A stretch of DNA of 38,522 bases from a virus. The position numbers were made by a program, and so were the translations under genes. Where the stretch lies: IMG/VR virus record IMGVR_UViG_3300048029_000152, positions 1 through 38,522 of that record; one strand, written 5' to 3'. A model generated the notes under the pieces. It saw only the letters and a list, made by a program, of their open reading frames with translations. It did not search any database and was not told where the DNA came from. Of the stretch, positions 1 through 38,522 are shown piece by piece. Position 1 is the stretch's first letter, and every line of letters starts with the position of its first letter.

Positions 1-191
1 CGTACTCACTTAAAGACGACTTCCTGGCACATTGTTATGCATTGGGTAAACCATTTGCACTGTTTCTGCCGGTCGCTAGTTTCCAGGGTTCCAGGAGAGG
101 CAGTATGTTCATGAAGCATGGCATATCTGCTCTTGTTTACAACAACAGGGTAGACTTTACCGGCAAGGGGTCTCCACCATTTGGCAACGCC
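1..191. repeat. Terminal redundancy, left copy (matches 38332-38522)
   Basis: Bases 1-191 match 38332-38522 without gaps except at 128 (T here, G at 38459) and 137 (T here, G at 38468). Both differences are third-codon-position changes in the methyltransferase gene and are silent (TCT/TCG Ser, GTT/GTG Val). The overlap shows that the sequence is circular or circularly permuted, with a unit of 38,331 bp. The mismatches look like two natural variants and not like a packaged terminal repeat, which would normally be identical at both ends. Confidence 0.9.
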
Positions 192-260
192 TGGTTTATC
201 TATGGCTTTATAGAACCAGGACAGCTGCTATTTGCTAATAACCAAAAGATACAAAGGTAA
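1..260 (+). CDS. Phage DNA adenine methyltransferase, 3' part (continues from 38016-38522)
   Basis: This is the C-terminal part of a class I SAM-dependent methyltransferase. The frame is open from base 3 and ends at the TAA at 258-260. Joined across the circular junction to the ATG at 38016 it gives 191 residues. The part here holds the end of the NPPY motif (residues 104-107; the first two lie before the junction) and a conserved tail with GKPFALFLPV, NNRVDFTGKGSPPFGNAW and a short hydrophobic end. Such short NPPY proteins are common in phages and are usually annotated as DNA N6-adenine methyltransferases; they may shield phage DNA from restriction. The family and reading frame are clear, but target specificity is not. 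An internal ATG at 42 is only a Met inside the gene and not its start. Confidence 0.8.
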   Translation, partial: YSLKDDFLAHCYALGKPFALFLPVASFQGSRRGSMFMKHGISALVYNNRVDFTGKGSPPFGNAWFIYGFIEPGQLLFANNQKIQR

Positions 261-266
261 CATAAG

Positions 267-1211
267 ATGGCACTAGAATCAGGTACCTACATTAATAGCC
301 TGGTAGCTACTAATCCAGCTGCTACAGACGCACTTGCTGCAGCCGATGACCACATGAGGCTAATCAAGAGTACTATAAAGAATACCTTTCCAAATATAGA
401 TGCAGCTATAACAGCTACTGAGGATGAGCTTAATATACTTGATGGTGCGACATTAAGCACTTCAGAACTAAACACTCTGACAGGCATCACAAGCACCACA
501 GCAGAACTTAATATCTTGTCGGGTGTCACAAGCACATCAGCGGAGCTAAACAAACTAGACGGCTTCACTGGTACTGTAGCTGACCTAAACTACGCCAAAG
601 ACCTAAGAGCCACTGGAGTTACCGGTACTGAGTTTGACTATTTGGATGGTGTAACGAGTGCTATCCAAACGCAACTAGATGCACTGACAACCAGTATTAG
701 TGCAGTCAACACATACCCACAAGTTATAACAATTAGAACATCTGGTAACTACACGATACCATCAAATGCAAAGGCAATTCTTATCAGAGCTTCTGGCGCA
801 GGTGGTAGTGGTGCTGTGAGGCATGGTAACAATAGTGCGGCTAATGGTAACGCAGGTACAGCTACTACTGTTGTAAATACTACTCTTTCGATTAATATTT
901 CTGCGGTAGGGGGTTTAGGTGGTGAGCAACCAACTAGCTTAGACCATAAGTATTCTGACCAAGTTGCCAGTGCAACAGGTGATACAATACGAGGTGCAGG
1001 GGCGCAAGGGGGCAGACCTAGAAATAGTGAGTTTGATATTTCTGCGTATGAAGGATTGAATGGAGCATTAGTACAGCAGTATATTACAGGTTCATCAATT
1101 CAAAGCGAAGTTCTTACGATAAGTTATGGAACTGGAGGGGCAGGGGTAACCGCAAGTGGTCTTACCTCTGAAGATGGACAGGATGGTTTCGTAGAAATCA
1201 CAGTGTGGTGA
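267..1211 (+). CDS. Tail fibre-like / receptor-binding virion protein (314 aa)
   Basis: This is probably an appendage protein of the virion. Residues 1-45 (ESGTYINSLVATNPAATDALAAADDH and onward) resemble the N-terminal attachment region of many phage fibre proteins. Residues about 52-132 hold six degenerate repeats of the form ELNxLxGxT (ELNILDGA, ELNTLTGI, ELNILSGV, ELNKLDGF, DLNYAKDL, EFDYLDGV), typical of trimeric fibre shafts. The last third is rich in Gly, Ser and Ala (GAGGSGA, GGLGGE, GAGAQGG) and ends in a beta-rich FVEITVW, as in glycine-rich tip domains. The start has AAAGGTAA upstream. It sits directly before the tail nozzle gene. The genome also has a much larger collagen-like fibre at 18751, so this may be a second adhesin or a tip protein. 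The class is inferred from repeats and position. Confidence 0.65.
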   Translation: MALESGTYINSLVATNPAATDALAAADDHMRLIKSTIKNTFPNIDAAITATEDELNILDGATLSTSELNTLTGITSTTAELNILSGVTSTSAELNKLDGFTGTVADLNYAKDLRATGVTGTEFDYLDGVTSAIQTQLDALTTSISAVNTYPQVITIRTSGNYTIPSNAKAILIRASGAGGSGAVRHGNNSAANGNAGTATTVVNTTLSINISAVGGLGGEQPTSLDHKYSDQVASATGDTIRGAGAQGGRPRNSEFDISAYEGLNGALVQQYITGSSIQSEVLTISYGTGGAGVTASGLTSEDGQDGFVEITVW

Positions 1212-1215
1212 CGCT

Positions 1216-2832
1216 ATGCCTAAGATACCCATCCGCAACTTAGGTCAAGTAGGCATAGTCACAGACACTAACAGCTACAATCTGCCGATCAATGCTTTTA
1301 GCAGTGGTGTTAATGTACGCTTCGATGACGGCAAGATTAAACGTGCGCCAATCTTTAGGAAAGTAAAAGACAGCCTGGGGTTTACCCCACGTTTCGCTTT
1401 CGGACTTATACCCTCAACTGGCTTCGATTCAGTTGTTATGGTGTCTGATGATTTCCAGATTAAAGAATACCAATCAGGTGCAGTTACAGATAGAAGTGGC
1501 AGCATAAGTGGATCAACTAGCCCACTGCCATTTACAGGAACTACATTGTCTAACGTCTTCTACATTAACCGTGAAGACAGAGTGCCAGTGTACCGATTAG
1601 CTAACGGAACTAACTTTGCTGACCTACCTAACTGGGATGCTACTCATAAAACCAAGAGCCTCAGAAGTTACAAGGACTTTCTAATCGCTCTTAATACAAC
1701 AGAAGGCACAACGAGCTTTCCAACCAGGGTACGCTTTAGTGACATAACCACAGTCAACAACGTGCCCGGATCTTGGGATGCCACGGACACAACCAAGTCA
1801 GCAGGTTTTAATGACATTAGTGAACTTAAGACTGAGATCATGGATGGTGGCACGTTAGGAGCTAACTTTATAATCTACAGCCGTGACCAAGTTCACCAAA
1901 TGGAATTTGTGGGTGGTACATTCATATTTAACTTTAGACGCTTGTTTACTGATGCCGGTATTATCAACACAAACTGCTGGGTAGAGGTAGAGGGCAAACA
2001 TTATGTCTTTGGCAATGAAGACATATACGTCCATGACGGAACAACCAAGCAATCTATTAGTGACCAAAGAGTTAAGAACTTCATCTATTCCGGTCTGAAT
2101 GCTGCAAATGCAGACAGATGCTTTGTACAGCATAACCCAAGCCTCAACGAGATTTACTTTTGCTACCAATCGGGCGACAGTTTGGTGGCTTTCCCCAATG
2201 CAGATAGATGCAACCGGGCTGCTGTATATAACTATCGCTCTGATACATTTAGCTTCTATGATTTGCCTAATGTAAGCTCCGGAACTATCGCTAACGTAGA
2301 TTCTATAGAAACATATGCTACTGCGACAGGACTAACCTATAACCTAACAGGCGGCTCATATTATGACCAGCAAGACAGCTTTAATCGTCATACGCTAATG
2401 GTAGGTGAAGACATAACAGCAGACGGCATCACAAGCGACAAACTATACGCTATCGACTTAAGTGACGAAGGCTCAGTAGCTTTCCAGATTGACACTGAGG
2501 CAACCAAGCCAGCCTTAGTTGAGCGCACCGGCATTGACTTAGATGAGACAGGCACTGACCTCAGTGGCTATAAAGTTATTACAGCAATGTATCCCCAGGC
2601 TGATACCACTAACACTGCTAACACACAGTTAACAGTGAGCTTTGGTGCTGCTGACTTACCAAGAAACACTCCCACCTACGCAACCAGTTCTGACTTTGAT
2701 GTTGCAGTAGACACTAAGATTGATAGCAGGGCTGCAGGCCGCTACCTCAGTTACAAAGTAGAAGTCTCAGACAATAAAGACTTCAGCTTTAGTGGGTATG
2801 ACCTAGACATTACAATAACAGGCTCACGCTAA
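1216..2832 (+). CDS. Tail stabilisation / nozzle protein (538 aa)
   Basis: The protein begins PKIPIRNLGQVGIVTDTNSY and continues with INAFSSGVNVRFDDGKIKRAP, which resembles the start of P22 gp10-type stabilisation proteins and T7 gp12-like nozzle proteins (proline/hydrophobic start, then 'N.R.. G.I..AP'). The rest is beta-rich with no membrane segment or enzyme motif, and the length is near that of the P22 gp10 group (about 470-550). In podoviruses this protein extends the tail tube below the head-tail adaptor; the adaptor candidate here is at 18137. It starts 5 bp after the upstream fibre gene and its TAA overlaps the ATG of the next gene (TAATG). The tail-tube role is well supported; whether it is closer to the P22 or the T7 family cannot be settled by eye. 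Confidence 0.7.
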   Translation: MPKIPIRNLGQVGIVTDTNSYNLPINAFSSGVNVRFDDGKIKRAPIFRKVKDSLGFTPRFAFGLIPSTGFDSVVMVSDDFQIKEYQSGAVTDRSGSISGSTSPLPFTGTTLSNVFYINREDRVPVYRLANGTNFADLPNWDATHKTKSLRSYKDFLIALNTTEGTTSFPTRVRFSDITTVNNVPGSWDATDTTKSAGFNDISELKTEIMDGGTLGANFIIYSRDQVHQMEFVGGTFIFNFRRLFTDAGIINTNCWVEVEGKHYVFGNEDIYVHDGTTKQSISDQRVKNFIYSGLNAANADRCFVQHNPSLNEIYFCYQSGDSLVAFPNADRCNRAAVYNYRSDTFSFYDLPNVSSGTIANVDSIETYATATGLTYNLTGGSYYDQQDSFNRHTLMVGEDITADGITSDKLYAIDLSDEGSVAFQIDTEATKPALVERTGIDLDETGTDLSGYKVITAMYPQADTTNTANTQLTVSFGAADLPRNTPTYATSSDFDVAVDTKIDSRAAGRYLSYKVEVSDNKDFSFSGYDLDITITGSR

Positions 2833-3110
2833 TGACAGTCCAGGAAAAGACAAACATTACGACCACTTCTTATACCAGAGGACAGTTCCCTATATTTGAA
2901 GATGGGCAGAGATATTATATACAAGAAGAGCTGAGACGCATCGAAGCAGCACTCGCCAAGCTTAATGATGCAGCAATCCAAGTAACAGATGAACCACCTG
3001 CCAACCCATTGCGAGGCATGGTGAGGTTTAACGCAAGCCCATGGGATCCATTAGGCGACAGCTCCGAAGGGCTTATTGTCTATAATGGCACTGCTTGGGT
3101 AGCTGTATAA
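2832..3110 (+). CDS. Small virion-associated protein (92 aa)
   Basis: A 92-residue protein translationally coupled to the nozzle gene (TAATG). Residues about 22-47 form a likely helix or short coiled coil (EDGQRYYIQEELRRIEAALAKLND). The C-terminal half (residues about 52-92) carries PLRGMVRFNASPWDPLGDSSEGLIVYNGTAWVAV, a 'G..R.N... W.. .GL.VYNG..W' pattern that recurs in small tail or neck proteins and in the collar domains of phage fibres. I infer a minor tail component, perhaps linking fibre and nozzle. No enzymatic motif is visible. Confidence 0.6.
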   Translation: MTVQEKTNITTTSYTRGQFPIFEDGQRYYIQEELRRIEAALAKLNDAAIQVTDEPPANPLRGMVRFNASPWDPLGDSSEGLIVYNGTAWVAV

Positions 3111-3130
3111 AATGAAGAGGAAACTATAAT

Positions 3131-4135
3131 ATGTTTGGAGCAATAGCAGGGTCACTTATCAGCGGTGCAATGGCAAACAACGCTGCAAGAAGACAAACAA
3201 GCGCAATGAATGCCGCTAATTATGCAAACCAAGCAGGATTTAGAGACGCAAGACCCTACAACAAGTTTGGCTATGCACAAAACAAAGACGCATACAAGAA
3301 TGCGCTAGATATGGGCACCTACCAGGGCGATAGATATGCAGGTCTAAACCCAATGCAAGAGGCTGCATACCAAGGCATGTATGGCTTTGGTCAAAACCAA
3401 GCCGACATGGGTCAAGGCTTGATGAATACAGGGGCAGGCTTCGGGCAAAACTACCAGAACCTATACAACCAGGCTAGCCAGGATATGCTGGGCAATGCGG
3501 TGAACTATGCAGCGCAAAATCAAGACCCACTTTTACAAGCAGCTATGCGAGATCCATACCGGCAACTCACAGAAAACACCTTAACCGGTATTAACCAGGG
3601 TGCATCTGCTACTGGTAACGCAAATAGCAGCCGTGCTGGTGTGGCAGAAGCTGTAGCAAACCGTGGATTTAATGACCGCATGGCTGATACAGCTACAAAC
3701 ATACAGCAGAACCTAATTAACCAGAGTATGGACGCTCAACAGAACCAGTTCGGCAACATGATGAGAGCCAATCAGGGGCTGTATAACACATTAAGTGCCG
3801 GGCAGAACATGGCAGGTGCAGGCTTTGGTGATATGGCAGGGGCAGGTAGTGCCTTCCAGACTGATAGTCAAAACCGGATGAACACAGACATGAATGCCTT
3901 TAATGAGCAGCGTGATTTCCAAGGTAACCTAGTGAATAACTACATGGCTAATATGGGGCAAGCTCCCAAGTCTTATACAGGTACCCAGGCAGTAACAACA
4001 GACCCATACACAGCTTCTCTTGGTGGTGCGATGGCTGGCTTTGGTTTCGGAAATAAGTATTTGCAGCCAATGATCGATAATTTCCAAGCCCGAAGACAGT
4101 ACAATAATTACGCATCTTACCCGGGCAACAACTAA
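3131..4135 (+). CDS. Internal virion / DNA ejection-type protein, Gln/Asn/Gly-rich (334 aa)
   Basis: The first 16 residues (MFGAIAGSLISGAMAN) form a short hydrophobic, small-residue stretch like the start of many phage ejection proteins. The rest is very rich in Gln, Asn, Gly, Ala and Met, with repeated patterns such as MNTGAGFGQNYQNLYNQ and AGAGFGDMAGAGSAF and few charged clusters. This composition is typical of internal core or ejection proteins (functional analogues of P22 gp7/gp16/gp20 and T7 gp14), which leave the head with the DNA. It is the first of three consecutive genes of this type, followed by the transglycosylase protein and the 1648-residue protein. A GAGG ribosome binding site precedes the ATG. 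Function is inferred from composition and position. Confidence 0.6.
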   Translation: MFGAIAGSLISGAMANNAARRQTSAMNAANYANQAGFRDARPYNKFGYAQNKDAYKNALDMGTYQGDRYAGLNPMQEAAYQGMYGFGQNQADMGQGLMNTGAGFGQNYQNLYNQASQDMLGNAVNYAAQNQDPLLQAAMRDPYRQLTENTLTGINQGASATGNANSSRAGVAEAVANRGFNDRMADTATNIQQNLINQSMDAQQNQFGNMMRANQGLYNTLSAGQNMAGAGFGDMAGAGSAFQTDSQNRMNTDMNAFNEQRDFQGNLVNNYMANMGQAPKSYTGTQAVTTDPYTASLGGAMAGFGFGNKYLQPMIDNFQARRQYNNYASYPGNN

Positions 4136-4140
4136 CCAAC

Positions 4141-5784
4141 ATGTATGGCGTATTATCTGACCCAAACATGCCCAGGGGGCTACTCCTGGACACCATCAGG
4201 CATGTAGAAACTGGGGGGTCGCCCAATCCTAATTATGCAATGGGCAGCGCAAGTGAGCTTGGTGCCTATCAGATGCGTACAGACATGCTGCATGATCTTG
4301 GGTTTGGCATGCCTCGTGATATTGACCCTTTCCAGCTCATGGATCCGAACAAATCAAGAGACTTGGCAGGCCAGTTTATAGACAGCTACAGCAGCCATTA
4401 TAGTTTTGATACCCCAATAGAGAAACTAGTAGCTTACAACATGGGTGCACCAGCTACAGCTGCCTGGAGAGCAAGGGGTAGCAACTACGATGAGCTGCCA
4501 CAGATAACCAAGAATTACATACGTAAAGCGTTAGGCTACCTCAACAATCAGCCAGCAAAAGAAAACAACATGCTGCAGTATACTGCCATGCAGCGCATTG
4601 CAGACAACCTGCCAGACCAGACAGAAGAGTCAAAAGATATGATAGACAACAGAAATCTTCAAAATCGAAACGCTATGGGCAGAGGGTATAATAACGCTCA
4701 AACATATCCCCCAGTTTATCCTGTAGCAGACCCAGAATTAGCGGATATTTATGGTGGTATAAATAAAACTTTAGATACCTTAGAAAATACTCCACAGGAT
4801 GTAGGTGTAGCAATAAATCCTACACAATACCCTCAAGAAGAAAACCAACCCACCCCTTTCAACGACTTAGGGTACGTTGAGCCATTCCCGGTTTTAAACC
4901 AGCAGCAGCCTAACCCCGACACTTCTAGTGCTGTTCTCACTAGCCCGGGTGACCAGCCCAGCAGCATGTTCATGAGACCTGCTTATGCAGCCACACTTAC
5001 AGGTGACGAGGAAATGCTGCAACAAGGCGTTTTATCACAACAAAACACAAGACCTGTAATGAACACTGACCAGGCACGTAAGCAAACACCTTTTAGTTTA
5101 CCAGATCAGCGCATAGGGCGTGATGAAGCTTTAATACGCATTGGTGGTGCTATGATGGGAGGTTCTCAACAAGGCGGTCTAGCAGCCCTTCAAGCAGCCA
5201 CTAACCAATATGGCAGCATACAGGACTATAATCGTAGCCAGGCACTAGATGCATATAATGCTTCTGTAAAAGCTGCAGGCAAGCAAGCTGCAAACCCTAA
5301 CGCAGATGCTAGCAGTGCCTATCAGCAATCCACTATCAACAGTATTGATGAAGTTGTAGGTTTAATAGATACAAATCAAAATAATCTGAACCCATTCGAC
5401 AACGTAGCTGGTCTTTTTGGATCTCTAATGTCAAATGCTCCAGGAAGCCCTGCTTTTGACGTAGACAAGATGCTTAACACCATCAAGGCAAACGTAGGTT
5501 TCGACAGGCTACAAGCTATGCGCGACTCATCACCAACCGGAGGCGCACTAGGGCAAGTAACCGAGTTAGAATTAAAGTTACTACAGTCCTCACTAGCAGC
5601 CTTAGACCAAGGAATGAGTCCAAAGCGTTTCAGAGAGCAGCTAATGATCGTCAGAGACCAGTACATCAAAGTGACTGGGCTGTTAGCTCAAGACCCTGCG
5701 CTGCAGGGTGGCATGGGTGGCCTGTCAGTGCAGCAGGTCTCTCCTAATGTAGCAGCAGCGCGTAATATTCTAGGGAATAACTAA
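4141..5784 (+). CDS. Internal virion protein with N-terminal lytic transglycosylase domain (547 aa)
   Basis: Residues about 11-115 look like a soluble lytic transglycosylase (SLT/goose lysozyme-like) domain: RHVETGG holds the putative catalytic Glu23, followed by LGAYQM (41-45) and AYNMG (98-102), in the order and spacing of the SLT motifs. In phages such as T7 (gp16) this domain opens the peptidoglycan locally so that DNA can cross the envelope. Residues about 140-330 are Pro/Gln/Asn-rich and probably disordered; residues about 345-530 are helical. There is no signal peptide, as expected for a virion enzyme carried in the head or tail. The stop overlaps the next start (TAATG at 5782-5786), so it is coupled to the 1648-residue protein. 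Upstream of its ATG I see no good Shine-Dalgarno sequence. The domain call is strong; delivery by ejection is inferred. Confidence 0.75.
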   Translation: MYGVLSDPNMPRGLLLDTIRHVETGGSPNPNYAMGSASELGAYQMRTDMLHDLGFGMPRDIDPFQLMDPNKSRDLAGQFIDSYSSHYSFDTPIEKLVAYNMGAPATAAWRARGSNYDELPQITKNYIRKALGYLNNQPAKENNMLQYTAMQRIADNLPDQTEESKDMIDNRNLQNRNAMGRGYNNAQTYPPVYPVADPELADIYGGINKTLDTLENTPQDVGVAINPTQYPQEENQPTPFNDLGYVEPFPVLNQQQPNPDTSSAVLTSPGDQPSSMFMRPAYAATLTGDEEMLQQGVLSQQNTRPVMNTDQARKQTPFSLPDQRIGRDEALIRIGGAMMGGSQQGGLAALQAATNQYGSIQDYNRSQALDAYNASVKAAGKQAANPNADASSAYQQSTINSIDEVVGLIDTNQNNLNPFDNVAGLFGSLMSNAPGSPAFDVDKMLNTIKANVGFDRLQAMRDSSPTGGALGQVTELELKLLQSSLAALDQGMSPKRFREQLMIVRDQYIKVTGLLAQDPALQGGMGGLSVQQVSPNVAAARNILGNN

Positions 5785-8700
5785 TGTCATCACAAGATTT
5801 GAATGCTTTTGCTGATTGGCTGGTTGCTAATCAGAACAAGAAAGGTACGCCTGAGTGGGATACTGTTGCTTCTGCTTTCAAAGAGCTAGATGCACAGCGA
5901 CAAATGCAGCCTCAAGACTCATCTTTAGGCACTGCCTTTAAGTTCAGTGAGGCAAAGTCCAGGGCTGACGCAATGAACTATGCAGCTGACGTTAACCAAG
6001 TTGGCGAACAGGGCATGTATGGGCAACTAACTAGAGCCGGACAGCAATATATAGGTAATCCTGTACGTGAAGCATTAGGTTTTGACCCTATCGACCCCAA
6101 TTATGCACAGAACCAAATAGAACAACAGAGACAGCAAGCAGCTGCCCTTAACCAGCAAGCAGACGCATTAAATTACAAGTCACCTACCACTGATGATGTA
6201 ACTGGTGTCGGTTCGGCTATTCGTTTCGGAGTGCAGAAGGCTGTTGAATCTGCTCCATACATGGCAACAGCGATAACAGCCCCTCTATTAACGCCTATCC
6301 TAACAGCTGGCTCATTAAATGCTGGCATGAAGGATATCGAAGGACTGTCAGTAGAAGACAGAGTGAAACTAGCGACAGCTGGAGGCACAATACAGGCAGT
6401 TTTGGAAAACATAGGTGCAGCAGCGGTTGTTAGGGGCATACCAAAAGAGCTACTAGGCAAACTAGGTGTAAAAGGTGTCTCTGACCTTCTCAACAAGAAT
6501 GGAATGGGGAAGATTGCCAAAGCATTCGGTTCGGGTATGGCCTCCGAGGGTGCAACTGAATTTGCCCAGGAAACAGTTGCCATTGGCACTGAAGCAATCG
6601 CAGGCAGAGATTTCCAAGAAGGCGAAATAGGCTCTAGGTTAAAAGAGGCAACAGCAGCAGGTGCAGCAGCAGGCGGCACTATAAGAGGCACCGGGCAGAC
6701 AGCAGTAGAATCTGTAAACGCTGTCAGGCGTACTCCACAAGAGGCTACTGACCCTGAGGCAGCTGCAGACTTAGCAAACAGATTGAAAACAATAGCCACT
6801 GCAAACAATTACGATCTAAATGACGTAAGCAAAACGAGCAGTAAGGGTGCAAGAGAAACTGTAGATAAAGCTCACGTACAAATTGCTGAAGATATTAAAC
6901 AGCTATCAGCAGACTTGAGAACAAGGCTCAATGTTAAAGATACGGATGAGTTATCTGTTGTATTAGACAAGGTTCTTGCAGCCGCAGGTAAAAGACAAGC
7001 TAAAAACAAGACAAAGAACACAGTCGGTCAACAAGAATTGGATGCTATTGAGCGTCTTACAGGTAACACAGCAGAAGGTCAGTCTCTTTTGTCACTTATG
7101 AGGCAGAGTAATGAGCTAACTGAGCTTCACAATTCTGGCTATGTGGGTGGTGTAAGTAAATACACTGATATGCTCAATCCAATTAGAACTGACGTAGGAT
7201 ATTCGAGTACTAGTGCAGTAGAGATACCAACTAGAATTGCAGGTACGCTGTATGGTGCTACAATAAATCCTCTTATTCCTGCAGCTCAAGCAGCAACATT
7301 AGGCGCAGGTCGTCTTATAGACAAAGTTACTGGTAACAGGAGCAACGTAGGCAAATTTGTTAATGAGAACCAAGGCAACCAAGGCATACAAAAACAGACA
7401 GCCCCTTCTTTACGCGAACAAGCACAACGTGCAGACCTAGAAAAGCAGCTACAAGCTGAGAGTGATGCACTTGAGCAGCAGCTTACCCAACAAGAGGCAC
7501 TTAGCAGACGCAGAGCTGCCTATCTCAACCAGGATTTACCGGCAGCTGGCTCACCCGAAGCCACTATGGTTATAGCTACAGAAGGTGTAGACCAGAAGAC
7601 ACTCGAGCAGCTGGTAGAGTACATTGGACAGGCTAGACCGGAGCTAAAAGATTCAGCTGATGCGTATCTAGCAGCTATCCGGGGCGAGACCCTATCTGAT
7701 GTACCAGGGCTAACTGAGCTTATACGAGCTGTAAAAACATTCGTAGATAATACGCCACAGTTTGCAGACAAAAAGAACCCACAGCTAGCAGCTAGGATAT
7801 CTGAGAACTTTACAACGCCTGTAGCAGCAGCCGGTGGTGTACCAGGCTATTTGAATACACCAGGCTACCAGCGTGGCATAGCAGACAACCAGGCTGCAGC
7901 AGATAGCCTTACAGAGGCTGTAAACAACGATGGTAGCATTAGTGCACCAGATAAAGCTAAGTTATTAGATGGACTAGCGCAGCTTCGGTCTAACCTGGGC
8001 GTTAATCCGGCAGAGAAAGCTGTAGATATATACAACAGCACCAGAGATAAGCTTACAGATAAAGCACTAGCTGACACATACATGATGCCATATGTGGAGC
8101 GTGTAGCTGGGCAGCAGCCCAATGAAAATGAAGCCACAGACAACATGGTTGCTCCAAGCCTACAGATTTATAATAACCCTATGAGAGTATCACCTAGAAG
8201 ACCTACAGCCGTATCAGCTGTAGAAGACCCATTAACAGATAGTTTACAGATTACCGGTGATGATATTACGAGGTCACCTTTGGGTGAAAAACTTTTACCT
8301 AAACTGATGCAGTTACCAGGTATTGCTGGTTCACGTAAATCTGGAGATAATAGGTCAGATCAGCGTGTGTATACAGATTTCATAAAAGACAACTTGTTAT
8401 GGCTGTATAATTTAGTATCTCCAGAATATAGAGAACGTGCGAAACAGTGGTACGTAGGTGCTAATCGTTTGAGCCAACAAGCAGCGGATAAATATAACTT
8501 AGGATTAGCGCAAGTTGCTGGCGTTATGGCCTCTCTCTCTCCACAAAAAGACTGGTACATGAATTATGATCTTGGGATCAGAACCATAGAAGCATACAAC
8601 ACGATACAGCCTACTGATGTTTTTGATAAAAAAATGGCAACAGCATTTAGGCGTATGATTAAAAAACAAAGTGCCAAAGCTGCAAAAGATCTTAGAATCA

Positions 8701-10730
8701 AACTTAAAGAAATAGATGGTCAATCTTTCAGTAAATTAGACCCTTATGAAAAGGCAATATTTATAAGGTTTTGGGATGAAATCAATAATAAAGAGCGTGG
8801 ACACCGAGTTATATCACCAGAAGGTGATCTGCTAGACTTCCAAATGACAAACAAAGGTGTGAAGTCTGGTACAGCATGGAATGGTTTCAGAGATATAGCC
8901 AAAGCAGTTTCCATCATAGAAAATGGTGCTAGAGAGAATATAGATTTACAGCTTGGCTTTATGCATAAAGTTAGAAGTTTTTATAACAACATACTCAGCC
9001 CCATGTCTGATATGGGTGATGTAACTATCGATACACATGCAGTTGCCGCTGGTCAGCTACGTCCATTATCAGGAGAACACCAAGAGGTTAAAGACAATTT
9101 CAAAGGTGGTGGTAACTCCGCTATTACAGGAGCTGTTGGTTCTTATGGATTTAATGGAGATGCATATAGAGAAGCAGCAGCTGAAGCAGGAGTACTACCT
9201 CGAGAGATGCAATCTATCACCTGGGAAGCAGTACGAGGCTTATTCACGCCATCATTTAAATCTGATTCTAAAAATCAAGAAAAGATAACAAATATTTGGA
9301 AAAAGTTCGACAATGGTGATATAAATATAGACCAAGCTAGACAGGAGATTTTAGATGCAGCAGGAGGCATTAACAGAGCAGCATGGGAAGGACAACGACC
9401 CGATAGTACAGGCAATGCTGAAGAGTCAAATAACACCCAATCAGGAGTCTTATCTAGCCCTAGCGTACCCAGAACAGAAGATGGACGCAGAGCTGGAAGC
9501 AAACCTACCAGACCACTTCTTCGAGCTACCGAAGACGGAGAAGGAAGCACGTTCAATGCAATCGATGAACAAAGCAGCGGATCTTTCAGAAGATCCTACC
9601 AGAGCATCCCTGCTTTCGGGTCTAGGACAGTTGAGCCAGTCCAAATAAGAGATCAGCTTGAGCTTGCAAAACAATTGTTTGCAGAAGGCAAACCTCTACC
9701 TATTGGTATGCCAGGCACACCTTTTGAAAATGGTATACAAGATGTAAGAGTCGTTGAGCTACTAGCTAAGTCTCTTGGCTATGGATTTGAGATATTTGCA
9801 AACCCTAATCAATATCAAACAGGCATGAAAAAACGATTTGATAGATATACATCAGGCAAAGCACTAGGTGGATTATTTAGCAATGCAGACCCTACTAAGA
9901 TGGTTTATGACCAAGTAGAAAATAAGCCTTTGAGAGGGTTTCTAGCTACTAGGTCAACTTATCAAAATAAAAAAGACAAAAAGGATTACATTACATTACC
10001 AGAATCCATTTTCGCTGCATTACATGAGCTTGGACACGCTATAGAAAGATTGCCATTTGTAGACAGCCAGCAAATATCAGCAACACAAACACAAACTAAC
10101 CCTAGACCTAGTAATACGATTCTTGGTTTAATGAACACGCCTGATGGATCTATGTTGTATACTGATGGACGAGTTAGAAATAACACTTTTAGAGGATATT
10201 TAGCACATTTAGTTAATGCTTTTGGTAATAAAATTACAGCACCTAAAAATATAAAAAGCGATTTAGATTTTACTGATGCAGAATTAGAAAACATTGTATC
10301 TGAAGTGTTAGACCTACAACGTACTGGTATGCTTACCATCCAAGGCGTAGGGCAGGTGATGCCTCGACCAACTTACAGTGATACCCAGTATGCAGTCCAG
10401 CAGGGTGATGCTACAATGTATGAGGCCAATGAGTTTATTAAACAAGAAGAAAGAACATACTTCCATCGACCTCAAGAGCTAGCTGCTGATATGATTGGCT
10501 CTTATCTGTTAGATCCTGCAGGATTCAAACAAAAAGCTCCAACAGCTGCAAAGTTTGTACGTGACTTGTTGAATACTGCTAATGCTGAATCCAGTAAGTT
10601 TGTAAAGTTCTACTCAGCACCGCTAGCCATGGTAGTTGCCACAATAATGGCGCAGCTAATGCTTGGTGAACAAGAAGAAGAAGAAAAGAGGGGCGCACTT
10701 AGTCTAGGACAAGCTGCGTTGACTGCATAA
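5784..10730 (+). CDS. Giant polyvalent internal virion protein with HELGH metallopeptidase motif (1648 aa)
   Basis: At almost 5 kb this is the largest gene. Residues 1-40 (FADWLVANQNKKGTPEWDTVASAFKELD) are a short helical module seen at the start of other large phage virion proteins. Residues about 150-280 are Ala/Gly-rich with hydrophobic stretches that could insert in membranes. Residues about 560-600 are coiled coil. Residues about 840-1150 form a compact domain with ASLSPQKDW (about 915-923) and VTIDTHA (1080-1086); similar motif pairs occur in large phage proteins, possibly Pfam DUF7178 (from memory). Residues 1414-1418 are HELGH, a zincin zinc-binding motif, with QELAAD further on offering Glu1565 as third ligand. 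Such multidomain 'polyvalent' proteins are thought to be injected with the DNA and to act in the new host. It follows the transglycosylase gene and overlaps small terminase by one base. Confidence 0.7.
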   Translation: MSSQDLNAFADWLVANQNKKGTPEWDTVASAFKELDAQRQMQPQDSSLGTAFKFSEAKSRADAMNYAADVNQVGEQGMYGQLTRAGQQYIGNPVREALGFDPIDPNYAQNQIEQQRQQAAALNQQADALNYKSPTTDDVTGVGSAIRFGVQKAVESAPYMATAITAPLLTPILTAGSLNAGMKDIEGLSVEDRVKLATAGGTIQAVLENIGAAAVVRGIPKELLGKLGVKGVSDLLNKNGMGKIAKAFGSGMASEGATEFAQETVAIGTEAIAGRDFQEGEIGSRLKEATAAGAAAGGTIRGTGQTAVESVNAVRRTPQEATDPEAAADLANRLKTIATANNYDLNDVSKTSSKGARETVDKAHVQIAEDIKQLSADLRTRLNVKDTDELSVVLDKVLAAAGKRQAKNKTKNTVGQQELDAIERLTGNTAEGQSLLSLMRQSNELTELHNSGYVGGVSKYTDMLNPIRTDVGYSSTSAVEIPTRIAGTLYGATINPLIPAAQAATLGAGRLIDKVTGNRSNVGKFVNENQGNQGIQKQTAPSLREQAQRADLEKQLQAESDALEQQLTQQEALSRRRAAYLNQDLPAAGSPEATMVIATEGVDQKTLEQLVEYIGQARPELKDSADAYLAAIRGETLSDVPGLTELIRAVKTFVDNTPQFADKKNPQLAARISENFTTPVAAAGGVPGYLNTPGYQRGIADNQAAADSLTEAVNNDGSISAPDKAKLLDGLAQLRSNLGVNPAEKAVDIYNSTRDKLTDKALADTYMMPYVERVAGQQPNENEATDNMVAPSLQIYNNPMRVSPRRPTAVSAVEDPLTDSLQITGDDITRSPLGEKLLPKLMQLPGIAGSRKSGDNRSDQRVYTDFIKDNLLWLYNLVSPEYRERAKQWYVGANRLSQQAADKYNLGLAQVAGVMASLSPQKDWYMNYDLGIRTIEAYNTIQPTDVFDKKMATAFRRMIKKQSAKAAKDLRIKLKEIDGQSFSKLDPYEKAIFIRFWDEINNKERGHRVISPEGDLLDFQMTNKGVKSGTAWNGFRDIAKAVSIIENGARENIDLQLGFMHKVRSFYNNILSPMSDMGDVTIDTHAVAAGQLRPLSGEHQEVKDNFKGGGNSAITGAVGSYGFNGDAYREAAAEAGVLPREMQSITWEAVRGLFTPSFKSDSKNQEKITNIWKKFDNGDINIDQARQEILDAAGGINRAAWEGQRPDSTGNAEESNNTQSGVLSSPSVPRTEDGRRAGSKPTRPLLRATEDGEGSTFNAIDEQSSGSFRRSYQSIPAFGSRTVEPVQIRDQLELAKQLFAEGKPLPIGMPGTPFENGIQDVRVVELLAKSLGYGFEIFANPNQYQTGMKKRFDRYTSGKALGGLFSNADPTKMVYDQVENKPLRGFLATRSTYQNKKDKKDYITLPESIFAALHELGHAIERLPFVDSQQISATQTQTNPRPSNTILGLMNTPDGSMLYTDGRVRNNTFRGYLAHLVNAFGNKITAPKNIKSDLDFTDAELENIVSEVLDLQRTGMLTIQGVGQVMPRPTYSDTQYAVQQGDATMYEANEFIKQEERTYFHRPQELAADMIGSYLLDPAGFKQKAPTAAKFVRDLLNTANAESSKFVKFYSAPLAMVVATIMAQLMLGEQEEEEKRGALSLGQAALTA

Positions 10731-11233
10731 TGGCTGAACGCAAGAAAGCTCCACCGAGAGTAAAAACCGGTACCCACCCACAACGAGCACCTAAAAATAA
10801 CTATTTTGCTACTTTGATGTCTACACCAGAGGGTAGGGCAAAACGTGCAGAGTGGGCTGCTAGACCTCGCAAGAACCCTGGTAGACCTACAGGTGTTCCT
10901 GATGGACACCGCAAACACACAATAGAGCCTATACGTAAACAGGCGCGAGAAGAAGCAGAGAAGGTAGTAGAAGTAATGACCAAGAAGATACCAGTTGAGA
11001 CTGACTATGCAAAAGAAGCACTCACAACAGCTGTAGAAGTCATGCGCTCACCAGATAGCACCAGAGACCGGCTAACAGCAGCACGTCTTGTATTAGACTT
11101 TACCAAGCAGAAGCCAGCCTCGAAGTCAGAAATGGCTATCAGCCAGGCAGAGAACTTCCTGGAAGGATTGCTACAAGAGGAGCAGCAGCATGGACAAGAA
11201 ACTGAAAGAGATCCGCAAGCGACTATTAACTGA
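10730..11233 (+). CDS. terS: Terminase small subunit (167 aa)
   Basis: A basic N-terminal half (residues 1-70, with ARPRKNPGRPTGVPDGHRKHT) is followed by a helical region (EAEKVVEVMTKKIP, then ALTTAVEVMRSPDSTRDRLTAARLVLDFTKQKPASKSE). This second half resembles the small-terminase regions of many phages, where 'A...L..M.....S...R..AA..LLD....KP' is a common pattern. The subunit would recognise the packaging site and load the large terminase. Its ATG overlaps the preceding stop (TAATG) and its end overlaps the large-terminase start by 44 bp, the usual pairing. The role is supported mainly by position and this pattern. Confidence 0.75.
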   Translation: MAERKKAPPRVKTGTHPQRAPKNNYFATLMSTPEGRAKRAEWAARPRKNPGRPTGVPDGHRKHTIEPIRKQAREEAEKVVEVMTKKIPVETDYAKEALTTAVEVMRSPDSTRDRLTAARLVLDFTKQKPASKSEMAISQAENFLEGLLQEEQQHGQETERDPQATIN

Positions 11234-12761
11234 GTTTAGTTACTACTCTAAAAACGCATTACGGATAAGAACAAAGAGGGGCGAAATAGCCCCTTTAGTT
11301 TTGAATGAAGCACAACAGATACTAGATGAGGCTATCACTCGACAACTGAAGAGCGAAGGAAAGATAAGGGTCATTATACTAAAAGCTAGGCAGCAAGGTC
11401 TGTCTACTTATGTGGGTGGACACCTGTACTTCACCGTGAGCCAACATAAGGCTCGTAAGGCAATGGTTGTAACACACCATGCGGATAGCACCCGGGCACT
11501 GTTCGATATGACCAAGCGATTTCATGAGCATGTGCCTGATATCTTAAAACCTCATACAAAGTACTCTAGTAGAAGGGAGTTAACATTTGATGTTCTCGAT
11601 AGTTCTTACGTGGTTGCCACTGCCGGTGGCGATGCAATTGGGCGAGGGGAAACCCTCTCATGCATACATGCTTCGGAGCTTGCCTTCTGGCCTAAGTCAA
11701 CAGCTGAAGAGAATTGGAACAGTCTTATACAAGCGGTTCCGAATACAAATGATACAAGTATATTTGTCGAGAGCACAGCGAACGGTGTAAACGGTGTCTT
11801 TTATAACCTCTGGCGTGGTGCCATGGATGGTACAAATGGTTTCATTCCCTGCTTTATTCCTTGGTTTACTGACCCCACATACAGAGAACCTGTAACTGAC
11901 ACATTCGATAGAACGCCAGAAGAAACAGAGCTAGCTGACACGTATGAACTGGACGATGAGCAGCTTATGTTCCGTAGGCGTAAAATAGCGCAGAACGGCC
12001 TAGATTTATTTCGCCAGGAATACCCATCTACACCAGATGAAGCCTTCCTGACTACAGGCCGTCCTGTATTTAACCCAGACCAGCTGGTTACACTTCTTGA
12101 CGATACCAGAGACGTTGAGCAGCGGCTGGCACTCGAGGATGAAGAGTGGGTCACCCACCCTCGAGGCGAACTTACTGTATACCGCAAACACGATGAAGGA
12201 GAGCGATATGTCATTGGAGCTGATGTGGCGATGGGCGTTAGAAATGGCGACTGGAGTGTGGCGCAAGTGCTTGACAGTAAGAAGCGTCAGGTGGCTACGT
12301 GGCGAGGTCAGGTTCATCCTGACTTCTATGCGGAAATCCTACATGCGCTGGGAACGTATTACAATGAGGCGCACATTATTGTTGAAAACAATGGTCACGG
12401 AATCCTCACTTGTACAAGGCTTGGTAAGGATATGCAGTATGCTAATTTCTATACTGAAATCCAGCACGACAAGGTAACTGACAGAGAAACCATCAAGCTA
12501 GGCTTTACTACTACTGCCAAAACAAAACCATTAATTATAGACCAGCTCCGCGCTTCCATGCGCGAGGAAGAAATAGAGCTGAATGACAAAATAACAATAA
12601 GAGAAATGCTTACTTACATTGTCACTGAATCAGGCTCAATGGAGGCTGAGTCAGGCTGTTTTGACGACTGTGTAATGTCACTGGCATTGGCAAACTATGC
12701 ACACGAAGGTGCCTGGGAGCCGGTAGATATACCGGATGAATTATATGTGGAGATGGTATAA
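11190..12761 (+). CDS. terL: Terminase large subunit, packaging ATPase/nuclease (523 aa)
   Basis: This is the motor that pumps DNA into the procapsid. The ATPase domain has a Walker A-like KARQQGLST (residues 65-73), a typical phage variant, and a Walker B region TLSCIHASELAFW with the likely catalytic Glu163. STANG (195-199) fits the coupling motif. The C-terminal RNase H-like nuclease domain shows YVIGADVAMG (Asp345), an IIVENNGHG strand, and CFDDCVMSLALA near the end (Asp492/Asp493), as expected for the three acidic metal ligands. Length is within the usual 450-650. A GAGGAG ribosome binding site lies inside the small-terminase gene. The family is clear. Whether packaging is headful or site-specific cannot be decided here; the circular permutation would fit headful. 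Confidence 0.93.
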   Translation: MDKKLKEIRKRLLTEFSYYSKNALRIRTKRGEIAPLVLNEAQQILDEAITRQLKSEGKIRVIILKARQQGLSTYVGGHLYFTVSQHKARKAMVVTHHADSTRALFDMTKRFHEHVPDILKPHTKYSSRRELTFDVLDSSYVVATAGGDAIGRGETLSCIHASELAFWPKSTAEENWNSLIQAVPNTNDTSIFVESTANGVNGVFYNLWRGAMDGTNGFIPCFIPWFTDPTYREPVTDTFDRTPEETELADTYELDDEQLMFRRRKIAQNGLDLFRQEYPSTPDEAFLTTGRPVFNPDQLVTLLDDTRDVEQRLALEDEEWVTHPRGELTVYRKHDEGERYVIGADVAMGVRNGDWSVAQVLDSKKRQVATWRGQVHPDFYAEILHALGTYYNEAHIIVENNGHGILTCTRLGKDMQYANFYTEIQHDKVTDRETIKLGFTTTAKTKPLIIDQLRASMREEEIELNDKITIREMLTYIVTESGSMEAESGCFDDCVMSLALANYAHEGAWEPVDIPDELYVEMV

Positions 12762-12764
12762 ACC

Positions 12765-14792
12765 ATGGAATATCAAGAATTAGATGAAGATGATATCTTA
12801 GTACTTGTAGAGGATAATATTAATCGTTCTATCGGTTACTATGACAGTCAGCTTTCCAAGGAGCGTGAAAAGGTACTCAAGTACTACCAGGCTGAAGAGC
12901 CTAAAGCGCAACACGATGGTAATTCTAAGTATATCTCTATGGATGTCTATGATGCTGTACAGTCTATGCAAGCAGCTCTTCTTGAATCTATGGCAGCTGG
13001 GCAGCGTATTGTTAAGTTTGCTCCACAGAATGCTGATGATGTCGTCATGTCTGAGATTGCTAGTGAGTACACTAACTACGTGATGTTCCGGCAAAATGAT
13101 TTCTTTGATGTTTGCAGCTCAGTGATTCACGATGGATTAACTGCAAGAGCTGGCATAGCTAAAGTATATTACGATGAGGCTACCGACTACCAGCTAGAAG
13201 AGTTTACAAATGTAACTGAAGAAGAGCTGGACATGCTTCTGGCACAAGATGAGGACATCGAGCTAGAAGAAAGTGACACAAATGAAGTTGGTCTTATATC
13301 TGGTAGCGTTAGCATACCGGTCAATAAAAGTCAGGTACGTGTAGAATCAATCCCACCGGAAAGCTTCATCATAGAGCCACAAGCAGTAAGCTTAGATTCA
13401 GTTAACTTTATGGCACACCGGGAGCGTAAGACAATATCTGAGCTGCGTGAGATGGGCTATGATGATGAGCTGATAGAAAAGATTGGTGATGACCACCAGG
13501 ATGTAGAGACAGAGACCGACCCGGAGGTTCTTGCCAGGCACTCAGAGATAGGTGCAGATAGAGGCTTTAACGCTAAAGGCTATCAGGACGTTGTACGCAG
13601 CGTAATGGTATATGAGTGCTATATAAAGTTAGACCCAGATGGAACCGGTGTAGCAAGCTTATATAAGGTCTGTAAGGCTGGTAATGCATTGCTAGATATG
13701 TATGTAGTGGACGATATACCGTTTATTGCATTTGTTCCGCTGCCTATACCTCATGCCTTCTTTGGACATAACTTTGCAGAGAAAGTAATACCCACACAAA
13801 ATGCTAGAACTGTTCTTACTCGCAGCATACTCGATCATGCTGTTATTACTAATAACCCCCGTTACATGGTCGTCAAAGGATCACTAAGCAACCCCCGGGA
13901 AATGATATCTAACAAAGTGGGCGGTCTCGTGAACGTCACCAGGGCTGATGGTATTGCACCGCTGCCCCAGGCAACTTTGAACCCTTTTGTATTCCAGACA
14001 CTCAATCTTTTACAGGAACAAGCAGAAGACACTACAGGCGTTTCTAGGCTGTCCAGAGGCATTGAGAAGGATGCTATAAGCAAGCAGAACAGTGCCGCTA
14101 TGGTTGAGCAGTTGGCATCTATGTCACAACAAAGACAAAAGATCATAGCCAGGCAATTTGCCAATCAGTTTGTCCGGCCTCTTTTCCACAAAGTCTATCA
14201 GCTATGTATTGAGAATGAGACAGAAGAAAAGATTGTACAGCTGGCAGGTAACTATGTGCCGGTTGACCCTAAAGCTTGGGAAGAGCGCAGAGACTGCATA
14301 GTAGAACTAAAGTTAGGCTATGGTGAGCAAGACCGTGACGCACAAAAGTACCTGCAGCTCCATGCGCTACTGGCTCAAGACCCAACAATAGCACCAATGT
14401 ACACCCCTGATAAAAAGTACCAAATGTATAAGACAATCATGGAGAAACAAGGCGTACTTAATGTTGACGATTACCTGACGAGACCTGACCAATTACAAGA
14501 GCCACAACCTGACCCAATGCAGCAAATGCAGCAGCAGATGGCTATGAAGCAATTAGAAATACAAGAGAGGCAAACAGCACTAGCAGAACAGAAAGCAGCA
14601 GCTGATGCCCAGGTAGCCCAGATGAAGCTCGAGCTGGATCAAATGAAAGCTCAAGCTCAACACGCCTTACAATCAGACAGCATGGATCTGAAAGAGGCAC
14701 AACTAGAACACAAGAAACGCATAGACGAAAGTGAACTTGAGATACTTAGGAACACTGAGGATAGGCGTGGAATTGTATCACCAACAGGATAG
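12765..14792 (+). CDS. Portal protein (675 aa)
   Basis: The protein follows large terminase by 3 bp and has the features of a P22-like portal. An acidic N-terminus precedes RSIGYYDSQLSKEREKVLKYYQAEEP, and a core contains VYDAVQSMQAALLESMAAGQ and HNFAEKVIPTQNARTVLTRSILDH. It ends in a long Gln/Met/Glu/Ala-rich coiled coil (residues about 575-660, QQMQQQMAMKQLEIQERQ and on), comparable to the barrel helix of P22 gp1 portals. Twelve copies would form the ring at the packaging vertex, binding terminase and later the adaptor. Length (675) is close to P22 gp1 (725). GGAGATGG precedes the ATG. I am confident of the role from order and architecture. Confidence 0.88.
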   Translation: MEYQELDEDDILVLVEDNINRSIGYYDSQLSKEREKVLKYYQAEEPKAQHDGNSKYISMDVYDAVQSMQAALLESMAAGQRIVKFAPQNADDVVMSEIASEYTNYVMFRQNDFFDVCSSVIHDGLTARAGIAKVYYDEATDYQLEEFTNVTEEELDMLLAQDEDIELEESDTNEVGLISGSVSIPVNKSQVRVESIPPESFIIEPQAVSLDSVNFMAHRERKTISELREMGYDDELIEKIGDDHQDVETETDPEVLARHSEIGADRGFNAKGYQDVVRSVMVYECYIKLDPDGTGVASLYKVCKAGNALLDMYVVDDIPFIAFVPLPIPHAFFGHNFAEKVIPTQNARTVLTRSILDHAVITNNPRYMVVKGSLSNPREMISNKVGGLVNVTRADGIAPLPQATLNPFVFQTLNLLQEQAEDTTGVSRLSRGIEKDAISKQNSAAMVEQLASMSQQRQKIIARQFANQFVRPLFHKVYQLCIENETEEKIVQLAGNYVPVDPKAWEERRDCIVELKLGYGEQDRDAQKYLQLHALLAQDPTIAPMYTPDKKYQMYKTIMEKQGVLNVDDYLTRPDQLQEPQPDPMQQMQQQMAMKQLEIQERQTALAEQKAAADAQVAQMKLELDQMKAQAQHALQSDSMDLKEAQLEHKKRIDESELEILRNTEDRRGIVSPTG

Positions 14793-14800
14793 AGCACAAA

Positions 14801-15001
14801 ATGTATGAAGCTTTTTTATTAGTCTGCCTTTCAGTGGGCGGCTGTTTTATGGCTGAAAACACTGAAGGTATGCTGGTAACTGAGAAACTTTGCTACCAGC
14901 GTATAGCCGAAATGCACATGGATATAACCGACCACTATGCCGGGCAAGGCATAGGATTAGTTTGGATTGTTCCGAAGTGCACCAAAGTACAATCGATCTA
15001 A
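14801..15001 (+). CDS. Small protein with N-terminal hydrophobic segment (66 aa)
   Basis: I do not recognise this gene. It is 66 residues long, with a hydrophobic start YEAFLLVCLSVGGCFMAE (residues 2-19) that could be a signal anchor or signal peptide; LSVGGC is loosely like a lipobox. The rest is mixed, with two further cysteines (KLCYQR and PKCTK) that could form a disulphide if exported. It lies between portal and scaffold, with AGGATAG upstream of the ATG, and the next gene's ribosome binding site begins right after its stop. It could be a minor virion protein or an envelope-acting accessory protein. Confidence 0.5.
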   Translation: MYEAFLLVCLSVGGCFMAENTEGMLVTEKLCYQRIAEMHMDITDHYAGQGIGLVWIVPKCTKVQSI

Positions 15002-15013
15002 GGAGATCCAAAC

Positions 15014-15274
15014 ATGGAAAAAGAAGAGCAGCTCTTAAAGCAGGGCGATGATGCTGAACAACTTATAAAGTCTGACACGTTTAATAATGTAGTTAACAGC
15101 CTGGTTGAATCTACCTTCCAGGCTTTCGTTAATACTAAGCCAGAAGAAGGCACAAATCGTGAGAGAACTTACAATCATTATAGGGCGTTAGTAGATATCG
15201 TTAATACACTACAACAGCGTGTATCTGTCAGAGACCAGATAATGGATAAACGCAACAACAGCGAAGAGGAGTAG
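15014..15274 (+). CDS. Conserved-looking small helical protein between portal and scaffold (86 aa)
   Basis: An 86-residue acidic protein predicted to be almost all helix: DAEQLIKSDTFNNVVNSLVESTFQAFVNTKP, then RERTYNHYRALVDIVNTLQQRVSVRDQI. A small protein of this kind ('...L..s..f...v..l......a......e...rE..y.....l..i...L......') often lies next to portal or scaffold genes in podoviruses. It has a good ribosome binding site (AAGGAG, 7 bp before ATG) and ends 7 bp before the scaffold ATG. A head-assembly or minor capsid role is likely by position only. Confidence 0.6.
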   Translation: MEKEEQLLKQGDDAEQLIKSDTFNNVVNSLVESTFQAFVNTKPEEGTNRERTYNHYRALVDIVNTLQQRVSVRDQIMDKRNNSEEE

Positions 15275-15281
15275 GTCTACA

Positions 15282-16295
15282 ATGAGCGACCAAAACACAC
15301 AACCTCAACAAGCGGAACTACCACTAGATGCCTTTGGCGAAGTGGATGTGACACAAGCCATCTTGAATAAATGGGAAGACCCTGCAGCGCAGGCATCTGA
15401 ACTAGAAGAAGAGGCAACTGCTCCAGCCCTCGAAGAGACAGAGGACGAAGAGCAGGTACTTGAAGAAGAAGAATTGGACGAAGAAGACGAAGAAGATTCT
15501 GAGAATGACCTGGAAGAAGAAGACGAAGAACCAGAAGAAGTGACAGCAGCAGAGGTGTCTGATGATACTGAAGTTGAGATAGCTATCGATGGTGAAGTCA
15601 AAACAGCATCAATCAAAGATTTGAAACGGCTCTACGGACAAGAAGCATCTTTAACACGTAAGTCTCAAGAAGCAGCGAAACAGAGAAAAGAAGCTAGCGA
15701 AGCTATCGACAAATCTAATGTCGTGCTACAGAGCATGTTACAACGTGCACAAGAACGAGCAAAACCCTATGAAGATGTAGATATGCTAGTTGCATCTAAG
15801 ACTATGTCTGATGCCGACTTTGCAGCTCTGCGTAAAGAAGCTAAAGCAGCCCAGGACGAAGTAAAGTTTCTCACACAAGAGGCAGATAACTTCTATCGTG
15901 GTTTACAGCAGCAGCAGCAAACACAACTTCAAGAACAGGCTCGAGAGTGCATAAAAGTACTCCAGGATGATATAACGGATTGGTCTAATAATCTATATAA
16001 CGATATTAGGTCATATGCTGTATCTCAGGGATTACAACAGGAGCAAGTTGATCAATACGTTGATCCGGCTGTCATAAAGATTCTTAACAAGGCAAGACTA
16101 TTTGACCAGGGCAAGAAAGTGGCAACTGTGAAAAAGCAGGCTCCAAAGAAACGTGTACTGAAATCCGACAAGGCACCGCTAACAGCATCTGCAAAACGCT
16201 CTAGGAAAACCAAAGAACTAGAGCAACGTGTAGCAGCTGGTAGCACAGATAGTGACGATTTAGCAGCCTTAATACTGTCTCGCTGGGAAACTTAA
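15282..16295 (+). CDS. Capsid scaffolding protein (337 aa)
   Basis: This gene lies just before the coat protein and has typical scaffold composition. Residues about 38-95 are an extreme acidic stretch made mainly of Glu and Asp. A short beta segment (VEIAIDGEVKTASIKDLKRLYGQEASLT, about 100-128) is a known feature of scaffolds in marine and T7-like podoviruses. Long helices follow (SLTRKSQEAAKQRKEASEAI; RKEAKAAQDEVKFLTQEADNFYRGLQQQQQTQLQEQ). The C-terminal 60 residues are basic (KKQAPKKRVLKSDKAP, KRSRKTKE), fitting the scaffold end that binds coat protein by charge. It would direct procapsid assembly and then leave. GAGGAG precedes the ATG. Confidence 0.85.
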   Translation: MSDQNTQPQQAELPLDAFGEVDVTQAILNKWEDPAAQASELEEEATAPALEETEDEEQVLEEEELDEEDEEDSENDLEEEDEEPEEVTAAEVSDDTEVEIAIDGEVKTASIKDLKRLYGQEASLTRKSQEAAKQRKEASEAIDKSNVVLQSMLQRAQERAKPYEDVDMLVASKTMSDADFAALRKEAKAAQDEVKFLTQEADNFYRGLQQQQQTQLQEQARECIKVLQDDITDWSNNLYNDIRSYAVSQGLQQEQVDQYVDPAVIKILNKARLFDQGKKVATVKKQAPKKRVLKSDKAPLTASAKRSRKTKELEQRVAAGSTDSDDLAALILSRWET

Positions 16296-16319
16296 TAGTT
16301 TATCTCAGGAGTAAAAAAG

Positions 16320-17204
16320 ATGACTACATACACCACCTATGACCAAGTAGGCAAAGCTGAAGATGTATCTTCACTTATTACCAACATTAGCCCAAGTTCA
16401 ACTCCATTTTTCTCGATGATCAAAAGCGAGAAAGTTGCAGCTCGTGTATTCGAGTGGCAAGAGGATTCAATTCGTAACAGTGCTAATAATGCAAAGGTTG
16501 AAGGAGCTGCGTTCAGTACAGCTGCTCGTGCAGCCACTACATTACGTAGTAACAATACACAGATCCTTTCAGATACCTTTATGGTAAGTGCTACAGGAGA
16601 TGCCATTAAGCTGCATGGCAGGGCATCAGAAACCGCTTATCAACTAGGTAAAGCTCTAAAGGCAATTAAATTGGACTTAGAGCGAGCTTTTGTTGGTGTA
16701 GATAACGCAGCAGTAACAGGTGACAGCTCTACAGCTAGAGAAATGGCTTCTGCTACTCAGCAAATATCTACCAGCCTCGATGCCGGAAGCAACGCCACAG
16801 ATCCACTTACAGAGGCGAAGATCCTAGACTTAGCAGAAGATTGCTATGACAATGGATCAGACCCAAGTGTACTAATGGTCAAGCCAGCAGACTCAAGAAT
16901 CGTAGCTGAGTTTGCAACAGCGACAGGCAGAAATCGTGAACACGCACAGACTAAAACTCTCGTGAATACGATCGATCTGTTGGTAACTCCCTTCGGATCT
17001 TTTAATCTCGTTATGAACCGGGAGCAGCTAACAACACATGCATTCTTGGTAGACCCAAGCATGTGGCGTTCAGCAGTATTGCGTCCATTCTCAAGAACAC
17101 TCTTAGGTAAAGACTCAGATGGCGACAAACACGCTATCGTGGGTGAATACAGCCTCAAGCACATGAACTTTAGTGCTGATGGTATGATCACCGGCCTTTC
17201 CTAA
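16320..17204 (+). CDS. Major capsid protein, HK97-fold (DUF5309/SU10-like, 294 aa)
   Basis: The N-terminus TTYTTYDQVGKAEDVSSLITNISPSSTPFFSMIKSEKVAARVFEWQEDSI matches the pattern of SU10/DUF5309-type major coat proteins ('...I..isP..TP....i......t...eW..D.l'). The centre contains the E-loop/spine region (SDTFMVSATGDAIKLHGRASETAYQLGKALKAIKLDLERAFVG) and the end has the beta-rich YSLKHMNFSADGMITGLS. Length (about 290) is normal for this family. It forms the icosahedral shell and should be the most abundant virion protein. AGGAG precedes the ATG by 8 bp, and a large hairpin and a putative phage promoter follow the stop, so it appears to end a transcription block, as gene 10 does in T7. Confidence 0.9.
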   Translation: MTTYTTYDQVGKAEDVSSLITNISPSSTPFFSMIKSEKVAARVFEWQEDSIRNSANNAKVEGAAFSTAARAATTLRSNNTQILSDTFMVSATGDAIKLHGRASETAYQLGKALKAIKLDLERAFVGVDNAAVTGDSSTAREMASATQQISTSLDAGSNATDPLTEAKILDLAEDCYDNGSDPSVLMVKPADSRIVAEFATATGRNREHAQTKTLVNTIDLLVTPFGSFNLVMNREQLTTHAFLVDPSMWRSAVLRPFSRTLLGKDSDGDKHAIVGEYSLKHMNFSADGMITGLS

Positions 17205-17221
17205 GACACCTAGATAAGGGT

Positions 17222-17262
17222 CAGGGGAGTAGTGGTTTTTGCTCTCCTTACCACCTCTCCTG
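17222..17262 (+). terminator. Large hairpin after the coat gene, possible terminator or mRNA-stability element
   Basis: CAGGGGAG (17222-17229), a TA bulge and GTGG (17232-17235) pair with CCAC (17251-17254) and CTCTCCTG (17255-17262), giving 12 pairs (one G-T) with a 15-nt loop. No U-run follows, so it is not a classic intrinsic terminator for host polymerase. Its place directly after the coat gene and before a promoter-like motif matches T-phi of T7, so termination by the phage polymerase is possible; protection of coat mRNA is the alternative. Confidence 0.5.
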
Positions 17263-17269
17263 GCACCTT

Positions 17270-17285
17270 ACTTATGTTACCGCAT
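17270..17285 (+). promoter_or_regulatory. Putative phage RNA polymerase promoter, copy 1
   Basis: ACTTATGTTACCGCAT is one base different from the 16-bp motif ACTTATGTTACCCCAT found at four other block boundaries, all on the + strand. It lies in the 93-bp gap between coat protein and the next gene, only 12 bp before the ATG at 17298, with the ribosome binding site AAGGAG immediately after the motif. If transcription starts at its 3' edge, the mRNA leader would be very short. It would drive the tail, fibre and lysis block. Confidence 0.65.
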
Positions 17286-17297
17286 TAAGGAGTAATC

Positions 17298-17609
17298 ATG
17301 TCTGCAAAAGACTTGGATCTTCTGGGGGTCAATACGACCTTCGTAGAAGACAACACTGGCCTATTGGCTAAACACCAACAAGAAATCCCACGCTGGCATC
17401 TAGACAATCTGCGTTACATCAGAGACAGCAGCTTGGATACCACAGAGGGTGACACAATGCGTATAGCATCTATCCCGGTAGCCATTGTTGAGCAGTGGCA
17501 GCGTGAAGGGTTCGACATATACGACAAGAACGTAACGCCAAGGGAAATACTTACAAGACTGCGTAACCAAGATCTGGACGCATTCATCACAACTAAAAAG
17601 AGGATCTAA
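17298..17609 (+). CDS. Structural-module protein of unknown function (103 aa)
   Basis: A 103-residue soluble protein with no membrane segment, first in the block after the coat gene. Notable segments are VNTTFVEDNTGLLAKHQQEIPRWHLDN, SLDTTEGDTMRIASIPVAIVEQWQREGFDIYD and PREILTRLRNQDLDAF. Similar small proteins sit directly downstream of coat genes in marine podoviruses, where their job is not established; a head-completion or decoration role is possible. The start is well defined by AAGGAG at 5 bp. The stop overlaps the next ATG (TAATG). Confidence 0.65.
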   Translation: MSAKDLDLLGVNTTFVEDNTGLLAKHQQEIPRWHLDNLRYIRDSSLDTTEGDTMRIASIPVAIVEQWQREGFDIYDKNVTPREILTRLRNQDLDAFITTKKRI

Positions 17610-17872
17610 TGCCACCAGCAGCTGGGAAGAAGTTCAGTAAAACTATCAGGAACAAAAAGACCGGACGCAAGAAGACCGTCAGCTATGGTGCTAAAGGTTA
17701 CACGATAGCACCAGGCACTAGTAAGGGTGACAGTTATTGTGCTCGTTCTAATGGTCAGATGAAGAAGTTCCCAAAGTCAGCAAAAGACCCTAATAGCCCA
17801 TTAAGACTAAGCCGGAAGAAATGGAAATGCTCCGGTTCTAAATCAAGAAGAGGAAAGTCAAGCAATGCCTAA
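17609..17872 (+). CDS. Very basic small protein, possible DNA-binding virion protein (87 aa)
   Basis: An 87-residue protein with roughly one third Lys/Arg: KKFSKTIRNKKTGRKKTVSYGAKGY, then GTSKGDSYCARSNGQMKKFPKS and a C-terminal RKKWKCSGSKSRRGKSSNA. Two cysteines are present. It is the first of three consecutive small basic proteins (next at 17865 and 17954). Similar basic proteins between coat and adaptor genes are common in marine phage genomes and are usually uncharacterised. Likely roles are DNA compaction inside the head or coat decoration, both inferred from charge. It is coupled to its neighbours on both sides (TAATG upstream, 8-bp overlap downstream). Confidence 0.65.
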   Translation: MPPAAGKKFSKTIRNKKTGRKKTVSYGAKGYTIAPGTSKGDSYCARSNGQMKKFPKSAKDPNSPLRLSRKKWKCSGSKSRRGKSSNA

Positions 17873-17954
17873 TGTAAACGGAAAGAAATACCCATACACA
17901 AAGTCCGGTATGGCTGCAGCTGCAAAAGCTAAGAAGAAACAGAGGAAGAAATAA
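17865..17954 (+). CDS. Tiny basic protein (29 aa)
   Basis: A 29-residue ORF reading MPNVNGKKYPYTKSGMAAA followed by a Lys/Arg-rich end (KAKKKQRKK). It begins inside the last codons of the preceding gene and its stop overlaps the next ATG (TAATG at 17952-17956). A purine-rich GAGGAAAG lies upstream. The motif 'V.GKK.PYTK.G...A.KA.KK' is one I recognise from tiny proteins in marine phage structural modules, which supports a real gene despite its size. It is probably a virion-associated or DNA-binding peptide. Confidence 0.6.
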   Translation: MPNVNGKKYPYTKSGMAAAAKAKKKQRKK

Positions 17955-18112
17955 TGCCACACGCTAAACCAGGTCTTTATGCAAACATCAAACACAAACG
18001 AGACAGAATTGCAGCTGGTTCCGGTGAGAAGATGCGGAAACCTGGAGCCAAAGGTGCGCCCAAAGCTTCAGCGTTTCGCAAGGCTGCAAAGACAGCGAAA
18101 AAGACCACGTAA
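17954..18112 (+). CDS. Tiny basic protein, KPGLYANI family (52 aa)
   Basis: A 52-residue basic protein starting MPHAKPGLYANIKHKRDRI and continuing with AGSGEKMRKPGAKGAPKASAF, then a Lys/Ala-rich end. The pattern 'KPGLYANI..KR.RI.AGSGEKMRKPG.KGAP....F' recurs in small proteins of many marine phages (I recall it as DUF6321, unverified) and is encoded near coat genes there too. Function is unknown. Start is fixed by the TAATG overlap with the previous gene. The high Lys/Arg content and structural neighbourhood suggest a packaged DNA-associated protein. Confidence 0.7.
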   Translation: MPHAKPGLYANIKHKRDRIAAGSGEKMRKPGAKGAPKASAFRKAAKTAKKTT

Positions 18113-18136
18113 ACTAAAAGGTAGGATTATACAGAT

Positions 18137-18748
18137 ATGAACTACGGCAACATAAAAACACACTTTAACGATTTGCTTAATCGTAGTGACATAACTGCAA
18201 GTCTAACCACTACTTTTATTGATCAGGGTATATCACGTATACAAAGGCAGCTGCGTACACCTTTGAATGAAAAGGTAAAGACATACAGCATAACAGCCAA
18301 TACGCCCTCACTAACGCTGCCTGCAGACTTCTTAGAGATAATTAGTTTGTACTACAACCAGTATGAGCTGCAGCGTGTTCCTATGTCTAAATTTAGAGAA
18401 TACACCTTTTCCACTTACAAAGGTAGCCCTCAGTATTTCACCCGGCAACAAGAAGACTTATTGCTATACCCAACACCGGAATCTGGAAGCGTAGTTCTCT
18501 ATTACTATGGAGAGTTTGACGCTATGACTGCAGATGCTGATGAAAATGCGCTAGCAGCTGTAGCCAGCGATTTAATCATCTATGCCGGTCTTGGGTATGC
18601 AGCTGATTACTATTTAGATGAGAGAGCATCAGTATTCGAGCAAAAGTACACACAGTTCCTCACTGAAATCCAAGAACAAAGTAATGACCAGGAGTTGAAC
18701 GGTGGGGTTCAGCAGATACAGCCTGCTTACGAATATATGGAATATTAG
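18137..18748 (+). CDS. Head-tail adaptor / tail tube A-like protein (203 aa)
   Basis: The protein reads [41 protein letters not shown], then a beta segment [48 protein letters not shown], and a helical end ([42 protein letters not shown]). This layout of an N-terminal helix pair, 'LP.Dfle...v..n', 'l.l.P.P....v.l.YY', and a C-terminal '...dlliYaal..Aa.yl.d....yeq.Y' is the signature of T7 gp11/P22 gp4-like adaptors that sit under the portal. Length (203) fits. AAAGGTAGGA precedes the ATG. It stands 14 kb (on this strand) from the nozzle gene at 1216, separated by the whole head module. Confidence 0.85.
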
Positions 18749-18750
18749 AA

Positions 18751-21700
18751 ATGGCAAAAACAGGCTTCTTTCAAAACAGTGGCTCAACAGCCACCACAGA
18801 AAATGACATTGATACCCAAGTCACATTAGCCCAGACAGCAGCAACAAATGCACAGAACAGCGAAACTGCAGCAGAGACCGCACAAGTTGCATCAGAGAGT
18901 GCAAGAGACACTGCAACCATCAAGGCAACTGAAGCGTCCAACAGCGCATCTGCTGCCTCCACAAGTGCTTCTAATGCATCATCTGCAGTCTCAACTAAGT
19001 TTGGAGACATTCAGACAACCACAACTACAGGGGCAGCAGGTTCAAACGCAGCCGTAAGCTATACTGATTCTACAACCACATTTGCTTTTACAGTGCCTCA
19101 AGGGGCTACTGGAGCTACCGGAGCACAAGGCATCCAAGGGGCAACTGGTGCGACAGGAGCACAAGGCATCCAAGGGGCTACTGGAGCTACAGGTGCAGCA
19201 GGTACTGATGGAAGTGATGGTGATGCAGCAACCATTGCAGTAGGCTCAGTAACAACAGGGGCTGCAGGTTCTGCAGCAACAGTCACTAATGTAGGCTCAT
19301 CGTCTGCAGCGACTTTTAACTTTAGTATTCCTCGAGGTGACACTGGAGCTACTGGTGCACAAGGGAGTCAAGGTATCCAAGGCGCAACAGGGGCAACTGG
19401 AGCTACTGGTGCACAAGGCATCCAAGGTATCCAAGGTGTTGCAGGGGCTGATGGAAGTGATGGAAGCACAACCTTTATAGGTTTAACCGATACACCATCA
19501 TCATTTACAGCTAGTAAATTCTTAGCAGTAAATAGTGGCGGTACTGCTGTTGAATTAGTTGATGCGCCTAGTGGTGGTGGTGGTGGTAATGCTACAACCC
19601 TAGACAGCCTAGACAGCACCCAGTTTTTGCGTAGTGATGCGGCAGATACAAAGACCAGTGGAAATTTAAGATTTAACGATAGCGTGAAAGCAACATTTGG
19701 AACAACAGATGATGATTTACAAATATTCCACTCAGGTACAAACTCATTTATTCAAGATTTAGGAACAGGAAATCTTTATATTACGAGCAATGGTACGCAG
19801 ATTTTATTAAGAAACACAGCAGATAACGAAGATTTAGCAAAGTTTATTAATGGTGGCGCAGTAGAACTATACCACGATTCAAATCTCAAGGTTTCAACTA
19901 CTAGCACTGGAATGTCAGTCACAGGCACTTTACAAGCAGGGATATTTAAAACAGATGCAACCCCTAGTGCGAGTAGCATATTTAACACCTCTACTAATTT
20001 ATATCCGCTTTTGATTTCAAGAGGTGACGATGAAACCCAAGTTTTGCAAATCGGTGTAGATGATGCACAAGTAATTTTTAATTCCTTGCAAGATGAGCAA
20101 TATGGTGGATTTCTATTTACTTCTGAAGCTGACGGAGTTGGTACTAGAAACAGGCTTGTTATAGATAATGGTGATGGGGATATCTCTTTTTATAATAATA
20201 CTGGCGCAAACAGAGACTTTTACTGGGATGCGACTAATTCTAGACTAGGAATTAACAATACTTCTCCATCAACTGCGCTTGATGTAAATGGTGACCTCAC
20301 CCTTACCTCAACAGATGCTGGTGCTACAGAAAATCCTACTTTAGACCTTTACAGAAACAGTTCTTCACCAGCAGACCAAGACATTATTGGTCATATAAAC
20401 TTCAGCGGTGAGAATGATGCTGATGAAAAGATAGTCTATGGTGAGATACAAACTAGAATAAGAGATATGACTGATGGCACAGAAAATGGTGCGATAGAAA
20501 CCTACGTTGAAACAAATGGTAGTTTACAACTTTACTCAGTTCATCAAGATGGTGAATCTCAATTTTATAAAGATGTGCAAATAATAAGTAATGATGCTGG
20601 GTCTACAGAAAACCCAACTTTACAACTATACAGAAACAGTGCTAGTCCAGCCGTAAGTGACTTTGTTGGTACAATTATGTTTTCTGGTGAAAACGATGCT
20701 AACGAAAAACTACAGTATGCAGAAATACAAGCACAAATATCAGATGAGACAGATGGCACTGAGGATGGATCGTTATATCTACAAGTTAGAAACAATGGCT
20801 CTTTACTTTCTGCAGTAGCTATTTCAGGTGCTGCAAAAAGAGTAAATGTTGCCTCTGACTTTGATTTATTTTTACAAGAAGATGCAACAATTAGATTTGA
20901 GGGAGCTACGTCTAATGACTTTGAAACGACCCTCACTGTCACCGACCCCACAGCCGATAGAACCATTACCTTACCCGATGCCTCTGGCACTGTTCTTCTA
21001 AATACTGGCAATCAAAGCATTACTGGCGGTTTAACAACGACTGCGGCTGATGGGTCTGGGACACTTAATATTGTTAGTTCCGATAACAATACTAATTCGG
21101 GTAACAAGATTGCGTTTTTTGGTGCTGGTCGTACAGACACAGACGAAGAAATGGCTTTCATCAAACCACTTCTTACATCGAACAGTGGCGGGGCTGGTAA
21201 CGTTCAAGACGGACACCTTACTTTCGGCACATTTGGTAATGAACGTATGCGCATAGCATCAGGCGGCAATGTTGGCATTGGGACGACTTTGCCCGATGGA
21301 AATATGCATATTTTTAACAGTTCCGCTGGAACAGTTACAGCCCCAACCGATGCTAATGAATTAGTACTGGAATCTGCCGCGAATGTTGGTATGTCGTTTT
21401 TAACAGCTAATAGTAGTATTGCACGAATTAAATTTGGTGACCCCGATGCGACTAATTCTGGTGTTATTGCTTACAACCACTCTGACGATTCACTACGTTT
21501 TAACGCCAACGGTGCAGAACGTATGCGCATCAACAGTAGTGGCAATGTTGGCATCGGTACAACCGCACCTGCCGATAAGCTACACATTTATAAAGGTGCT
21601 TCTGGCAAGTCAAGTTTCTCTTCTAACACTGCTATTCTTATTGAAGATAATGTGGCAGCAGCACTTCAGTTTGCAACACCCAACACCGTTAATCAACAAA

Positions 21701-22191
21701 TCTTATTTTCTGACCCTGAAAGTAACACTTCAGGCAAAATTCAATATCAGCATAGCACTAATCTCATGACTTTTGATACAGACGGTGATGAAAGTATGCG
21801 GATAACTTCTGGTCATACAGTCGTAGGTAGGTCTGAAGGTGGCACTGCAAATCGCGTTAGTTTCACTCAAGGTTCTGCAAAGTCTTGGGTAACTTTTGAC
21901 ATGGATTCAAATAATGCAATCCTTGATGACTATAATGTTTCGAGTTTAACGGATAATGCAACAGGAAAAAACACCGTCAATATTGATAATAATATGAACA
22001 ACGTAAATTATGGAATAACATTTGGGTTTGAAGATAATTCATCAAATGTTAATGCCGTAAAGCTACAAGAAGGTCAAATTCCTACTACTGGCGCATTTAA
22101 GGTACAAGGTGGTGCTTTTCAAAACGGTAGTACAAATACTCAGTTTGATATAAATCGTACTTATTGTGTAACCCACGGTAGGCAAGCATGA
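18751..22191 (+). CDS. Collagen-like tail fibre protein (1146 aa)
   Basis: A long host-recognition fibre. Residues 1-90 hold a Thr/Ala/Ser-rich coiled coil ([30 protein letters not shown]). Residues about 113-235 contain collagen-type Gly-X-Y runs ([12 protein letters not shown] repeats), interrupted by two GAAGSxAxV segments. Residues about 275-1030 are beta-helix-like repeats of the '[13 protein letters not shown]', 'NVGIGTT.P...LHI' and 'ERMRI.S.GNVGIG' types common in marine phage fibres. An internal 93-residue duplication starts at residues 521 and 614. The end ([24 protein letters not shown] onward) is a separate tip domain. The ATG follows the adaptor stop by 2 bp with a weak ribosome binding site, so coupling is likely. 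The stop overlaps the next start (ATGATGG). Confidence 0.9.
19090..19456 (+). repeat. Collagen-like coding repeats within the fibre gene
   Basis: The DNA here repeats units such as GGAGCTACCGGAGCACAA, GGCATCCAAGG and GGGGCAACTGG with small changes, encoding GAT/GAQ/GIQ triplets in two blocks (about 19099-19206 and 19338-19456). These short, near-identical repeats can expand or contract by slippage or recombination, changing fibre length. Confidence 0.8.
20311..20820 (+). repeat. Tandem internal duplication of a 93-codon fibre segment
   Basis: Residues from 521 ([20 protein letters not shown]) and from 614 ([20 protein letters not shown]) are diverged copies, spaced 279 bp apart. Matching later segments are [17 protein letters not shown] versus [17 protein letters not shown] and [19 protein letters not shown] versus [19 protein letters not shown]. 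The divergence shows an old duplication that extended the fibre shaft. Confidence 0.75.
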
Positions 22192-22634
22192 TGGATTGGA
22201 GAAACACAAAACTCATAGATAGAATTGAATGGGCTAGTCAAAACCTAAAACCCTTCAAAACAGAATATTGTGTTGTCTATGAAGACATAGACATGGGTTG
22301 TTCCGCTGTACTATATCCTAGTTCTCACAAGATGGCGGCTTTGATGCATGGCGGGATACATCCACCTGCATGGGTAAAAATCAAACTAAAAGAAGATGAA
22401 CAGCATCCTGATTTCGTAAGACACTCTGATTGGAATGGACACTTACTGCATGAGACAGAACCAATGCAAGCACTCACAGAAGAAGAAGCGATTGAACATT
22501 TGATTCAGACCGATATACCAAAATCCATATGGGAAACTTGGGATAAAGGCAACAGACCAAAGATGGTTATTTGTAGAAAAAACCAGTTACCACAATCAAG
22601 AGAGTGGCGCAACGCATGGAGATTGGCGGCATGA
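22188..22634 (+). CDS. Tail-fibre-associated / assembly-type protein (148 aa)
   Basis: A soluble 148-residue protein directly coupled to the fibre stop (ATGATGG; start may be at 22188 or 22191). The first half includes [31 protein letters not shown], and the end reads [24 protein letters not shown]. The 'vicR.dqLP.dR.frnAW' ending is familiar from small proteins following tail fibre genes in marine phages, some of which are treated as tail assembly or fibre chaperones. The next gene begins with a related PSDRLFRDAWVLNG segment. A chaperone for the long fibre is a reasonable inference; no enzyme motif is seen. Confidence 0.6.
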
Positions 22635-23014
22635 CAGATGTAGAACCAACAACAATCATTATAGATAAGAATGATGCATCCATTGATGCTAGTACAGCAA
22701 CTATACCTAGCGACAGACTATTCAGAGATGCTTGGGTTTTAAATGGCACAGTAATCACAGAAGATTTGGATGCGGCGAAGGACATATTTAGAAATAAAAT
22801 ACGTGAAGTAAGAACACCTTTGCTTGAAGCAGAAGATGTAGTCTACATGAAAGCATTGGAGGCTGATGATGCAACCGCAAAGGCGGCTTCAGTAACAAAG
22901 AAAAATGCACTAAGAGATGCACCTGCCGCACAAGCTATCACAGATGCAACAACAATAGATGAACTCAAAGCGGCTTGGAATGCAAGCTTACTTGGCACTA
23001 GCCCTTACGCATAA
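22631..23014 (+). CDS. Tail assembly-chaperone-like protein (127 aa)
   Basis: I place the start at ATG 22631, which overlaps the preceding TGA (ATGA) and has GGAG 9 bp upstream; a GTG at 22604 would add nine residues. The protein has PSDRLFRDAWVLNGTVITEDLDAAKDIFRNKIREVRTPLLEAEDVVYMKALEADD followed by an Ala-rich helix. The '.dR.fRdAW.l.g..i..D...A......iR..R.p.Le.lDv.ymkale' pattern is shared with a family of phage proteins placed after tail fibres and often called tail fibre assembly or chaperone proteins. Function is inferred from family pattern and position. Confidence 0.65.
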   Translation: MTDVEPTTIIIDKNDASIDASTATIPSDRLFRDAWVLNGTVITEDLDAAKDIFRNKIREVRTPLLEAEDVVYMKALEADDATAKAASVTKKNALRDAPAAQAITDATTIDELKAAWNASLLGTSPYA

Positions 23015-23023
23015 GGATTTCTG

Positions 23024-23200
23024 ATGGATACACAAGCACAACTGGTAGCACACGAGCGTGAGTGTGCACTACGCTACGAGTATGTGCAGAATAAGCTAGA
23101 AGGTCTTGAAAAACGCATGTGGCGTTTAGAAGGGCTGATTATGGCAAGCACAATTACAGTAATAGGAGCAGCAATTATGGTGGTAACTCTTATTTTGTAA
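23024..23200 (+). CDS. Small XhlA-like membrane protein (58 aa)
   Basis: A 58-residue protein: a charged helical region (residues 5-38, AHERECALRYEYVQNKLEGLEKRMWRLEG) followed by one strong membrane segment (residues about 39-58, IMASTITVIGAAIMVVTLIL) running to the stop. This coiled coil plus C-terminal anchor layout is that of XhlA/haemolysin-like phage membrane proteins, which often accompany holins and endolysins. It lies at the start of the lysis cassette, with AAGGATTT upstream of the ATG. A helper of lysis or an antiholin-type protein is likely, by layout and context only. Confidence 0.65.
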   Translation: MDTQAQLVAHERECALRYEYVQNKLEGLEKRMWRLEGLIMASTITVIGAAIMVVTLIL

Positions 23201-23208
23201 GGTGATGA

Positions 23209-23658
23209 ATGATAGATCCGGTTTCTGCTTTTAGCGGTTTATGTGCAGCACATGCAACTATATCTAAAATATGCAAAATGGGATCAGATTTATCTAAGGC
23301 ACAAGGTGCCATTATGCGATATGCCAATGCAGAGGCAGAGCTGACTGTAGGAGCTGCAAGAGCAAAGAAAAAGCGATTCGGCAACATCATGGATAATGCT
23401 TTGGAATCTCATTTTAGAGAAGAAGACCAAAAGCGCATGAAAGATGAGCTACGATCCATGTTTATGCTGTATGGCGCACCTGGTCAATGGGAACGCCTCC
23501 AAGCCACAATAGCCAGGGCAAGAGCTGAGAAAAAGAAAGAGCTAGAAGAGGCTCTTCATAAAAGAGACCTAATAATAAATATAAGTGTAGCAGCTGCCAC
23601 AGTATCTGTTGGTGTAGTTTGTATTTACGTTTGGGTTATGTTTTTAAAAGGATGGTAG
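23209..23658 (+). CDS. Lysis-region protein with C-terminal membrane anchor (149 aa)
   Basis: The first 45 residues (MIDPVSAFSGLCAAHATISKICKMGSDLSKAQGA) fit a pattern seen in many marine phages ('DPvsA...a..a...i......G.d...'). Residues about 95-120 form a charged helix (RLQATIARARAEKKKELEEALHKRD) and residues 121-145 a single membrane segment ending in VWVMFLKGW. It sits between the XhlA-like gene and a 37-residue membrane peptide, upstream of lysozyme. Tail-anchored topology leaves most of it in the cytoplasm, so it does not match a normal i-spanin, which has an N-terminal anchor. It may regulate holin action or be membrane-associated. The next gene overlaps its end by 7 bp. Confidence 0.6.
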   Translation: MIDPVSAFSGLCAAHATISKICKMGSDLSKAQGAIMRYANAEAELTVGAARAKKKRFGNIMDNALESHFREEDQKRMKDELRSMFMLYGAPGQWERLQATIARARAEKKKELEEALHKRDLIINISVAAATVSVGVVCIYVWVMFLKGW

Positions 23659-23765
23659 CATTGGAACCGGTAGTAATAATCGAATTGATAATACATGTCC
23701 TAGTCTTAGTTGGCGTATGGATAAACACCAGCATTAACATTGTGCATAGGATAAACAAGAAATGA
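23652..23765 (+). CDS. Tiny membrane peptide in lysis cassette (37 aa)
   Basis: A 37-residue ORF, MVALEPVVIIELIIHVLVLV then GVWINTSINIVHRINKK, nearly all hydrophobic up to residue 24 with a short basic tail. It overlaps the previous stop by 7 bp and its TGA overlaps the lysozyme ATG (AATGA at 23761-23765), so ribosomes can pass straight on. AAAAGGATGG upstream gives a ribosome binding site. The precise stitching between two genes supports it as coding. It may be a pinholin-like or regulatory peptide; nothing more can be said. Confidence 0.5.
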   Translation: MVALEPVVIIELIIHVLVLVGVWINTSINIVHRINKK

Positions 23766-24175
23766 ACTTAGAAGCCATACGTAATCGTTTAGTATTAGAA
23801 GAAGGTCTCAAGCTAACCCCCTATAAATGTACAGCAAACAAGCTGACAATAGGCGTAGGTAGAAACATAGAAGACCGGGGAATATCTAACGAAACAGCTA
23901 TGCAGATGCTTGATGAAGACATAGATATCATGGTCAACGAGCTGCGTCAGAATCTATCTTGGTTCGACAAGCAAAACGATGCGATCCAGGGTGTACTAAT
24001 AGACCTATGTTTTAATATGGGCATTAGTCGGCTTCTGATGTTCGTACAGACGCTTAAGCTAATAGAGCAGGGTCATTATACTATGGCTGCTGACGAGCTT
24101 CTAGACAGCAAGTATGCTGCTATGCTGCCAGCTCGTAGTAAGCGCAATGCAGAAATACTAAGAGCACAGAGCTAA
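23762..24175 (+). CDS. Endolysin, T4-type lysozyme (GH24 muramidase, 137 aa)
   Basis: This enzyme cuts the MurNAc-GlcNAc bond of peptidoglycan at the end of infection. The active-site block EEGLKLTPYKCTANKLTIGVGRN matches the phage lysozyme pattern Glu-8aa-(Asp/Cys)-5aa-Thr: Glu14, Cys23 and Thr29. The Cys in place of the T4 Asp20 is a known natural variant that keeps activity. Later parts (QNDAIQGVLIDLCFNMGISRLLMFVQTLKLIEQGHYTMAADELLDSKYAAMLPARSKRNAEIL) match the C-terminal lobe, including the 'aR..R.aei' end. There is no signal peptide or signal-arrest segment, so release needs a holin; the candidate follows directly (TAATG). Length 137 is slightly short of T4 (164). Confidence 0.93.
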   Translation: MNLEAIRNRLVLEEGLKLTPYKCTANKLTIGVGRNIEDRGISNETAMQMLDEDIDIMVNELRQNLSWFDKQNDAIQGVLIDLCFNMGISRLLMFVQTLKLIEQGHYTMAADELLDSKYAAMLPARSKRNAEILRAQS

Positions 24176-24558
24176 TGTGGACAGCTCTTATATCACCAAT
24201 TAGCCAGCTAGCCGGCAGCTTCATACAAGGGCAGGTAAGCAAGCAAGAGGCTAAGAGCAAGCTAGCCCTTACAGAAGCAGAAGCTAAAGCTGAGATCATG
24301 AAAACTGCAGCCACCCATGACAGCAAGTGGGAACTGATAATGGCTGAGTCTACCAAAGGCTCGTGGAAAGACGAGCTTGTTACAATAGTAGTGCTAGTGC
24401 CGGTGGTACTAGTCTTTATCCCTGGAATGGAGGAAGTAGTTAAAAATGGGTTCAACCGCCTTAGTGAGTTACCTGATTGGTATCAGTATCTTGTGTTTTT
24501 GGTATGCAGTGCTGCATTGGGTATTAAAGGCCTTGATAAGTTCAAAGGAAAGAAATGA
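24175..24558 (+). CDS. Holin, gene-transfer-release (3TM/PF11351-like) type (127 aa)
   Basis: The N-terminal region MWTALISPISQLAGSFIQGQ is amphipathic to hydrophobic and is followed by a charged helix (EAKSKLALTEAEAKAEIMKT). DSKWELIMAESTKGSWKDELVTIVVLVPVVLVFIP (TM about 67-84) and YQYLVFLVCSAALGIKGLDKF (TM about 102-120) complete it. This order matches the 'Holin of 3TMs, for gene-transfer release' family, whose 'W......S..SWkDE.......P....f.P' block is diagnostic. It would form the inner-membrane lesion that lets the lysozyme out. It is coupled to lysozyme (TAATG) and to the next small gene (ATGATGA). Confidence 0.88.
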   Translation: MWTALISPISQLAGSFIQGQVSKQEAKSKLALTEAEAKAEIMKTAATHDSKWELIMAESTKGSWKDELVTIVVLVPVVLVFIPGMEEVVKNGFNRLSELPDWYQYLVFLVCSAALGIKGLDKFKGKK

Positions 24559-24764
24559 TGAGTGCAGCAACAATATTGGAATACAAACTAGTACCGAGGT
24601 TTATGATGCTCGTTATGACGTTTATGTACATAAGGACATTGGAGTGGTTCATGAGTATCCCCATGGATACCATCACACCAGAAGCAACCGCTCTTACAGC
24701 AACAGTCACTGGAGCTATGACCGGGGCTTTCGCAGTGTGGCTTAGTTCTGAAGGCAAAAAGTAA
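24555..24764 (+). CDS. Small two-TM membrane protein, possible second holin/antiholin (69 aa)
   Basis: A 69-residue protein with two likely membrane segments: residues about 12-30 (VPRFMMLVMTFMYIRTLEW) and about 46-63 (LTATVTGAMTGAFAVWL), joined by SIPMDTITPEA, with a charged SSEGKK end. Proteins with 'R.mml.mt.m..r..eWfm...... p...a....vt.amtgaf..wl' appear after holins in marine phages. The layout is that of a small holin or antiholin. Its start overlaps the holin stop, and its last codons enter the terminator-like hairpin at 24759. Confidence 0.7.
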   Translation: MMSAATILEYKLVPRFMMLVMTFMYIRTLEWFMSIPMDTITPEATALTATVTGAMTGAFAVWLSSEGKK

Positions 24765-24778
24765 CCTTCGGGTTACTT
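24759..24778 (+). terminator. UUCG-capped hairpin ending the lysis block
   Basis: AAGTAACC (24759-24766) and GGTTACTT (24771-24778) form a perfect 8-bp stem closed by TTCG, an especially stable tetraloop. It includes the stop codon of the last lysis gene. No run of T follows, so simple rho-independent termination is uncertain, though stable UUCG hairpins often end or protect phage mRNA. Its 3' arm overlaps the first bases of promoter copy 2. Confidence 0.6.
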
Positions 24779-24790
24779 ATGTTACCCCAT
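24775..24790 (+). promoter_or_regulatory. Putative phage RNA polymerase promoter, copy 2
   Basis: ACTTATGTTACCCCAT is identical to copies 3 and 5. It lies directly after the lysis genes and upstream of the tRNA-like segment and the integrase block, and overlaps the 3' arm of the UUCG hairpin by four bases. ATATAC follows it, unlike GGAAAC after copies 3 and 4. It would transcribe the integrase region, or it could be a binding site for a regulator. Confidence 0.65.
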
Positions 24791-24836
24791 ATATACCGCT
24801 TTACTCTGTGTCCGAATCGTGGTACTCTAGGTCACC

Positions 24837-24916
24837 ACTTGAAGGCGGCTGACTTCTAATCAGCAGGTTGGGGGTTCGAGTCCTCCCGGGATCACCATCT
24901 CCGACTGCCTTCAAGT
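24837..24916. repeat. 10-bp inverted repeat flanking the tRNA-like core (possible integrase sites)
   Basis: ACTTGAAGGC (24837-24846) and its exact reverse complement GCCTTCAAGT (24907-24916) bracket the tRNA-like segment. A third related sequence, ACTTGGAGA, lies at 24932-24940. Repeated short sites around an attachment core are what integrases with arm-type binding use. An RNA pairing role is the alternative. Confidence 0.55.
24848..24897 (+). other. attP core candidate: 3' portion of a tRNA-Arg(UCU) gene
   Basis: The 50 bp reproduce the 3' part of a tRNA: anticodon stem GCTGA/TCAGC (24848-24852, 24860-24864) with loop CTTCTAA (anticodon TCT, 24855-24857), variable loop AGGTT, T stem GGGGG/CCTCC (24870-24874, 24882-24886) with loop TTCGAGT, then a 7-base acceptor strand, discriminator A and an encoded CCA (24895-24897). 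The matching 5' acceptor strand and a D arm are missing: GGTACTC at 24821-24827 pairs only 5 of 7, two of them G-T. A truncated tRNA 3' end next to an integrase gene is the standard form of a phage attachment site, where integration restores the host tRNA. The target is inferred to be a host tRNA-Arg(UCU) gene. Confidence 0.75.
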
Positions 24917-24946
24917 TTCACATTGTAGAAAACTTGGAGAGTCAAA

Positions 24947-25201
24947 ATGGGTTACTTTAAAACAATACAAACTGAGCGTCCAACCTCAATCAGCTGGAAG
25001 AACTGCAAGCTATTCAGAGCTGACTTTTATGATGCACGTTATCCCCTCTGTGGCACCCACCTTGTGTGGGCTGCCGTGGGGCATAAATGGGTCAGGATAT
25101 TTAAGCCAATCCACAACACACGTTTTAAGATTCGCAGAAGCGAATGGGATGCAATTCGCACATGCGATATGGCAGCGGTTAATTCAAAGGGAGCAGCATA
25201 A
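24947..25201 (+). CDS. Unknown small protein upstream of integrase (84 aa)
   Basis: I do not recognise this gene. It encodes 84 residues rich in basic and aromatic amino acids: GYFKTIQTERPTSISWKNCKLFRADFYDARYPLCG, then VWAAVGHKWVRIFKPIHNTRFKIRRSEWDAIRT. There is no membrane segment. It has a good ribosome binding site (GGAGAG) and its stop overlaps the integrase ATG (TAATG), so the two are co-translated. Its position between attP and integrase is where small excision factors are often found, but no winged-helix or MerR-like motif is obvious, so that role is only a possibility. Confidence 0.6.
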   Translation: MGYFKTIQTERPTSISWKNCKLFRADFYDARYPLCGTHLVWAAVGHKWVRIFKPIHNTRFKIRRSEWDAIRTCDMAAVNSKGAA

Positions 25202-26037
25202 TGAATATCGAGACATTTTTAAATAAGTATGAAAACCGCATTTGGGAAGGCTGCACAGACAAGCACCGGATTGAGGCAGTCAATAGAGTACGTCAGCTCA
25301 TCAGCGTTAATGGCGACATGCCATACGAGCGTCTATCTGTAGACCATGTATACAAGCTGCTCGACAAGCTTAGACGTGCTAACTTTAGTGAGGCTACAGT
25401 TAATCGCTATATAGCTGCTATCTCTGCGTTCATGAAATACGCCAGGTCGATTGGTTTCAGCACCAAGCGATTTGACATCAAGACAAGCAAAGAAAAGTCA
25501 CGCATTAGATTCTTTAGCCCACAAGAGCTAGCTGGCATCGATGCATTCTCAAAGCTTAACTATGTGCCAGCTTGGTTTGGTCATATGTGTACTGTTGCCC
25601 GGTACACAGGGATGAGGCATGGCGAAGTGCTGCGCTTGTTCACTATGGATAAGGTAGAGCTTAACCATGATGAGGCAGATGGTACGCTGTGGATCACCCT
25701 TTTTGATACCAAGAATGGTGACGACAGACACATACCGGTAGCTGCTCCAGCTGCAATAAAATCTGCATTGAGCTTGCAAAACCACAAATACAATGAAAAG
25801 CTGTTCAGAAGGCTTTGGGATGAAATGCGTCACAAAGTTGGCGAAAGAGACCCACAGTTTCTGTTCCATGTGTTTAGACATTCAGCAGCAAGTACAATGG
25901 CGAATGAGTTAAATCTTAACGTGGTGATAGTGGGTCAGTGGTTAGGCCATAGAAGCATGGAGACTACCAAGAAATACATCCATGCGAAGAGAAACACACT
26001 AGGATCAGTAGCCCAACAGATGGCGAGGGCTGGTTAA
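25201..26037 (+). CDS. int: Tyrosine integrase (278 aa)
   Basis: A site-specific recombinase that would join attP to the bacterial attB. The core-binding (SAM-like) domain covers residues about 1-95. The catalytic domain contains TGMRHGE (Arg139), a beta-hairpin lysine in DTKNGDDRHIPV (Lys171), HVFRH (His223, Arg226), LGH (His250) and the nucleophile Tyr259 in TTKKYIHAK, which is the complete R-K-H-R-H-Y set. It is somewhat short (278 against about 350-400) and shows no separate N-terminal arm-binding domain, so arm-site binding, if any, would need a partner or the short N-terminus. GGGAG lies 8 bp before the ATG. It stands 300 bp downstream of the tRNA-like attP candidate, the usual arrangement. 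Confidence 0.92.
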   Translation: MNIETFLNKYENRIWEGCTDKHRIEAVNRVRQLISVNGDMPYERLSVDHVYKLLDKLRRANFSEATVNRYIAAISAFMKYARSIGFSTKRFDIKTSKEKSRIRFFSPQELAGIDAFSKLNYVPAWFGHMCTVARYTGMRHGEVLRLFTMDKVELNHDEADGTLWITLFDTKNGDDRHIPVAAPAAIKSALSLQNHKYNEKLFRRLWDEMRHKVGERDPQFLFHVFRHSAASTMANELNLNVVIVGQWLGHRSMETTKKYIHAKRNTLGSVAQQMARAG

Positions 26038-26622
26038 ATGGAAGGAATGAGCCAGATGAATAATATGAAAAAGGAAGAGATTTTAATTGGTATTCACGAT
26101 AGACAGCCAGAGGATTATGTTGCTGGTATGACTATGCCACCCGGCATACCTTTGCAGGGCAATTTAAATGCGTGGAACGATTACTGCGAGACGTTAGCTT
26201 ATATGCAATTAGGTGCCAATAATGATGAAAATTACGACAGCAAATATAAAAAATGTATCGGTTATTTTAAGTCAAGTTATCAAAAAATGAACATAATGCG
26301 TCTTCTGTATTTACAACAAAGTGTTCACAGTGAATACACGAAATCGTTTATTTGTAAGCGATTAGATTTAAGCAGAGGGTTTGTGCATAAAGTGGTTGAG
26401 GACGCTGTAGCAGAGGGCTGGGTAATATCTGATGCAAAGTCTGTAAGGCTTTCGCAGCATGGGATTGAGGCGTTTCGACACTATGCTATGAGATGGTGGC
26501 TAGCTAATGAAAACAGTGGATTATCCGGGCAGTATTTTAGAGTCTGGCATTCAAGAAATGCTGTATTCGTTAAAGACAAAATTCGTAATCAGTATTTACA
26601 AAACGTGGGCGGAGCGATTTGA
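26038..26622 (+). CDS. Winged-helix DNA-binding-type protein, candidate lysogeny regulator (194 aa)
   Basis: The gene begins right after the integrase stop; possible starts are ATG 26038, 26047 (after GGAAGGA), 26056 or 26065, so the first nine residues are uncertain. Residues about 86-150 read IMRLLYLQQSVHSEYTKSFICKRLDLSRGFVHKVVEDAVAEGWV, then VRLSQHGIEAFRHYAMRWW. This has the form of a winged helix-turn-helix like MarR-type proteins: a helix, a recognition helix after LDLS, and a wing. The rest is unfamiliar. It appears more AT-rich than its neighbours and is followed by a strong terminator, so it closes the integrase unit. A regulator of the lysis-lysogeny choice is a plausible inference from fold and place. 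Confidence 0.6.
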   Translation: MEGMSQMNNMKKEEILIGIHDRQPEDYVAGMTMPPGIPLQGNLNAWNDYCETLAYMQLGANNDENYDSKYKKCIGYFKSSYQKMNIMRLLYLQQSVHSEYTKSFICKRLDLSRGFVHKVVEDAVAEGWVISDAKSVRLSQHGIEAFRHYAMRWWLANENSGLSGQYFRVWHSRNAVFVKDKIRNQYLQNVGGAI

Positions 26623-26646
26623 CATAAGCCACACATGAGATAAATT

Positions 26647-26673
26647 ACCCTCTTAACTTTAAGGGGGTTTTTT
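26647..26673 (+). terminator. Intrinsic terminator after the lysogeny block
   Basis: ACCCTCTTA (26647-26655), loop ACTT and TAAGGGGGT (26660-26668) form a 9-bp stem with one G-T pair, followed at once by further T residues (T-run 26668-26673). This is a textbook rho-independent terminator for host RNA polymerase. It closes the integrase/winged-helix unit and isolates the RNA polymerase gene from read-through. Confidence 0.88.
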
Positions 26674-26681
26674 ATGTTCTA

Positions 26682-26710
26682 TTATCAACAGGCTTGGAGC
26701 CAAATATACA
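26682..26710 (+). promoter_or_regulatory. Candidate sigma70-type promoter before the RNA polymerase gene
   Basis: TTATCA (26682-26687, four of six consensus bases for -35) and TATACA (26705-26710, four of six for -10) are separated by exactly 17 bp. The pair lies between the terminator and the phage promoter motif at 26718. The phage polymerase must first be made by host polymerase, so a host promoter is expected close to here. The match is moderate only. Confidence 0.45.
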
Positions 26711-26717
26711 CCAAAAT

Positions 26718-26743
26718 ACTTATGTTACCCCATGGAAACTACT
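26718..26743 (+). promoter_or_regulatory. Putative phage RNA polymerase promoter, copy 3 (extended)
   Basis: ACTTATGTTACCCCAT (26718-26733) is followed by GGAAACTACT; all 26 bases match copy 4 at 29251 except one (T/C at 26733). It lies 22 bp before the polymerase start codon. GGAAAC would be a suitable initial transcribed sequence for a T7-type enzyme. An inverted repeat ACTAC-TT-GTAGT follows (26738-26749). It suggests the polymerase gene is autoregulated. Confidence 0.7.
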
Positions 26744-26765
26744 TGTAGTCAAAAAGGGGGTACAT

Positions 26766-29249
26766 ATGAGTAAGCTACGTGCAACTACTTTGCATGAGTT
26801 ACAACGTGAGAGACAGATGATGTCTGACGGTCACGACAGATTCATGAAGAGACAATCAGAGACTAAGGATCTAACTTTAGACAAAGCACACTTTCAGTTA
26901 CTGGAAGCTGCATTACCTAAAGTGACTAAAGCAATACAAGAGAGGTTAGCAGCTGCTGCTCAACCTTGCAGCCATAGACCCTATAGTTGGCTACCGGACG
27001 TACAGAACATAGACCCGGAGTTACTAGCGTACTTGGCACTTGTGGTATGTATGAAGACTGTATCAGACTCGCAGACACGCACAAGCTGCTTGAGACTCAT
27101 AGGTGCTCGAATCGAAATGGAGAACTTTAGTCTAGACCTACAGAATCACGACAAGAAGCTACACAAAGAGCTTACAGACACTGTTCGACATACATACAGT
27201 AATGTAGACCTGCGTAATAAGGCAGTCATAGATGCTGCACGTAGGAAGGGCTTTGGTGTTACTCTGTGGGATGAAGAAAGAAAGATCAAAGCAGCTGCAC
27301 CTATCTTATCCTCTGTACTTGAAGCCAGCCAGATGTTTGAGGTATGGACTAGGCACTCTGAGGGTAAGACCAGGTACCTTATGGGAATTACAGAAGAAGC
27401 TAGCCATTTAATTGCCAACATAAACTATGACATCTCTTGGAATAATCCTGTATGTTCACCCATGGTCACTGAGCCATTAGCGTGGACTTGTGACAACCTC
27501 ACTCCGTATTTAGACCCAGCGATGACTGTAATTACACCATTGATCCGCCATGCATCTGGTAAGCAAAAGCGCATGATGTACAAAGCAATTCGTACAGGGC
27601 GTATGCAGCCAGCCTTGGATGCGCTCAATGCAATCCAAAGAACAAAGTACACCATTAACCGGTACGTACTCGAGGCAGCTAAGTGGGCTTGGAAAAACAA
27701 TAAGGCTGCAGGTGATACGTTCCCTTCTCAGGTAAAAATAGACTTACCCAAGCCACCAGCGAAGACTGCAGAACCAAAGAAGTTCATTGAGTGGCGTTCA
27801 GCTATGCAGCAAGCAACACTCATCAATCGTGAGGTAGATGCAGCACGTAGCTTAATAGCAACAGACTTTAAAACTGCAGAGGAGCTGGACAACTACGAGC
27901 ACTTCTTTTTACCTCAGTCCTTTGACTCCCGGGGTCGTATCTATCCCATTAGCCACTTTAGTACTCACAGAGCTGACTACGTTAAGTCTCTATTCCTACT
28001 TGCTGACCAAAAGAAGATAGGTGAGCGAGGGGCATACTGGATAGCTGTACAAGTAGCAAATACCGGAGACTTCAATAAGCTCAGTAAGGAATCATTTGAT
28101 GACCGTATTGCGTGGGTCATGGACAATGCAGAGCGTATTGCAGAAATAGGCAACGACTTCGAGGGCACCCACAGCGGCACTGAGCCTGGTGAAATCTATT
28201 GGTCAGATGCCGATAAGCCTTTCGCATTCCTGGCAGCATGCCGTGAGTTTTATGGATTCTGGGTTGAGGGTACAAACTATAAGTCTGGGCTGCCAATAAA
28301 CCTGGACGGAAGTAACTCAGGTATTCAACACTATTCAGCAGCTAGCCTTACAGAAACTGATGGAGCATTGGTTAACTTGGTGCCTTCAAAGAAACCCCAG
28401 GACATATACCAGACTGTAGCTGACCAGGTTATTAAGTATCTCGAGCAGCACATAGAAGAACACGCAAGTCACCACGAGTGGCTGGACTTTGGTATTACAC
28501 GCAAAATCGTAAAGCGCAATGTGATGACATATGGTTACAGCAGCAAGACTTTTGGGTTTAGTGAACAGCTGATGGAAGACTTGATGGAAGGTCTAACCAA
28601 GGACGTTAAGATAGGCCGGTTAGAAGAGCATCCTTTCAGCAATCCGCAAGCAGCTGCTAACGCATTAGCCAAAGTGAATTGGACTGTAATTAACCAGGTA
28701 ATTGTAGGGGCAAGCAATGGTATGCGGTATTGGCAAGCATTAGCAACAGCCGCTGCTAAAAATAATAAAACTATGAGCTGGTACACACCTCTAGGGTTCC
28801 CGGTTGATAACAGCTACTATAAGAACAAGTCTAAGCGATTACGTATTTATATGTATGACCGGGAGACAGATTCTCAAATAGCCAGTACCATGCGTTTGAA
28901 CAAGGATGACCCGGCATCAATAGACATACGTAAGTGTGCAGCTGCAATATCACCTAACATGATCCACAGTTTAGATAGTAGCCACTTGATGGATACAGTA
29001 CTCAGAAGCTTACAAGTGAATATCAGAAGCTTTGTGCTAATACATGATTCATTTGGTACGCTGCCAGCTGACACGGACAAGCTATTCAAGACAATCAGAG
29101 AGTCATTCATAGCACTGTACAAAGACAGGTGTGTCTATACAGAAATGAGTAAGCAGCAGCTTATTGATAATGACAATCTACCGGACATTCCAGAAAAGGG
29201 TAACTTAGTCCTCGAAGACATAATGGATAGCGATTATTGCTTCGCATAG
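26766..29249 (+). CDS. Single-subunit DNA-dependent RNA polymerase, T7 type (827 aa)
   Basis: The phage transcription enzyme. I choose ATG 26766 (MSKLRATTLHELQRE) because AAGGGGG lies just upstream and the ORF extension to 26694 would translate the promoter motif. The conserved T7 blocks are present: SFDSRGRIYP (motif before the palm), LDGSNSGIQHYSA with catalytic Asp514, KRNVMTYGYSSKTFGF with Lys583 and Tyr591 (equivalents of T7 Lys631 and Tyr639), and LIHDSFGT with catalytic Asp761 (T7 Asp812). The specificity loop region lies between GFPVDNSYY and AAISPNMIHSLDSSH. Length 827 compares with 883 in T7; the shortening is mainly N-terminal. The gene is bracketed by two nearly identical promoter-like motifs. 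Identification is secure. Confidence 0.96.
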   Translation: MSKLRATTLHELQRERQMMSDGHDRFMKRQSETKDLTLDKAHFQLLEAALPKVTKAIQERLAAAAQPCSHRPYSWLPDVQNIDPELLAYLALVVCMKTVSDSQTRTSCLRLIGARIEMENFSLDLQNHDKKLHKELTDTVRHTYSNVDLRNKAVIDAARRKGFGVTLWDEERKIKAAAPILSSVLEASQMFEVWTRHSEGKTRYLMGITEEASHLIANINYDISWNNPVCSPMVTEPLAWTCDNLTPYLDPAMTVITPLIRHASGKQKRMMYKAIRTGRMQPALDALNAIQRTKYTINRYVLEAAKWAWKNNKAAGDTFPSQVKIDLPKPPAKTAEPKKFIEWRSAMQQATLINREVDAARSLIATDFKTAEELDNYEHFFLPQSFDSRGRIYPISHFSTHRADYVKSLFLLADQKKIGERGAYWIAVQVANTGDFNKLSKESFDDRIAWVMDNAERIAEIGNDFEGTHSGTEPGEIYWSDADKPFAFLAACREFYGFWVEGTNYKSGLPINLDGSNSGIQHYSAASLTETDGALVNLVPSKKPQDIYQTVADQVIKYLEQHIEEHASHHEWLDFGITRKIVKRNVMTYGYSSKTFGFSEQLMEDLMEGLTKDVKIGRLEEHPFSNPQAAANALAKVNWTVINQVIVGASNGMRYWQALATAAAKNNKTMSWYTPLGFPVDNSYYKNKSKRLRIYMYDRETDSQIASTMRLNKDDPASIDIRKCAAAISPNMIHSLDSSHLMDTVLRSLQVNIRSFVLIHDSFGTLPADTDKLFKTIRESFIALYKDRCVYTEMSKQQLIDNDNLPDIPEKGNLVLEDIMDSDYCFA

Positions 29250-29250
29250 G

Positions 29251-29276
29251 ACTTATGTTACCCCACGGAAACTACT
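29251..29276 (+). promoter_or_regulatory. Putative phage RNA polymerase promoter, copy 4 (extended)
   Basis: ACTTATGTTACCCCAC followed by GGAAACTACT, starting one base after the RNA polymerase stop codon and 41 bp before the next ATG. It is nearly identical to copy 3 over 26 bp. It would drive the replication block from SSB to ribonucleotide reductase. Confidence 0.7.
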
Positions 29277-29316
29277 CACATTGCTAACCCTTCACTAATT
29301 GCAAAAGGAATAAGCA

Positions 29317-29532
29317 ATGCACCCAAGAGAAAGGGTGTTAGAGACCATCCGTTTACATGAAAACAAGGATTTGGCTCTGCCAGTAGACATACATGCCCAG
29401 GCTGTACGCTTGGGTATTATTACTGGTCATCACCCACAACAACAAACTATCCAACAAGGAGAATCTAAGGATGGCACAAAAGACAAGCTTTATAACCTTC
29501 AAAGGACACGCAGTATATCCCTGGTTGAATAA
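29317..29532 (+). CDS. Small protein upstream of SSB (71 aa)
   Basis: A 71-residue ORF with a good ribosome binding site (AAAGGAA) starting 41 bp after promoter copy 4. The first 38 residues (HPRERVLETIRLHENKDLALPVDIHAQAVRLGIITGHH) look like a folded helical segment. The remainder overlaps the SSB gene by 62 bp in another frame and looks low in structure, so the true functional part may be only the N-terminal half. Small genes at this position (between RNA polymerase and SSB) are common in T7-like phages, where several shut off host functions. Function here is unknown. Confidence 0.5.
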   Translation: MHPRERVLETIRLHENKDLALPVDIHAQAVRLGIITGHHPQQQTIQQGESKDGTKDKLYNLQRTRSISLVE

Positions 29533-30025
29533 ACCAGACACTGAGTATAATTCAGATGGTGTCTATAAAACTGGACTAAGAGTACCTGGCGACCAGATAC
29601 TACAGTTAATTAAGGATGTGGAAGAAGTTGCACAAAATGAATTTGGCAGCAAAGCCACCAAGGCACGTATGCCCTGGAAGATTGATCAGGACACTGGGGA
29701 ATATATCCTAAATGCTAAGTCCAAGTATCAACCTAAAGTCTATGATGCTGAAGGTCAGGTGATACCACCTGAGAAACTACCTCAGATCTGGGGTGGTTCA
29801 GTTTTAAGGCTGGGTGGTAACATCAATGCTTACAATGCTGCCGGTAATATGGGCGTATCTCTGCAGCTTAACAAAGTACAAATAGTTGAGCTTTCAGAAT
29901 TGACTCGTAATGATGACGGCACCGGGTTTGAGGCTGTAGATGGTGGTGGTTTTACACTCGCGTCTGTAGTCGATAATGACAATGTTAAAGAACAAACAGA
30001 AGAAGCCTTCGCAGGCGACTTCTAG
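29471..30025 (+). CDS. Single-stranded DNA-binding protein, T7 gp2.5-like (184 aa)
   Basis: Start chosen at ATG 29471 (AQKTSFITFKGHAVYPWLNKPDT), preceded by AAGGAG; the ORF extends upstream to 29393 without support. The protein has a beta-rich OB-like body, with YKTGLRVPGDQILQLIKDVE, TKARMPWKIDQDTGEYILNAKSKYQPKVYDAEG and IWGGSVLRLGGNINAYN. It ends in an acidic tail finishing with phenylalanine (EEAFAGDF). The acidic tail with C-terminal Phe is the hallmark of gp2.5, used to contact DNA polymerase and helicase. It would coat lagging-strand DNA and promote annealing. Length is close to gp2.5 (232), somewhat short. Endonuclease I overlaps its end by 50 bp. Confidence 0.88.
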   Translation: MAQKTSFITFKGHAVYPWLNKPDTEYNSDGVYKTGLRVPGDQILQLIKDVEEVAQNEFGSKATKARMPWKIDQDTGEYILNAKSKYQPKVYDAEGQVIPPEKLPQIWGGSVLRLGGNINAYNAAGNMGVSLQLNKVQIVELSELTRNDDGTGFEAVDGGGFTLASVVDNDNVKEQTEEAFAGDF

Positions 30026-30452
30026 AGGTATCAAACACGGATACCGTTCTGGCCTTGAGGTTAGCACTTCTAAGCACCTCGAATCTGAGGGTCTAGAGGT
30101 ACTCTACGAAACAGACCGTATCGCGTTTGTTTACCCAGCACGAAAAGCACACTATACCCCGGATTTCAAGCTGCCTAAACCAGGCGGCTTTTTTTATGTC
30201 GAGACTAAGGGCAGGTGGCTCACACAAGATAGGCACAAGCATTTGCTTATCAGAGAGCAGCTGCCCCACCTCGACATCCGGTTAGTGTTCAGCAATGCGA
30301 ATGCCAAGCTCTACAAGGGTTCTCCAACTACTTACGCAGCCTATTGTGAAAAGCATGGCATTCCATACGCACACAAAGTCATTCCACAAGAATGGCTAGA
30401 GGAGAGCAAATATGCCAACAGAATGGATAAGGGAGCAGCCCACCCCAGCTGA
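29976..30452 (+). CDS. Endonuclease I, Holliday junction resolvase, T7 gp3-like (158 aa)
   Basis: The sequence aligns by eye with T7 gp3 over most of its length: YRSGLE (Glu28), LYETDR (Glu45), YTPDF (Asp63) and VETKG (Glu76, Lys78) are the catalytic residues, and RHKHLLIREQLPHLDIRLVFSNANAKLYKGSPTTYAAYCEKHGI is almost colinear with the T7 protein. The enzyme resolves branched replication intermediates and degrades host DNA. Both ATG 29976 and ATG 29982 are possible starts, neither with a clear ribosome binding site, so coupling to SSB is likely. The stop overlaps the primase-helicase start by 41 bp. Confidence 0.95.
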   Translation: MTMLKNKQKKPSQATSRGIKHGYRSGLEVSTSKHLESEGLEVLYETDRIAFVYPARKAHYTPDFKLPKPGGFFYVETKGRWLTQDRHKHLLIREQLPHLDIRLVFSNANAKLYKGSPTTYAAYCEKHGIPYAHKVIPQEWLEESKYANRMDKGAAHPS

Positions 30453-32052
30453 GTTAGACGAAGGTAGATTCATACGTCACACCAATTGTAATGACTGTGG
30501 ATCGTCTGACGCAAAAGCGATTTATGACAATGGAGATAGAGGATATGCCACGTACTGTTTCAGCTGCACCAACTTCGAGACGGAACTATCTAGCGAAACA
30601 GCTGCAGCAAAACCAATTCCGGCAAAGGCGAGTCCAAAGCAAAAAGATTTACTCAAGGGAGAAGTCAGACAAATATCTTCTAGAGGACTGAGCCAGGACA
30701 CCTGCCAAAAGTACAAATATGAAGTAGCCATGCACAACGGTGAGCCGGTGCAGGTAGCAAACTATTACAACACAACAGGCCAGCTCGTAGCACAAAAGGT
30801 ACGCAGCAAAGACAAGAGCTTCAAGATACTAGGTGACGGTAAGAAGCTACCACTGTTTGGCAGCCAAAGGTGGGCATCAGGTGATCGCATAGTAATTACA
30901 GAAGGCGAAATAGACTGTCTCAGCATTGCACAAGTGATGCCTAAGACACCTATAGTAAGCCTACCACAAGGTGCCCAGGGAGCTGTAAAGGCTATTAAAG
31001 ATAACTGGGATTATGTGGCACAGTTTAAAGAAGTCATATTATGTTTTGATATGGATGACCCAGGGCGTGAGGCTGCCCAGGCTGTTAGTGAGCTGCTGCC
31101 GATTGGTACAGCTAAGATAGCACATTTACCACTTAAAGACGCTAACGAGTGTCTCATACAAGGAAAGCAAAAAGATATCGTCTCAGCGATCTTCGAGGCC
31201 AAGACTTATAGGCCGGATGGGATCGTAGCTGCAGCCGATATCAGACAGGCTCTCAGTGTGGTCGATGCAGCTTCTGCCATTAGCTACCCATACGACAGGC
31301 TAAATGAAATAACACTTGGTTTGCGTAAAGGTGAGCTGGTCACTGTCACTGCCGGTTCTGGTATCGGCAAGTCAACGCTGGTGCGTGAGCTGGCCTATCA
31401 CCTACACACAGGCGGCAACAAAGTAGGCATGATAATGCTTGAAGAAAGCAACAAGCGCACTGTTTTGGGTATGCTTGGTATTCACCTTAACAAAAACATT
31501 ACAGTAGACCGCAGCTTAGTAGAAGAAGCCGACTTATATAATGCCTTCGATGAGGTCTTTGCTAATACACCGCTGTATATGTATGACCACTTCGGTAGCA
31601 CAGAGGTCGAGACCATTCTGCAGCGCATCCGTTACATGGTTAAAGCGTTGGACGTTGAGTGGATCATACTAGACCACATCAGCATTCTTATATCTGGCTT
31701 GGCTGTTGCAGACGAAAGAAAAGCAATCGACATAGCCATGACAGCACTACGCACACTCATTAGTGAGCTGGGCATAGGCATGATTATGGTTAGCCATTTA
31801 AAACGACCAGAGGGCAATGCTGGTCATGAAGACGGTCAGAAGGTACGCCTAGGACAACTCCGGGGCAGCCATTCTATCGCACAGTTATCAGACATCTGTA
31901 TTGGACTACAGGTAGACCCGGATGAGCCAGACGGTGACTCGAGGCTGCTGCAGGTACTCAAGAACAGATTTACTGGTGAGACAGGCTTCGCTGGGAGAGT
32001 GAAGTACAGTCGTGACAGCGGCAGGCTTTTGTCTGTTGCAGACACTTTTTAA
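30412..32052 (+). CDS. DNA primase-helicase, T7 gp4-like (546 aa)
   Basis: A two-in-one replication protein. The zinc-binding primase module has CNDC (Cys26, Cys29) and CFSC (Cys49, Cys52). The TOPRIM/RNA polymerase domain has VITEGEIDCLS (Glu164) and CFDMDDPGREAA (Asp213, Asp215). A linker leads to the ring helicase domain with Walker A GSGIGKST (315-322), EESNKR (Glu344 region), Walker B WIILDHISIL (Asp421) and VSHLKRPEG. Length 546 against 566 in T7. It unwinds DNA and lays down primers for the phage polymerase. GAGGAGAG lies 6 bp before the ATG. Confidence 0.95.
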   Translation: MPTEWIREQPTPAELDEGRFIRHTNCNDCGSSDAKAIYDNGDRGYATYCFSCTNFETELSSETAAAKPIPAKASPKQKDLLKGEVRQISSRGLSQDTCQKYKYEVAMHNGEPVQVANYYNTTGQLVAQKVRSKDKSFKILGDGKKLPLFGSQRWASGDRIVITEGEIDCLSIAQVMPKTPIVSLPQGAQGAVKAIKDNWDYVAQFKEVILCFDMDDPGREAAQAVSELLPIGTAKIAHLPLKDANECLIQGKQKDIVSAIFEAKTYRPDGIVAAADIRQALSVVDAASAISYPYDRLNEITLGLRKGELVTVTAGSGIGKSTLVRELAYHLHTGGNKVGMIMLEESNKRTVLGMLGIHLNKNITVDRSLVEEADLYNAFDEVFANTPLYMYDHFGSTEVETILQRIRYMVKALDVEWIILDHISILISGLAVADERKAIDIAMTALRTLISELGIGMIMVSHLKRPEGNAGHEDGQKVRLGQLRGSHSIAQLSDICIGLQVDPDEPDGDSRLLQVLKNRFTGETGFAGRVKYSRDSGRLLSVADTF

Positions 32053-32077
32053 AAACATAAACCAATAGGAGAGCAGC

Positions 32078-32440
32078 ATGTTTCACAATGTTGAGCGTGA
32101 AACCTACCGGTATGTCCAAAGGAGAGAGGACAATAACAAAGGCAGGCAGCGCAAATACCTAGAGCTAATGTGTGAGTACAACCAGCTAGAACCTCACGAG
32201 GCACACGACATCAGAGAACTAGCAACCCATGAGAAAGCACCAAATGATGCGGTGTTTAGGACAGGGGGCAATATTAACGGCAAATGGTCACCTGGTCGGT
32301 GGATTTGCATGTGGGAGCTATCCCCTGTCAACGACTTTGTAATTTGGTCACACAAAAGAATAATCGAGGAGAGCAAAGATTATGAACAACGTAAATCTAT
32401 TAGAGCAAAACAAGGAACGAGAAAACTGGCAGCAATCTAA
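32078..32440 (+). CDS. Unknown protein between helicase and DNA polymerase (120 aa)
   Basis: I do not recognise this gene. It encodes 120 residues, basic and without membrane segments: HNVERETYRYVQRREDNNKGRQRKYLELMCEYNQLEP, then ELATHEKAPNDAVFRTGG, a Trp-containing block KWSPGRWICMWELSPVNDFVIWSHKRI and a Lys/Arg-rich end. AGGAGA lies before the ATG. It overlaps the DNA polymerase start by 59 bp. Position in the replication operon suggests a replication or host-takeover accessory. Confidence 0.6.
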   Translation: MFHNVERETYRYVQRREDNNKGRQRKYLELMCEYNQLEPHEAHDIRELATHEKAPNDAVFRTGGNINGKWSPGRWICMWELSPVNDFVIWSHKRIIEESKDYEQRKSIRAKQGTRKLAAI

Positions 32441-34208
32441 TTTATTCCAGCGTATCGTATTCGACATAGAAACTAACGGTTTAGATCCAGACGTTATCCA
32501 TTGCATGGTCATAAAGTGTCTGGACAGCCATAGAATTAAGAAATTTACACAAGAAAACATGCAGGTAGGTTTGGATTACTTATCTGCAGCTAGAAATATT
32601 ATTGGGCACAACATAATAGCCTACGATATTCCCAGTCTCCAAAAAGTCTACCCGGGCTTCCATGTGGAGCCATCAGCAACCGTGGACACGCTAGTGCTCT
32701 CCCGGCTAATCCATGCTGACCTGATGCAAGAAGATTATGAGCAGCGATTCAGTAGCAGTTTGAACCTCCCAAAAAAGCTAATGGGTTCGCACTCGCTTGG
32801 TGCCTGGGGCATCAGGTTAAATCTTCATAAGGGTGACTATGATGGGGGCTGGGATACTTTCAGCCAAGAAATGTTAGATTATTGTGAGCAAGATGTATTC
32901 GTAAACGAGGCGTTGTACGCTAAGTTTAATGGTAATGAGAAGAATAACTTTTATCATGCGTCTCGTTCCTTTGCTAACAAGCTTGCATGGGTTTGCAATA
33001 GAGTAGGTAAGTTTGGTTGGTATTTTGATAAACCAGCTTCTTACAAGCTATATGGTGAGCTTGCTTACGAGCGATCAGAACTAGAGATTGAGCTGCATAG
33101 TTTATTTCCTAACTGGAATGTCGAGGAAATATTTATACCCAAAGTAAACAACAGCAAGCTGGGTTACGTGAAGGGTGAGCCTTTTATTAAAGTCAAAGAG
33201 GTACAGTTTAATCCTAACAGTAGAAGACACATCGAGCACTGCCTTCGATCTAAGTATGATTGGCAGCCTAAGTTATTAACGGCTGGTGGTCATGCACAGA
33301 TAGATGAATCTGTCCTGGACGAGCTACCATATCCAGAAGCAAAAAAGCTAGCTAAATTCTTTATGCTGCAGAAAAGACTTGGTCAGCTGGCTGAGGGTAA
33401 GCAAGCTTGGATCAATCTCGTTGGTGCTGATAGCAAGCTGCATCACACAATTATACCCCAAGGTACTGTAACGCACAGAGCTGCACATCGTAGCCCCAAC
33501 TTAGCCCAGGTACCTGCTACCCGGCTGCCATGGGGCAAGAAATGCCGAAAGTTGTTTACTGTACGTGATGGTTATAGGTTGCTAGGTGCCGATTTATCTG
33601 GGTTAGAACTTCGTTGCCTAGCACACTATTTGGATGACCCAGAGTACACTCAAGAGCTGCTGGAAGGCGATATACATACCGCCAACATGAAGGCTGCAGG
33701 TCTTAAAACTAGAGACCAGGCAAAGACCTTTATATATGCGTTTCTGTATGGAGCTGGGGCTGCAAAGATTGGTGAAGTTGCTGATGGTGGAGCTGCAGAA
33801 GGTAAGCAGCTGCTCGATAGGTTCAATGAGAACATGCCAGGCATTAGACGGTTACGTAAAGCAGTAGAAGAGGCTGCAGAGCGTGGCTTTTTGTATGGGC
33901 TAGATGGCAGGCAGATAAAGATAAGAGCCAAGCACAAAGCCCTCAACACGCTTTTACAAGGGGCTGGAGCCACTATCTGTGGCACCTGGTTAATCAAGAT
34001 ACAAGAAGAGTTAGACAATCAGCAGCTGGACGCAAACATCTGTGCCTGGGTGCACGATGAAGTGCAGATAGAGGTCAGAGAAAAGGATATAGAACATGTC
34101 GGTAATATCGTTCGAGAATGCGCGAAAGCAGCTGGAGAATCGTGGCTCATTAAAATCCCAATCGCTGCAGAATACACAAGCGGAAAAACCTGGGCAGACA
34201 CTCATTGA
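32382..34208 (+). CDS. DNA polymerase, family A with 3'-5' exonuclease, T7 type (608 aa)
   Basis: The replicative polymerase. The exonuclease domain shows VFDIETNGL (Asp28, Glu30), IIGHNIIAYDIPSL and YCEQDVFVNEALY. The polymerase domain shows AHRSPNLAQVPA, motif A LGADLSGLELRCLA (Asp404), motif B RDQAKTFIYAFLYGAG and motif C CAWVHDEVQIEV (Asp559). Length 608 against 704 in T7; the difference is in the central region, where the T7 thioredoxin-binding loop sits, so processivity may not use thioredoxin in the same way. Start at 32382 has AGGAGAGC nearby and leaves about 24 residues before the exonuclease domain. Confidence 0.96.
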   Translation: MNNVNLLEQNKERENWQQSNLFQRIVFDIETNGLDPDVIHCMVIKCLDSHRIKKFTQENMQVGLDYLSAARNIIGHNIIAYDIPSLQKVYPGFHVEPSATVDTLVLSRLIHADLMQEDYEQRFSSSLNLPKKLMGSHSLGAWGIRLNLHKGDYDGGWDTFSQEMLDYCEQDVFVNEALYAKFNGNEKNNFYHASRSFANKLAWVCNRVGKFGWYFDKPASYKLYGELAYERSELEIELHSLFPNWNVEEIFIPKVNNSKLGYVKGEPFIKVKEVQFNPNSRRHIEHCLRSKYDWQPKLLTAGGHAQIDESVLDELPYPEAKKLAKFFMLQKRLGQLAEGKQAWINLVGADSKLHHTIIPQGTVTHRAAHRSPNLAQVPATRLPWGKKCRKLFTVRDGYRLLGADLSGLELRCLAHYLDDPEYTQELLEGDIHTANMKAAGLKTRDQAKTFIYAFLYGAGAAKIGEVADGGAAEGKQLLDRFNENMPGIRRLRKAVEEAAERGFLYGLDGRQIKIRAKHKALNTLLQGAGATICGTWLIKIQEELDNQQLDANICAWVHDEVQIEVREKDIEHVGNIVRECAKAAGESWLIKIPIAAEYTSGKTWADTH

Positions 34209-34470
34209 CGAAGAGCTGGACAGAATAGCAGAAAACACCGGCAGAATGTTCAACGTCATACTTAAGGCACTAGAGAAAGGCTTTAAGTGCAAAGGACAGT
34301 TCGCAAGGGAAAATGCAATCTTTGTAGCAGCTGCTGCCCAGATTGGAACAATCACAACACAATTTGATGACACAAACTTTGGTGACACCTGGTGGTGTAC
34401 AGAGGATGGTCTCGATTGGCTTAAGGAGATGACAGAATATGCAGAAGAATACTTTAAAGATTCTGATTGA
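34096..34470 (+). CDS. Unknown protein overlapping DNA polymerase (124 aa)
   Basis: A 124-residue ORF starting 113 bp before the polymerase stop, with AAGGAT upstream of the ATG. The first 35 residues, encoded in the overlap, look low in structure (SVISFENARKQLENRGSLKSQSLQ). The rest, outside the overlap, looks like a folded domain: LIDEELDRIAENTGRMFNVILKALEKGFKC, then ENAIFVAAAAQIGTITTQFDDTNFGDTWWCTEDGLDWLKEMTEY. I do not recognise the family. It is followed by the exonuclease gene with a 32-bp overlap. The start could lie further downstream. Confidence 0.6.
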   Translation: MSVISFENARKQLENRGSLKSQSLQNTQAEKPGQTLIDEELDRIAENTGRMFNVILKALEKGFKCKGQFARENAIFVAAAAQIGTITTQFDDTNFGDTWWCTEDGLDWLKEMTEYAEEYFKDSD

Positions 34471-35185
34471 TGCAGACATATATGCATATCGAAGCTGCTC
34501 TGCAGCGGAAGAAGAGACAGACTGGGGCGATGATATATGGTCACTAAGTACTGACCTTAAAGTTGCAAAAGATATATTTGCACACGAGATCGATAAGTGC
34601 ATAGAAACACTTGGCAGCAGTGACGTACTGTTGTGCTTTACTAGCGGCACAAACTTCCGCAAGACAATCAACCACACATATAAATCAGGCCGTAAGAAAA
34701 CACGTAAACCTGTAGGCTATGTAGCTTTGATAGACTGGTGTAAAGAACAGTACAACACGTTCAGCAAGCCAGGTCTCGAGGCAGATGATTGCCTTGGTAT
34801 TTTAGCTACAAATCCTGGCAATGTAGGCAAGTGTATAATCGTCAGTGACGATAAAGACCTAAAAACAATCCCAGGCAAGCTATACAGACCTACCCAGGAT
34901 GAGCGTCTTGAGGTGTCTGAAAAGGATGCTGACAAGTGGTTTTATACTCAATGTCTGACTGGCGATAGCACTGACGGCTATCCGGGCTGCCCTGGCATAG
35001 GCACAGTTAAAGCAGATAAGCTGCTAGCTGGTAGGCCAGCCTGGAGTGTAGTCGAGCAGGCTTTCATTAAGGCAGGTAAGACTAAAGACGATGCACTTAT
35101 GCAAGCTCGTATGGCTCGTATTCTCAGGCACTCTGACTGGGACGCAGACAAGCAGCAGCCAATACTATGGAGACCTGCCGCATGA
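34439..35185 (+). CDS. 5'-3' exonuclease, T7 gp6 / FEN-like (248 aa)
   Basis: Contains the acidic metal-binding motifs of the 5' nuclease family: ILIDADIYAY near the N-terminus, KPGLEADDCLGILA, VSDDKDLKTIPG and GDSTDGYPGCPGIGTVKADKLL (the last is the helix-hairpin-helix DNA-binding segment). It removes primers and degrades host DNA in T7-like phages, and supplies 3' single strands for recombination. Length 248 compares with 300 in T7 gp6. AAGGAG lies about 10 bp before the ATG. Its stop overlaps the next start (ATGA at 35182-35185). Confidence 0.92.
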   Translation: MQKNTLKILIDADIYAYRSCSAAEEETDWGDDIWSLSTDLKVAKDIFAHEIDKCIETLGSSDVLLCFTSGTNFRKTINHTYKSGRKKTRKPVGYVALIDWCKEQYNTFSKPGLEADDCLGILATNPGNVGKCIIVSDDKDLKTIPGKLYRPTQDERLEVSEKDADKWFYTQCLTGDSTDGYPGCPGIGTVKADKLLAGRPAWSVVEQAFIKAGKTKDDALMQARMARILRHSDWDADKQQPILWRPAA

Positions 35186-35481
35186 AACATGAAGAGTACA
35201 TGAAAGAGCTAGCCAAGCAAGCTAACAAACAGTCCGACAATGTAGTTGTCCGTCCGTCACATTATGAGCGATGGGAAGCGATAGAGCCTATCTGTTTCAT
35301 CATGCTTAACCACGTAGAGTTTTGGCGTGGCAACGTAGTCAAATACGTGATGAGAGCCGGTGCCAAAGACTATGACGGCATGAATGCAAAAGACAGTGAA
35401 ATACAGGATCTGCAGAAAGCCATGCGCTACTGCCAGATGCGAATTAATCAAATTGAAGGGAAACAACCAAATGCTGAGTAA
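35182..35481 (+). CDS. DUF3310-family protein (99 aa)
   Basis: The block VRPSHYERWEAIEPICFIMLNHVEFWRGNVVKYVMRAGAKDYDGM, then EIQDLQKAMRYCQMRI, is the DUF3310 pattern ('HY....iEpi.fi......f..GNviKYv.Ra..K.. ..DL.KA..Yl...i'). These proteins are common in phage replication modules and sometimes labelled nucleotide kinase, without real evidence. I choose ATG 35182, which overlaps the exonuclease TGA and has GGAG upstream, over ATG 35167. It precedes ribonucleotide reductase, so a link to nucleotide metabolism is possible but not shown. Confidence 0.85.
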   Translation: MKHEEYMKELAKQANKQSDNVVVRPSHYERWEAIEPICFIMLNHVEFWRGNVVKYVMRAGAKDYDGMNAKDSEIQDLQKAMRYCQMRINQIEGKQPNAE

Positions 35482-37411
35482 CCACCTACCAACCGACTAT
35501 CAGTCATTCATACACAAGTCACGCTATGCAAGGTGGTTAGACAATGAAGGCCGGAGAGAGACCTGGGCAGAGACAGTAGCCAGATACTTCGACTACATGA
35601 CTGCACATCTCAAAGACAAGCATGACTTCCATGTGTTCAAAGAGCAGCGCGAAGAACTGGAAGAGGCTGTACTAAACCTGGACATAATGCCTAGCATGAG
35701 GGCTGTTATGACGGCTGGAGCAGCCTTAGACCGCAATCATGTAGCAGCATATAATTGCAGCTATATACCTATAGATGACCCTCGTGCCTTCGATGAGCTG
35801 CTATACGTGCTCATGTGTGGCACTGGTGTTGGGTTCAGCGTTGAGCGTAACAATGTAGATGAGCTGCCTATCGTGCCTAGCATGATGGAAAACGATTACG
35901 GGATAATACTTGTTCAAGACAGTAAAGAAGGCTGGGCTTTTGCTTACCGGGAACTGTTGTATTATTTATATCAAGGGCTAGTGCCCTCTTGGGATTTAAG
36001 CTTGGTAAGACCAGCTGGTGCCAGGCTAAAGACCTTTGGCGGTAGAGCATCCGGAGCTAAACCATTAGATGACCTATTTAAGTTTACTGTTGATACATTC
36101 TTGAAGGCTGCAGGCAGACGTTTGTATCCTATCGAGGTGCATGATATCTGCTGCAAGATTGGCGAAGTAGTGGTCGTTGGCGGTGTAAGGCGTTCAGCTC
36201 TTATCTCTCTGTCTAATCTCAATGACGACCAGATGCGACATGCTAAAGTGGGTGATTGGTGGAACACTGCAACCCAGCGCAGCATGGCAAACAACAGTGC
36301 CACATATAAACATAAGCCTGACATGGAGACGTTCTTACGTGAATGGGTTGCTCTGGTTGAATCTAAGTCCGGTGAGCGTGGCATGTTTAACCGCGAGGCA
36401 GCCAAGCTTAAAGCAGCTGAGAATGGCAGAAGAGAATCTGGATATGACTTTGGCACAAACCCATGCAGCGAGATAATCTTAAGACCCTACCAGTTCTGTA
36501 ACCTGACTGAGGTAGTAGTACGCAGCAGCGACAGCATACAAGACCTTAAGCGCAAGGTACGCCTGGCAACTACACTAGGCACCTGGCAGTCAACACTGAC
36601 AGACTTCAAGTACCTACGCAGCGTATGGAAGCATAACACTGAAGCAGAGAGACTGCTTGGTGTATCTCTCACCGGTATCATGGACAATGAGATACTGTCC
36701 GGGCGTTCTGTTACTTACGGTAAGAACATCGAGGGCATCCTGACTGAGCTGAAAGATGCAGCTGTAGATGTTAATGCAGTACTGGCAGATGCTATTGGTA
36801 TTCCCCGGTCAGCTGCTATCACATGTATCAAACCAAGTGGTACTGTAAGCCAGCTGGTTAACTCAGCTAGCGGCATACATGCAAGGCACAGCCAATACTA
36901 TATACGTACAGTCAGAGGCGACAACAAAGACCCACTAACGATGTTCCTAAAAGACCAAGGCATACCAGCAGAGCCTGATGTAATGAAGCCAGACAACGTG
37001 ACGGTCTTTAGCTTCCCTATCAAGAGCGATGGCAACTGCGTAACTCGTAACGACATGACTGCCCTTGAACAGTTGGACATGTGGATGCTGTATGCCAAGC
37101 ATTGGTGTGAGCATAAGCCCTCAGTAACTATCAGTGTACGTGATAGTGAGTGGCTAGCTGTTGGCAGCTGGGTGTGGGATAACTTCGACATGTGCAGTGG
37201 CATCAGCTTCCTGCCTCACAGTGAGCACACCTATCAGCAAGCACCATACCAGGAGTGCGATGTAACCATGTACAATGAGATGCTAGAGACAATGCCACCG
37301 TCTATCAACTGGGCAAGCTTGCAAGCATACGAACAAGACGACAACACAACTGGTAGCCAGGAGTTATCATGTGCTGCTGGTGTGTGTGAGGTGGTAGACA
37401 TTGCATCTTAA
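35471..37411 (+). CDS. nrdJ: Class II (B12-dependent) ribonucleotide reductase (646 aa)
   Basis: Makes deoxynucleotides for phage DNA synthesis. Start at ATG 35471 (MLSNHLPTDYQSFIHKSRYARW), with AAGGGAAA upstream. Cys96 (YNCSY) and the radical Cys332 in NPCSEI, with Asn330 and Glu334, form the active site; GGVRRSALISLSN and CIKPSGTVSQLVNSASGIHARHSQYY are further class II signatures. The C-terminal redox pair is Cys634/Cys639 (CAAGVC). No class I small subunit or class III glycyl-radical tail is present, and the length fits monomeric NrdJ/RTPR enzymes. It would need cobalamin from the host. Similar reductases occur in marine podoviruses such as roseophages. It ends the replication block. Confidence 0.94.
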   Translation: MLSNHLPTDYQSFIHKSRYARWLDNEGRRETWAETVARYFDYMTAHLKDKHDFHVFKEQREELEEAVLNLDIMPSMRAVMTAGAALDRNHVAAYNCSYIPIDDPRAFDELLYVLMCGTGVGFSVERNNVDELPIVPSMMENDYGIILVQDSKEGWAFAYRELLYYLYQGLVPSWDLSLVRPAGARLKTFGGRASGAKPLDDLFKFTVDTFLKAAGRRLYPIEVHDICCKIGEVVVVGGVRRSALISLSNLNDDQMRHAKVGDWWNTATQRSMANNSATYKHKPDMETFLREWVALVESKSGERGMFNREAAKLKAAENGRRESGYDFGTNPCSEIILRPYQFCNLTEVVVRSSDSIQDLKRKVRLATTLGTWQSTLTDFKYLRSVWKHNTEAERLLGVSLTGIMDNEILSGRSVTYGKNIEGILTELKDAAVDVNAVLADAIGIPRSAAITCIKPSGTVSQLVNSASGIHARHSQYYIRTVRGDNKDPLTMFLKDQGIPAEPDVMKPDNVTVFSFPIKSDGNCVTRNDMTALEQLDMWMLYAKHWCEHKPSVTISVRDSEWLAVGSWVWDNFDMCSGISFLPHSEHTYQQAPYQECDVTMYNEMLETMPPSINWASLQAYEQDDNTTGSQELSCAAGVCEVVDIAS

Positions 37412-37607
37412 GGTCAAATACATCAAGTCAGGCCAGGGCTTAGACCCTGGCTGGCATGAGCTGCCCTTAATGGGGCACCATGGAGCCAGTGGTCATGCTA
37501 TAGCAGTACATAAGATAGATGGTGAGACACACGAGATGCCAGTCAAAAGTGAAGGCTATCCTCGTGTATCTCATAATTACTTATGTTACCCCATAAGAGA
37601 AACTTAA
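37401..37607 (+). CDS. Small unknown protein after the reductase (68 aa)
   Basis: A 68-residue ORF beginning with TTG at 37401, inside the last codons of the reductase, after a GAGGTGG ribosome binding site six bases upstream. It reads HLKVKYIKSGQGLDPGWHELPLMGHHGASGHAIAVHK, then IDGETHEMPVKSEGYPRVSHNY. The composition is protein-like, with Gly/His-rich turns. The last ten codons overlap promoter copy 5. Without an ATG start and without a recognised family I treat it as probable only. Confidence 0.5.
   Translation: MHLKVKYIKSGQGLDPGWHELPLMGHHGASGHAIAVHKIDGETHEMPVKSEGYPRVSHNYLCYPIRET
37579..37594 (+). promoter_or_regulatory. Putative phage RNA polymerase promoter, copy 5
   Basis: ACTTATGTTACCCCAT, identical to copies 2 and 3, at the end of the replication block and overlapping the small ORF at 37401. 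It is followed by AAGAGAAAC. It would drive the methyltransferase and, across the circular junction, the fibre, ejection and head genes through to the coat gene. Confidence 0.65.
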
Positions 37608-37690
37608 GTTATCAATGGTCAATACCACAGATAACTAACAGCTCCAACAGATACATAAGCCTAATGATTGGTCAGCATCAGTCAGCAATG

Positions 37691-37730
37691 AGTTACTATG
37701 AGTGACTATGAGTGACTATGAGTTCATAGG
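37691..37730 (+). repeat. Four 10-bp direct repeats, AGTGACTATG type
   Basis: AGTTACTATG, AGTGACTATG, AGTGACTATG and the diverged AGTTCATAGG lie end to end. A period of ten bases places each copy on the same face of the helix, as in iteron or cooperative operator arrays. The units carry stop codons (TGA) and are not part of a gene. Confidence 0.75.
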
Positions 37731-37956
37731 TGTCTTAGGTTCCGATTTGTATTCAAAAGAAAACACCTGATCCAATCAATGATCAGACTAATGTCCTAAT
37801 GTCAATCAGATGTGTGTCTGTTTGATTTGCTGATGATGTATCAGCTGCCATAAGTACGTAACGATTACAGTTAGTTAGCATGTTGTGCTGCTGCAGCTGG
37901 TACCATCTCCCAAGATTCTGACCCCCATGGGTTAATTCTGATGTCGATTTCAAAAA

Positions 37957-37990
37957 GACGACAAAAGGGTTGCTTGTTGTTGTTGTCGTC
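37957..37990 (+). other. Hairpin upstream of the methyltransferase
   Basis: GACGACAA (37957-37964) pairs perfectly with TTGTCGTC (37983-37990) across an 18-base loop containing GTT/TTG repeats. It lies 25 bp before the ATG at 38016. No T-run follows directly, so a terminator is unlikely; it may affect translation or stability. Confidence 0.5.
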
Positions 37991-38015
37991 AGGCCTTTTC
38001 AATGAGAGTGACCAA

Positions 38016-38522
38016 ATGCCACAAAAGACACAAAAGACACAAAAGACACCCATAGACCAAAAGACCCCCGGGGTAGGACAGTACGTATCCCTAATCCAAC
38101 AGTTATCCAGAGACCCGGCAGCTGACGAGTGTTACACCCCCAGTGCCCAGGTACTCCCACTGCTCCAGTACCTAGACCCAGGTCTCACGTACTATGAGGC
38201 CACTAGCGGTATCAGCAGCCAGCTAATAGACGGCTTTAGATCCAATGGCTATCAAATGGTTGGCAGTGGTTCCAAAGATTTCTTTGATTGTACAGCAGCT
38301 GATGTGTATGACGGCATAGTGACCAATCCACCGTACTCACTTAAAGACGACTTCCTGGCACATTGTTATGCATTGGGTAAACCATTTGCACTGTTTCTGC
38401 CGGTCGCTAGTTTCCAGGGTTCCAGGAGAGGCAGTATGTTCATGAAGCATGGCATATCGGCTCTTGTGTACAACAACAGGGTAGACTTTACCGGCAAGGG
38501 GTCTCCACCATTTGGCAACGCC
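38016..38522 (+). CDS. Phage DNA adenine methyltransferase, 5' part (continues at 1-260)
   Basis: The start at ATG 38016 opens with an unusual Lys-Thr-Gln repeat (PQKTQKTQKTPIDQKTPG), followed by the domain: DECYTPSAQVLPLLQYLDPGLTYYEATSGISSQLIDGF and VYDGIVTNPPYSLKDDFLAHC. NPPY (residues 104-107) is the catalytic motif IV of N6-adenine and related amino-methyltransferases. The SAM-binding motif I is weak: YYEATSGIS stands where EP(T/S)AGxG is usual, so activity is likely but not certain. Codons here run on into base 1 across the circular junction, giving 191 residues in all. No good Shine-Dalgarno sequence is seen near the ATG. It is the first gene after the repeat-rich region. Confidence 0.8.
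   Translation, partial: MPQKTQKTQKTPIDQKTPGVGQYVSLIQQLSRDPAADECYTPSAQVLPLLQYLDPGLTYYEATSGISSQLIDGFRSNGYQMVGSGSKDFFDCTAADVYDGIVTNPPYSLKDDFLAHCYALGKPFALFLPVASFQGSRRGSMFMKHGISALVYNNRVDFTGKGSPPFGNA
38332..38522. repeat. Terminal redundancy, right copy (matches 1-191)
   Basis: Right-hand copy of the 191-bp overlap, with G at 38459 and 38468 where the left copy has T. Both changes are silent in the methyltransferase frame. Confidence 0.9.

Follow-up and report, generated by a model that had tools for sequence, protein, structure and literature searches.

Candidate promoters for the T7-type RNA polymerase of an integrase-bearing uncultured phage

What reads a 16-bp word that recurs five times on one strand of a phage genome? 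The question arises from a viral record (IMG/VR IMGVR_UViG_3300048029_000152), analysed over its whole stretch of 38,522 nucleotides (the window). An initial annotation had taken the copies for promoters of a new class, located at gene-block boundaries and used by the encoded T7-type polymerase. Sequence comparison with related phages leads us to conclude that the five copies very probably serve as promoters of the T7-type RNA polymerase that the phage encodes, and each is treated here as a candidate site.

Five copies of a 16-bp motif

A search of both strands with up to three mismatches returned five matches to ACTTATGTTACCCCAT in the genome, all on the + strand: three exact (24775, 26718 and 37579) and two with one change (C to G at base 13 of the 17270 copy; T to C at base 16 of the 29251 copy). 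Dinucleotide shuffles gave a mean of 0.37 matches and a maximum of 2, and none of 100 reached five, which bears out the claim that the set exceeds chance. The reversed pattern had no match in the genome. Placement at block boundaries fails for the 17270 copy, which lies inside the structural block, ~65 bp past the capsid stop codon and 28 bp 5' of the next gene; it has a counterpart in none of the other records scanned and is known from this single genome. The other four occupy sites shared with related phages, named P-int, P-RNAP, P-rep and P-late (Table 1). The P-late copy overlaps the final codons of a small open reading frame (37401-37607), and the 24775 copy shares its first bases with a hairpin.

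Table 1 Motif copies and neighbouring features in the window
Feature	Position	Strand	Basis or remark
Extra copy (candidate promoter)	17270..17285	+	within structural block, 3' of major capsid gene
P-int (candidate promoter)	24775..24790	+	exact copy, between lysis genes and tRNA-like attP/integrase region
attP candidate, tRNA-Arg(TCT)-like stretch	24820..24898	+	last 47 bases intact; between P-int and integrase; no tRNA call here by ARAGORN
Tyrosine integrase	25201..26037	+	gene call and domain match
Weak winged-helix/MarR-like protein, candidate lysogeny regulator	26038..26622	+	MarR_2 E 0.012, HTH_29 E 0.0086, both under curated cut-offs
P-RNAP (candidate promoter)	26718..26733	+	copy beginning 48 bp 5' of polymerase ATG
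T7-type single-subunit RNA polymerase, proposed motif reader	26766..29249	+	phrog_414, PF00940, T7 RNAP best structural matches
Codons aligned with T7 AT-rich recognition loop (AAAAQPCSHRPYSWL, residues 62-76)	26949..26993	+	best correlate of motif -18 to -13
Codons aligned with T7 specificity loop (about residues 684-720)	28815..28925	+	alignment to T7
P-rep (candidate promoter)	29251..29266	+	copy beginning one base past polymerase stop codon, 5' of replication genes
P-late (candidate promoter)	37579..37594	+	copy 3' of ribonucleotide reductase gene, 5' of tail/late genes (across contig ends)

The start of the polymerase gene at ATG 26766 is backed by relatives, the mechanical list of open reading frames extending it to TTG 26694. 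An AlphaFold2 model of the protein (mean pLDDT 78.2; second run, 20 sequences, a first run with 6 sequences and pLDDT 47 having been set aside as poor) matches T7 RNA polymerase with a Foldseek E value of 2.2e-41. The genome thus encodes the single-subunit RNA polymerase that characterises Autographiviridae. Its structural genes are not of T7 type: the portal matches PF23899 SU10_portal (E 3e-180) and the adaptor PF24175 SU10_adaptor (E 1e-30), and because of these SU10-type proteins we do not file the phage in that family.

Promoter layout in related phages

Related phages carry clade-specific variants of the motif at the same four kinds of site. When 13 records were scanned on both strands with their own variants (up to three mismatches), all 41 matches had the orientation of the polymerase gene: 13 lay at P-RNAP, 11 at P-rep, 8 at P-int and 8 at P-late, and the last was the 17270 copy. 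The 8 records with a variant at P-int leave several that are too short to reach that site. The variants had been drawn from sites adjoining the polymerase gene or, in some records, from repeats along the locus, so many of the 41 matches were found by construction. Matches at P-int of G009 and G010 and at P-late of G009-G012 were not, and neither was the absence of stray matches.

The same layout recurs in distant relatives, whose polymerases are 35-43% identical, in full in G032 and G037 and in part in others. Two of them, G025 and G030, have inverted late genes, and there a copy lies 5' of these genes on the inverted strand (8085 - and 4125 -, respectively). Some sites are missing: G034 has no copy before the polymerase gene, G028 and G033 have none at P-int, and none was found after the polymerase gene in G025, G030 and G036. 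At locus L038, the core motif is absent from the 90 nt 3' of the polymerase gene, but a site with one mismatch follows at a greater distance in its record (G020:2680). As side observations, the nearly palindromic word of G026 also has matches within the portal gene, and position 2327 of G037 holds an additional match.

Scanning a viral contig collection for the exact 16-mer yielded five stretches. The sole relative among them, L013 (record L027), is 92% identical in DNA to the genome over 4.9 kb and carries an identical copy at the P-late place. The other carriers (L009-L012) were rejected as relatives, since neither tblastn nor blastn matched them to the genome in the stretches compared. A polymerase scan of a genome contig collection found no relatives. 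In one collection, 545 stretches encode a relative of the genome's terminase, and 10 of the 22 checked have a polymerase match.

Covariation of motif and polymerase

Covariation gives the promoter reading its strongest support. Along the polymerase, motif positions -18 to -13 correlate best with the stretch that corresponds to the AT-rich recognition loop of T7 RNA polymerase. The window over T7 residues 85-103 ranked first of 809, 816 and 809 windows in three data sets, and the first ranks of 809 and of 816 were reached in two disjoint groups. These sets omit L008, L033, L038 and L182-L184 (partial polymerases, and L038), as well as L036 and L040 in the family set of this genome, both of which are kept in the set of 34; by eye, L182-L184 fit the pattern.

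Pairs of close relatives point the same way. In one pair of 97% identical polymerases, 13 of the 23 residue differences fall in the recognition-loop stretch, and the two motifs match except upstream of the core. Where the recognition loop differs strongly (L171/L172 and L171/L176), promoter differences are confined to the matching half. Near-identical polymerases without the motif, which the initial annotation had named as evidence against its claim, did not turn up: pairs that are 92-98% identical with few or zero recognition-loop differences share the same promoter (L037/L041, L177/L179, L171 with L173, L174 and L175, L034/L035, and L006/L007).

Comparison of G008 with G014/G016 offers a natural contrast. 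Primase-helicase (97%), DNA polymerase (96%), ribonucleotide reductase (96%) and integrase (95%) are nearly identical, RNA polymerase is only 72-75% identical, and no kind of site among the four has the same motif in both; some other proteins have diverged as well (77, 77, 70, 59 and 41%). Motif change exceeded flank change at P-int (p 0.0026), and not significantly at P-late (0.20) and P-rep (0.38).

Label permutations are a lenient measure here because the control protein SSB scores high too, with a partial r of 0.50 in the G033 group (4 of 1000 permutations as high) and 0.58 in the family of this genome (33 of 1000); in the latter, a second polymerase window (T7 664) reaches 0.68. In most clades of this family, 1-2 of the 6 upstream bases differ between P-RNAP and P-rep within one genome, so that reading there is not strict; G028 and G033 were counted as L171 and L176 in this site comparison. 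For the core (-9 to -3), specificity-loop windows rank only 20-31 of 808-816, and kinship confounds this ranking. The specificity loop did not emerge as the best correlate of the core; windows around T7 395, 166 and 550 score higher.

Other readings of the copies

The copies might instead be operators at which a phage repressor silences the prophage, each an asymmetric site bound in a single orientation as in the stoperators of mycobacteriophage L5, with the winged-helix protein (Table 1) as binder. An integrase and this weakly MarR-like protein are indeed encoded beside the polymerase, and the latter is only 41% identical between G008 and G016, whose motifs differ. Moreover, excerpts of the report on phage LUZ100 hypothesise that its MarR regulator acts at sites flanking the promoter before the RNA polymerase gene (PMC10134795). 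Against this, tblastn (E up to 1e-4) found no homologue of the protein in G009, G010 and G011, where just 192-368 bp separate the integrase match from the promoter and the motif still occurs at 4, 4 and 3 sites, respectively, leaving room for an unrelated repressor encoded elsewhere. A repressor would also leave unexplained why positions -18 to -13 track the polymerase recognition loop at residue level, and we regard this reading as very unlikely.

Promoters of the host sigma-70 polymerase are less probable still. The copies do precede gene blocks in the right direction, and a sigma-70-like match (26619-26646, 10/12) lies upstream of the 26718 copy, but in the scan of 20000-38522, which covers the four shared sites, no + strand match overlapped a motif copy. 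The lone overlap, a - strand match (29261-29233) at the 29251 copy, faces the opposite way, and such matches number 24 against 33.8 in shuffles. Nor would a host enzyme account for variants that track the phage's own polymerase among phages with nearly identical neighbouring genes.

Equally little speaks for RNA-processing, termination, recombination or replication elements: the P-RNAP copy can pair with the stretch adjoining the ribosome-binding site (mean -9.6 kcal/mol, 17 genomes) and the 24775 copy has its hairpin, but the pairing is found at P-RNAP and not at P-rep (duplex mean -3.6 kcal/mol, 14 genomes), and an RNA element need neither covary with a polymerase recognition loop nor flip strand before inverted late genes. 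Covariation between the arms of the P-RNAP/ribosome-binding-site hairpin itself proved weak: own pairs averaged -9.6 versus -8.8 kcal/mol for swapped ones, 543 of 20000 permutations were as good, and the own pair ranked first in only 2 of 17 cases (this genome and L006).

Discussion

Position, strand, shared layout, family-specific variants and covariation with the polymerase strongly support promoters of the phage enzyme, as initially proposed. The polymerase would bind each copy and read it on the + strand, from ~17 bp upstream of the start point. Covariation suggests that the equivalent of the T7 AT-rich recognition loop reads -18 to -13, and by analogy with T7, whose specificity loop reads the core at -11 to -7, the specificity loop and its neighbours may contact TGT (-12 to -10) and the C-rich bases that follow, as far as about -4. 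Melting and the start of RNA are predicted at the motif's AT-rich 3' end. There, several relatives have ATAG or TAG, and the two bases 3' of the motif in this genome are TA, AT, GG, GG and AA in map order, a variation that leaves the start base uncertain. P-int, P-RNAP, P-rep and P-late form the family-wide layout, with 17270 as an addition inside the structural genes, and from P-RNAP the polymerase would boost its own production.

Within the family, it is probable that the recognition loop reads the -18 to -13 element base by base and that phages which are nearly identical in other respects exchange loop and element as alleles. The exchange would affect every promoter of a genome and leave specificity loop and core unchanged. 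If true, incompatible transcription types would exist within one phage group, and specificity would take a route unlike that of T7, T3 and SP6, which runs through the specificity loop. For uncultured phages with an integrase, a large group, the data predict where promoters lie; they also supply polymerase/promoter pairs from nature whose differences are mostly confined to one loop and six bases. With such candidate orthogonal pairs, the way in which T7-type polymerases shift their promoter specificity can be put to direct experiment, as can the question of whether the loop responds to base sequence or to A/T content alone.

Comparison with known systems

Roseobacter phage CRP-113 (OR420755) shares the gene order MarR-integrase-RNAP-SSB-endonuclease-primase-DNA polymerase-exonuclease-RNR and has a repeated GTTGCACCATAG-type word before (2971) and after (5500) the RNA polymerase gene; ATTAGGTTGCACCAT matches seven times on its + strand and three times on the other (up to three mismatches). 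It differs in that its head-to-tail, scaffold and tail-tubular proteins are annotated as T7-type. By term search, the main text of the CRP-113 paper does not contain the word 'promoter' (PMC11092137), and titles and abstract openings on this phage group, from a coverage that excludes most subscription journals, describe no promoters.

Pseudomonas phage LUZ100, a T7-like phage with temperate features, likewise has an integrase and a MarR-like gene beside the RNA polymerase gene, a phage-specific promoter directly 5' of the latter and a 17-bp motif, according to excerpts of its report (PMC10134795). Its eight phage-specific promoters were mapped by measurement, whereas ours are predicted; it is described as T7-like in organisation, whereas the portal and adaptor here are of SU10 type.

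The closest architecture is that of T7 itself. Both genomes encode a single-subunit polymerase and carry several copies of a short asymmetric element, ~17 bp long, in the orientation of the genes. The motif fits -17 to -1 of T7 promoters, with module limits taken from excerpts of two reports (PMC10138996, PMC13029058) and numbering from a T7 record that is a laboratory mutant clone; 17 bp separate the motif start from ATAG or TAG in several clades, a T7-like spacing. On our tentative numbering, the family words at their best have G-11, C-7, C-5, A-3, T-2, A-1 and G+1 in common with T7. Covariation suggests that here, too, the AT-rich recognition loop reads the upstream element at -17 to -13. 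In contrast to T7, where 25 kb of the record hold 14 matches (up to three mismatches), there are four or five sites per genome, the family core is C-rich, the conserved G at the expected start is absent in this genome, and -18 to -13 is not merely A/T-rich but varies among close relatives. The proposal of a new promoter class thus holds for sequence but not for architecture, which is T7's: the copies would be promoters of the known T7 type, in which what appears to be new is a sequence-specific upstream element that changes between close relatives together with the loop that reads it.

Motif copies and gene content of the window

The five + strand copies of ACTTATGTTACCCCAT that the initial annotation had reported in the virus record (38,522 bp) were borne out: the other strand carried none, and none of 100 shuffles held as many. 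Four of them lie before the integrase region (P-int), before and after the gene of the T7-type single-subunit RNA polymerase (RNAP; P-RNAP and P-rep), and after the ribonucleotide reductase gene (RNR; P-late). Besides RNAP and RNR, the gene set includes a helicase-primase, a family A DNA polymerase and a tyrosine integrase. It is chimeric, with an SU10-type portal and adaptor versus T7-like replication and transcription genes. Sequence at one contig end is repeated at the other, so a closed or terminally redundant genome is probable; translation of this end region yields NPPY, a motif found in DNA adenine methylases. Isolate phages had RNAPs ~30% identical at the best-ranked places (best 60 of 2569 records), and all 2569 were <60% identical. 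The sigma-70-like match upstream of P-RNAP could possibly give a host-driven, leaky polymerase supply. RNA pairing similar to that at the window's P-RNAP recurs at P-RNAP of relatives, with weak covariation.

Coordinates of features in the window and in related phages
Feature	Position	Strand	Remark
Window, end repeat	1-190 and about 38330-38522		Mutual, ~190 bp, few differences (by eye)
Window, CTTATGTTACC	252-267	-	11-base motif match directly before first tail gene; possibly chance
Window, SU10-type portal	12765-14792
Window, SU10-type adaptor	18137-18748
Window, perfect hairpin AAGTAACC-TTCG-GGTTACTT	24759-24778		Overlaps start of P-int copy; terminator-like on - strand
Window, tRNA-Arg(TCT)-like stretch	24820-24898		Between P-int and integrase, downstream of P-int
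Window, sigma-70-like match with following hairpin	26619-26668		Best of scanned region (10/12); terminator-like hairpin and T run directly after; just upstream of P-RNAP
Window, RNA pairing	26718-26770		P-RNAP copy can pair with RNAP ribosome-binding site and start codon in read-through RNA
G037, further match	2327
G025, copy before late genes	8085	-	Late genes inverted
G030, copy before late genes	4125	-	Late genes inverted
G030, second copy	8240	-	Without clear role
CRP-113 (L186), repeat	2971, 5500, 7114, 12612, 16425, 20688, 38045

Each clade carries its own word at shared places

Relatives were gathered by searches with the window RNAP and terminase, and we compared the 120 bp before the RNAP gene in 18 loci and the 90 bp after it in the 16 of these that reach so far. 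Around RNAP, each clade had its own word. One exception, L038, lacked a copy in the 90 bp after RNAP and had a one-mismatch copy further on. Scanning 13 records with their own words (both strands, <=3 mismatches) gave 41 matches, all along the RNAP gene direction. Of these, 13 precede RNAP and 11 follow it; the integrase region has 8 ahead of it and RNR has 8 behind it, and the remaining one is the window's copy at 17270. In some records the scan word was taken from repeated stretches of the locus, in the others from sites adjoining RNAP; what the scan shows independently of that choice is the P-int copies of G009/G010, the P-late copies in G009-G012 and the lack of stray matches.

Phages with RNAPs 35-43% identical had the same predicted promoter layout with further words. 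The extra matches of G026 are explained by its nearly palindromic word. In G025 and G030, where the late genes are inverted, a - strand copy precedes them; G030 also has looser matches inside genes.

Words of the window clade and its relatives
Locus or record	Word	Places
Window	ACTTATGTTACCCCAT
L006/L007/L008	ACTTATGTCCCCCTA
L037/L041	ACTTATGTTGCCCCATAGC
L034 group	ACTTGTGTTCCCCCATAGC
L031/L033	ACTTSTGTTCCCCCCTAGC
L030	TGTTCACCCCTAGC
L032	AAAGGTGTCCCACCCTAG
G032	CTTCTGTCGTCCT	All four
G037	TGTGTCCACCT	All four; P-rep with one-base shift after core
G033	ACTTATGTCCACCCATT	Three
G028	GAATACTGTCCACCCATT	Same three as G033
G034		Three, and a repeat near record end
G026		Three, and extra matches inside portal gene
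G036		One before RNAP; variant before late genes; 3-mismatch match inside a gene

With TGT set at -12 to -10, 17 bp of the motif precede an ATAG or TAG in several clades. The best-matching family words share G-11, C-7, C-5, A-3, T-2, A-1 and G+1 (numbering inferred) with the T7 promoter (TAATACGACTCACTATAG), for one module of which PMC13029058 gives limits of -12 to -5.

The upstream element covaries with the recognition loop

In a set of 15 loci (L171 being G028 and L176 being G033), the core TGTCCACCC was constant and the specificity loops, where present (12/15), were nearly identical. Seven types of the element at -18 to -13 occurred, each matched to one type of the RNAP stretch aligned with the T7 AT-rich recognition loop. 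A third copy (P-int or P-late, 1.7-10 kb off RNAP) with <=2 mismatches to the own word was present in 10/15 loci; at this threshold, no P-int copy was found in L171, L176, L177 and L178.

Upstream elements and matched recognition loops
Element	Loop	Loci
GAATAC	ESKNKGVGQPTSW	4
GTTTTG	xSKxGSxRxPSW	5
TCTCTG	AVSVHGKNTSW
(G/T)ACTTA	SQKGIGNRPMKW
TAGTTA	EQKGKQNRPLKW
AACTTG	SQSKLKGRAFSW	2
GACAAG	Long loop of L182

We scanned RNAP in sliding 15-residue windows, controlling for overall RNAP distance. T7-equivalent residues 85-103 were the best correlate of the element at -18 to -13: partial r was 0.78 (rank 1 of 809) for the 12 RNAPs of the G033 group, 0.77 (rank 1 of 816; next peak 0.68 at T7 664) for the 13 of the window family, a disjoint set, and 0.53 (rank 1 of 809) for all 34 sequences. 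They stayed first once near-duplicates had been removed (10 and 28 sequences). Other highly variable RNAP windows scored -0.37 to 0.19 in the G033 group. The control proteins SSB, endonuclease and primase-helicase reached maxima of 0.33-0.58, that of SSB in the G033 group being reached by only 4/1000 permutations. The scan maxima were reached by 0/2000 (G033 group), 4/2000 (window family) and 0/500 (all 34) permutations, values that are lenient for related sequences, so we put more weight on rank, the two disjoint sets and near-isogenic pairs.

In the pair L171 and L172, 13 of the 23 aligned RNAP differences fall in T7 90-107, 1 in the specificity loop and 9 elsewhere; in the promoters, all 6 positions from -18 to -13 are changed, whereas the core is the same. 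Across about 6378-9497, all 60-bp bins are >=85% identical save the loop-codon bin (60%), while other diverged bins exist outside this stretch; at P-rep, an 8-bp block is changed between otherwise nearly unchanged flanks. L171 and L176 differ at 13/19 loop positions versus 54/802 elsewhere (p 4e-11), with promoter differences upstream only. L171 and L174 have 57 RNAP differences, none in the loop, and a common promoter. Between G008 and G014/G016, primase-helicase, DNA polymerase, RNR and integrase are 95-97% identical versus 72-75% for RNAP, and the word differs; some other proteins diverged too (77, 77, 70, 59, 41%), and motif change clearly exceeds flank change at P-int only.

Within one window-family genome, the upstream elements of P-RNAP and P-rep often disagree at 1-2 of their 6 bases. 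(H/N)RPxxW loops occur mostly with TTATG promoters, in two distant RNAP groups, and DGRPFDW and DHRPMDW loops with TTGTG or TTCTG promoters; these pairings hint at a reading code.

A probable attachment site downstream of P-int

The tRNA-Arg(TCT)-like stretch is probably attP. A tRNA-Arg(TCT) in an alphaproteobacterial MAG (L188) has last 47 bases identical to those of the stretch, a hint at the host, and the piece CTGACTTCTAATCAGCAGGTTGGGGG is found again downstream of P-int in each of the 8 window-family records compared. Six loci (L172, L179, L180, L182, L183, L184) carry a different, reversed tRNA-like stretch between P-int and integrase, resembling tRNA-Tyr by eye, which suggests that promoter, attP and integrase keep their order there around a different attachment site. 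If the window's stretch is attP, integration would separate P-int from the integrase, so that transcription of the integrase by RNAP from P-int would require the closed circle.

Predicted promoters and known systems

By comparison of these genomes, the motif elements are repeated, oriented and positionally shared, and they vary in step with the loop of the encoded RNAP that is proposed to read DNA. Layout, own-word variants and loop covariation leave us with little doubt that the copies are, as initially proposed, promoters of the phage polymerase. The polymerase would start transcription at them, closing a positive loop at P-RNAP and serving the replication genes from P-rep, the tail-to-lysis genes from P-late and the integrase region from P-int.

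CRP-113, a cultured Roseobacter phage, has a similar repeat before and after its RNAP; these repeats are likely promoters of its polymerase. Among the papers listed by literature searches, none described, by title or opening of the abstract, an upstream element changing together with its reading loop. The initial annotation had proposed a new promoter class, which does not hold in kind, because T7-like phages have such promoters, including LUZ100 (PMC10134795). It stands for the variant: what is new is an upstream element, apparently sequence-specific, whose changes go along with those of the loop reading it.

Follow-up and report, generated by a model that had tools for sequence, protein, structure and literature searches.

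Positions 24848-24897 of the window, which is the whole 38,522-bp stretch of DNA analysed here (IMG/VR virus record IMGVR_UViG_3300048029_000152), are almost certainly the core of the phage attachment site (attP) of a temperate podovirus that carries a T7-type RNA polymerase, infects SAR116-type alphaproteobacteria and uses its integrase to recombine with the host tRNA-Arg(UCU) gene. Attachment sites within tRNA genes are of a known kind, and the phage group has already been recognised as temperate on SAR116. The new elements are a split within one family, between phages that rebuild the host tRNA and phages that replace it with a recoded one, and a set of complementary segments that spans attP. 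Integration by the window phage itself, the exact bases of the crossover and the host species are what we infer.

The attP core lies on the plus strand and corresponds to the 3' part of a tRNA-Arg(UCU), from the anticodon arm to CCA. It comprises the anticodon stem GCTGA/TCAGC with the loop CTTCTAA (24848-24864), the variable loop AGGTT (24865-24869), the T arm GGGGG-TTCGAGT-CCTCC (24870-24886), the 3' acceptor strand CGGGATC (24887-24893), the discriminator A (24894) and CCA (24895-24897). The initial annotation had described just such a piece lacking its 5' half, and the sequence agrees, as ARAGORN detected no intact tRNA in the whole window. The Rfam tRNA model scored the piece at 29.8 bits against a threshold of 29 only by forcing non-tRNA bases into the 5' half. 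When the host 5' half and the window 3' half were joined in silico, ARAGORN called tRNA-Arg(tct) at the junction, and it called no tRNA at the opposite junction. The 50-base tRNA match is far beyond chance, since an exact copy lies within a true tRNA-Arg(TCT) and the tRNA-Arg(UCU) pieces of relatives occupy the same map position.

The record is probably a complete genome, because a 191-bp direct repeat, 99% identical, is present at both termini (1-191 and 38332-38522). It encodes a single-subunit T7-type RNA polymerase (PF00940) and a DNA polymerase of PHROG 17, the T7-type replication genes by which an Autographiviridae-like podovirus is recognised. The genome is mosaic, with T7-type polymerases at 26694-34208 versus non-T7-like terminase matches at 11190-14792. 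By best phage match rather than phylogeny, the terminase is closest to that of Roseobacter phage CRP-7 (38%), followed by Vibrio and Stx-converting phages and not by T7 types. A 1146-aa protein with collagen-like G-A-T-G-A-Q repeats, encoded at 18751-22191, is probably a tail fibre.

As a copy of the segment in a bacterial tRNA-Arg(TCT) gene had been proposed as a check on the attP reading, we searched 84,980 GTDB genomes and recovered all 50 bases in one, HS5SWF_bin.12, where they make up the 3' portion of an intact tRNA-Arg(TCT). This genome is an alphaproteobacterial MAG of the SAR116 order. Within the host order, 36 of the 136 genomes carry the site at three or fewer mismatches, mostly in one copy per genome, and five genomes differ from the 50-mer at the discriminator base only. 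The order also includes G079, a single contig of 2,753,527 bp in which a related prophage occupies about 385.5-424.5 kb. According to PMC5332604, Ca. Puniceispirillum marinum IMCC1322 has a collinear prophage at 385-425 kb, and from the agreement of coordinates and genes with that account we infer that G079 is IMCC1322. With G079 taken as IMCC1322, the host order is the SAR116 order, and because the exact tRNA-Arg(TCT) sits in the order of IMCC1322, the phage host would be SAR116-like. The phage thus probably inserts into SAR116 bacteria via the tRNA-Arg site. HS5SWF_bin.12 itself gave no RNA polymerase match and only a weak integrase match, and no prophage of the window phage was found, which counts against the attP reading.

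Prophage junctions of relatives fall at the same place. Cutting the window at the tRNA piece, which separates the lysis genes from int, makes it gene-for-gene collinear with the IMCC1322 prophage (terminase 76%, portal 63%, tail protein 66%, DNA polymerase 49% and integrase 29%). This prophage ends in a 50-bp direct repeat within tRNA-Lys(TTT) that stops at the anticodon stem; the att repeats lie at G079:C1 384647-384696 and 424515-424564. There the phage provides bases upstream of tRNA-Lys together with its 5' half, and the intact tRNA stands at the lysis end, so that the att polarity is opposite to that of the window with its 3' half of tRNA-Arg(UCU). That the closest full prophage uses another tRNA and the other half also counts against the attP reading. 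A second genome of the SAR116 order, G131, carries an intact tRNA-Arg(UCU) preceded by tRNA-Pro; about 250 nt downstream lies an integrase of the window's family, cut by the contig end. The integrase-side junction is predicted to look like this. Sites of the same kind were also found in related phages within tRNA-Met, tRNA-Cys and tRNA-Ser. An RNA polymerase search of the 136 host-order genomes returned one prophage, that of IMCC1322. In another SAR116-order genome, a region of G077:C13 at about 31400-39300 (L146) with a broken integrase and remnants of the small terminase and virion genes is likely a decayed prophage of the window's group.

These junctions also bear on whether the tRNA piece could be a relic, or a decoy RNA, that plays no role in integration. 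Such a view would fit a partial tRNA in a phage for which no prophage is known, but the piece is kept across deep divergence, always at the point where the prophage opens and upstream of int, different relatives use different tRNAs and G131 offers a real junction, all of which makes the view very improbable. The attP reading of the initial annotation is therefore supported by the exact tRNA match, the in silico rebuild and the homologous prophage junctions in relatives.

The attP core is followed on the same strand by an early operon. As had been noted from the sequence, a complete tyrosine integrase begins about 300 bp on (303 bp as measured) and has its R-K-H-R-H-Y residues. This 278-aa protein (25201-26037) matches PF00589 (E 1.3e-13), PF02899 and the PHROG 1 integrase, and residues R139, K171, H223, R226, H250 and Y259 are invariant in an alignment of eight relatives. 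It begins directly at the core-binding domain, and neither Pfam nor the alignment revealed an obvious N-terminal arm-binding domain. The first gene of the operon is an 84-aa ORF (24947-25201) that is conserved in all relatives having the region; a small beta-rich fold is predicted for its product, with no significant PDB match. Downstream of int lies a 194-aa ORF (26038-26622), whose product, aligned with those of relatives, appears helix-turn-helix-like by eye and had no Pfam or PHROG match, and then the T7-type single-subunit RNA polymerase gene (26694-29249; PF00940, E 5e-87). Upstream of the core, a position-weight scan predicted an early promoter at 24800-24828 on the plus strand, composed of TTTACT (24800-24805), a 17-nt spacer and TACTCT (24823-24828). 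The scan placed a promoter-like pair at the homologous position in most relatives, mostly with a 17-nt spacer. The predicted promoter is weak in the window and stronger in relatives, and a consensus promoter scanner made no call at 24800-24828 in the window.

In the proposed mechanism the integrase would recombine attP with the host tRNA-Arg(UCU) gene in the anticodon-arm region that both contain. Because attP spans the anticodon arm to CCA, the integrase-side junction would regain a complete tRNA-Arg(UCU), made of the host 5' half and the phage 3' half, and the host would therefore keep its essential tRNA. Against a stable lysogen stands the report that T7-like cyanophages integrate without forming stable lysogens (PMC8776855).

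To delineate the family, we searched the viral contigs (viral_contigs). The exact 50-mer, or the window integrase alone, gave no matches there; the family was recovered by the 27-mer core and by a profile of 8 integrases. The 27-base core scan returned 21 viral stretches; int, the 84-aa ORF or both follow in nearly all of them. Two classes of attP were distinguished. Class i comprises the window, L028-L030, L034, L035, L037-L039, L043, L044 and L047; here tRNA identity extends as far as CCA, and in all of them tRNA-Arg(UCU) was obtained in silico when the phage side was fused to the host 5' half. L075, also of class i, has its own tRNA-Arg variant that likewise extends to CCA. In class ii (L024/L025/L027, L031, L033, L041, L042, L045 and L046) the identity ends at the T stem after 28-33 nt and a proper tRNA is not rebuilt: ARAGORN called no tRNA at either in silico junction of L024, L041 and L045, and in L031/L033 it called at one junction a degenerate 76-nt tRNA in a sequence without CCA. 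Each class ii genome of at least 25 kb (L024, L031, L033, L041 and L045) encodes one intact tRNA, and in 5/5 it is tRNA-Arg(UCU). No intact tRNA was present in the class i records searched, including those of relatives with att in other tRNAs. As the phage tRNA-Arg occupies two different genomic places among class ii phages and the two classes interleave on the integrase tree, the attP class has changed more than once. A 20-mer scan for further class ii phages returned almost only intact tRNAs, on contigs without a related integrase or RNA polymerase.

The class ii tRNAs were compared with a host-type (SAR116-type) reference, the intact tRNA-Arg(UCU) of contig L040. This contig was set aside as a phage, having an intact tRNA-Arg and no related phage genes. 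The anticodon stem accounts for 4/4, 6/8, 4/6, 4/11 and 4/11 of the differences between the five phage tRNAs and the reference, its pairing is kept in all five, and the outermost pair G28-C44 has become A-U in 5/5. G28-C44 marks the boundary of the att core, so the change is most simply read as one that would protect the spare tRNA from the integrase of the same phage. Two features mark tRNA-dependent lysogeny, a tRNA that is not rebuilt and an intact tRNA of the same isotype encoded by the phage; the class ii sisters have both and the window neither, as its tRNA is rebuilt and it has no tRNA gene. The class ii pattern, read from sequence, fits tRNA-dependent lysogeny (PMC10865867), here in marine podoviruses.

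The phage tRNA-Arg might instead serve the AGA/AGG codons of the phage or counter a tRNA-cutting defence, with no relation to attP. In line with this, AGA accounts for about 0.1 of Arg codons in most of the other class i phages and for 0.19-0.30 in class ii; yet in the window and L075, which are class i and lack a tRNA, its share equals or exceeds that of class ii. Its isotype equals that of the att tRNA in every one of the five, intact tRNAs are confined to class ii among the records searched, and the changes concentrate in the anticodon stem with pairing kept, which is what escape from the phage's own integrase would call for, so that a codon or defence role unconnected with attP appears improbable. 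Codon demand as the reason for the class ii tRNAs was set aside as unsupported, AGA use in the window exceeding that of any class ii phage measured. The concept of tRNA replacement is not new, as a similar substitution is mentioned in a Sinorhizobium study (PMC11476347; see also PMC12429752); among the papers searched, none described it for marine podoviruses that carry T7-type polymerases. Two T7-like temperate phages carry annotated intact tRNA-Leu genes on the minus strand, the Pseudomonas phage LUZ100 (L149; 2658-2743, right beside int) and the Rhizobium phage Pasto (L152; 8491-8573), both of them possible additional examples of tRNA replacement.

The tRNA piece of the window is bracketed by a perfect 10-bp inverted repeat on the plus strand, the brackets of relatives being different in sequence. 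The left arm, segment L (ACTTGAAGGC, 24837-24846), lies where the early RNA is predicted to start. The right arm, segment R (GCCTTCAAGT, 24907-24916), is also complementary to the Shine-Dalgarno region of the 84-aa ORF, where segment S (AAACTTGGAG, 24930-24939, plus strand) includes the motif GGAG and pairs with 24909-24918; the two form a 90% complementary repeat that folds into a hairpin in the modelled leader without L. For comparison across lineages the segments were defined without using complementarity: L as the bases between the predicted transcription start and the anticodon stem (in IMCC1322, the 110 nt before the att repeat), R as those between the tRNA piece and the Shine-Dalgarno site and S as those around that site. 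The L:R duplex was better than that of shuffled L (p<=0.03) in 18/20 lineages, the exceptions being L028 and L042, and complementarity was enriched in L:R (Fisher 7e-22) and in R:S (Fisher 2e-12), combined values that overstate independence because the lineages are related. A lineage's own R was the best partner for its own L in 16/20, and a control segment about 200 nt upstream gave no complementarity signal (combined p 0.58). Complementarity across attP is shown by these sequence comparisons; what we say of its role is hypothesis. Stretches of HTVC019P, HTVC109P and AP013542 were scanned and held no comparable tRNA 3' fragment; these three, LUZ100 and Pasto, taken as outside comparisons for the leader, have a gene order unlike that of the window.

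One reading, which would add to the attP reading and which we advance tentatively, is that attP lies inside the leader RNA of the early operon and acts as an integration sensor or RNA switch. In free phage DNA the early RNA would start at L, and L:R pairing across attP would leave S open and translation on. Should the crossover fall in the anticodon arm, between L and R, integration must separate the two. In the prophage the early promoter and L would lie at the far (lysis) end, with int and the RNA polymerase gene just downstream of the rebuilt tRNA; R would then pair with S, and translation of the 84-aa ORF, int and the RNA polymerase would fall. Besides the L:R and R:S complementarity and the silent upstream control, this reading is favoured by the position of the L match (aligned symmetrically with 130 upstream bases, it begins no more than 8 nt from the predicted transcription start in 12/19, against 2.8 expected) and by IMCC1322, in which L and R are at opposite prophage ends. 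In modelled ensembles, opening of the Shine-Dalgarno site increased by at least 0.05 with L in 20/30 leaders. Several observations speak against it: seven leaders barely changed, and in three close relatives (L042, L045 and L046) the site was predicted to be closed by L; the promoters are predictions, and the window's is weak; L:R has no excess of G-U over A-C mispairs (5 versus 4), the RNA bias in R:S being suggestive only; and single-sequence fold z-scores of the leaders are modest. A literature search returned nothing relevant on an attP leader that sequesters a Shine-Dalgarno site.

Alternatively, L, R and S may be DNA sites around attP for the integrase, an excisionase or a repressor, which we consider plausible while giving it somewhat less than even chances. 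Inverted copies of one protein-binding motif would yield complementarity that changes together with the protein. Int-binding repeats commonly flank attP cores, as described for mycobacteriophages (PMC10865867), L:R is almost purely Watson-Crick and, in the Met/Cys groups, an inverted TCCGTTG/CATCGGA-like motif resembling a protein site overlaps the promoter spacer, which also weighs against the RNA switch. Seen in L090, L092, L078 and L118 about 45-65 nt upstream of the anticodon stem, this motif spans the promoter spacer and recurs beyond attP, and is possibly an operator or an integrase site. DNA sites would be less expected for integrases without an obvious arm-binding domain, and they leave unexplained why L is at the predicted transcription start and why R matches the Shine-Dalgarno strand. 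DNA sites and an RNA switch are about equally likely.

The window shares a collinear genome, an integrase and a SAR116 host with the temperate SAR116 phages (OBV_N00085 group and IMCC1322 prophage), whose collinearity and integrases are reported in PMC5332604. A tRNA piece beside a tyrosine integrase, and int near a T7-type RNA polymerase gene, are common to the window, marine phages (PMC3861242), T7-like cyanophages (PMC8776855) and LUZ100 (PMC10134795), and exact attP-tRNA matches have been used in this body of work to assign hosts of marine phages, including SAR116. The cyanophages, a pelagiphage-like genome and LUZ100 use tRNA-Leu, whereas the window uses tRNA-Arg(UCU); the cyanophage attP lies downstream of int and that of the window upstream; and LUZ100 and pelagiphages, unlike the window, have a MarR gene upstream of int. 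From the tRNA-dependent lysogeny of Guerrero-Bustamante and Hatfull (PMC10865867) the window differs in rebuilding its tRNA. Class ii phages differ from that system in a core of 28-33 nt versus about 10 bp, in an integrase without an obvious arm-binding domain, in their SAR116-like hosts and in the recoded anticodon stem of the replacement tRNA. In the integration-dependent immunity of mycobacteriophage BPs (PMC4557955) the position of attP makes expression depend on integration, and the same is proposed here; the BPs attP is inside the repressor gene, while that of the window would be embedded in a leader RNA that precedes int and the RNA polymerase gene.

The attP match assigns a host group, SAR116, to an uncultured phage. 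The family is a natural experiment in which some members rebuild the tRNA and others break it and bring a recoded spare, and it bears on the spread of tRNA-dependent lysogeny outside actinobacteriophages and its relation to the canonical mode, both left open in PMC10865867. Work on cyanophages (PMC8776855) and LUZ100 (PMC10134795) has raised the question of how prophages of this kind are kept quiet. If true, sensing by the leader would mean that a DNA rearrangement silences the prophage with no need of a classical repressor, and would suggest how T7-type phages with no recognised repressor may stay quiet as prophages.
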